Shown here piece by piece: positions 1 to 33,401 of a DNA stretch of 33,401 bases. Positions within the stretch are counted from its first letter, which is position 1; every line of letters begins with the position of its first letter. Origin of the DNA: a virus; the IMG/VR virus record IMGVR_UViG_3300009009_000033, positions 1-33,401 of that record, one strand, 5' to 3'. Made by a program: the position numbers and the translations under genes. A model generated the notes under the pieces. That model ran no database searches, was not told where the DNA came from, and was given only the letters and a program-made list of their open reading frames with translations.

Positions 1-3
1 ACC

Positions 4-378
4 ATGCCCCACCATGAACCAGACGAGCTCGAAGCGGTTCAATACGTGGTGCTCTTGGTCGCCAACCCGAAACGCTATCGTCTTGTTTTGGCGAAAAACT
101 GGAGTGAGGCCAAGGCGTTGGGCTGCGACGAGTTCGGGGTGCGGCAAGAGAACAGCAACAAGATTCACGTTGCCATCTCGTACGAAGGCGAGACAGGGCA
201 ACAAGCGTTAGAGAGAGTGACGAGAGAGTTCGAAACGAAGAAGGAGAAGACGGATGTCACGAATGATACTGAGCGAGCAGCTCGCGCGAGCGATGGTGTT
301 CGAAAAGATAATCGCGGAGCGCAAGCGGCAAAACGCGCTCAAGACCGAGGGCAAGTTCACCTATACCGCGGCGGATGA
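4..378 (+). CDS. Hypothetical early protein, possibly 5'-partial
   Basis: I do not recognise this family. The first ~80 residues look like a folded alpha/beta protein: a hydrophobic strand YVVLLVA at residues 14-20, then KRYRLVLAKNWSEA and a second strand-like stretch KIHVAISY. The last ~40 residues are charged and low in hydrophobics, and they run out of frame through the start of the next gene, an overlap of 125 bases. That is long for this operon, where overlaps are usually 4 bases. The ATG lies three bases from the window edge, so the true start may be upstream. Either the gene really overlaps, or a base error or frameshift near position 250 has extended it. It opens the early operon seen here. 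Confidence 0.5.
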   Translation: MPHHEPDELEAVQYVVLLVANPKRYRLVLAKNWSEAKALGCDEFGVRQENSNKIHVAISYEGETGQQALERVTREFETKKEKTDVTNDTERAARASDGVRKDNRGAQAAKRAQDRGQVHLYRGG

Positions 379-550
379 CGTCGACGGGTTCAAGAAGCTC
401 GCGATCCTGGGCGAAGAGTTCGGCGAAGTATCGAAGGCCCTCAACGAGGGGGACGATCTGGCGAGCCTGCAGGCCGAGCTTGTCCAGGTTGCAGCTGTGG
501 CGACCGCTTGGGCCGAGGGCCTCGAGCGGGAAATGGAGGCTGCTCGATGA
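254..550 (+). CDS. MazG-like nucleotide pyrophosphohydrolase
   Basis: This 98-residue all-helical protein resembles the MazG/NTP-pyrophosphohydrolase superfamily, which hydrolyses (d)NTPs or alarmones to monophosphates in the cytoplasm. The visible signature is an acidic helix LGEEFGEVSKAL (E54, E55, E58) followed by LQAELVQVAAVATAW, where E75 supplies the second metal-binding helix. The usual Asp of the ExxD half of the motif is replaced by Gln78, so catalytic competence is not certain. Small phage versions often stand alone as one domain. The start is supported by AAGGAG seven bases upstream of ATG 254. Its stop overlaps the next start (ATGA at 547-550), so it is translationally coupled to the HTH gene. 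The likely role is nucleotide-pool or stress-signal adjustment during infection. Confidence 0.72.
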   Translation: MSRMILSEQLARAMVFEKIIAERKRQNALKTEGKFTYTAADDVDGFKKLAILGEEFGEVSKALNEGDDLASLQAELVQVAAVATAWAEGLEREMEAAR

Positions 551-798
551 ACATCGTCATGACAGAGGAGCAGGTTCGCACCGTGTTCCGCGAGACACTC
601 GAAGAAGCGCGTCGCGCCGACGAACTCCTGACCCCCGACGAGCTCGCCGAACGCTTCAAGGTGAGCCGGACCCAAATTCACCACCTGCGCAAGGCGGGCA
701 TGCCGACCATTTTCGTGGGAACCCTCCCCCGCTTCGACTACGCGCAGTGCCGCGCGTGGGCAGCTGAGCGCAGCGCACGGAAAGCGAGCGCGCAATGA
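547..798 (+). CDS. Excisionase-like helix-turn-helix protein
   Basis: This 83-residue protein has a MerR/excisionase-type winged HTH at residues 27-65. LLTPDELAERFKVSRTQIHH gives the two helices, and the wing-like RKAGMPTIFVGTLPRFD is followed by a C-terminal helix with AWAAER. The family binds DNA near attachment sites and directs integrase toward excision, or acts as a small regulator. It sits directly upstream of the integrase and shares ATGA junctions with both neighbours (547-550 and 795-798), the classic placement of xis. ATG 547 is chosen because GGAGG lies seven bases upstream and the overlap matches the rest of the operon; a longer frame starting at 508 would be a poor start. The Xis role is inferred from domain and position. 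Confidence 0.75.
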   Translation: MNIVMTEEQVRTVFRETLEEARRADELLTPDELAERFKVSRTQIHHLRKAGMPTIFVGTLPRFDYAQCRAWAAERSARKASAQ

Positions 799-2354
799 GC
801 CGCCCCCGCACTGGCTCGCTCATGTACCGCCGCAAGGGTTGGGGCGCACGCCTCTCTTTCCAGACGGACAAGGGTCGCATTCAGCGAATCGTCGACTTGC
901 ACACCACCTCTCGGTCGCTTGCTGAAGCGAAGCTCGCGAAGCTCCTCTCGGGCGCTCTCAACGTCGCCGAATTACTCGGTGACCTGAAGGAAATTGCTCG
1001 CCGGCGTGAGACGTTCGGCGATGCCGCGAAGCGTCTCATCACCGCGCAAGGTGACGAGGGCATGAAGACGTGGACTGAGCGTCTCTATCGCGTCGAGGAG
1101 TTTGCGGGCCCCGTGATCGGTAAACTCGACCCGAACGAGATCAAGACGTCGCACATTCAAGAGGTGTTCCGCGGCATGGTTCGCCGTGAGCTGTCGCAGC
1201 GCACGATCAAGCACATGAAGGCGGACCTCTCGCGAGTGTTCGGCGATCTCATTCGTGAAGAGCTGTGCTCGAACAACCCGGTGACGAACTCGGTCATTCC
1301 GGCGAACGCCGCCATCGACACGCGCGAGCGCATCGTTCTCACCGACGAGGAATTCTCGGCGTTCATGTGCTGCCCGGAAGTTCCGGCGGAGCTCCACGTG
1401 ATGGCGCTCGCGTCGCGAACGCTGGGGGGCATGCGCACCAGCGACTTGCACGCGTGGGATTGGTCGCACATCAACACGGATACGTGGGTCGATGCACATG
1501 TCCCACGCCCCAAGGTCGCAAACCGCGGCCGTCGTCAGCCCAGGCTCAACCTGCCAGCCATGTTGGTGCCCGTGCTGCAAAGCCACTGGGACAGCCAAGG
1601 CCGACCTCGAGCGGGCGCCGTGTTCCCCGCGGCTCGCGGCCCACGCGCTGGACGACACAAAAAGAGGATGTCGTACGCGAAAGAACTTCGGGCTGCGCTT
1701 TGGGCGGCCGGCGTCGTTCGTCCCCTCCCCGGCTTTCATGAGGCGAAATCCGAGGAGGCGCGCAAGGCTCTCTGCTTGATCCAGTCCGGCGACTCTCTCG
1801 AATACAAGCCGGTCGACTTCCACTCGTTCCGCCGAGCGTTCGCCACTTCGTTGGCCGCAGCAGGGGTCGCTACTCCGCTCGCGATGGCATTGGCCGACCA
1901 TCGGGACGCATCAACGCACGCGCGTTACGTGAAGCTCGGTCAGAGCTCCTCACTGACGATCCCGGAACACGCTCTGCCGCAGGGTTTGAGCACGAGCCTG
2001 CTCAATCAATCTGGGTCCGCAGAGGAAAACAGGGATTCTGATGGCGCGCCCGGAAAGATTCGAACTTCCGACTTTCGGTTCCGTAGAGCGTTAGACGAGC
2101 ACAAAACAGGCGATTTGGCGTGTTTCACTGTCCCGAGTGAGCAGGGAGAAAGGAGGGATATACAGGAACCTGCTCAATCGATTCCGCTCAATGATCCGGT
2201 AACGGATTTGCTCGCCGATGCCCTTCGCCGGGCCGCCGTGGCGGGCGCTTGGGACACGGTTGCCGAGCTAACGCGCGAGCTCCAAGCTCGTCGCCAGGCT
2301 TCCGCCAACGTCGTCAGCCTCGCCGAGATTCGGGCGAAAAAGGGGGGCGCGTGA
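795..2354 (+). CDS. int: Tyrosine site-specific integrase with attP inside its 3' end
   Basis: This 519-residue tyrosine recombinase catalyses integration and excision between attP and a host attB. The N-terminal part (about 1-60) is the arm-type/AP2-like region, about 70-165 is the core-binding SAM-like domain, and about 180-390 is catalytic. The catalytic residues are visible: R214 (GMRTSDL), H343 and R346 (HSFRR), H369 (LADHRD) and the nucleophile Y378 (HARYVKL). After the catalytic domain the protein continues another ~130 residues, unusually long. Residues about 416-431 (GAPGKIRTSDFRFRR) are a translation of the antisense of a tRNA-Arg 3' half, which is the attachment core. The tail beyond it (about 465-519) contains a helical segment, LADALRRAAVAGAWDTVAEL. 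Integration would therefore change the C-terminus. The start overlaps the xis-like stop (ATGA). Confidence 0.95.
   Translation: MSRPRTGSLMYRRKGWGARLSFQTDKGRIQRIVDLHTTSRSLAEAKLAKLLSGALNVAELLGDLKEIARRRETFGDAAKRLITAQGDEGMKTWTERLYRVEEFAGPVIGKLDPNEIKTSHIQEVFRGMVRRELSQRTIKHMKADLSRVFGDLIREELCSNNPVTNSVIPANAAIDTRERIVLTDEEFSAFMCCPEVPAELHVMALASRTLGGMRTSDLHAWDWSHINTDTWVDAHVPRPKVANRGRRQPRLNLPAMLVPVLQSHWDSQGRPRAGAVFPAARGPRAGRHKKRMSYAKELRAALWAAGVVRPLPGFHEAKSEEARKALCLIQSGDSLEYKPVDFHSFRRAFATSLAAAGVATPLAMALADHRDASTHARYVKLGQSSSLTIPEHALPQGLSTSLLNQSGSAEENRDSDGAPGKIRTSDFRFRRALDEHKTGDLACFTVPSEQGERRDIQEPAQSIPLNDPVTDLLADALRRAAVAGAWDTVAELTRELQARRQASANVVSLAEIRAKKGGA
2042..2086 (-). other. attP: attP core: 3' half of tRNA-Arg(ACG) inside int
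   Basis: Read on the minus strand, this 45-base segment is the 3' part of a tRNA. It holds an ACG anticodon loop (CTACGGA), the 3' strand of the anticodon stem (ACCGA), a 5-base variable loop, a T arm with GGAAG, loop TTCGAAT and CTTTC, then acceptor strand CGGGCGC, discriminator G and CCA. The sequence 5' of the anticodon loop does not pair with ACCGA, and no D arm or 5' acceptor strand is present, so this is not a functional tRNA. This is the standard identity block of tRNA-targeting integrases. Neither flank carries the tRNA 5' half, so the site reads as attP and not as a host-phage junction bearing the full tRNA. Confidence 0.87.
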
Positions 2355-2557
2355 ACCTCTCTCGCTCCCCGATCCTGGTACTCGAGCTGAAGGAGCGCCG
2401 GCGCGCGCGGCCCGAGCCCGACGCAACCACCAAGGTTGATCGCTCTGTCGCTCACCTTGCCCGAGCAATGAGCGAGCCGGGTCTCACCCGAGCCCAGGCG
2501 CTGTTTGCCATCCTCTGGCAAGGCGCGGACACCCGCAAAGTTCGGAGGTGCCTGTGA
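2351..2557 (+). CDS. Small hypothetical protein, 68 aa
   Basis: I do not recognise this protein. It is 68 residues, basic in the middle (KERRRARPEP) with a C-terminal helical part (RSVAHLARAMSEPGLTRAQALFAILWQGAD). GTG 2351 overlaps the integrase stop (GTGA), and its own TGA overlaps the methyltransferase GTG in the same manner, which is the main reason to accept it. A purine-rich AAAAAGGGGGG precedes the start. It is the first gene downstream of attP, so in an integrated prophage it would lie at the far end of the genome from int. Confidence 0.6.
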   Translation: MNLSRSPILVLELKERRRARPEPDATTKVDRSVAHLARAMSEPGLTRAQALFAILWQGADTRKVRRCL

Positions 2558-3030
2558 CCGAGCCCGCACAGAAACCTCACGCCTCGAAGCAGAACTACTC
2601 GACGCCGCAGGAATTCCTCAACGCTGTTGAAAGCCGTTTTGGACGCATCGGTTTTGACTTGGCCGCAGAGGATCATACCAGCGTTGCAGGCCCCACCGAC
2701 TTCTTCACGAAGGAAGATGACGCACTCAAACAGAACTGGCTTGAGGTGTCTCGCAGTCGCGAGTTTTGTTGGCTGAATCCGCCGTTCGGCGACATCGGGG
2801 CCTTCGCAGAAAAGGCCGCAGCCGAATCGGCGCGCGGCGTGCGGATTCTCATGTTGGTACCGGCCTCCATCGGTTCCAATTGGTTCCGCGATCACGTGCT
2901 CGGTAAGGCGATGGTCCTCGGTCTCAACCCGCGCATGAGCTTCGACGGGGTGAATATGTACCCGAAGGACCTCATGCTTTGCGTGTACGCCAACGGGCTG
3001 CACGGCTTTGACCAGTGGCGGTGGAAGTGA
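2554..3030 (+). CDS. dam: Phage DNA N6-adenine methyltransferase (Dam family)
   Basis: This 158-residue protein matches the compact phage DNA N6-adenine methyltransferase family, which transfers methyl from S-adenosylmethionine to adenine and typically protects phage DNA from host restriction or tunes its gene expression. The catalytic motif is NPPF at residues 75-78 in CWLNPPFG, the DPPY-type motif IV. The N-terminal YSTPQEFLNAVESRFGRIGFDLAA is typical of these proteins, which lead with a TPQE-like segment and a first beta strand. RILMLVPASIGSNWFRDHV supplies the following core strand and helix. GTG 2554 is preferred over GTG 2548 because GGAGG lies at 2544-2548 and the start forms a GTGA overlap with the previous stop. 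It overlaps the metalloprotease gene at its end. Confidence 0.9.
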   Translation: MTEPAQKPHASKQNYSTPQEFLNAVESRFGRIGFDLAAEDHTSVAGPTDFFTKEDDALKQNWLEVSRSREFCWLNPPFGDIGAFAEKAAAESARGVRILMLVPASIGSNWFRDHVLGKAMVLGLNPRMSFDGVNMYPKDLMLCVYANGLHGFDQWRWK

Positions 3031-3530
3031 GGGGCCTGGCTCTTACGCTCTTGGCATTTGCTTCGAGCTGCACCCACGAGCTCACGGCTGATGCGGTGAT
3101 TCTCGTCGAATCCGGCGACGACCTCGAGCTAGCGGATGGGTCGCTGGAAAACTTCCGCCCACACGTGGGGGTGAGCGTCGCAGCCACGACCGACGCCAAG
3201 GTGTTTCACTCTTGGCGCACCGACGAGCGGTGGAGGGTCGTCACAACCAACGGCGGCGAGCACATCGACGGAAGCGTGCTCTGTCGGAAAGGGCAAACCG
3301 AGTTCGGAACTCTGGCGGTGACAGAGCGAGCCGAAAAGACGATCTGGGTTGGGCCCTGCGTCGTTCAGGACGAACATCGCCTGTTCATCCTAGCCCACGA
3401 GATTGGACACTTAGTCGGCGCCGAGGATTGCACCGACGGTGTGATGCGCGGTTCGGACCCGGAAACTCTCGACTTGAGCGAGGCAACCAAGGCTGAGCTC
3501 ACAGCGCTCTACGGGGGCGCCAATGAATAA
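3027..3530 (+). CDS. Secreted lipoprotein zinc metalloprotease, metzincin-like
   Basis: This 167-residue protein begins with a short lipoprotein signal peptide, RGLALTLLAFASSC, with a lipobox-like ASSC; the mature protein would start at that Cys. Near the C-terminus FILAHEIGHLVGAEDC contains the metzincin zinc site HExxHxxGxxD (H124, E125, H128, G131, D134), followed by GVM as a candidate Met-turn. An Asp third ligand is known in snapalysin-type metzincins. The protein should hydrolyse peptides at the cell surface or in the periplasm. GTG 3027 is chosen because it overlaps the previous stop (GTGA), but GTG 3015 and 3021 are in frame and cannot be excluded. A lipoprotein protease between a methyltransferase and recombination genes is unusual; lysogenic conversion, superinfection exclusion or a lysis aid are possibilities. 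Confidence 0.8.
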   Translation: MRGLALTLLAFASSCTHELTADAVILVESGDDLELADGSLENFRPHVGVSVAATTDAKVFHSWRTDERWRVVTTNGGEHIDGSVLCRKGQTEFGTLAVTERAEKTIWVGPCVVQDEHRLFILAHEIGHLVGAEDCTDGVMRGSDPETLDLSEATKAELTALYGGANE

Positions 3531-3603
3531 CTTCCGTGACGGTGTGTGCCTGGGTTTCTGCCTGGGCGTCATGACCGTGGGGTTTGCGGTGCTGTTCACA
3601 TGA
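3523..3603 (+). CDS. 26-residue single-pass membrane peptide
   Basis: This micro-ORF encodes a hydrophilic N-terminus (MNNFRDG) followed by one hydrophobic segment of about 19 residues with two Cys and a spaced Gly pattern (VCLGFCLGVMTVGFAVLF). It would insert as one transmembrane helix. Its ATG lies inside the last codons of the metalloprotease gene, and its TGA overlaps the ATG of the nuclease gene (ATGA, 3600-3603), exactly the coupling used elsewhere in this operon. It also fills what would otherwise be a 70-base gap. Function is unknown. It could partner the upstream lipoprotein, or simply couple translation. Confidence 0.6.
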   Translation: MNNFRDGVCLGFCLGVMTVGFAVLFT

Positions 3604-4328
3604 AGAAGGCACCCGATTCCCGCGAAGACCAACTACGCCGGGTGACTGCTTCGTCTCTTGATCTGGCGGTCATCTGCGCCCATTGGGTGTCGCTTCCGCT
3701 CAGCGAAAGGGCGCCCGGCCGTCCCGCGGAGATGGGCACTGCGTTTCACTCGCTCGTCTCCGACGGCTGCCACGACGTCAAGCTCACGGACCATGAAGAA
3801 TACTTGGTTCAGTGCCGGTTCGAGTGGTGGGTCGCAGAACACGGCCGCGCGGTGCTGGGCTCGACAGTGCGGCAGGAAGTTGCCTTCTGTTTGGCGCCAG
3901 ATGGTGAGGCATCGGAGCTGGTGACCAACGGACATCGCGACTACGGCGACGCGCTTGGGGTGTGCGGGACCCTCGACCTGCTATTCGTCGACGAAAAGGT
4001 TGCGGACCTAAAAACGGGGCAGCACGCGCCGGCGCAAGACGCTTGGCAATTGCGCTTTGGCGCAATCGTCGCGGGCGTACACGCGGCCGAGTTTCATGCG
4101 GTCAACGAGCACGGTCAGGTGACCGTTGATCGGGTCGAATACTCCGCGGACGATCTCGCTGCCTCCAAAGCGCGACTGCGCGTCCTTCAGCGGGACATCC
4201 TCTCGGGTCGGACACCAGCCGTCCCCGGTGAACATTGCAACAAACTATACTGCCGTGCACGCAGCAAGTGCACAGCCTACAAGCAAGAAGGAGCGAACGA
4301 AGACGATGATGAATCTAGCGAGTATTAG
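3600..4328 (+). CDS. RecB/Cas4-like PD-(D/E)XK exonuclease
   Basis: This 242-residue protein has the PD-(D/E)XK nuclease pattern of RecB/Cas4-type enzymes: G46-x3-H50 in GTAFHSLV, D126 in CGTLDLLFV, D136-x-K138 in VADLKTG, and Q150 in DAWQLRFGA. Cys26 plus three C-terminal cysteines (C213, C218, C224) match the arrangement that holds a 4Fe-4S cluster in AddB/Cas4-type nucleases, though the spacing is x4 then x5 and not the usual x2 then x5. It probably resects double-stranded DNA ends for recombination with the two genes that follow. ATG 3600 is chosen because it overlaps the micro-ORF stop. The C-terminus is acidic (EDDDESSEY). Confidence 0.85.
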   Translation: MKKAPDSREDQLRRVTASSLDLAVICAHWVSLPLSERAPGRPAEMGTAFHSLVSDGCHDVKLTDHEEYLVQCRFEWWVAEHGRAVLGSTVRQEVAFCLAPDGEASELVTNGHRDYGDALGVCGTLDLLFVDEKVADLKTGQHAPAQDAWQLRFGAIVAGVHAAEFHAVNEHGQVTVDRVEYSADDLAASKARLRVLQRDILSGRTPAVPGEHCNKLYCRARSKCTAYKQEGANEDDDESSEY

Positions 4329-5202
4329 GCGCGGCCCGCGCGAAACGCCCATATCCGTGGTGCTCTACGGACCGGAAGGCATTGGAAAGTCGACGTTCGG
4401 GGCTGGCGCGCCGAACCCGATCTTCTTGGGTACGGAAGACGGCACAGCGCAGCTCGATGTTGCGTCGTTCCCCTCCCCCTCCAAGTTCGCCGACGTGCTC
4501 GAGGCCGTCGCGAGTCTCGCAAACGAAGAGCACGAATTCAAAACGCTCGTGCTGGACACTCTGGACTGGTTGGAGCCGCTCATTCATGCGCACGTGTGCA
4601 AGACCAACGGCAAGAACTCAATCGAGGCCTTCGGCTACGGCAAAGGCTACGTGCTGGCGCTCGACGAGTGGCGGAAGCTGCTTGCCGCCGTCGGGGAGCT
4701 TCGGGCAAAGGGTATGAACGTCGTCATGCTCGCCCATAGCCGCGTCAAGGGCTACCACAACCCCGCAGGTGACGACTACGACCGTTACACCATGAAGCTG
4801 CATGAAAAAGCCGAGCAGCTCGTGAAGGAGTGGGCTGACGCGGTCTTGTTCGCCACGTACAAGGTGGTAACTCATGAGGACGAGCGCGGAAAGGTGAAGG
4901 CCTTTGGCGATGGCTCGCGCGTCGCCTATACCGAGCACCGCCCAGCATGGGACGCGAAGAACCGCTACGGACTGCCTTTCGAGATCCCGTTGGAGTGGTC
5001 CGAGTTCGAAGCCGCAGCTCGAGAGAAGTCTCCGAAGTCGGTTGAGGCCCTCAAAGAGCGCTTCACCAACCTCGTGGCGACGGCGTCCACGGACCTCGCA
5101 TCGAAGGCGCAAAAGAACCTCGAAAAGGTGGGCAACGACGCCCGCAAGCTCACACAACTCATCAACTGGCTCACGGCCAAACTATCGGAGACCGCACAAT
5201 GA
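4306..5202 (+). CDS. Sak4-like RecA-fold ATPase, recombination mediator
   Basis: This 298-residue protein is the phage AAA/RecA-fold ATPase type (Sak4-like single-strand annealing/recombination proteins). Walker A is GPEGIGKST at residues 22-30, and Walker B is LVLDTLDWL with D84. A further core strand is NVVMLAHSRVK, followed by conserved YTMKLHEKAEQLVKEWADAVLFA. The C-terminal ~50 residues form a helical, Lys-rich extension. These proteins act on ssDNA in phage recombination, usually beside an SSB and a nuclease, as here. ATG 4306 is chosen over the upstream in-frame extension, which only reads through the nuclease gene out of frame; AAGGAG lies 12 bases upstream. The overlap with the nuclease is 23 bases, and ATGA joins it to the next gene. 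Confidence 0.85.
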   Translation: MMNLASIRRGPRETPISVVLYGPEGIGKSTFGAGAPNPIFLGTEDGTAQLDVASFPSPSKFADVLEAVASLANEEHEFKTLVLDTLDWLEPLIHAHVCKTNGKNSIEAFGYGKGYVLALDEWRKLLAAVGELRAKGMNVVMLAHSRVKGYHNPAGDDYDRYTMKLHEKAEQLVKEWADAVLFATYKVVTHEDERGKVKAFGDGSRVAYTEHRPAWDAKNRYGLPFEIPLEWSEFEAAAREKSPKSVEALKERFTNLVATASTDLASKAQKNLEKVGNDARKLTQLINWLTAKLSETAQ

Positions 5203-5672
5203 TCGAAAAGGGGACATACCTAGCAAAGGCCTGGAGTCAGGTTCAATTCGGCAAGAACGCGAACAACAAGCCATTCGTGCGAGTGAAGTTCGAGATCAAA
5301 GATCGCGGCAGCATCCTTTGGGATGGCTTCCTTACTGACGAAGCTGCCGAGAAGACACTGGAAGCGCTGGAGAACTGCGGCTGGAACGGCAAGAAGCTGG
5401 ACAGCAAGCTCGAGGGCATGGGCTCGAAGCAGGTCGAGCTCGTCGTGGATCACGAGGAACACGACGGGAAAACCTACGCACGCGTGAAGTGGGTGAATCG
5501 ACCAGGCGGAAACGTCAAGAACGAGTTCACTGGCGGGGATTTCGCACACCTTCAGAATCGTCTCGCCGGCGTGCTGGCGAAACGCGTGCAGAAGCGAGAA
5601 ATGGAGCAGCCCGCGCGCGAGTCAGAACCCGAACCTGACTTCGACTCAGATCTCGACGAGCCTCACTTCTAA
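5199..5672 (+). CDS. SSB-like single-stranded DNA-binding protein
   Basis: This 157-residue protein has a beta-rich N-terminal ~115 residues: GTYLAKAWSQVQFG, KPFVRVKFEIKDRG, SILWDGFLTDEA, QVELVVDHEEHDGKTYARVKWV. That fits an OB-fold or DUF669-like phage protein. The acidic C-terminal tail, EPEPDFDSDLDEPHF, ends in an aromatic residue and resembles the SSB tail (DDDIPF) that docks partner proteins. Its place directly after the nuclease and Sak4-like ATPase, coupled by ATGA, makes a ssDNA-binding role in the same recombination machine the best reading. I cannot confirm the OB fold from sequence alone. It is the last gene of the coupled early operon, followed by an inverted repeat. Confidence 0.75.
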   Translation: MIEKGTYLAKAWSQVQFGKNANNKPFVRVKFEIKDRGSILWDGFLTDEAAEKTLEALENCGWNGKKLDSKLEGMGSKQVELVVDHEEHDGKTYARVKWVNRPGGNVKNEFTGGDFAHLQNRLAGVLAKRVQKREMEQPARESEPEPDFDSDLDEPHF

Positions 5673-5688
5673 CCCCAACTGAGCATTG

Positions 5689-5724
5689 ACGAAGCCAACG
5701 GATCTCACAGTTCGTTGGCTTCGT
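5689..5724. promoter_or_regulatory. 12-bp perfect inverted repeat after the recombination genes
   Basis: Arms at 5689-5700 (ACGAAGCCAACG) and 5713-5724 are perfectly complementary, with a 12-base spacer. The repeat lies 16 bases after the SSB-like stop and 8 bases before the ATG of the LexA-like gene. It could be a terminator for the early operon, but only GCTTTCC follows, so it lacks a proper U tract. Alternatively it is an operator for the downstream winged-helix protein. Both readings are inference. Confidence 0.6.
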
Positions 5725-5732
5725 GCTTTCCA

Positions 5733-6005
5733 ATGACCTACTCGGATAACCTCACACCAACACAAGAGCGCGTGATCCGGATGCTTGTCTCGGCATGGGA
5801 CGACGGCCAAAGCGTCACCTACCGAGAGATCGCGCAAGCATTCGGCTACCGCTCGGATGAAACTGTGATGACGCACCTCCGCGCGCTCGCGGCCAAAGGT
5901 TGGCTCACTCTGGACGCTTACAGGTATACGCTGAGCCACGCCGCTCGTGAGCGGTTCAGCGCGAAGTGGCAGCGCATTCGGGCTTTCCCCACGATTGGCT
6001 CGTAG
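5733..6005 (+). CDS. LexA-type winged-helix DNA-binding protein
   Basis: This 90-residue protein resembles the N-terminal DNA-binding domain of LexA: LTPTQERVIRMLVSAW, then SVTYREIAQAFGYRSDETVMTHLRALAAKGWLTLD, which gives the helix-turn-helix and the start of the wing. No Ser-Lys protease domain follows, so it would not be cleaved like LexA. It is a candidate transcription switch or transcription-factor fragment. ATG 5733 is used; an in-frame TTG at 5715 lies inside the inverted repeat and would be a poorer start. No clear Shine-Dalgarno sequence is visible. It sits alone between the inverted repeat and the terminator that faces the late operon. Confidence 0.72.
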   Translation: MTYSDNLTPTQERVIRMLVSAWDDGQSVTYREIAQAFGYRSDETVMTHLRALAAKGWLTLDAYRYTLSHAARERFSAKWQRIRAFPTIGS

Positions 6006-6020
6006 AGGACCAGAAACACG

Positions 6021-6051
6021 AAAAGGCCGGAGGTTTCCCCTCCGGCCTTTT
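6021..6051. terminator. Bidirectional intrinsic terminator between convergent operons
   Basis: A 13-bp perfect stem (AAAAGGCCGGAGG and its complement) has a 5-base loop, with the terminal A/T pairs providing a U run on either strand. It lies 15 bases after the stop of the + strand LexA-like gene and 20 bases after the stop of the last - strand late gene, so it should end both transcripts. Confidence 0.92.
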
Positions 6052-6071
6052 CATTGCGCGCTCGAGGCGAT

Positions 6072-6326
6072 TCAGTGCGACAGCTTGATAATGGCAATTA
6101 GGCCGGCGGCGATGCTCGCCAGCAACACCGCACCAACGACCGTCACCACCCACTTGGCCATTTGGTACGCAACCCGCATCTCGGCGGGAGTCACGGGGCT
6201 TCGCGCCTGCTCGAGTTCGTCACGGCGACGCGCTTCTTCGAGCAGGCGTAACCGAGTGTCGATGTTCGACGTTGTCTTTTGCAACTCGTCGATCTTTTCC
6301 TCAACTCGTTCCCAGGGCTCCGCCAT
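6072..6326 (-). CDS. XhlA-like holin / lysis-associated membrane protein
   Basis: This 84-residue protein has an N-terminal amphipathic coiled coil (WERVEEKIDELQKTTSNIDTR, then LLEEARRRDELEQ) and one C-terminal transmembrane helix (WVVTVVGAVLLASIAAGLIAII) ending in KLSH. The layout matches XhlA-type haemolysin/holin proteins and other small phage lysis-associated membrane proteins. It is the last gene of the late operon, a plausible place for lysis, but no endolysin is adjacent. The start follows the previous stop directly (TAA then ATG). Confidence 0.6.
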   Translation of the reverse strand: MAEPWERVEEKIDELQKTTSNIDTRLRLLEEARRRDELEQARSPVTPAEMRVAYQMAKWVVTVVGAVLLASIAAGLIAIIKLSH

Positions 6327-6866
6327 TTACGCTACCGTGTGAGTGAACGTGCTGATGGTTACCGGTTGCGAGACGGCAATCGACACGTTGTCGATCGTCA
6401 TCTCCTGGACGCCGGCGTAGGCCCACACGGCGGTGCCGTCCGAGATGCCTGAGCCGGTGCCGGTGGGGCCACCAGAGCTTGCCGTCGTACCGGCCGTGGT
6501 GCAGACGTACACCCGCCCGCCAAGGTGCATTTGATGGTTGAGCTGCACCGCTGTCGACGCTGCCCAGGGCATCGAGACGAGCCCTTGCATGTGACACGTG
6601 CCGCTCTTTTTGATGCGGTAGTGGCGCGCCAAGCCGTTAGCTGACCCGGTGCCCGCCCAGGTGCCGTTCTTTGATACGACACCCGCTGTCGCGGCGGTCA
6701 GGTAGTCTGACGGCAAAGCCTGGGTCATGAGCGTGCCAGCGCCGTCCGCCGCCGCGCAGTTGGCGGGCTTTGCGGACGAAAAGAGAAGGATGTCAGGCGC
6801 GGTCCCGATGGTTGCCTCGAGCGCGTCGGCTGCGGCGTTGAGATATGCGGTGCTGTAGTCGGTCAT
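6327..6866 (-). CDS. Hypothetical virion/tail-tip protein, 179 aa
   Basis: I do not recognise this protein. It starts with a helical stretch (TDYSTAYLNAAADALEATIG) and then becomes rich in Thr, Ala, Gly and Ser with beta-like segments such as GRVYVCTTAG and GTAVWAYAGVQEMTIDNVSIAVSQ. GRVYVCTTAGTT followed by GT.VW resembles the small repeat units seen in phage fibre and carbohydrate-binding tip proteins. AAGGA lies 9 bases upstream of the ATG. Its position, downstream of the large repeat fibre and before the holin-like gene, fits an accessory tail-tip protein. Confidence 0.6.
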   Translation of the reverse strand: MTDYSTAYLNAAADALEATIGTAPDILLFSSAKPANCAAADGAGTLMTQALPSDYLTAATAGVVSKNGTWAGTGSANGLARHYRIKKSGTCHMQGLVSMPWAASTAVQLNHQMHLGGRVYVCTTAGTTASSGGPTGTGSGISDGTAVWAYAGVQEMTIDNVSIAVSQPVTISTFTHTVA

Positions 6867-6875
6867 GGTGTGTCC

Positions 6876-7202
6876 TTACGTGTGTGCGATGGCGAGACGC
6901 AGTGTGGCGTCGCCGGTTTCGGTGTTCGTGAGCGCGTATCGGCAGCGAATAAACGGCTTCTGTCCTGCGACTCCGCCCGAAGTCATGACCGCAATCATGC
7001 CGTCAGCGCCCACAATCGGAGGACCAAACGCAAGCGTCTGATCGGTAACTGGGGCATCTTGGGAATCCACTTCGGTGACAGTGGGCAATGGTGAAGAGAC
7101 CACTTGGGCCCCAGTGCGAGCTACTTCACTTCGCAAGTTGAAGTAGACGAACCTGGAAGAGCTTGGGTCTTTGGGACCAACGATTGGCTTGACTACTTTC
7201 AC
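6876..7202 (-). CDS. Hypothetical tail-associated protein, 108 aa
   Basis: This 108-residue protein of unknown family has predicted beta strands (RFVYFNLRSEVA, QTLAFGPPIVGADGMIAVMTSGG, RCRYALTNTETGDATLRLAIAHT). The alternating pattern suggests a small beta-sandwich, as in decoration or fibre-tip proteins. GTG 7202 is preferred to the upstream TTG at 7214 because it overlaps the fibre stop (GTGA, 7199-7202), the same coupling used throughout this operon. It probably adds to or assembles the preceding fibre. Confidence 0.6.
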   Translation of the reverse strand: MKVVKPIVGPKDPSSSRFVYFNLRSEVARTGAQVVSSPLPTVTEVDSQDAPVTDQTLAFGPPIVGADGMIAVMTSGGVAGQKPFIRCRYALTNTETGDATLRLAIAHT

Positions 7203-8947
7203 GCTGCCTCCCAAACGAGTGATGGGGCCTCAAACGTTGCCTCAAGCGAGATGTGCTCGAATGCGGCCTCAAACATTGGGTCGACTGGCGGCACCTCGGA
7301 AGGACCGATAGTGCTAACCGTGCTCAGTCCCACCGAAGCCACTATCGCCGCGGAGCTGCCTATAAACGCGCCGCCCGCCACGAGTGGCGAGACATGGACG
7401 CCGGCGGCCGCCATGAGCGCCACGGATGCTTGAGCGGTGGTCGACGCGGCGAGTCCCGATGTTGCATCCGCCACAGCGGAGAGCGCAGCTGCTGCCGCCG
7501 TTGAGAGCGTAACGACTGACGCAGCGTCTACCGATCGCCCACTGAGCGAAGTTGCGGTTGCCGCCGTTGCGAGACTGACCGCGCTTGTGCCTGCTGCAGT
7601 AACGCCGTTGTTCACTGAGGCCGCGGCTTGGACGCCGACGCTCTGTTGTGCGGCGACGCCGTGAGACGCTGAGGTTTGGGCAGCAGTCGCAAGCTGAAGC
7701 GAGGAGGCAATGGCACCAGTTCGGACGACGGTCGAGAATGCGTCCGCCGTGGTCGAGAGCCCAACCGTTGACGCGCCCGAGGCGGTTGCGCCTGCACTCG
7801 AACTGGCAACGGTCGTATCGGTGAGCGCACTCGTGCCGGCCGCCGTTACTCCCGCCGATGTGGCAAGAGAGGTCCCAATGGTAACTGATGAGGCGCCGTC
7901 AGCGGTACGCACCTGGCTCGCTTGCGCGACCACCGAGGTGGATAGCTGCGCGCCGCCGGTTGCGTTCGCAACGAGTTCCGCAGTAGCGTTTGCGGCCGTT
8001 GCAAGTGACTCGATCGAGGTCCCTTGTGCGGTGACTCCAGCGGTCGAAGCGGCCGCGGTTGAAAGACTCACCGCCGTTGCTGCAGTCGCAGTGGGCGCCG
8101 ACGAAGCCGCAGCTGAGGATGTAAAGCCCACTGCGCTGGTTGCTGTGACACCGTGACCAGCGGATACTGCCGCCGTTGAGGTGAGCGTTAGCGCTGAGAC
8201 ACCTATTGCGGAGAGCGCAACTGTTGCCGCACTCGCTGCGACAACTGAAACGGCACTGACAACATTGGCCGCGAGCGGTACTGGACCGCTCGGAATCGGC
8301 TCGTCCGTGCTGTAGAGCGCGGTTCCGGTGAGACTGAGCGCTAGTGAGCCGTACGTTCCGCCGTTCCAGTTGGTCCCAGCCACAGATGGCGTGGCACCGT
8401 CAGCAACCGAGAGCACGTGGCCCGTCGTAATGACTGGGGTCGGACTGTTGTTTTCGGCGATCGCTTCCGCGCCGGTGAGCAGTGTTGTGTGGCCACGGTT
8501 TGAACGAAGGTAGGCGTCGACCGCCAGGCCATCGTTGGCCCCCGTTTGAAAAAACTCAATGTGATCAACGTTTGCTGCGCCGGCGCTGAGCGTGAAGCTC
8601 GTAACGAGTGTCCAGCTACCTGCCCCGACCGCGCGGACCTCGAGCGAAATGGCTGTGCCGTTCTTTAGGAAACGATAGGCGTACCAGCCCGTGGGCGAAC
8701 CGCTGGCGACCACGACCGCACCGGTTTCGTCCGAATAGAATTCGAGCGTATCGAGCGAGTTGTCTGTGTAAAGCTGGAACGCGTAGTATCGACCGGGAAT
8801 GCCGATTTCCCAATTGTACTGCCACCGTGGCCCGCTCGTGTATGCAGTCGCTCCTGCCTTGATGTAGCCAGTCTGATGATAGTTCGTGTAGGCAAGGCTG
8901 CCAGCAACGCCCAACGCGGAGTTGTTCGAACGAATGCTACCTGACAC
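7199..8947 (-). CDS. Tail fibre with Ala/Ser/Thr/Val-rich repeat shaft
   Basis: This 582-residue protein has a globular N-terminal half and a repetitive C-terminal half. Residues 1-155 look like a concanavalin/LamG-type beta-sandwich (aromatic strands near RWQYNWEIGIPGRYYAFQLY, TLEFYSD, GWYAYRFLKNG, HIEFFQTG). Residues about 226-545 are almost only Ala, Ser, Thr, Val and Gly in repeats of roughly 18-24 residues. The final ~30 residues are different: acidic and aromatic (PPVDPMFEAAFEHISLEATFEAPSLVWEAA). GTG 8947 has AGGAGG six bases upstream. It is the largest fibre of the cluster; binding to a host surface glycan is the likely role. No fibre chaperone is obvious. Confidence 0.75.
   Translation of the reverse strand: MSGSIRSNNSALGVAGSLAYTNYHQTGYIKAGATAYTSGPRWQYNWEIGIPGRYYAFQLYTDNSLDTLEFYSDETGAVVVASGSPTGWYAYRFLKNGTAISLEVRAVGAGSWTLVTSFTLSAGAANVDHIEFFQTGANDGLAVDAYLRSNRGHTTLLTGAEAIAENNSPTPVITTGHVLSVADGATPSVAGTNWNGGTYGSLALSLTGTALYSTDEPIPSGPVPLAANVVSAVSVVAASAATVALSAIGVSALTLTSTAAVSAGHGVTATSAVGFTSSAAASSAPTATAATAVSLSTAAASTAGVTAQGTSIESLATAANATAELVANATGGAQLSTSVVAQASQVRTADGASSVTIGTSLATSAGVTAAGTSALTDTTVASSSAGATASGASTVGLSTTADAFSTVVRTGAIASSLQLATAAQTSASHGVAAQQSVGVQAAASVNNGVTAAGTSAVSLATAATATSLSGRSVDAASVVTLSTAAAAALSAVADATSGLAASTTAQASVALMAAAGVHVSPLVAGGAFIGSSAAIVASVGLSTVSTIGPSEVPPVDPMFEAAFEHISLEATFEAPSLVWEAA
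7313..8272 (-). repeat. Degenerate ~18-24 aa coding repeats in the fibre shaft
   Basis: The coding sequence for residues about 226-545 of the fibre contains about a dozen degenerate units of the form GVTAAGTSAVSLATAATAT. Recurring anchors are GV-TA, an S/A-V-x-L pair and T-A-A runs. The best matched copies begin near residues 305, 367 and 448, each opening with GVTA. Unit boundaries are my alignment by eye. Confidence 0.7.
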
Positions 8948-9359
8948 CGCGAACCTCCTGGGCGATATCTCCGACTTCGACTAACCAAGCTTTCAGTTCG
9001 TCTCGCCGCTCAGCGAATGGGCGCTCGTCGCGCTGATCGTCCGCTGCATCGCCAGCATTGCGCCGGCCGTATACAGTGCGGCCCAGCAGGATTCGGCCTC
9101 CCCAAACGCACTGCTGCCCCTCCACTTCAATGATACGATGCAGGCGCCCGCCGGAGTTGTAGCTATTGAGTCGCGCTTGCCATTGTGCTTGTGAGAGCGT
9201 CTCACCCAAGGCCGGGAACGCGATCCCGGGACGCGTTGGCAGAACCCATGGGCGACCACAACCGCACGGACAGTCGATCAGGCAAACCACCGAGCGCGGT
9301 ATGCTTGGATTCGGTGGGCCGATTTCGGCCATCCGTGGGTTGAGGAGCCAGATCCGCAT
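8937..9359 (-). CDS. Cys-rich hypothetical protein, 140 aa
   Basis: This 140-residue protein of unknown family has a cysteine cluster at about residues 26-34, CLIDCPCGCGRPW, with C-x3-C-x-C-x-C spacing suggestive of a metal-binding knuckle. A further Cys (QQCVWGG) and a charged C-terminus (DAADDQRDERPFAERRDELK) follow. ATG 9359 is chosen because the longer upstream reading runs through the previous gene out of frame, and 9359 lies 5 bases after that gene's TAA. It overlaps the fibre start by 11 bases. Its place among fibre genes suggests an assembly factor or an ejected protein, but there is no direct evidence. Confidence 0.55.
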   Translation of the reverse strand: MRIWLLNPRMAEIGPPNPSIPRSVVCLIDCPCGCGRPWVLPTRPGIAFPALGETLSQAQWQARLNSYNSGGRLHRIIEVEGQQCVWGGRILLGRTVYGRRNAGDAADDQRDERPFAERRDELKAWLVEVGDIAQEVRGVR

Positions 9360-9364
9360 GGTGC

Positions 9365-9838
9365 TTACTGCTTCAGGGCTTCGCGCTCGATGTATGCTTG
9401 GGCCTTGACGCGCTTGATGGCCTCGCTCGCCGACTGCTCGATGAACTTCTGCAGCGCGCACAAAACGAACTCTTTGCCCTTCTCCTTTTTGACACGGTCG
9501 AGGACGGCAAAAGCTTCGTTGTCACGCAAGACGGTTTCGAGCTGTTCGATCACGTATTCACGACCCGGCGCGCAATCGACCACCGTGGGCACCGCGGCGT
9601 CTTGTAGGCCTTGGCATCCGCACGCAAAGAGAACAAGCAGCGCGGCCGTAGGGGGCACGTTCGAGGTCGGCTTAGCATCACTCCGGGCGTTGCGTAAGTC
9701 CGCGCCAAATCGCGCGGCCAGCTGCGTGATGCTCAACCCCTTTGGCAAGGCCGCCAGGAGTGTCAGAAGCGTGTAGAGTGCGCCTACTACCTGAAGAAGA
9801 ATTTCGAGTGTTGAGTTTCCGGGACTTGTTTCGTTCAT
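9365..9838 (-). CDS. Two-segment membrane protein with internal lipobox; candidate lysis protein
   Basis: This 157-residue protein has a hydrophobic helix at residues 11-32 (LEILLQVVGALYTLLTLLAAL), a basic linker (ARFGADLRNARSDAK), and a second hydrophobic stretch VPPTAALLVLFACGC with a perfect lipobox-like LFAC (C73). A soluble, charged C-terminal domain (TVLRDNEAFAVLDRVKKEKGK) follows. The first part resembles a holin and the second a lipoprotein precursor. Residue 61 is a GTG codon (9656-9658) that could in principle start a separate lipoprotein, although no Shine-Dalgarno precedes it. The C-terminal helices might span the periplasm. Holin, spanin-like and fused holin/lipoprotein readings are all open. 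Confidence 0.55.
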   Translation of the reverse strand: MNETSPGNSTLEILLQVVGALYTLLTLLAALPKGLSITQLAARFGADLRNARSDAKPTSNVPPTAALLVLFACGCQGLQDAAVPTVVDCAPGREYVIEQLETVLRDNEAFAVLDRVKKEKGKEFVLCALQKFIEQSASEAIKRVKAQAYIEREALKQ

Positions 9839-9910
9839 TGTCTCACCCTTTCCAAAAAACTGCCGTCCACATGACGCCGGCCGAAGAAGAAAGCTCCGGC
9901 GCGGGGACGG

Positions 9911-11338
9911 CTAAAGATTTGCTGAGCAGGCTCCACCCGGCCCGGGCGTGTCGCCTGCCGCGGTCGCGCCTGCAGCACCGCGCACCATGGTGCTCTTCCC
10001 TCGAATACGAGTGGAGATGAGTCCGCCGTCCGCGCCGCCACCAGTGAGCACCGCGTGTACCGCAACAGGCCGGTATCTCCCGCCGCCATCGCCACCTTTG
10101 GCGGTGATGGCGTTGGTTACCGTGGATCCGATCCTGCGGTTACACTCAAGGTCGACCACGCCGCCTGCCCCGCCACCAGAGCCACCGCAGTCGGTTGGTC
10201 CCGCAGACAGCGTTGTGCCGTTGTCCCCGTCCGCCTTGATGCACCCAGCGGCCGTTGTCCCATCGGTGATGATCACGTCAGCCCGGATCTTGAGGTAACC
10301 TCCCGAGCGCCCACCATTGACTTGTGAGTTAGAGCTGCCGGCCATGCCGACGTACATCACGGCGCCCATTGCCTCGAGTCGACGCAGACGCCTAGTGTAA
10401 GTTGGTGCTGCAACTGCGTTGGTCGACTGATACGTGCCCGCTCGACCACCGGTTCCGGTAATCACGAGCGCTTCCGTCGTCGGGATTACGCCACCGCCAG
10501 TGCCTCCGCCCGTTGCCGTTGCTGGCATGCCCGCAGGCAACGGTCCATCGGTTGGTCCAGGCTCGCATGTGATCGCGCCCGCGCTTGCGTTGCGTAAGTC
10601 GAGTACCCTACAGCGCAGCGGGCAGCCGTTGAGATACAGCTTGCCCGTGTGACCTGGCGCAAAAGAGATCGTGTGCCACTCGGCGTCGTCGCCGTGTTGC
10701 AACGTAACGTTGCCAGAACTGATCGTCAGGTTGCCGGCACTGCCATCGCTGTAGATCTTGACCGGGTCCTTCCAGGCGATCTTGCTGGTCGCAGCGTCGT
10801 AGGTGAGTGAAAGCCCATCAGTAGGCGTGCCGATATCGTCGGCGAAGGCAATGCCGTGGAGCTTCGCCAACACTGCAAAACCGAGGGTCCCGGAGAGGTC
10901 GCCGCCAACGCTGGTGTCGGTCTGATTCTTGATGATGCGTTCGCCCCATCCAAACTCCAGGTCGAACTCGTAAGTCTCACCTACAAACGGGGGACACAGG
11001 CCGCTCGTGGACTCGACGTAAACGCCGCTCGTGGTCGTGAGATCTGGATCCACCGTGCTGGTGCCAGGAATCACACCGCCGTTGATGGTGCAACGAATGC
11101 CGAGACCGATTCCAAAACCGTCGACCTGAGCAGGGAGCTCGAAGGTTGCGATGTATCCCTGCCCCTGAGGCGCTAGGGTTGGGAACACGACGGTGCTGCG
11201 GTTCCGCCCGAAGAACTCCCACTGCACCGAGTGCACGTCCGTTCGGTCGTGGATCTCGAGTGTGATCGTGTCCTCGTAGTCGCCCTCGTGGTGAGCGCCC
11301 GGCGAACCGCCGTTAATTTTGAACAGTGGTGAAGGCAT
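9911..11338 (-). CDS. Tail fibre/tip protein with Gly-rich C-terminal domain
   Basis: This 475-residue protein begins with a beta-rich domain (residues 1-140: ITLEIHDRTDVHSVQWEFFG, TVVFPTLAPQGQGYIATFELP) of Ig-like appearance. A middle domain contains KIYSDGSAGNLTISSGNVTLQHG and GKLYLNGCPLRCRVLDLRNA, and a Gly/Ala-rich C-terminal part (from about residue 280) contains GGGTGGGVIPTT and GGSGGGAGGVVDLEC. Gly-rich C-terminal repeats of this kind are typical of phage receptor-binding tips such as T4-like gp38 adhesins. It lies immediately after the gp48-like gene, where the first fibre is expected. Adhesion to the host surface is the likely role. Confidence 0.65.
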   Translation of the reverse strand: MPSPLFKINGGSPGAHHEGDYEDTITLEIHDRTDVHSVQWEFFGRNRSTVVFPTLAPQGQGYIATFELPAQVDGFGIGLGIRCTINGGVIPGTSTVDPDLTTTSGVYVESTSGLCPPFVGETYEFDLEFGWGERIIKNQTDTSVGGDLSGTLGFAVLAKLHGIAFADDIGTPTDGLSLTYDAATSKIAWKDPVKIYSDGSAGNLTISSGNVTLQHGDDAEWHTISFAPGHTGKLYLNGCPLRCRVLDLRNASAGAITCEPGPTDGPLPAGMPATATGGGTGGGVIPTTEALVITGTGGRAGTYQSTNAVAAPTYTRRLRRLEAMGAVMYVGMAGSSNSQVNGGRSGGYLKIRADVIITDGTTAAGCIKADGDNGTTLSAGPTDCGGSGGGAGGVVDLECNRRIGSTVTNAITAKGGDGGGRYRPVAVHAVLTGGGADGGLISTRIRGKSTMVRGAAGATAAGDTPGPGGACSANL

Positions 11339-11339
11339 C

Positions 11340-12698
11340 TTAGCTCAACCTGTACTTGGATTCCCAATGTGAGATCAGCTTCGTCAGCTCGGCGTCCGTT
11401 GCTCCGTGACCCTTGTAACCAACGAAGCCGCCCCACGCCATATTTTTGGAAGTGAATTGCGGAGCGTTGTACGGTGTTTCACCAAGCGCAAATCGGATAA
11501 AACTACCGGCCACGTTGCTGGTAACTGTGTAAGGCGTTAGGGTCGTTGTTCCTGAGCTGGTCTTGACCTTCCCCACAACCTCGTAGTTCGAGCCGGTGGG
11601 GCGGATCGCCAACGCAAGAATCGCCCGCTGGCTGTGGGGGAACGCGCCGTGATTATGAGCAGAAACCACTGACGTCCCATTGGACGTGATTCGCAGCAGT
11701 GCATTGCCAGAACTGAACAGGTGATAGATGACGTTCGAGTTGCTGATGCCCGCGAAGGACCACAGAATTCCAGCTGCGTTGGGCACAATGCACGGGCCCG
11801 CAATCGTGACCGCGAACTTCGGACTGCTCGCGCCCGGTGCTAGCTCGTCACAACGCAGCCCTACGCGGTAGTTGGTGCCAGCGCCGCCGAAATTGACGGT
11901 CGGCATGTCGTCGAGCCCCCAGGAGCTCGACACCTTCGTTAGCGTGGTGCCGGCTTCGGAATCCGGGGACCACTCAAACCCGAGCCGGGTGAAGAACTCG
12001 TTCTGTGGCAAGGCTTGGTCTGCAGCAAACCACAGCGTGCTGGGCTCAACGTCGAGTAGCGAGTTGAATCCCTCGGATGGATCGTATTCAACGGGCGCTG
12101 CTACTTCTTCCCAATCCCAAGAGCCGTAGCCGGGCGCGAGCGCGTCGAGGATTTCCCCCAAGCGTACGTTCATCAGAAACGCAAACTCGTCGCTCTTGAG
12201 CTCGCGCCGCGTGGCCTGCACCGTGATGAGCGAGCGACCAGACGTCCAAGGTTCTGTCCCTGTATCCGGCGGAGGCGTCTCCAAATCGGAGCCACGACGG
12301 TATTGCACGTCGACTAGATGATTCCCCAGCACCAACTTGCAGGCGTCCCATATCGAGCTTGGGTTGGGGCCGTGAAGGTTCACCCTGTGCTTCCACGCGC
12401 AAAGCGCCTGAATGTATTCGACAGAATCGCCCTCGCGGACTTGGATCCTGAATCGCTCAGCCCAGTTTCCAAGCAGCGCATAAGCCGTGCGCGGCGAAAG
12501 GTTCGCCTCGTAGCGCTGTTGCGCCTTCCACGCCATCGCAAGCACGCGGGCGGTTGCTAGTGTCTCACAGTCTGCGAGCGATCCAGGGACACTTTGGATA
12601 GCCGAGGGCAGCGCGGAGCGCAGCGCTTCGTGATAGATTCTCGCTACGGGCTTGGACCCGCCGAGTCGCACCGGAAAGCCGTGGTATCCTCCCAGCAT
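11340..12698 (-). CDS. gp48-like baseplate wedge protein fused to a lectin-like domain
   Basis: This 452-residue protein appears to have two parts. Residues 1-150 resemble Mu gp48/DUF2313 tail proteins, which close the baseplate between the gp47-type wedge and the fibres: a helix-rich start (KPVARIYHEALRSALPSAIQ, CETLATARVLAMAWKAQQRY), then FRIQVREGDSVEYIQALCAW. Residues about 215-452 look like a concanavalin/LamG-type beta-sandwich: PTVNFGGAGTNYR, KFAVTIAGPCIVP, NVIYHLFSSGNALLRI, ending in HGATDAELTKLISHWESKYRLS, the tail helix often seen in phage LamG domains. ATG 12698 overlaps the previous stop (TAATG); a longer upstream reading is rejected. The fusion would place a glycan-binding domain on the baseplate. 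Confidence 0.7.
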   Translation of the reverse strand: MLGGYHGFPVRLGGSKPVARIYHEALRSALPSAIQSVPGSLADCETLATARVLAMAWKAQQRYEANLSPRTAYALLGNWAERFRIQVREGDSVEYIQALCAWKHRVNLHGPNPSSIWDACKLVLGNHLVDVQYRRGSDLETPPPDTGTEPWTSGRSLITVQATRRELKSDEFAFLMNVRLGEILDALAPGYGSWDWEEVAAPVEYDPSEGFNSLLDVEPSTLWFAADQALPQNEFFTRLGFEWSPDSEAGTTLTKVSSSWGLDDMPTVNFGGAGTNYRVGLRCDELAPGASSPKFAVTIAGPCIVPNAAGILWSFAGISNSNVIYHLFSSGNALLRITSNGTSVVSAHNHGAFPHSQRAILALAIRPTGSNYEVVGKVKTSSGTTTLTPYTVTSNVAGSFIRFALGETPYNAPQFTSKNMAWGGFVGYKGHGATDAELTKLISHWESKYRLS

Positions 12699-13207
12699 TA
12701 CTCCACGCCCACGGTGATGGTTACGCCCGCCGCCGTGTCCACAAGCGTCGAGCTCATGTTCCAGACCCAGAGCTCGATGGTGTAGGCGCTCGTAACGACG
12801 GGCTGAACGATCAGCGGCGTCGTTCCGTGTGCTTGGATTGCGCACGTCTTCAGGTTGACCGCACCGATCTGGCCAAACCGGTCGGTGTACGTTTGATTCC
12901 ACGTTAGGCGGTAGTTACCGGTCCCGATTCGCGTCAGCGTCGGCGCGTTGGTGAGCCCAATCCCATGCTGCCCGCGGTAGGCGCCAATCGCGGGGGAGGC
13001 CCCAAGGGTCGCGTGCAGTCGTGCGAACTCCGACGTGCGCGACATGCCGGAGACTGTGGAGCAGTTCCCGTTGTACTGCTTCACGTCGACGTCGGTCTCT
13101 GGATTGACGACGGGCTGATCGGCGTAGTTTCTCTTCGTCACACCGCCGCCCAAGTCCTCGAGCGAGACGGGCGCGACCCAAATTGGAGGAGTGCTAGTGT
13201 TGGCCAT
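12698..13207 (-). CDS. Virion-like protein, paralogue of the gene at 29096-29608
   Basis: This 169-residue protein of unknown family is similar along its whole length to the 170-residue product encoded between the tRNA and the portal gene. The shared signature is DLGG-x2-T-x2-NYADQPVVN-x2-TDVD-x3-YN near residue 20, followed by RTS-x-F, a Leu-Gly turn, GTG-x-Y-x-L and a matching C-terminal beta-strand pattern. Both appear beta-rich and lack enzyme motifs, as expected for decoration or structural proteins. This copy sits between the gp47-like and gp48-like baseplate genes, a position without such a gene in Mu. ATG 13207 directly follows the gp47-like stop. Confidence 0.7.
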   Translation of the reverse strand: MANTSTPPIWVAPVSLEDLGGGVTKRNYADQPVVNPETDVDVKQYNGNCSTVSGMSRTSEFARLHATLGASPAIGAYRGQHGIGLTNAPTLTRIGTGNYRLTWNQTYTDRFGQIGAVNLKTCAIQAHGTTPLIVQPVVTSAYTIELWVWNMSSTLVDTAAGVTITVGVE

Positions 13208-14706
13208 CAGGTTGACGGGTAAACGGCGAAGTGTCTGAGCCGAAGGACGTTGGGAGCGGTGGTAATCGAGCCCGGAACAGTGGGCTTACTTTGAGATCGA
13301 TAAAGGTAGTCGACGTCAATCACGTCCCGGAACGCGCGCTGAAAAGCGTTCGTCTGCCGAGAGCTCAGCTCGAAAGGAAAGCTCTCGTAACCGTAAGGCC
13401 TACGGAAACCCCGTGTGGGGTTGTGGTTGAGTATGCTCGCCGAGGTCGTATTTTCCCCGGGACCCAATCCGTTCATTTGCGCCAACCAGGCAGCGCGATG
13501 CGCATCGGAATCGAAAGCCGCGGGACTTAAGAAGTCGCCCGCAGCGACGCCTGATGACTCGATAACGAGCGGGGCGTCCAGCGAGACAGTCCACGTCGCT
13601 CCGTCATCGTCGGCGACAACGACGGTCGACGTCACCCAACGCTGCTTCGTTGGACTCCACCACATGATCTGCGCCCCTGGGTAGGGCGCGTTCCCATTGG
13701 TCTCCGACTTCAAGATTGTGATCTCGGTTGTCGAACCAACCGAGTAGACCGTAACGCGGCCATCCACCGAAGCGACGGGCCACGGCAAGGTGTTTCGCCA
13801 ACCATTGCCGGCCAATCCCAGCGCGAGTGTAACATCGACATCCTCATCGACTGCGCTCTGTACTTCGAACTCGGCGAAGCCGGGCATCTCACCGAACACC
13901 GCGGCCGTAGCCAGCGTCACGGTGTCGTCGGGGACTGCACGCGAAAAGTCACTGCTCGATTCGTCGAGCGCCTTCACCAAGGCGACTTTGCAAGAACTGG
14001 GACCACCGATCGCTGGGTAAGCAAAGGCGGCTTGAATCGAAGCGTCGGCTGCCATGGCAACCTCGACGGCGTGACCCCAGTTGCCACCACCGGCGCGCGT
14101 CTGGCGTCGGATCCCGATCCGAGTGCGTTTCTGTTCCTCGCTCTCTTCGTCGGTACCGCCGCGGAGCCCTGGCGCCGCTACAGTCGCTTTTGCCGCGACG
14201 TTGAACGGGGGCGTCGTCCACACCACCTCAGTTCCGGCGGCGACGTTAGCCGACTTGCCGGGTTCCCTGCTTCGAACGCGAACACGGCCGCCGTTTTCTA
14301 TCCCCGCCTGTGTACCGGAGACCTGCACGAACAGACCGTTCTCTAGCTTTCCCTCGAGGCCATCCGCAAACACGCGCCCGCCGGTACCGAAAACCGTGAC
14401 GGTGACGTAGCCCACGCTGCGCGACGGCGGAATTGGGGGGAGGCCCGCGTCTGCTAGCCGCTGTTCGAGATCCGCGCCGGTGGCCGTCTGCTCTGAACTC
14501 GCGTCCGCCTTGATCGCGATGTTGTAGAACACCGGCTGTAGCATCGTCTCGATGGCAGTGAAGCGAATGTCCACTTCGGTGCCTTCGAAGGTTTCGACCG
14601 TGTCAAAACCGTTCTGCTGCAGCAAGGTCCGATAGTCATCGAGCGCCTGTCGCTTGAGCTCTCCCTGTGCTGGGACCCAGAGCTCTCCTGGTTTCGGTAC
14701 CGCCAT
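13207..14706 (-). CDS. Baseplate J-like wedge protein (Mu gp47-like)
   Basis: This 499-residue protein corresponds to the baseplate J / gp47 family, the main wedge component that forms the baseplate and contacts the gp46-type protein. It starts with PGELWVPAQGELKRQALDDYR and continues with VDIRFTAIETMLQPVFYNIAIKADASSEQTATGADLEQRLADAG. This is followed by the Ig-like central part RVFADGLEGKLENGLFVQVSG, AKATVAAPGLRGGTDEESEEQKRTRIGIRRQTRAGGGNWGHAVEVA, which contains the characteristic GG-D-E-E-S/T-x-x-R-R-R-I pattern. The C-terminus (RAFRDVIDVDYLYR) is helical. Its place after the gp46-like gene and before the gp48-like gene matches the Mu order. Confidence 0.88.
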   Translation of the reverse strand: MAVPKPGELWVPAQGELKRQALDDYRTLLQQNGFDTVETFEGTEVDIRFTAIETMLQPVFYNIAIKADASSEQTATGADLEQRLADAGLPPIPPSRSVGYVTVTVFGTGGRVFADGLEGKLENGLFVQVSGTQAGIENGGRVRVRSREPGKSANVAAGTEVVWTTPPFNVAAKATVAAPGLRGGTDEESEEQKRTRIGIRRQTRAGGGNWGHAVEVAMAADASIQAAFAYPAIGGPSSCKVALVKALDESSSDFSRAVPDDTVTLATAAVFGEMPGFAEFEVQSAVDEDVDVTLALGLAGNGWRNTLPWPVASVDGRVTVYSVGSTTEITILKSETNGNAPYPGAQIMWWSPTKQRWVTSTVVVADDDGATWTVSLDAPLVIESSGVAAGDFLSPAAFDSDAHRAAWLAQMNGLGPGENTTSASILNHNPTRGFRRPYGYESFPFELSSRQTNAFQRAFRDVIDVDYLYRSQSKPTVPGSITTAPNVLRLRHFAVYPST

Positions 14707-15128
14707 CAGCTGATAACCTCTCGCACTTGAGTTCCACCCAACGTGTTGTCCAGATAGTCCACGACTATCCGTGACGCCGTGCCGGACACCTCGACGGTGA
14801 CGGCAACAAGCCGGATGAGTTTTCGATTGATGTATCCGCGCAGCGCGACCCGAATCGCTGACTCGATTTGCCGCTGGTACGCCGCGGCAATCACAGGCGG
14901 GTAGTTCACACCAATCTCGGGCAGCACAATCGAGCTCCCGAGCTTCGAGCCCAACACGATCGCAACGCCCTGTTGGGTCGCGGTGGTGCGGTTGTTCGGT
15001 GAAAGATCGCCGTTGCGCGTGAGGGCACGGATTGGATTTGGATCCTGGTCCGCGAGCGGCGTCTCATAGGGGACGCCGTAGTTCCAGACACCCATTCCGA
15101 AGGGAGCAATCCCGTAGCCTCTTGCCAT
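14706..15128 (-). CDS. gp25/gpW-like baseplate protein (Mu gp46-like)
   Basis: This 140-residue protein fits the gp46/gp25 baseplate family: a short N-terminal region, then a block of hydrophobic helices and strands with SSIVLPEIGVNYPPVIAAAYQRQIESAIRVALRGY. A sheet with LIRLVAVTVEVSGTASRIVVDYLDN closes the protein. These proteins form the inner ring between the spike and the gp47-type wedge and nucleate sheath assembly. It is packed between gp45-like and gp47-like genes with overlapping stop and start codons. The assignment rests on size, profile and gene order more than on exact motif matches. Confidence 0.72.
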   Translation of the reverse strand: MARGYGIAPFGMGVWNYGVPYETPLADQDPNPIRALTRNGDLSPNNRTTATQQGVAIVLGSKLGSSIVLPEIGVNYPPVIAAAYQRQIESAIRVALRGYINRKLIRLVAVTVEVSGTASRIVVDYLDNTLGGTQVREVIS

Positions 15129-15673
15129 TATTCGCTGAACGTCTTCCCGCAGCCCACCGGCTGTGTCGCACCGGTCAGAGCCGCAACGATGGTTGCCTGC
15201 AGCCCGGCTCCGCCGTCTTGGGGCACCGGTACCGCGTTGGTGATCGCGTCGACGATGGCCTGAATTCGCGCCTCAACGAGCTCGGCAATCGCCAAGGCCT
15301 TGGCCCCACTAGGATCGCCCACCGTGAACTTGCTCGCGTTCGTGACTTGAACCTCGCCGCTTTCGCGCACGTAGATTCGAATAAGAGCAGGTCCGCTCGA
15401 GAAGAGCACCGAGTCACCGGGCTGCAAGGTTGCCAGTACCGCGGCGTTGCGTACGTCGCGCATGGCGACGACTTGCACGCTCGCCGGCGTCTCAGCGATA
15501 AGCGCTTGGCACGCGCTCGCGTCCGCGGGGAACGGGCGCGACCCCACACCGAGCGTCCCGAACACCGGTACTTGGTCGAAGACTTGGAATTCCTCGTCGT
15601 CGGAGTTGCCGGTTTGCACGGTCATCGCGCCTTCGGCAACTTCGCTGGCTCCGACGTCAACAATCGAGATCAT
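15128..15673 (-). CDS. gp45-like baseplate spike/puncturing protein
   Basis: This 181-residue protein matches the position and character of Mu gp45. An OB-like N-terminal half includes FQVFDQVPVFGTLGVGSRPFPADASACQAL, and a central strand pair includes VQVVAMRDVRNAAVLATLQPGDSVLFSSG. Next comes ALIRIYVRESGEVQVTNASKFTVGD, the repeating strand pattern expected of a trimeric beta-helical spike. The C-terminus is helical and ends CGKTFSE. It would form the membrane-piercing tip at the end of the tail tube. The start overlaps the gp44-like stop by four bases (ATGA). Confidence 0.75.
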   Translation of the reverse strand: MISIVDVGASEVAEGAMTVQTGNSDDEEFQVFDQVPVFGTLGVGSRPFPADASACQALIAETPASVQVVAMRDVRNAAVLATLQPGDSVLFSSGPALIRIYVRESGEVQVTNASKFTVGDPSGAKALAIAELVEARIQAIVDAITNAVPVPQDGGAGLQATIVAALTGATQPVGCGKTFSE

Positions 15674-16833
15674 AGTTTCACCGTCTGCGGTCGAACAAGG
15701 GTGAGACGCGTCGTCTCTTGGTCCCCAGAAAGCGAGAAGGATCGCTCGGCAAGGTAGAGGTTTTCGATCAGGCCCGCCGCCTCGTCGATGTAGTCAACGA
15801 TGGTGTCGGTCGCGAACGTCGCGCCGTTTTGAGCGTGGTCTGGCACCGTGCACCGAACAACCAACGTGTTTCGGAAGAACTCAACAAACTCCCGGTTCAG
15901 TCGGTTCTCCAATTCGAACCCGTCGTTCGTGTGGTGGTCGAGAATGAATAACGGATTGTAGACCCGCTGCGTTCCGCCCTGGAGCAAGCCGGGAGTCGGC
16001 GAACCCTTCGCGTTGTATTTGGCGTAGATCGCTCGGCCGCCAAGGATTGCGGCGATCTCGGCATTGGCGCGAATCTGTTCCTCGAGCGCCGCTTGGGCCT
16101 TGGCGCCCACGAGGCGCTCTCTTGGGTCACCGCTGCGAGAGAACCCCTGCACGTACGTCGGCACGCCCTGGTAGCCACGCGAAACAGTGCGCGAGAGCAA
16201 GTTGTTGCCCTGCGGATTTTCCAAGAACCGCTTCAGGTGGAAGGTAGGCTCCTGGTTGTACTCGGGCTTCGCGAGTGCCAGCTTTGAACCGGATACGCCC
16301 GGCTGAACGTAGTATCCGTACTTCGCAGCCAGTCGATTCACGAGGCTCCAAGCCTTGTCACCGGCATTTATCTTCTCGCGTGAAACCTTCTTGGTCGGCT
16401 TCGCGGCAGTGACCGAGGGCGCCGCAGAGCACTGAGCTTGGCGCAGCTCGTTATTGTCGCTCAGTACCTCGGTGAAACCAAAGGGAGCAACCTGGCGTTT
16501 GAGCGCTTCAAGCAGCGCCGTGTTGTACGGGATTGGGTTTCCTGGATCGAGTGTGCCGTCGAGGCGATAGGTATGGTCGAGCCCTCGGATTTGGATCGTG
16601 TCGTCTTCTTCGATCTCTTGGTCGAGAATGACTCCGGAGAGGACCAGGTCCTCGTCCTGGTAGATGTTCACCGGCGTGAGAGGGTTGGTCAGCTCGCGCA
16701 GCCCTACCGTGTCCCGAACGTCCGCCAGGTGAAACGTGAAGCGGTGCGGCGGCAGGAAGAACGACGCGTCAATGTCGTACGAGAGGAACCGCGTCAAGCG
16801 CCGCCCCTGCTCGGGAAATTCCAACGCGATCAT
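15670..16833 (-). CDS. Baseplate hub protein (Mu gp44/gpP, gpD-like)
   Basis: This 387-residue protein has the profile of the gp44/gpD/gp27 baseplate-hub family, which forms a trimeric ring capping the tube and joins the spike. It starts with a beta-barrel (ASFFLPPHRFTFHLADVRD, TPVNIYQDEDLVLSGVILDQEIEEDDTIQIRGLDH). It continues through YNTALLEALKRQVAPFGFTE and the KPTKKVSREKINAGDKAWSLVNRLAAKYGYYVQPGVSG segment typical of gpP-like proteins. The C-terminal barrel contains FRNTLVVRCTVPDHAQNGATFATDTIVDYIDE. It sits between gpN-like and gp45-like genes, as in Mu. Overlaps are four bases at both ends. Confidence 0.85.
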   Translation of the reverse strand: MIALEFPEQGRRLTRFLSYDIDASFFLPPHRFTFHLADVRDTVGLRELTNPLTPVNIYQDEDLVLSGVILDQEIEEDDTIQIRGLDHTYRLDGTLDPGNPIPYNTALLEALKRQVAPFGFTEVLSDNNELRQAQCSAAPSVTAAKPTKKVSREKINAGDKAWSLVNRLAAKYGYYVQPGVSGSKLALAKPEYNQEPTFHLKRFLENPQGNNLLSRTVSRGYQGVPTYVQGFSRSGDPRERLVGAKAQAALEEQIRANAEIAAILGGRAIYAKYNAKGSPTPGLLQGGTQRVYNPLFILDHHTNDGFELENRLNREFVEFFRNTLVVRCTVPDHAQNGATFATDTIVDYIDEAAGLIENLYLAERSFSLSGDQETTRLTLVRPQTVKL

Positions 16834-17786
16834 GCCGGCACTTCGTAGAACACCGTCGAGCCCGCCTTTGCCATGGTTTCCCCGACCAAGTTGGGGTTGC
16901 GGTCGAGCAATTCGTCCTGGGGGATGCCAAGATCGGCAGCGAGCATTGGAAGCGCGGTGTCGACCAAGATGGCGCGTGCGCGGATTTTCTTCCGTGAGCC
17001 CGTAACCGCACTCGTCATGTCGCGCGCGGAACGCGCCAGGCGCTTTGCCGACGCAATCACTGGCCAGTTTCTAATGTCTCCCAACGTCTCGATTTCGGTG
17101 CGCGTGGAGTCGATCTTGTTCGCGAAGCGGTCCATAGTGGCCGCCACCTTGTTGATCTTTTGGTTCGCCTTCGAAGCGAACACGTAGGGGGCGTTCAGGA
17201 TGTCCAACGGCGACTCTTCACCGGCAAGGTTCAACTGACCAGGGAAGATGGCAGCGTATTGGCGCTCGTATTCCTCCGCAGCGACCTTCGCAGCGTTGAT
17301 GGTGAGCGGCGTCGGTTCGCTTTCCGCGTCGAGCTCGGTGTCCTTGACGAAAGAGATTTGTACCGGCACGCCGCCACGGTTCTGCGACGTAATGGTGTAA
17401 CCAATCTGCACGCAGTAGGCGTCGCGCGCGCCGTGCACTGGGTCCACGAGCTCGCCCGGAGTTTCCTCGTCGAACAGCTCGAGCAGCCGCGGAAAGATAT
17501 CCGTGAACGCATTCGCCCAACGCTGGTTGAACATGTTCTGAAACAACGGGATCGTGTAGGTGATCGCGTCGCTGTCTGAGCCCATGTTGCGAATGAGTTG
17601 CCCGCTCAAGTAGCTAACCGAGTGACGGGTGAGACGCTTAACCTTCTCGTAGCTGATCTCACTGCACGGCAGTTCCAAACCCTTCCAGCTTAGGGTGAAC
17701 AGCGTTTTCAGGACGTCGACGCCCCCTTGACGAGTCGAGCTCGTTCCAGGGCCGCCGATCGGTCCAATTGCTACGGGGGGAATCAT
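16830..17786 (-). CDS. DNA-circularisation-type tail protein (Mu gpN-like) with LysM-like end
   Basis: This 318-residue protein resembles the N-terminal DNA-circulation family of Mu gpN, a tail/baseplate component. The N-terminal part reads LFTLSWKGLELPCSEISYEKVKRLTRHSVSYLSGQLIRNMGSDSDAITYTIPLF, the strand-rich domain that starts these proteins. A long helical middle (residues 170-250) follows, with AAKVAAEEYERQYAAIF and NQKINKVAATMDRFANKIDS. The C-terminal ~50 residues (LPMLAADLGIPQDELLDRNPNL then AGSTVFYEVPA) look like a LysM-type module, as in many tail proteins that grip peptidoglycan or the hub. It lies between the tape measure and the hub gene. Confidence 0.8.
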   Translation of the reverse strand: MIPPVAIGPIGGPGTSSTRQGGVDVLKTLFTLSWKGLELPCSEISYEKVKRLTRHSVSYLSGQLIRNMGSDSDAITYTIPLFQNMFNQRWANAFTDIFPRLLELFDEETPGELVDPVHGARDAYCVQIGYTITSQNRGGVPVQISFVKDTELDAESEPTPLTINAAKVAAEEYERQYAAIFPGQLNLAGEESPLDILNAPYVFASKANQKINKVAATMDRFANKIDSTRTEIETLGDIRNWPVIASAKRLARSARDMTSAVTGSRKKIRARAILVDTALPMLAADLGIPQDELLDRNPNLVGETMAKAGSTVFYEVPA

Positions 17787-20545
17787 TTGAATGTGCGGTT
17801 CGGCTGAAAGCCATCACGGGCGGCGCGCGCGGCCGAGCGGAGATCCTCCGCCGACTTGCGATGAGCTTCTGCCGCTTCTTTGAGGAGGGGAGCGATTTCG
17901 ACCAGCTTTGCGAGAGCGTCAACACTGTCACCGTTCGCCGACGTCTCGGTGGCTTCAAGCGGTAGGCCACCAGCACGGCGGGTGTCCCGAAGGCGCATCG
18001 CGTCGTGCTCTAGGTTACCCGTGAAGGCGTCTGGAATTTCCTTCGGCGGGTTGTTGCTGCGCATTTCCGGGACAAGGTCCTGGATGCTCAACGGTCGCGC
18101 CGCTTCAATCAGTCGGTCTGCAACCTCGGTGTCGCCGTAGTTCTCGCGAATCTGCTTCTCGATAACCGGGTCGACAGGTTGCTCGTCATACTTGAGCGAA
18201 GCCGGATCGATGCCCATGCTCCACGCTTCCTCATCAGATAGTCGCTGCTTTTGGATGCGGTGCGGACGAAAGGCTTTGCTTGCCTCCTCGGCGCCATCAA
18301 TGCCGCGAACAATCTTTTCCCTGTCAACCTCGTCTAGAGGATCCATCCCAAGCAGTGACTGAGTTTGATCGATGACAGAACCACCAACGTACGCCTTCAC
18401 GAAGCGCTTGGTTTCTGGACTGTACATTTCCGGCACGCTGTTTTGGATCTCGTCCTTTACCGTCGCGAGCTTCTTTCGAGTCTGAGGAGTGTCCCCTTCC
18501 TCCTGAAGGTAGCGTCGAGCAAAGTCACCGAGCTTGACGTCCGACTCGGTCTCCGTGTTTCGGCGACCTTCGTCCGCCGCCTTATTTGCAAAAGCTAGCG
18601 CCAACCCGAAAGCCGCAAGCGCGATTGCGAGCGGTCCCAGGGCTGCGCTGACGCTCCCCATTGACGTAGATGCGGTGACCACATTGCTCACGAGTCCGCC
18701 TACGGCATTGCTTATTGCGTTGATGGCGACCGCCTTGACGATTCCAGCAGACACCAAAGACAGCGCTGCCTGTACCGGGTTTTCGGCTGCCCATTGAGCA
18801 AAGCTCGCGCCAAGCATCCCCAATTTAGCCAAGGCATCAATTATGGCCGGCGCTGCCTGGACGAACTTGTCCGTCAGATCCACAACGGTGGGAATCAATT
18901 CTCGAAACTCTGGAATTGCCTCCTGAAGGACGGGTAGTAGCTTCTTGCCGAATTCGGTTCGAAGGTCCTCGACGAGCCGGTCTAATCCGTCACCTGTCGC
19001 GCCTTGCGCTCGTGCGTAGTCAGTATCGAGCATTCCGTTCGCGGCGCGGGTGTCAACGCGACGGGTTATCTCTGCGCGAACCGCTGTCATGGCGGCCGTT
19101 CGCTTTTCCTTGTCCGTGCCCTTGGTCGCTTGAACCGTGTCGTTGTAGACGCTGTTCAAGGACGCGATGGCGCGCATGCCGCGAATGTCGAGGATCTTGA
19201 GCAGCTTGCCCGTGTTGCCGCCAACCGAATCGATCAGCTGGGGGGCGAGCTCCTCCAAATCCTTGACGCCGCTACGTTGATCGCCGGCCTTGTTGTAGAT
19301 GCTGAAGCGCTGTCCGAACTTGCCTTTCTCGAGGTCAGCGTTTTTCACCTGCAACTGGTTGAAGAAGTTTTCCACCGAGGTCGCGGCCTCCTCCGAACCT
19401 GGCGTGCTCTGGCGCGCGATCTGAGCAAGGCCACCAAGCTGTGAAAGGCCGCGTGTGCCGGACCAGCCAAAGTTGCGCGCCGCTGCTCCGATGCGCGGAA
19501 ACTGTTCGGCCATGTCCTTCAGTTCGAAGGCGCCTTCTTTCCCTTGTTGTACCAAGCCAGCAAAGGCTTGCTTCATGTCCTCGACGGACTTGATGTCAAA
19601 CTTCGCCGAAAGGTCTGCCGCAGCGTCAGCGATGTCCCCGATCTCCGAGTCGGTGGCGCGCGCAATCTTCGCGAAGTTCTCCCAGTTGCGCATCGCGGTG
19701 TCGATGTCACCGGTCTTGCTGACGAATTGGGCGACACCACCGATCGCCTCGCTTTGGGAGAAACCAGTCTCACGGGCGATCGCACTCGAGCGAGACATGA
19801 GCTGGTCTTTGGTGACCGCTCCGTCCGTCGAGTTTACGAGTGCAATCGCCTTCTTTTCGGCGTCAATGCCCGCGCGCACGCTATCGTAGATCCCAGCGGA
19901 GCCGCCAAGAGCGAGCCCCCCAGCGATCACGCCGGCCGCCATTCGCCCTGCTCCTGCGGCAAGTCCAAACGGAGCGTTCAGCCCGTGACGAACGATACCC
20001 GTTGCACGGCGAGACACAGCCGTGCGCTCGCGGGCTTCAGCGCGCGCCGCGGCCTTCGCCTCTTGTGCGATCCGCTTTTCGCCAGCCAAACGCTCGCGCT
20101 CAACTTCGCGTGCAGCCTTCTTGCCCTCTCGCTCCGCTTCCCGGGCGACTTTGCGTTCTATCGCAAGGCGCGTTCGGTCTTCTTTCGAAACGCGTTGCAG
20201 GCTCGACCGCTCCTCTCGGACAGCCTGTTGCTGAGCGAACTTTTCGCGAGACAGAGCTAGCTTGTTGTCCACGCGCAAGCGGTCGCGTTCTTCAAACGTG
20301 AGCTGTTGCTGAGCAGCCTTTTCGCGCAGCAACGTGAGCTTACTGTCAAGCTTGACCTGCTCGCGTTCCCGAAACTGCTCGAGGCGCCGAACGCCAGACT
20401 CTTCGTCACCGTCGGGAGTGCCGCGACGTCGCTGCGTCGCGCGCTCCTGGGCCGCCTTCAGCTTGTCGGAAAAGCCACCGATGGCGGCCTCCACAGATTC
20501 GGCGTTGGCGACCGTGAAGTCGACGGTGATGGTTTTCGTGGACAT
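17783..20545 (-). CDS. Tail tape measure protein
   Basis: This 920-residue protein is a typical tape measure. A charged N-terminal coiled coil (residues about 30-180; runs such as REREQVKLDSKLTLLREKAAQQQ) is followed by a hydrophobic patch (GLAAGAGRMAAGVIAGGLALGGSAGIYDS). The TP901-like core reads VNSTDGAVTKDQLMSRSSAIARETGFSQSEAIGG and AKFDIKSVEDMKQAFAGLVQQGKEGAFELKDMA. A second hydrophobic region (AALGPLAIALAAFGLALAFANKA) and a helical C-terminus complete it. At roughly 1.5 angstrom per residue it would set a tail of about 140 nm. The length, the internal hydrophobic segments and the position directly after the chaperone all agree. ATGA joins it to the gpN-like gene. Confidence 0.93.
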   Translation of the reverse strand: MSTKTITVDFTVANAESVEAAIGGFSDKLKAAQERATQRRRGTPDGDEESGVRRLEQFREREQVKLDSKLTLLREKAAQQQLTFEERDRLRVDNKLALSREKFAQQQAVREERSSLQRVSKEDRTRLAIERKVAREAEREGKKAAREVERERLAGEKRIAQEAKAAARAEARERTAVSRRATGIVRHGLNAPFGLAAGAGRMAAGVIAGGLALGGSAGIYDSVRAGIDAEKKAIALVNSTDGAVTKDQLMSRSSAIARETGFSQSEAIGGVAQFVSKTGDIDTAMRNWENFAKIARATDSEIGDIADAAADLSAKFDIKSVEDMKQAFAGLVQQGKEGAFELKDMAEQFPRIGAAARNFGWSGTRGLSQLGGLAQIARQSTPGSEEAATSVENFFNQLQVKNADLEKGKFGQRFSIYNKAGDQRSGVKDLEELAPQLIDSVGGNTGKLLKILDIRGMRAIASLNSVYNDTVQATKGTDKEKRTAAMTAVRAEITRRVDTRAANGMLDTDYARAQGATGDGLDRLVEDLRTEFGKKLLPVLQEAIPEFRELIPTVVDLTDKFVQAAPAIIDALAKLGMLGASFAQWAAENPVQAALSLVSAGIVKAVAINAISNAVGGLVSNVVTASTSMGSVSAALGPLAIALAAFGLALAFANKAADEGRRNTETESDVKLGDFARRYLQEEGDTPQTRKKLATVKDEIQNSVPEMYSPETKRFVKAYVGGSVIDQTQSLLGMDPLDEVDREKIVRGIDGAEEASKAFRPHRIQKQRLSDEEAWSMGIDPASLKYDEQPVDPVIEKQIRENYGDTEVADRLIEAARPLSIQDLVPEMRSNNPPKEIPDAFTGNLEHDAMRLRDTRRAGGLPLEATETSANGDSVDALAKLVEIAPLLKEAAEAHRKSAEDLRSAARAARDGFQPNRTFK

Positions 20546-20548
20546 GCG

Positions 20549-21373
20549 TTAGTGCTTGTTCAACTGGCTCAGCAATTCGTTCGTGCGGGCCCGTTGGTCA
20601 GCGTCGACGTCTAGGTCTTGGCGTGGGAACTCGTTGCGTGAAGCTTGCAGGTGCAGACTTTCGCCCGCGCTCTGCGGCGTCTCGGATAGCTCCGACGCAA
20701 GCTCGGTAGATGACGTAGTGGACAATCCCGAGATCGCCGCTTTCAACCCCGAAATATCGCGCCAGTCCGAGGGCTGGGAAGAACGCAAAAGTTGGATCTC
20801 CATTGCCATCATGTGCATGAGTCTCGCCAACCGATGCGACGGCAACTGCGCTAAAAAACTAGCGTCCGCCTCCCGCTGCATCGCCTGGATCCAAACGTCG
20901 AGATCCTCTCGCGTTCGGATCGCACCGTCGTCGGGAATCGCAAACTCGGTCTTCACCAAGAGGTACTGCTCGAAGAGCATGATCACTTGGTCGTCGGTCA
21001 ACGAAAGCACCTCGTCGACGCTCTGGAAGATGCGGCGGTAAAACGTCTTCCCGTTGCTCACCTTCGTGAGCTCGGTTTCGACGCATGCCACCTCAAGCAA
21101 GTGCGCAATGAGCTGGCTCTGATATGTCTCCTCCGTCGGATCGACCTTCAGCTCTCGGAAGTGCTTTGACGCATCGACCTTGGCTTGCTGAATGTCGCGC
21201 ATGGGGAGAACGAGGAACCGGATCGGAATGATCTCGTTTCCCCATCGCGTCGGAAGCACCTTTGAAGGGAGCCCACCGGAGATGAGAGCGGCGAATACCG
21301 AGCTCGTCTCTACCTTTTCAGGCTTGGGTGCCGCGTCCATCTTGGCCACGGCGCGTTTCAGTTTCCCGTTCAT
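20549..21373 (-). CDS. Tail assembly chaperone-like protein
   Basis: This 274-residue protein lies between the tube and tape-measure genes, the invariant place of tail assembly chaperones (Mu gp41, lambda G/GT). These hold the tape measure while the tube polymerises. The sequence is mainly helical with a middle segment YRRIFQSVDEVLSLTDDQVIMLFEQYLLVKTEF and a hydrophilic, low-complexity C-terminus (SSTELASELSETPQSAGESLHLQASR). I see one continuous frame and no clear programmed frameshift in the shape expected for a G/GT pair. The start overlaps the tube stop (ATGA). The assignment rests on position plus length. Confidence 0.7.
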   Translation of the reverse strand: MNGKLKRAVAKMDAAPKPEKVETSSVFAALISGGLPSKVLPTRWGNEIIPIRFLVLPMRDIQQAKVDASKHFRELKVDPTEETYQSQLIAHLLEVACVETELTKVSNGKTFYRRIFQSVDEVLSLTDDQVIMLFEQYLLVKTEFAIPDDGAIRTREDLDVWIQAMQREADASFLAQLPSHRLARLMHMMAMEIQLLRSSQPSDWRDISGLKAAISGLSTTSSTELASELSETPQSAGESLHLQASRNEFPRQDLDVDADQRARTNELLSQLNKH

Positions 21374-21756
21374 TCGAGTGCGTTGCTCTGACCGATGAAC
21401 GTGAAATCCACCTTGGTCGTATCGTTGATGGATCCGGCGACTTTGGCGTTCTGGAAGTAGCCTTCGCCAATATACGTCTGCGCACCGATCGGAAACTGGG
21501 CCTCGTGAATCCCACCGCTCTGCGAAGCCGCGGAGACGAAATCGAAGTCAGCCTGCCCGCCGAGCGGCACGTAACACGAACCCGTGATGGTCGTGGCACC
21601 CGCGCCGACGGAGAACCCGCTGAAGCCTTGCTCGATATCGTCGACTCGGATCTTGCCTGACTCGTTCGAAAGCTCGACGTTCTGCAGGCGGCCAATCTTG
21701 GCCCCGTCGATGAACAAGAAGAGCTTGGTTGTCTGCTCTAATGGTCTGTCTGCCAT
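21370..21756 (-). CDS. Tail tube protein (Mu gpM-like)
   Basis: This 128-residue protein is a beta-barrel tube subunit by sequence profile: TTKLFLFIDGAKIGRLQNVELSNESGKIRVDDIE, ATTITGSCYVPLGGQADFDFVSAASQSGG, YFQNAKVAGSINDTTKVDFTFIGQSNAL. The length is typical of contractile tube proteins, which stack as hexamers inside the sheath. It directly follows the sheath gene in transcription order, as expected of tube/sheath pairs, and overlaps the chaperone start by four bases. Confidence 0.85.
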   Translation of the reverse strand: MADRPLEQTTKLFLFIDGAKIGRLQNVELSNESGKIRVDDIEQGFSGFSVGAGATTITGSCYVPLGGQADFDFVSAASQSGGIHEAQFPIGAQTYIGEGYFQNAKVAGSINDTTKVDFTFIGQSNALE

Positions 21757-21785
21757 TGTTGTAGTCCCTTCTGATTAACCGCGTC

Positions 21786-23321
21786 TTAGGCCGCGGACGT
21801 TTCGTTGATCTCGACGCCGAACTGAGAAGCCAGGTTCACGATGTCGAGGTTCATCGTGCATTCGATGCGCGACGCGTTCTGATCGCTGATGGTTACGTTC
21901 ACGCTCTCCTTGGCGAGGTCGACGTCCTTCAGGCAGCCCGCGCACTGGTTCAGGAGGCTGTAGACCGTCGGCGCAAACTGCGACTCGGTGAGCACCTTCG
22001 CATCCACACGCTGCGTGAAGTCCACAGAACCGTCGTCGTTGCGCTTGTCAGGGCGAAGGAAGAAGCCGCCGTAGGTAACAGCGATCTTCGTTACCAGTCG
22101 ATCCGCGATGTGATGCACTGCACTGATGCGGTGCACGTCGGCCGCGCGCTGGTCGTCGACTGTACCGCTTGCATCCTTGCTGCGGGTGGTGACGAACTTC
22201 ACGAGGTAGGCCCCAACGTCATCCGTTGCGATCGGCGAGACACCGTCCAGCAGCGCCGCATTCAGATCATCGGTGTCGGGGCGGTCGGCACCATTGAACA
22301 CGGGGAGCAGCTCGGGAGAGCGAGCTCCGATCATGTTCGCCATGTTGAACTTCTCTGCGCCTTCGCGACGCTGACGCGTTGCCGTGGCCCAACCGACGAG
22401 CTCAGCTGTGTCGTGCTCGCTGTTCGCTTGCGCCACAATGCTGAGCAGCTCGCTGTTCGGCGTGAGAGCGAGGGTCTGAGCCGACGAAAGCGATCCGGTG
22501 TATCCCAGAATGCTCACGCAGCGCTTGCCTACACCCGCGGTGTTTTTGAACGAGATGTGCGCGTAGACCGCGGCGATAATGGCCGCCGACGTCGCGCACG
22601 GTGCAACGTAGTAGATCCCGTATTGTTCGAGGATGACCAATGCGGCCGTGAGGGCAACGGCCTCCGTGGTTGCGCCGTCGACACCGGGGGTGCCCGTGCC
22701 CATACCAAGGGCAGCACCCGCAGTGGCCGTCGTTACACCAGAGCCGCTCGAGGCGCTCGCGCGGTACCGAACGACGCCAAGCGTCGCGGTACCCGTCGAA
22801 AGCCCCGTGTGCTTATGCGTGAACGTCACGACGCCGGCCGCGTTGCTTGCGATGACCGGTAAGTGGGAACGGCCGTTGACCGCCTCCACGAGCTTACCCG
22901 CGATGACCGTCGGGGTGTCGCCCTTGGCAATACCAACGGTGACGAGCTCACCCGCAAGCGTGCATTCGATGGTTCCGCTTCCCGTTGCCGTGCCGGTGAT
23001 CGTGATCGTGCCAGTCGCAGCGGTTCCGGCGCCGTCCGCATAGGGCAAAGCCCACACGACGCCACCCTTGTGGATCCGGAAGTGCTTTCGAAGCGAACGG
23101 TGCAAGTCCGAGCCTTTGCCGAAGAACTTGGCAGCGTCCGACTCGCCCTTGACGCGAGTCATCGTGAGCGGAGCCACGGAGCCGGAAGTCAGCTTCTTGC
23201 CGACGTACACAGCTGCGCGCGAAGGGGCGGGGGCCGAGGATTGACCAGCCGCCCAGTTAATTTGCAACCCGATTCCGGGGACAACCCGATCCTGCGGGAA
23301 TCCGTCTAGAGCTAGTGCCAT
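21786..23321 (-). CDS. Contractile tail sheath protein (Mu gpL-like)
   Basis: This 511-residue protein is the Mu gpL type of sheath subunit. The N-terminal core has SRAAVYVGKKLTSGSVAPLTMTRVKGESDAAKFFGKGSDLHRSLRKHFR, where the FGKGSxLH signature is typical of these sheaths. The central part carries beta insertions rich in Gly/Thr/Ala (GTAATGTITITGTATGSG). The C-terminal region (IADRLVTKIAVTYGGFFLRPDK) includes the handshake strands, followed by the last block ALNQC-like SLLNQCAGCLKDVDLAKESVNVTISDQNASRIECTMNLDIVNLASQF. It drives tail contraction around the tube. It shows that the phage is myovirus-like, unlike the short-tailed Mx8. Confidence 0.92.
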   Translation of the reverse strand: MALALDGFPQDRVVPGIGLQINWAAGQSSAPAPSRAAVYVGKKLTSGSVAPLTMTRVKGESDAAKFFGKGSDLHRSLRKHFRIHKGGVVWALPYADGAGTAATGTITITGTATGSGTIECTLAGELVTVGIAKGDTPTVIAGKLVEAVNGRSHLPVIASNAAGVVTFTHKHTGLSTGTATLGVVRYRASASSGSGVTTATAGAALGMGTGTPGVDGATTEAVALTAALVILEQYGIYYVAPCATSAAIIAAVYAHISFKNTAGVGKRCVSILGYTGSLSSAQTLALTPNSELLSIVAQANSEHDTAELVGWATATRQRREGAEKFNMANMIGARSPELLPVFNGADRPDTDDLNAALLDGVSPIATDDVGAYLVKFVTTRSKDASGTVDDQRAADVHRISAVHHIADRLVTKIAVTYGGFFLRPDKRNDDGSVDFTQRVDAKVLTESQFAPTVYSLLNQCAGCLKDVDLAKESVNVTISDQNASRIECTMNLDIVNLASQFGVEINETSAA

Positions 23322-23350
23322 TTATGCGCTCTCCTGTTTGGAGGTGGTGG

Positions 23351-23770
23351 TTACTTGATCTCCGGCGCTTCCAATGCGGGCGCCGTTTTGGTTTTGGTGA
23401 GACGATTGGAAGACTTGAGCTCGACGCCCACTGTGTCCGCCGTCGCCTTGTCGGCGGGAGGCGCTTCGGGCTTGGCATCGCCATTGCTTGCAGCATCGCG
23501 TTTGGACTCGTCGGAAGCAGGCAGCTCGACTCCTGCTGCGTCGGCAGTCGCCTCGTCTGCGGGGAGCAGCTCGCCGCGCTGAAGCAATTTCAGGACTCTT
23601 TGCCCTGGGCGCCCTTCCGCCTCGAACTCCGTTGGCTCTTCCTTCAGCGGATAGGTGCCGGTTTCCGGATCGTAACGGCGTCCGATGTAACCCGCGGGGT
23701 TTCCGACGAACCTAACGTGATTGGGGTCGCTGACGTGGCAATCTGGATTCGAGAAAACGGTGAGTTTCAT
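23351..23770 (-). CDS. DUF2635-like (Mu gp38-type) protein with internal repeat
   Basis: This 139-residue protein precedes the sheath, where Mu has gp38 (DUF2635). The N-terminal part KLTVFSNPDCHVSDPNHVRFVGNPAGYIGRRYDPETGTYPL has the DP-x-G-V profile of that family. The C-terminal half is different: low complexity with an internal duplication, PADEATADAAGVELPASDESK against PADKATADTVGVELKSSN. The last residues are basic then acidic (KTKTAPALEAPEIK). The role is unknown; the position suggests an assembly factor for sheath or terminator. It overlaps the gp10-like gene by four bases. Confidence 0.6.
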   Translation of the reverse strand: MKLTVFSNPDCHVSDPNHVRFVGNPAGYIGRRYDPETGTYPLKEEPTEFEAEGRPGQRVLKLLQRGELLPADEATADAAGVELPASDESKRDAASNGDAKPEAPPADKATADTVGVELKSSNRLTKTKTAPALEAPEIK

Positions 23771-24153
23771 TCGGTCATGTCCTTGACGAAGTGTTCGGCG
23801 GCGGCTTCGGCCGCAGCGGTGACGAACTTGTGAGCCCGGGTGCCCGGGTGGTTAACCTTGCGAGTGGTCACGAGCCGCCCGTCGACTCGGAACACGAGCC
23901 GCGCCGCCGTCCGTGGCACGATCGCGTGCGGCCGCGTCCCCTCCTCGAGATAGTGAGCAGCGGGGCTGTCGTTCGTGATGCGTAGATGAGTGGGTGAAAC
24001 GAGCTGCGCTCGCGTCGCGGCTTTGACGACGTGACCGCCGAAAGATTGGTTCGCGCGCGAGTGTTCCACTGCAACGCGCCCAGACTCCTGGAGCTTTTCG
24101 GCGACCTCGTGACGAAACTCATCCGCGAAGTCACCAAGCTTGGTGGTGGTCAA
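23767..24153 (-). CDS. HK97 gp10-like neck/tail-completion protein
   Basis: This 128-residue protein has the typical gp10-like layout: an N-terminal helix (DFADEFRHEVAEKLQESGRVAVEHSRAN), a central beta sheet with SPTHLRITNDSPAAHYLEEGTRPHAIVPR, and the RTAARLVFRVDGRLVTTRKVNHPGTRAHKFV segment with the HPGT motif. A C-terminal helix ends the protein. These proteins complete the tail terminator or neck that joins head and tail. Its start is TTG 24153, overlapping the previous stop (TTGA); no stronger start is visible. A Shine-Dalgarno sequence is not evident, so coupled initiation is likely. Confidence 0.8.
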   Translation of the reverse strand: MTTTKLGDFADEFRHEVAEKLQESGRVAVEHSRANQSFGGHVVKAATRAQLVSPTHLRITNDSPAAHYLEEGTRPHAIVPRTAARLVFRVDGRLVTTRKVNHPGTRAHKFVTAAAEAAAEHFVKDMTE

Positions 24154-24866
24154 AGGTCGACGGATACTTGGACGAGAGGCGCGATCTCTTCGCCCTGCGG
24201 CCCAAGATTCAGCTCCGCGTCCACGCCGCCAAGCGGCGGGAGCGCCTCGGTGACGTTCGGGTTTTGCGTGACGATCTCGGCGGCGTCGATGCGCACCTGG
24301 AGGGAAGGCAGCCGAATGTCGGTACCGGCGATCACGTGAGGCTTTTGCGCGTCACGAATGAAGAGGCTCGCGTACTTCGCGCGCGACTTCTCACCGTAGA
24401 GACTTTGCCGCCCCGAGTTGTAGTCGGGGTGCCAGCCCTCTTGGAGGACACCGCGGATCGCGTTTTCAACGCCAGTCAGAAACCCGTTCGCTCGAACCCA
24501 TTCTTCAGGACTCAGCTGCGAAAGCATGTAGCGCACCGTGATGGTGCTGAGCTTTGCGCGCCGCCCGTCGAGGTCGAGCACGCGCTCACCGCCGCCAGCG
24601 GACGAAATGCAAAGCGAGGGGTGATCGAACTGCAGAAGGTCATCCCACTCGAGCACGTCGAACGGGACCTTGCTTCTAACGGCCGAGGTGCCGCTGGGAA
24701 ACAGCGCGAGAAACAACGCGCCGCACTCAGCGACGATTGCAGTCTCGATGAGGTCGAGCAGAACGCCCAAGCCCCTGTCGGTGACGACATGCGCGCCGCC
24801 GTCCACGAGCCCCGCGGGATTCGCAGGGAGCTGGTTTGCTCCAACGGTGGTGCCGAGTGTTGCCAT
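24150..24866 (-). CDS. Hypothetical neck/tail-terminator region protein, 238 aa
   Basis: I do not recognise this protein. It is a mixed alpha/beta protein with an N-terminal helix-rich part (GLGVLLDLIETAIVAECGALFLALFPSG), a middle segment (AKLSTITVRYMLSQLSPEEWVRANGFLTG) and a C-terminal beta part (DIRLPSLQVRIDAAEIVTQNPNV, EEIAPLVQVSVDL). The position between the connector genes and the gp10-like gene suggests a neck or tail-terminator role. ATG 24866 is preferred to the TTG three bases upstream. It follows the previous stop (TGA 24870-24872) by three bases. Confidence 0.6.
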   Translation of the reverse strand: MATLGTTVGANQLPANPAGLVDGGAHVVTDRGLGVLLDLIETAIVAECGALFLALFPSGTSAVRSKVPFDVLEWDDLLQFDHPSLCISSAGGGERVLDLDGRRAKLSTITVRYMLSQLSPEEWVRANGFLTGVENAIRGVLQEGWHPDYNSGRQSLYGEKSRAKYASLFIRDAQKPHVIAGTDIRLPSLQVRIDAAEIVTQNPNVTEALPPLGGVDAELNLGPQGEEIAPLVQVSVDL

Positions 24867-24869
24867 CAA

Positions 24870-25307
24870 TCAGGCCCTCTTGAGTGTCAGGTAGTATCCG
24901 AGCGGGTCGCTCGTATCGAGCGAGTAGAGTTCGAAGCGAACAGCGCTCATGCCGGGCCCACTGACGAGGTAGTGGACAGAAGCCGCGCCCGCGCCGCGCA
25001 GTTGGTCAGCAGTGTATCCGCCACCGTTGTGCGATGGCGTGATTGGGCCGAAGCGCACCAATGCGTCTTCTGGGATCCCCAAGCCGGCCGCTTCTTTGCG
25101 CAGCACCTTAAAGGCTGGGTTCTGACCTGCCTCATAGACAGCCAGCGCGGTCGAAGTGCTCGCCGATGTCTTGCCCTTGAAGAACGCGTTTTTGGAAGCG
25201 TCCGAGCCGGTCACAACCGTCACCGTATGCGGGTTCGCGCCAAGCTTCCCCGCAATCGCGTTCAGCTTCGGCATGAGCGGCACTAGGTTTTCGAACAGCG
25301 TCGCCAT
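24870..25307 (-). CDS. Hypothetical connector/head-completion protein, 145 aa
   Basis: This 145-residue protein has no family I can name. It has an N-terminal helix (TLFENLVPLMPKLNAIAGKLG), a strand HTVTVVTGSDASK, then a Gly/Ala/Ser-rich stretch (KNAFFKGKTSASTSTALAVYEAG) and a C-terminal beta part with VHYLVSGPGMSAVRFELYSL and LGYYLTLKRA. The order after capsid and before tail genes points to a head-closure or stopper role. Its ATG overlaps the previous stop (TGATG). Confidence 0.55.
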   Translation of the reverse strand: MATLFENLVPLMPKLNAIAGKLGANPHTVTVVTGSDASKNAFFKGKTSASTSTALAVYEAGQNPAFKVLRKEAAGLGIPEDALVRFGPITPSHNGGGYTADQLRGAGAASVHYLVSGPGMSAVRFELYSLDTSDPLGYYLTLKRA

Positions 25308-25666
25308 CAGGCACCAAAAAACAACGCGCCGGGGCCTCGTTTGGCTCCACTTCCAAACGGAAAGGCTTGCACCTCCACCCCGAGCGCGTTGGCGAGTTTC
25401 TGCACCTGGTTGTTTCCAAGGTGCTCTAGCTCTGCGATGGCCCCCCCAGGGGTGAAAGCCAGGGTGTTCACCTGCGCAATGCCGGCCACGTCCCGCGCGT
25501 AACCAGCAATGCGCGACTCCACATCCGTGATTTCGTCGACGATGGCCAAGACCTCGTCGCTCGCGAGCTGAGACAACCCGTCGAGCCTCGTGTCGAGGCC
25601 AACATACGAAAGCGGCCAGCCCAGGAACTTCAGCACCTGGATTTTGGAGTCAGCGGGGAATGCCAA
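25307..25666 (-). CDS. Hypothetical head-tail connector protein, 119 aa
   Basis: This 119-residue, mostly helical protein includes KIQVLKFLGWPLSYVGLDTRLDGLSQL, VLAIVDEITDVESRIAGYARDVAG and a C-terminal Gly/Pro-rich end (GSGAKRGPGALFFG). A mid-size helical protein directly after the capsid block is the usual pattern for head-tail adaptor (gp6-type) connectors. The start is TTG 25666; no ATG with a good ribosome site is visible nearby, and the gene begins right after the previous stop. The function is inferred from place only. Confidence 0.55.
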   Translation of the reverse strand: MAFPADSKIQVLKFLGWPLSYVGLDTRLDGLSQLASDEVLAIVDEITDVESRIAGYARDVAGIAQVNTLAFTPGGAIAELEHLGNNQVQKLANALGVEVQAFPFGSGAKRGPGALFFGA

Positions 25667-25669
25667 GTG

Positions 25670-25999
25670 TTACGACTTCGCGGTGGAAGCGTCCTGGATC
25701 TTCTTGATCAGGATCGCTTTGGTGTCTTCGTCTGCGACGACCAAGCTCAGCTCCTTCGCCTTCGCGAGCAGCTCTTCCTTGTTCATCCGATCCAGTGGCT
25801 TCTCGTCGCTGGACTGCTCGACTTCAGAAGGCGGTTTCAAGGGGTAGCCGCGTTCTTTGACGTACTCGACGAGACTCGCGGGAATCTCGAGCTCTTTGCC
25901 CGGCTCGGCCGTGTGCGTTTGCTTGTTCAAGTAGACACACACGGCCTCCTTCGCGATGTTCACGAAGGTGACGGTCCGATCCTTAGATGAGGATGTCAT
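25670..25999 (-). CDS. Small capsid-region protein with Rho-N/HeH-like C-terminus
   Basis: This ~109-residue protein has a beta-rich N-terminal part (RTVTFVNIAKEAVCVYLNKQTHTAEPG) and a Lys/Glu-rich C-terminal helical unit MNKEELLAKAKELSLVVADEDTKAILIKKIQDA. That unit looks like the helix-extended-loop-helix (Rho-N/HeH/SAP-type) fold seen in several phage capsid-adjacent proteins. ATG 25999 is preferred over GTG 26008; both overlap the capsid stop. It is probably a head-completion or decoration protein. Nothing more can be claimed. Confidence 0.6.
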   Translation of the reverse strand: MTSSSKDRTVTFVNIAKEAVCVYLNKQTHTAEPGKELEIPASLVEYVKERGYPLKPPSEVEQSSDEKPLDRMNKEELLAKAKELSLVVADEDTKAILIKKIQDASTAKS

Positions 26000-27002
26000 T
26001 GAGGACACCGCCCTTCTTCGGGTTGGGGTTCACCAGCTGCAGCATGGTGCGGAGCACCCACTTGCTGGCGTGAGCACCGGTCGAATCTACGACCAGCTGA
26101 ATGCCGTAAGGCAGACCGCTCAGAATCACCTTGGACTCGTCGGTCGGGTAGGGCAGCACTTGCCAGTGGAGCCCGCGCTTTGGCGACGACCAGTCGATAT
26201 ACGCCGCGCTAATCGAGCACTTAGTCGACGTGTCGCTCGGATGAGCATAGGCCGCCTGCGGCGCTTCGATGAAGTTGAGCCCGTCGAACACAACGCGCGG
26301 TTGCACGCCGCCAAGCATGGCTTGGCTCGTGTAGTTCACTTGACTCTCGTAGAGGTCAATCACCCGGTTTACGCCAGTCGCGTGCGTGAAGAAGACCAGC
26401 TCCTCTTTCAACACTTCACTGCGCTCCACAACTGCGGCCACGAAGTCGCGCAAGCGCTTTTTCGTGAGCGCAGCGGCTGTGCCGGGCGTGGTTGTGTTCG
26501 CGCTCATAACCAACGCGGCGAAGTCGGTTACCGATGCTTGGTTGATGCCTGCATAGGAGCCGGTCGCGTCGTTGGACATGTGCAAACCAGCGATCTGGTT
26601 CGCGCCGCCCGCACCCTGAAACATTTCGCTCTGAATCTTCGCCAGGAAGTCGCGAATACCTTCCCCGAGTGCCTCACCCTTGAGGTCCTGGATACCATCG
26701 GGGTTTCCAAAGCGGGCGCGTGCGATAGCCTCGTCGGTCAGCTCGATTGGGTGATCCATACGGCCCCAATCGAGCTTTGCCCGGATGTACGTGCGGGCCG
26801 TGCCAGCAGCAAAGTCGGCACCTTCCCCGTGGTAACGAACAGTCCCGGTGCTCGTATCGATGTTCCACGCGGGACCCGACGGATCGTCAGGCCCGACCAC
26901 GGGTACACCAGCAAGAGCGGGAACCTTCTTGTTCGCCGTGCGCTGAATTACTGGTGCGATCTTTAGCCCTTGTTGAAGGGCAGCTGAAGCTGTTGCGGCC
27001 AT
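25983..27002 (-). CDS. Major capsid protein
   Basis: This 339-residue protein has a capsid-like profile: N-terminal arm ALQQGLKIAPVIQRTANKKVPALAG, then TVRYHGEGADFAAGTARTYIRAKLDWGRMDHPIELTDEAIARARFG, QDLKGEALGEGIRDFLAKIQSEMFQ (a spine-type helix), and TKKRLRDFVAAVVERSEVLKEELVFFTHATGVNRVIDLYESQVNYTSQ. The C-terminal domain ends VLRTMLQLVNPNPKKGGVLNDILI. An HK97-like fold is expected but not proven from sequence. It follows a scaffold gene and has a strong ribosome site, AAGGAG eight bases before ATG, fitting the most abundant late product. Confidence 0.85.
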   Translation of the reverse strand: MAATASAALQQGLKIAPVIQRTANKKVPALAGVPVVGPDDPSGPAWNIDTSTGTVRYHGEGADFAAGTARTYIRAKLDWGRMDHPIELTDEAIARARFGNPDGIQDLKGEALGEGIRDFLAKIQSEMFQGAGGANQIAGLHMSNDATGSYAGINQASVTDFAALVMSANTTTPGTAAALTKKRLRDFVAAVVERSEVLKEELVFFTHATGVNRVIDLYESQVNYTSQAMLGGVQPRVVFDGLNFIEAPQAAYAHPSDTSTKCSISAAYIDWSSPKRGLHWQVLPYPTDESKVILSGLPYGIQLVVDSTGAHASKWVLRTMLQLVNPNPKKGGVLNDILI

Positions 27003-27027
27003 GAGGCTCTCCTTGTTGTGTTAAATC

Positions 27028-27648
27028 TTACAGTTGAATGCCGGCCCCTTTGATGGCCGATGCAATCTCGTTCGTTTGCGTGTTACCTTCGCCAGTGAAC
27101 ACATGTGGTTGCACGGGCGTTTGGACCTGCGACGCTGGGGCAGGGCGGTAACCCTTGTGGACATCGAGCGCGATCCACTTCTCGAATGCCTCGCCCACGG
27201 CCGCGTAGTGTTTGCCGTCGACCAAAAAGGTCGCGGTTTCCTTTTCGACGTCTAGCGTCGCGGTCGAAAGGAACTTGTCCTTGATCAAATCCTCGACGCC
27301 GGTCGCAAGCTTTCCGGTGCTCACCTTGTCGAGCTCACTGCGCAATGCAGCGCGTACAGCCTTTTCAGAGGAGCCCCGCAGGCGTTCCTCGAGCACTTTG
27401 ATCCGCTCTTGAGAAGCAAGCTCAGAGGGGCTGGGATCCTGATCGTTGGGGGCCTTTTTCTCCTCGGGCTTCTTCTCTTCCTTCGGTGGGACGAACTTCT
27501 TCGTCAGGTCCGTCAGCTTTCCGTCGAACTTGGTATCCAGCTCAACGAAACGCTTCTCTACGCGCTTGTCGAACTCATCCAGCAGACCCGCTAGGTCGTT
27601 GGCGGTTATTGGCTTGCTTTCCTTGGGGTCCTTGTTTTCCGCTGACAT
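27028..27648 (-). CDS. Capsid scaffold-like protein
   Basis: This 206-residue protein is charged and helical, as scaffolds are: LLDEFDKRVEKRFVELDTKFDGKLTDLTKKF, a Lys/Glu/Pro-rich linker (PPKEEKKPEEKKAPNDQDP), then ASQERIKVLEERLRGSSEKAVRAALRSELDK. The C-terminal part (VFTGEGNTQTNEIASAIKGAGIQL) is less charged and may dock on the capsid. Portal, scaffold, capsid is the standard order. GGAG lies 10 bases upstream of ATG 27648. The gene starts 74 bases inside the end of the portal gene in another frame, longer than the usual 4-base overlaps here. Confidence 0.8.
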   Translation of the reverse strand: MSAENKDPKESKPITANDLAGLLDEFDKRVEKRFVELDTKFDGKLTDLTKKFVPPKEEKKPEEKKAPNDQDPSPSELASQERIKVLEERLRGSSEKAVRAALRSELDKVSTGKLATGVEDLIKDKFLSTATLDVEKETATFLVDGKHYAAVGEAFEKWIALDVHKGYRPAPASQVQTPVQPHVFTGEGNTQTNEIASAIKGAGIQL

Positions 27649-29095
27649 CTGGCTTCTTCTCCGGTTGCTCTTTCGGCTTGATCTCGACCTTCATGAGGTC
27701 GTCTCGAATCTTCTGCTTTAGCTCCTCCGACGCTTCTGGAAGCGCCTGCGCGATTAGGCGAGCCATGAGTTCGCGCTGCGACGTCTCACCAAAATTGGCC
27801 AGCGCCGAATAGTCGATACTGGCGAGCGTTAGAGCGATCTCGGACAGCTCTTGCAGGTCCCAATCGTCGAGTTTCTCGAATCCCTCGACGTCGAATCCGT
27901 CGGTCTTGTCGCCTCGAGCGATAGCTACGAGCTCCAAAAGACGTTTCGCGTGGTCGCGAATCAAGGCGCCGTAACTTTTGAGGGAAATGTGACCGGTTTG
28001 GGTGTCTTGAGACTTCGCTGATGCGCTACGCCATGGCTTGTTGCGCTCGGAATCGACCAAGAAGTCGAGGTTCGCGGTGCGAAACACCTTTGACTCCGTA
28101 TCCTTGAGTTCCTCGACGAGACTCTCTCGCGACTCAGAGGGAGGAACGAGAAAGTCGATCTCGTCTTTGACGCCGATTCGGATCCCGTGATCGCCCAACT
28201 CGGGCTTGGCCGCGGTGTCTTCCGTCTTTTGGACGATGACAGGAAACGCTGTCTTGTTGTTGTGGTAGCTTAATGCAGTTCTGGAGCGGTAGTTGGCCAC
28301 GCAAGGCGACCGCAGTTGCGCACCGAGCCAAATACCGTCATGAAGCAGCCACAGCTCAACAGGGACGCGGCCAGTAGTGTTCTGAACAGCCTTGCTGGGC
28401 GCAAGGTCGTTCTGACCAGGCACCGCCCCGCCTCGGTCGACGTGAACTTCATAGTATTCGGTCTGTGTGCGGGTGTGAACCCAGTAGCGCTCGACGCGGC
28501 GCTCTCCGTCGTCACCAGGGTTGGCTCTGGGGTACTCGGTATTACCAAGAATGATCCATAGCAGTTGACCTCGGTCGTCGAGTTCGAAGTCAAAGATCTC
28601 GCGCGCGCCGAAACGTCGGACCGTTACTTCACGAGCGCCCATCGCATCGGCCTCTGCCTCATTGCGAGGCGTCCGCGGGACTTCGCGGCGCTCGATAACG
28701 GTCGCCACCATCCCTCCCACGAGAAGCTCGACCAGCGAAAGCTGCAGGTAGTCATGGAGCTTGGTGCCGTTGCCGTCACAGTCATCCTTGAACCGCTGAT
28801 AGAAACCGTCCTCCGCAGGGGTCTTAAAGATGAGCGGAAAGCCAAAGAGAAACGACGAGTAGTAGTTCACCACCGTCGCAAACAAATTCACGTAGCTGAC
28901 GCGCGAAACGCTCAGTACAGTTTGGTAGGTGCGTTCGCTCATCAAGTCAGGCTTCGGCATGAAGCGACTCAAGCGATCCTCGAGCTCTTCGCCGCCCTTG
29001 TACAGCGCCTCGCAGTCGACAACGAGTTCGTGTCGGTATGTGCGCTGCACACCGGAGCGTTGCTCGCGGCGGCGGCGTAACAAGTCGTACTTCAC
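27575..29095 (-). CDS. Portal protein
   Basis: This 506-residue protein has the portal profile: an N-terminal helical region (RTYRHELVVDCEALYKGGEELEDRLSRFM, RTYQTVLSVSRVSYVNLFATVVNYYSSFLFGFPLIFK), the stem/wing part (HDYLQLSLVELLVGGMVATVIERREV, IFDFELDDRGQLLWIILGNTEYP) and a clip-like middle. The helical end is LLELVAIARGDKTDGFDVEGFEKLDDW. The C-terminal ~40 residues are Lys/Gln/Pro-rich and disordered. It should form the dodecameric ring through which DNA enters. The start is GTG 29095, next to the previous stop. The scaffold gene starts inside its final 74 bases. It resembles SPP1-type portals more than Mu gp29 to my eye. Confidence 0.82.
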   Translation of the reverse strand: MKYDLLRRRREQRSGVQRTYRHELVVDCEALYKGGEELEDRLSRFMPKPDLMSERTYQTVLSVSRVSYVNLFATVVNYYSSFLFGFPLIFKTPAEDGFYQRFKDDCDGNGTKLHDYLQLSLVELLVGGMVATVIERREVPRTPRNEAEADAMGAREVTVRRFGAREIFDFELDDRGQLLWIILGNTEYPRANPGDDGERRVERYWVHTRTQTEYYEVHVDRGGAVPGQNDLAPSKAVQNTTGRVPVELWLLHDGIWLGAQLRSPCVANYRSRTALSYHNNKTAFPVIVQKTEDTAAKPELGDHGIRIGVKDEIDFLVPPSESRESLVEELKDTESKVFRTANLDFLVDSERNKPWRSASAKSQDTQTGHISLKSYGALIRDHAKRLLELVAIARGDKTDGFDVEGFEKLDDWDLQELSEIALTLASIDYSALANFGETSQRELMARLIAQALPEASEELKQKIRDDLMKVEIKPKEQPEKKPDVSGKQGPQGKQANNRQRPSGSAG

Positions 29096-29608
29096 TTACA
29101 GGAAGTTGCTCCACATCGCGAGACTGACGCCCACGAGATTGTTCGACAGTGCGCCAGCGGCGGCAAGGTTGCGCACCGAGACTTCGACGACGTTCGCCTC
29201 CATCACGCGGGCGATTGGGTAGAGAATGCCATCCTCGTACTGGCACGAAATCATCACCAGGCCGAGGTTGGTCGGCACGCTGCGCCCGGCTTGGTCGGTC
29301 ACGCTCGTGGGGAAACGCAAGTTGTAGACGCCGGTCCCAACGACCTCGACGGTCACCTCGATTTCGGCGCCCTGCGTCTTTACATAGTCGACGAGGTTTA
29401 CCCCTTCGCCGAGCGACGCCTGCAAAATGCAAAACGGCGACGTGCGCGCAACCTGAGCGGTGGCAAACGCGAGCGAGTTGTACTCTTGGGAGTCGACGTC
29501 AGTGTCGCGGTTCACGACAGGCTGGTCGGCGTAGTTCTTGCGCGTGAGACGCCCGCCAAGGTCGTCCCATGTCGGAAGCTTTGCCCAGAGGGATTGGATC
29601 AGGTTCAT
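29096..29608 (-). CDS. Virion-like protein, paralogue of the gene at 12698-13207
   Basis: This 170-residue protein of unknown family shares a full-length resemblance with the 169-residue product in the baseplate region: DLGG-x-LT-x-KNYADQPVVN-x2-TDVD near residue 17, then RTSPF, ASLGEG, GTGVYNLRFP, and a C-terminal ANVVEVSVRN followed by NLVGVSLAMW. It is beta-rich with no enzyme motif. It sits between TerL/tRNA and portal, a place where head-completion genes are not normally found. Two copies in one virion operon suggest a decoration or shared structural module that duplicated. No strong ribosome site is visible before ATG 29608, which lies 13 bases after the tRNA. Confidence 0.7.
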   Translation of the reverse strand: MNLIQSLWAKLPTWDDLGGRLTRKNYADQPVVNRDTDVDSQEYNSLAFATAQVARTSPFCILQASLGEGVNLVDYVKTQGAEIEVTVEVVGTGVYNLRFPTSVTDQAGRSVPTNLGLVMISCQYEDGILYPIARVMEANVVEVSVRNLAAAGALSNNLVGVSLAMWSNFL

Positions 29609-29621
29609 GTGTTGACCAAAG

Positions 29622-29693
29622 GGACGAGTGTTGGGTTCGAACCAACGACCTCCGGTTTATGAGACCGGCAAGCTACCACTGCTCCAACTCGTC
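29622..29693 (-). tRNA. tRNA-Met(CAT), elongator-type or tRNA-Ile2
   Basis: A complete cloverleaf can be folded by hand: acceptor GACGAGT with ACTCGTC, D stem GAGC/GCTT (one G-T pair) with a 7-base loop, anticodon stem CCGGT/ACCGG with loop CTCATAA, a 5-base variable loop, and T stem GTTGG/CCAAC with loop TTCGAAC. The anticodon is CAT. The GC-run anticodon stem and the unpaired first base typical of initiator tRNA are absent, so it is elongator Met, or Ile2 if lysidine-modified. CCA is not encoded. Its first base is also the last base of the TerL stop codon. It would be excised from the late mRNA. Confidence 0.93.
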
Positions 29694-31153
29694 TAAAAAC
29701 CGAGCCACGTCTCTTGTGGCTGCCATTGTTGCACCTTGCCCCCTTCGAGATAGGTGATGCCCCACACAAGCGCGTCCGCCCTGTTCGGCGACTTGCGCAC
29801 GTCGGGGGTAAACGTGACGAGCTCGCCCTCAAGCTCGCCAAGCTTGTGATTGTGTCGCACGCGGCGCTGCTCGTAGACACCGACGACAGGTTCGGCGCGA
29901 ACGGCTTTGCCGCGGGTTGCGACGACGGGCTTCACCACAACCGTTGAGTCGTGGTTGTTGATGACCGTCGTGATCCAGTCGCACCCGTTGTTGACCTCGG
30001 CGACGACCGCGTTGGCCTGGTACTCGTGATAGACGTCCGAGAGCACTTTCGCCGCTTGGTTGGGCGAATACTTGTCGCTCTTATCAGCGAGCACCCAATA
30101 GTGATTGAGCTTGTTGCCGGTCGCCGGGTGAGGCTCTTTGCGGGAGCCAATGACGATGATTCCGTGCTCGTCGGCTGAGACCTTGCCGCTGCCGGCGGGG
30201 TCATAGGCAACAACGATGCTTTCGAACGATTCGAGCGGCGGAGCGTCGCGGAAGCGAAACTTGAAGTCGCCATCGTCGTAGAACATCGACTCGGTGAAGA
30301 GTGAACCGATGTCCTCCAGGATCTCGGCCCAAATTTCTTCCTCGGCGCGCCGCTTTCCCTCTTCCTCGAGCAGGTTGTCGATATAGCCGAGCGAGAGGTT
30401 TTCGAGGTTCGCGTATGCGTTCGTCGTCGTGTAGTGCGTGCCACGGCGCTTGATGAGCGCTCGCATGGTCGCGTTCGCCTTCCCCGACACGAGCGGGGTC
30501 GTCGAAATGTAAATCTGGGAGAGACCGCGGCGAACGGCATACTCGATTTGCTTGTACGCTTCTTCGGGGTCCTCGTAGACGCAGAACTCATCGAGCCAGG
30601 CGCCCGAGAGGTTGTAACCGCGGACGTTCTCCGCGACCGTCGTGGCCGCGTCGGAGTAAATCACCGAGCCGTTGGAGCAAGTGATCTTGCCCATCCGCTT
30701 GTCGATTGACCCGCGGTCACTGAGCGACTCACCCCGCTCGCGCAAAAGGTCGATGAGGGGAAGAACCTGCTTGTTGAGCGTCTCCGTCGCCGTCTTGCCG
30801 ACCACGAGGTATTCGCCCGGGTGGTCAAGGACAGCGTCAGCCGTCCAATTGAGCCCTGATTGGCTCTTGCCCGTGCCGCGGCCGGCGCAGTTGATCCAAA
30901 CCTTCCAACGCTGGCGCGGCGGAAGCTGGTCTAGGCGAGCGCGGTACTTCCACTCCCGCAAGAGCGCGAGAATGGCCTGGGGCGGCAGTCGTGAGACCCA
31001 CGCGCGGCGCTCTTCCACCGGGAGCTTCAGCAGCAAGGAACGCAGCTTGTTGAGCGTCGAGAGGTTCCGGTATCGGTAGCTCTCCAACACCTTGCGCTGC
31101 TTGTGAGCCGGGAGCGATTGAATGCGCTCGGCTAGGTCGGCGATATCAAGCAT
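29693..31153 (-). CDS. terL: Terminase large subunit
   Basis: This 486-residue protein is the packaging motor. The ATPase half has Walker A GRGTGKS at residues 91-97 and Walker B GAWLDEF with D188 and E189, followed by coupling motif-like IYISTTP. The nuclease half is RNase H-like with D318 in VVAYDPAGSGK, E386 in VVAEVNNG and D460 in PNRADALVW. It cuts concatemers and drives DNA into the prohead through the portal. It overlaps TerS by eight bases. Its stop codon (TAG) shares its last base with the tRNA, a very tight junction. The first ~80 residues are a helical extension before the ATPase core. Confidence 0.93.
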   Translation of the reverse strand: MLDIADLAERIQSLPAHKQRKVLESYRYRNLSTLNKLRSLLLKLPVEERRAWVSRLPPQAILALLREWKYRARLDQLPPRQRWKVWINCAGRGTGKSQSGLNWTADAVLDHPGEYLVVGKTATETLNKQVLPLIDLLRERGESLSDRGSIDKRMGKITCSNGSVIYSDAATTVAENVRGYNLSGAWLDEFCVYEDPEEAYKQIEYAVRRGLSQIYISTTPLVSGKANATMRALIKRRGTHYTTTNAYANLENLSLGYIDNLLEEEGKRRAEEEIWAEILEDIGSLFTESMFYDDGDFKFRFRDAPPLESFESIVVAYDPAGSGKVSADEHGIIVIGSRKEPHPATGNKLNHYWVLADKSDKYSPNQAAKVLSDVYHEYQANAVVAEVNNGCDWITTVINNHDSTVVVKPVVATRGKAVRAEPVVGVYEQRRVRHNHKLGELEGELVTFTPDVRKSPNRADALVWGITYLEGGKVQQWQPQETWLGF

Positions 31154-31694
31154 CGAGCAGCTTGTCGGCTAACGTTTCGGCCCCGACTCGCACCTCGAGC
31201 TCGGCAAGAATGCTGTCGATGGCCGTTTGCACCTCTTTCGAGTTCAACTCGGCCGCCTTGTCGTCGCGGTAAGTCCGTTGGGCCGTGAGTTGGTCCTGCT
31301 TGTTGAACGCAGAGACGTACTCTTTCAGTCGGTCTTCCACCTCATTGAGGCGGTTGAGGATCGGCCGTTGCTCGTCCTTCGGAGTATTGATCAGCTCCTT
31401 CCGGAGCGACGCTTGTTCCCGGCGAAGGTCCTGAATCGTCAGGGTGACGACCTCGACCACCTCACCGCGATTCATCGCGATGGCGGCTCTTGCCGATGCC
31501 ATCTGCTCGGCTTCGAGCTCTTCGCGAATCTCCCGCCACTCGGCGCGCTGGATGATGCTCGTGTGCGAGATCATCACCCCGAAGTTCTGGAGGGCCCAAG
31601 CCGCGGCTTGGCGGGCGCTGCCACCGTTCCGAACGTACGTCCACAGGTCCGCCCATTGCTCGGGGGTGAGCCTGCTCGAGGTCTCCTTCGCCAT
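31146..31694 (-). CDS. terS: Terminase small subunit-like protein
   Basis: This 182-residue protein lies directly upstream of TerL, as TerS does. An N-terminal HTH-type region is visible, LTPEQWADLWTYVRNGGSARQAAAWALQNFGVMISHTSIIQ. It is followed by a coiled coil (EELEAEQMASARAAI, then LRREQASLRKELIN and LNEVEDRLKEYVSAFNKQDQL), which matches DNA-recognition and oligomerisation parts. It should choose the packaging start and recruit TerL. The ATG follows the micro-ORF at 31696-31794; no strong ribosome site is visible and translation may be coupled. The eight-base overlap with TerL fits this pair. Confidence 0.85.
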   Translation of the reverse strand: MAKETSSRLTPEQWADLWTYVRNGGSARQAAAWALQNFGVMISHTSIIQRAEWREIREELEAEQMASARAAIAMNRGEVVEVVTLTIQDLRREQASLRKELINTPKDEQRPILNRLNEVEDRLKEYVSAFNKQDQLTAQRTYRDDKAAELNSKEVQTAIDSILAELEVRVGAETLADKLLDA

Positions 31695-31695
31695 G

Positions 31696-31794
31696 TTAAC
31701 CGGTGACGATTAGTCTTCCGAAATCCTGTGCACTGTCAGAGGGGGTCGGCGCCTCCTCCGGAGCCAGACTTTTGATCTCGATTGCGTAGCTCAT
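31696..31794 (-). CDS. 32-residue micro-ORF upstream of terS
   Basis: This 32-residue frame has sensible composition (SYAIEIKSLAPEEAP then SDSAQDFGRLIVTG) and ends one base before the terS ATG, an arrangement like the coupled genes elsewhere in the window. A weak purine stretch lies upstream of its ATG. I do not recognise it. It could be a real small protein or a leader that couples terS translation, which otherwise lacks a good ribosome site. The evidence is position and compactness only. Confidence 0.42.
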   Translation of the reverse strand: MSYAIEIKSLAPEEAPTPSDSAQDFGRLIVTG

Positions 31795-32377
31795 CAGGGT
31801 CACTCTCGCTCGTTCCGTGGCTCGCTTCGGCTCAGTCAGCCGATGTTCACATGCGCACGTCAGCCATATTCGGCCGTCTCACCATTCAATGAGCAGACTC
31901 ATCAGCTCAAAGCCTCGCCCCGCCCTTACCTGGGTCACGTCTCACCCTGCCTCAGTGGTGCACTGTGCAATCTTTGCAGGCCAAAGTTCTCTCGCTCCGC
32001 CAGTACCGCGCGATCAATCCCCCGTCATTCCACCCCACCGATCCTGCCCCCTTCGAGCCCAACCTTTCCAGGGCTCCACCTCTCACCCCAGCTCTATCGC
32101 TTCCCTCTTCGGCTCGCGATCTTGCCTTCCCTATCCGCAGCAAAGCCAGAGCTCTGCGCCGTGCCGATATCCGTTGGGTGCGCGGTTGACTCTTCCTTGG
32201 GCTGGGGCCAGAACCGCTGGACCACCAACAATCCTAGCTCTGCCCACTTGGCGATAGCGGTCCACATCGTTCAGACTCGACTCTCAAGCGCGCCTAGGGT
32301 GCAACCGGTGGTGCGGGTTTCCGGGGGAGTGATTCCCTGCAGTGGATTCTCCCAACCCCCAGCCCCCTTCCCTCTCT
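31795..32377. other. Non-coding leader region with strong C-over-G skew
   Basis: No convincing gene lies in this ~580-base stretch. Open frames exist on both strands, but they are Pro/Ser/Arg-rich and lack ribosome sites. On the + strand, C outnumbers G by roughly three to one over 31981-32100 (59 C to 17 G by hand count), with pyrimidine runs. It separates the late operon from the P-loop gene at 32473. It may hold the late promoter and a long leader, and it neighbours terS, where a packaging site could lie. I could not find clear promoter boxes. Confidence 0.6.
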
Positions 32378-32401
32378 GTATACGCAGAATTTAGCGTATA
32401 C
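32378..32401. promoter_or_regulatory. Perfect 8-8-8 palindrome, likely operator
   Basis: GTATACGC at 32378-32385 and its complement at 32394-32401 flank an 8-base A/T-rich spacer. A TATACT box (32397-32402) overlaps the right arm and could be a -10 element for the + strand gene at 32473. A third GTATAC (32467-32472) directly precedes its ATG. The symmetric, promoter-like placement suits a dimeric repressor. No matching repressor gene is identified in the window. Confidence 0.65.
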
Positions 32402-32472
32402 TCACAACGAGCAACGACGTTCATGGTCAAACGACGTCGAGCTAGACGCGGTCGCAGGAGGTTCAAGTATAC

Positions 32473-32919
32473 ATGTCAATCGTTAACGAATGGGCCCTAG
32501 ATGTTCTCTTGTCCCGGTTCGCTCGTGTGGCCATCGTCGGTGGGCCTGGTCGAGGCAAGACCGAGCTAGCGTCCAGGGTGGGGGATCGCCCCGTCATTCA
32601 GGCCGACGATTGGAAAGCGGAAACGTGGGAGGCGCAACCGGGGCGGATTCTTGCCGCCTGTGGTGAGGCTGGTGAGCGTTTCGTGGTCGAGGGGACGCAG
32701 GTAGCCCGCGCGCTCCGCAAGGGGCTGCAAGTCGACGCTGTGCTCGTCCTCGAGCGACCCAAGCGCGAGCTGACGTCCCGGCAGGCCGCCATGGGCAAGG
32801 GTGCCGACACCATCCTCACAGAGTGGCGCCAGGGGCAACCGCGCCCGGGGCAACCATCGGCGACCGTGGTCGAGGAATCGGGTGCCGCGGGCTACATCGT
32901 GAACAATGCCGTCAGTTGA
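32473..32919 (+). CDS. Small P-loop NTPase/kinase-like protein
   Basis: This 148-residue protein has a Walker A motif GGPGRGKT (residues 23-30) after a hydrophobic strand FARVAIVG. It continues with RPVIQADDWK, a second strand RFVVEGTQVARAL and AVLVLERP. This is the pattern of small kinases of the adenylate-kinase/zeta type, where D45-D46 may be catalytic. The C-terminal part contains TILTEWRQ and no lid insertion that I can recognise. It may phosphorylate a nucleotide or another small molecule, or act as an NTPase switch. GGAGG lies 11 bases upstream of ATG 32473, a wide spacing. The upstream palindrome suggests tight repression. It overlaps the 53-residue - strand gene by eight bases. Confidence 0.72.
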   Translation: MSIVNEWALDVLLSRFARVAIVGGPGRGKTELASRVGDRPVIQADDWKAETWEAQPGRILAACGEAGERFVVEGTQVARALRKGLQVDAVLVLERPKRELTSRQAAMGKGADTILTEWRQGQPRPGQPSATVVEESGAAGYIVNNAVS

Positions 32920-33073
32920 GCGAGATCTCATGAAGCGGGTCAAAAGCCCAGCCTCGAAGGCGCCAATGCATGTACGGCGTCCCGCCTGTCGCAATGACGA
33001 GAAGCGCAAGCCCGGTCTGGCGGCAAACCGCGCGGCCCTGCTCCGGAGTGTCCTGAATCCATTCCCAGTTCAT
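32912..33073 (-). CDS. Hypothetical 53-residue protein
   Basis: This small frame encodes 53 residues with believable composition: MNWEWIQDTPEQGRAVCRQT, then LALLVIATGGTPYMHWRLRG and WAFDPLHEISLN. A central hydrophobic strand and aromatic clusters suggest a small folded domain. I do not recognise it. It converges on the P-loop gene, overlapping its last eight bases. Its ATG lies about 50 bases beyond the intrinsic terminator on the same strand, so it would need its own promoter, read-through or antitermination. No clear ribosome site is visible, and the function is unknown. Confidence 0.5.
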   Translation of the reverse strand: MNWEWIQDTPEQGRAVCRQTGLALLVIATGGTPYMHWRLRGWAFDPLHEISLN

Positions 33074-33122
33074 GGGCTGTGATTCGACCGGCTCGCGGCG
33101 GTGGTTGCGCGAAAAAGAAAAA

Positions 33123-33152
33123 AAGCCGGCAGGCTTTGTGACCTGCCGGCTT
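33123..33152 (-). terminator. Strong intrinsic terminator for - strand transcript
   Basis: An 11-bp perfect stem (AAGCCGGCAGG and its complement) has an 8-base loop and, on the minus strand, is followed by an unbroken U-rich tract (TTTTTTTCTTTTTC). It lies eight bases after the stop of the 38-residue gene, so it ends that transcript. On the + strand the hairpin lacks a U run. Confidence 0.93.
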
Positions 33153-33160
33153 CCCGATTG

Positions 33161-33277
33161 TTAAACGTGCATAGGGGTCTTGGCGCCGTTTAACGTCTTG
33201 ATTTTGACGGGTTTTCCGCACTTACAGCCCTTCGCGGTGCATGGGTAGGTGCGCTCGTCAGCCTTCTTTCGCTTCAT
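33161..33277 (-). CDS. 38-residue Cys-containing basic protein, zinc-knuckle-like
   Basis: This 38-residue protein reads MKRKKADERTYPCTAKGCKC then GKPVKIKTLNGAKTPMHV. Three cysteines (CTAKGCKCG) and a C-terminal His could make one metal site, and the N-terminus is basic, so nucleic-acid binding is possible. AGGAG lies eight bases before ATG 33277, and a strong terminator follows the stop by eight bases. Its start shares bases with the ATG of a + strand frame running off the window and with the stop of a - strand frame entering the window. The gene looks complete and genuine; the function is unknown. Confidence 0.7.
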   Translation of the reverse strand: MKRKKADERTYPCTAKGCKCGKPVKIKTLNGAKTPMHV

Positions 33278-33401
33278 GGAGGAATTCTCCTGCGATGGAA
33301 GCACTCTCCCCAGGCGCCTTGACGAAACCGAACCGTCGGATTACGAGTCCACTTCACGTTGGCTGTTTCGCGTTGACCCGGAAACGGGGAGAGCAGTGTA
33401 C
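33276..33401 (+). CDS. Possible 5' end of a gene running off the window
   Basis: A frame from ATG 33276 stays open to the window edge, with acidic, protein-like sequence (RLDETEPSDYESTSRWLFRV and DPETGRAVY). It has no ribosome site, and its start collides head-on with the 38-residue - strand gene, so only one may use this ATG region. On the minus strand another open frame enters the window (TLLSPFPGQRETANVKW, then AWGECFHRRRIPP) and ends in ATGA with the 38-residue gene. I cannot decide between the two without flanking sequence, so this entry is tentative. Confidence 0.3.
   Translation, partial: MEEFSCDGSTLPRRLDETEPSDYESTSRWLFRVDPETGRAVY

Follow-up and report, generated by a model that had tools for sequence, protein, structure and literature searches.

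The window, a metagenomic IMG/VR record of 33.4 kb with no stated completeness, encodes two old copies of one small protein, as judged from their sequences, here called copy A and copy B (Table 1); with their relatives they form what we refer to as family X. The family is baseplate-associated. Copy A occupies an ordinary place and copy B an unusual one, matched in 0/16 related records. Comparison of the N-terminal arms makes it most likely that B docks where A does, with its outer domain changed, and we give an even chance to the reading that B is a second, displaced baseplate spike in A's slot-type.

Table 1. Features of the window and fusion ORFs in related loci. Positions are those of the window unless a locus is named.
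Feature	Position	Strand	Basis
Copy A, family X	12698..13207	-	169 aa; ORF and profile match; baseplate cluster
Putative docking arm of A, residues 16-46 (DLGG...NYADQPVVN...TDVD)	13070..13162	-	20/31 identical to B
Predicted beta-sandwich of A, residues 60-168	12704..13030	-	AlphaFold2, block pLDDT 84-96; tailspike/fibre-like matches
Copy B, family X	29096..29608	-	170 aa; BLASTP to A E 3e-23, relatives' profile E 4e-13
Putative docking arm of B, residues 14-44	29477..29569	-	65% identical to A arm versus 24% for the sandwich
Predicted beta-sandwich of B, residues 60-165	29114..29431	-	AlphaFold2, block pLDDT 63-90; top fold matches as for A
gp48-like wedge protein	11340..12701	-	directly downstream of A; BLASTP to relatives' gp48-like proteins E 1e-10 to 4e-18
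Baseplate J (Mu gp47-like wedge protein)	13207..14706	-	directly upstream of A; PF04865 E 3e-17, phrog_6 E 2e-15
Tail sheath	21786..23321	-	phrog_165 E 2.5e-65; 38% identical to MW202476 sheath
Portal protein	27575..29095	-	phrog_145 E 6e-19
tRNA-Met(CAT)	29621..29693	-	between TerL and B; ARAGORN, Rfam tRNA 65.4 bits
Terminase large subunit (TerL)	29693..31153	-	PF17289, PF03237, phrog_979
X2-gp48 fusion ORFs	L026:12071-13249, L028:7994-9184, L029:12046-13239, L030:11883-13055		

Sequence relationship of the two copies

Open reading frames for both copies were recovered where the first-pass annotation had placed them, on the minus strand, an orientation that it had not given. Its description of the two products as paralogs along their full length is borne out: BLASTP found 53 of 162 residues identical (33%; 77 bits; E 3e-23 as a single comparison), the full-length alignment scored 189 against a shuffle maximum of 61, and the similarity remained significant beyond the N-terminal motif (from A47 and B45 onwards, 73 against 58). 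The sandwich alone scored 58 against 52, and in each of these three comparisons none of 2,000 shuffles reached the true score. A likeness confined to the short motif, with differing folds, is contradicted by this retained score and by the identical order of predicted fold elements described below. The profile search that had been proposed as a check recovered both copies; a profile of 27 relatives, from which A and B were both left out, gave E 4e-27 for A and E 4e-13 for B, and it still found both after removal of its N-terminus (E 1e-22 and 1.5e-8, respectively), the best remaining ORF of the window reaching 0.024. By sequence both copies belong to family X, but the position shared by the relatives, with J on one side and a gp48-like gene on the other, is found for A and not for B. 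No third copy was found in the 33.4 kb record.

No long DNA repeat joins A and B. Since 7 of the 20 identical arm residues use different codons, the pair is not a recent copy, and recent duplication or exchange is ruled out on both grounds. Old gene conversion could have contributed part of the similarity between the two arms.

Relatives and database status

Family X is absent from the Pfam, PHROG and NCBIfam models, in line with the first-pass view of a virion-type family lacking a known description. Neither copy matched a family in Pfam even at E 1 or in NCBIfam even at E 10, and the matches to phrog_29752 and phrog_35643, which involved the C-terminal part of A (E 0.033) and the N-terminal part of B (E 0.044), were not significant. 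Scans of viral contigs with A alone and B alone, of viral and genome contigs with the A-B alignment, and of viral contigs with a portal alignment gave no match, nor did tblastn of B in phages (at E 1) or of A in plasmids; a profile search of the PDB gave matches only at E 0.006 or worse, without clear meaning. A literature search by the accession and isolate names of one relative found no paper on family X. The hits of a tblastn search with the copy from locus L040, all at E 0.1 or worse and mostly homing endonucleases, were rejected.

In the phage collection, tblastn of A returned one record, MW202476.1 (E 1e-3), in which two tandem family X homologs stand behind baseplate J. Scanning with an alignment of A and a relative yielded loci L008-L010, and a four-J alignment yielded 14 viral loci (L027-L040) and one Burkholderiales MAG contig (L026), with L032, L034 and L035 sharing records with L008, L010 and L009, respectively. 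An earlier J alignment had yielded one distant J locus (L007), whose record had no match to the family X profile, and a profile search of the order to which the Burkholderiales MAG belongs (399 genomes) matched that MAG alone.

A 21-row profile was run over the full length of 16 phage or prophage records. Family X was present in all of them, every copy lying directly behind J and none elsewhere; about 14 of these records are independent, because G002/G003 and G012/G013 are near-identical pairs. A tandem pair, X1 followed by X2, occurs in 15 of the 16, with a single copy in L040; in the relatives X1 has 173-190 aa, and X2 is a protein of 146-150 aa or a domain. L040 is a 114 kb virus record with a lone family X gene, and genes were recorded there at 5718-6212 and 6212-6874.

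Association with the baseplate wedge

The gene that follows the X pair in the relatives is gp48-like and is BLASTP-related to the gene downstream of A in the window. Matches to PF10076 (Phage_Mu_Gp48) are weak and below the curated cut-off (E 0.0014 for P0007 of MW202476, E 0.0073 for L030). In four loci (L026, L028, L029 and L030) X2 and the gp48-like protein are fused into one ORF, and this natural fusion suggests that the two are baseplate neighbours. In addition, the gp48-like protein opens, in 8 of the 16 records, with the ~26 residues that begin the X1 arm and the family profile (E 4e-5 to 0.018), and the L040 gp48-like protein begins with an X2-type arm, which ranked first, above all 2,000 shuffles. 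An X2 arm on the gp48-like protein of the window was unsupported (rank 24 of 2,009 targets, mostly shuffles).

The gp48 relation, the X2 fusion and the arm-like start of gp48-like proteins place family X in the wedge region of the baseplate. Association with the baseplate as such follows from the copies behind J, the gp48 fusion and the tailspike/fibre-like predicted sandwich. By analogy with known phages, we infer a docking function for the family.

Gene neighbourhood in the window

The first-pass annotation had set A in the baseplate cluster and B between TerL with its tRNA and the portal, and both neighbourhoods were found as described: A stands between baseplate J and the gp48-like gene, directly behind J as do all copies in the 16/16 related records, and B stands between TerL with tRNA-Met and the portal gene. 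The start of the gp48-like gene overlaps the stop of A, and its product carries a long C-terminal extension of ~200 residues, which by eye looks similar to a laminin-G/concanavalin-like domain. The GTG start of the portal gene abuts the stop codon of B with zero gap. The tail sheath gene marks the virion as contractile.

Some further features of the late operon were recorded. The final base of the TerL stop codon is also the first of the tRNA-Met, whose end lies 12 bases ahead of the start codon (ATG) of B; processing of this tRNA would split the late transcript between the terminase and the head genes. At the operon's tail end, 6327-6866 (minus strand) matches phrog_3758 (head and packaging, virion structural protein; E 3e-11), a further apparent head-class gene in the tail region. 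The 582 aa product of the gene at 7199-8947 (minus strand) has a very high content of Ala, Ser, Thr and Val and contains repeat-like stretches; no clear family was found for it.

In the four relatives with a recognised portal (MW202476, G002, G003 and G009), the portal gene comes after the terminase ORF within about 16 bases, with no family X copy between them; in G002, G003 and G009 the terminase was taken as the ORF before the portal, by place and length, and has no clear BLASTP match to TerL of the window. The window TerL has no detectable BLASTP relation to that of MW202476 (E 0.18) and is unrelated by BLASTP to those of G002 and G009, while sheath (38% identity), J (31%) and portal (26%) are related between the window and MW202476. 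B and the tRNA-Met therefore lie at the joint of a mosaic, and because the late operon is mosaic there, the position of B is weak evidence for its location in the virion. Among the best 80 of at least 561 TerL-related loci no family X copy was found near TerL (best E 0.16), so B was not demonstrably brought in with that terminase type. The proposal that one family serves both head and tail thus lacks direct support, since it rests only on the position of the B gene and all copies in 16/16 related records lie behind J.

Predicted structure

AlphaFold2 models were built from 21-row alignments, all rows of which were drawn from the 29-row set described below. The pLDDT was 79.6 for A and a middling 71.7 for B. 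In both models a poorly predicted N-terminal region precedes a single helix (about residues 40-58), and the ten strands occur in identical order. The structure prediction proposed as a check thus gives agreeing folds, although the models share their rows, each alignment containing both proteins, and are therefore not independent. Family X is accordingly predicted to consist of an N-terminal arm, a helix and a tailspike/fibre-like beta-sandwich.

Foldseek found no PDB chain for A at E 0.001 (best 0.03). Against viral models (BFVD) it returned 43 matches for A and 14 for B, the named ones including tail fibre and structural proteins. The top VIA-align score belonged to 7dda, a shrimp-virus envelope protein and thus not a phage protein (Z 8.3 for A, 8.8 for B), followed by the tailspikes of phiAB6 (8.0, 7.7) and Pam1 (6.3, 6.3) and by AP22 gp53 (5.9, 5.7), with H-type agglutinins and R-pyocin fibres at lower ranks for both copies. 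These values are a hint only, because Z near 8 also arises without kinship.

Arms, slots and phylogeny

Arm (A16-46) and sandwich (A59-169) were compared separately, and the tree and slot table were built on 29 rows (13 X1, 13 X2, L040, A and B), leaving out L009, L032, L034, L035 and L037 as identical or nearly so to L008, L010 and L036. X1 arms, which occupy the same slot in different phages, are 45-77% identical, whereas the X1 and X2 arms of one phage, which belong to two slots, are 6-26% identical (13 pairs, gaps counted). The arms of A and B agree at 20 of 31 residues (65%) and their sandwiches at 26 of 108 (24%); the A sandwich resembles that of B no more than it does those of X1 (mean 23%) or X2 (mean 25%). 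This pattern argues for one slot-type arm carrying two bodies. Some X2-X2 pairs reach higher arm identities (up to 93%, over only 15 columns) at similar sandwich identity, so A-B is not an outlier overall, and the slot rule still fits.

The arm of A has low pLDDT and is mostly without predicted structure, and B has the same kind of arm at its N-terminus, with no separate neck-type domain predicted. The tree, rooted at its midpoint, pairs A with B as sisters (96/76) apart from both X1 and X2, with a branch length of 1.97 for B versus 0.8. Because same-slot relatives share arms and different-slot ones do not, the docking site of B is most likely that of A.

Interpretation of copy B

In the preferred reading, family X would comprise small baseplate proteins of Mu-like contractile phages, whose N-terminal arm of ~45 residues would dock on the baseplate wedge, on J or the gp48-like protein, followed by a short helix and a predicted C-terminal sandwich of tailspike/fibre type that would face outward and probably touch the cell surface. 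In the relatives, the two slots between J and gp48 would be taken by two family X proteins with different arms; in the phage of the window one slot-type (A) would be left, and an old duplicate, B, would now lie between TerL and portal. Since B keeps the arm of A, it should go to an A-type site, and the baseplate would gain a second outer domain, as mixed or alternative spikes. Docking partner, outward position, surface binding and the placement of B in the tail are all inferred. Counting against this reading, B lies at the head end of the operon, outside the tail cluster.

That position, beside the portal gene, would suit B as a collar, neck or head-vertex spike that presents the same outer domain at the head-tail joint, and Vibrio phage XM1 offers a precedent, its baseplate spike gp18 and neck spike gp40 having homologous bodies (PMC10457771). 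We nevertheless regard this as unlikely, given that no copy occurs near TerL or portal in the 16/16 related records or in the best 80 of at least 561 TerL loci, and that the collar spike of XM1 binds the neck through a separate Ig-like N-terminal domain, whereas A and B have their arm in common and diverge in the body. It is fairly doubtful, too, that the same docking arm serves both ends of the virion, with B held at the neck or portal vertex by a site mimicking A's wedge site; a single family of small spikes would then present different outer domains at the baseplate and at the head-tail joint.

The mosaic joint bears on two further explanations. B may be a passenger left there by exchange of the terminase module, perhaps poorly expressed and with no fixed role: TerL is unrelated by BLASTP to those of MW202476, G002 and G009 while portal, sheath and J are related, a tRNA sits at the same joint, and by eye no clear Shine-Dalgarno sequence precedes B. 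The ORF of B is nevertheless intact despite deep divergence, its arm is 65% conserved and its stop abuts the portal start, and we consider a mere passenger quite unlikely. Alternatively, the contig could be a chimera of two phages, A and B never having shared a virion, as the terminase mosaic and the metagenomic origin of a record with no completeness given might suggest; with a continuous, co-directional operon and with A and B as each other's closest relatives in the tree, this is highly improbable. B could also be an assembly factor or placeholder that occupies A's docking site or binds A and is not a lasting part of the virion, which its A-like arm, its faster-evolving body (branch 1.97 vs 0.8) and its different place in the operon would allow, but its sandwich is kept and, even with the arm excluded, is recognised by the family profile (E 1.5e-8), making such a role improbable.

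These results supply a gene context at the baseplate, together with a predicted fold, for proteins of Mu-like contractile phages that had no family name. The rule proposed here, in which the arm denotes the slot and the body the target, could place a displaced spike gene in the virion without an isolate. Should B be a second baseplate spike, dual outer domains would be served from one slot; should it sit at the neck, it would represent a new way of reusing a tail part at the head.

Comparison with known systems

The closest known arrangement is that of MW202476.1 (Caudoviricetes sp. isolate cta39025), where UOF77308.1 and the next CDS (8697-9146), annotated as 'hypothetical protein', stand behind J as A does. 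These homologs align with A over its full length (26% over 95% of A, E 1e-3; profile E 1e-9). They differ from the pair in the window in forming a tandem X1 + X2 with different arms, and there is no copy at TerL/portal.

The sandwiches of phiAB6, Pam1, AP22 gp53 and R-pyocin fibres resemble those of A and B over about 70-95 residues (Z 4.3-8.0), with no sequence relation detected and Z within the range seen without kinship. Docking has parallels in Mu and XM1. Fibre gp49 of Mu is attached by its N-terminus to a loop of gp48 (PMC11915804), and in XM1 two spike sets dock on one wedge protein, gp17, with gp18 as the baseplate spike (PMC10457771). In both phages outer proteins are anchored on a gp48-type wedge protein (PMC11915804, PMC10457771); theirs are long trimeric fibres or tailspikes, whereas A and B have ~170 aa and are likened to them by description, not by sequence.

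Two receptor-binding proteins in one baseplate are described for the lactococcal 936 phage Phi4.2, which differs in being a siphophage (PMC6315561). XM1 provides an example of a contractile virion that bears two sets of related spikes, gp40 at the collar and gp18 at the baseplate (PMC10457771). Its spikes are alike in their bodies and the one at the collar is separately anchored, whereas A and B have alike anchors and differing bodies; because the A/B pattern thus reverses the XM1 collar pattern, the baseplate is favoured for B.
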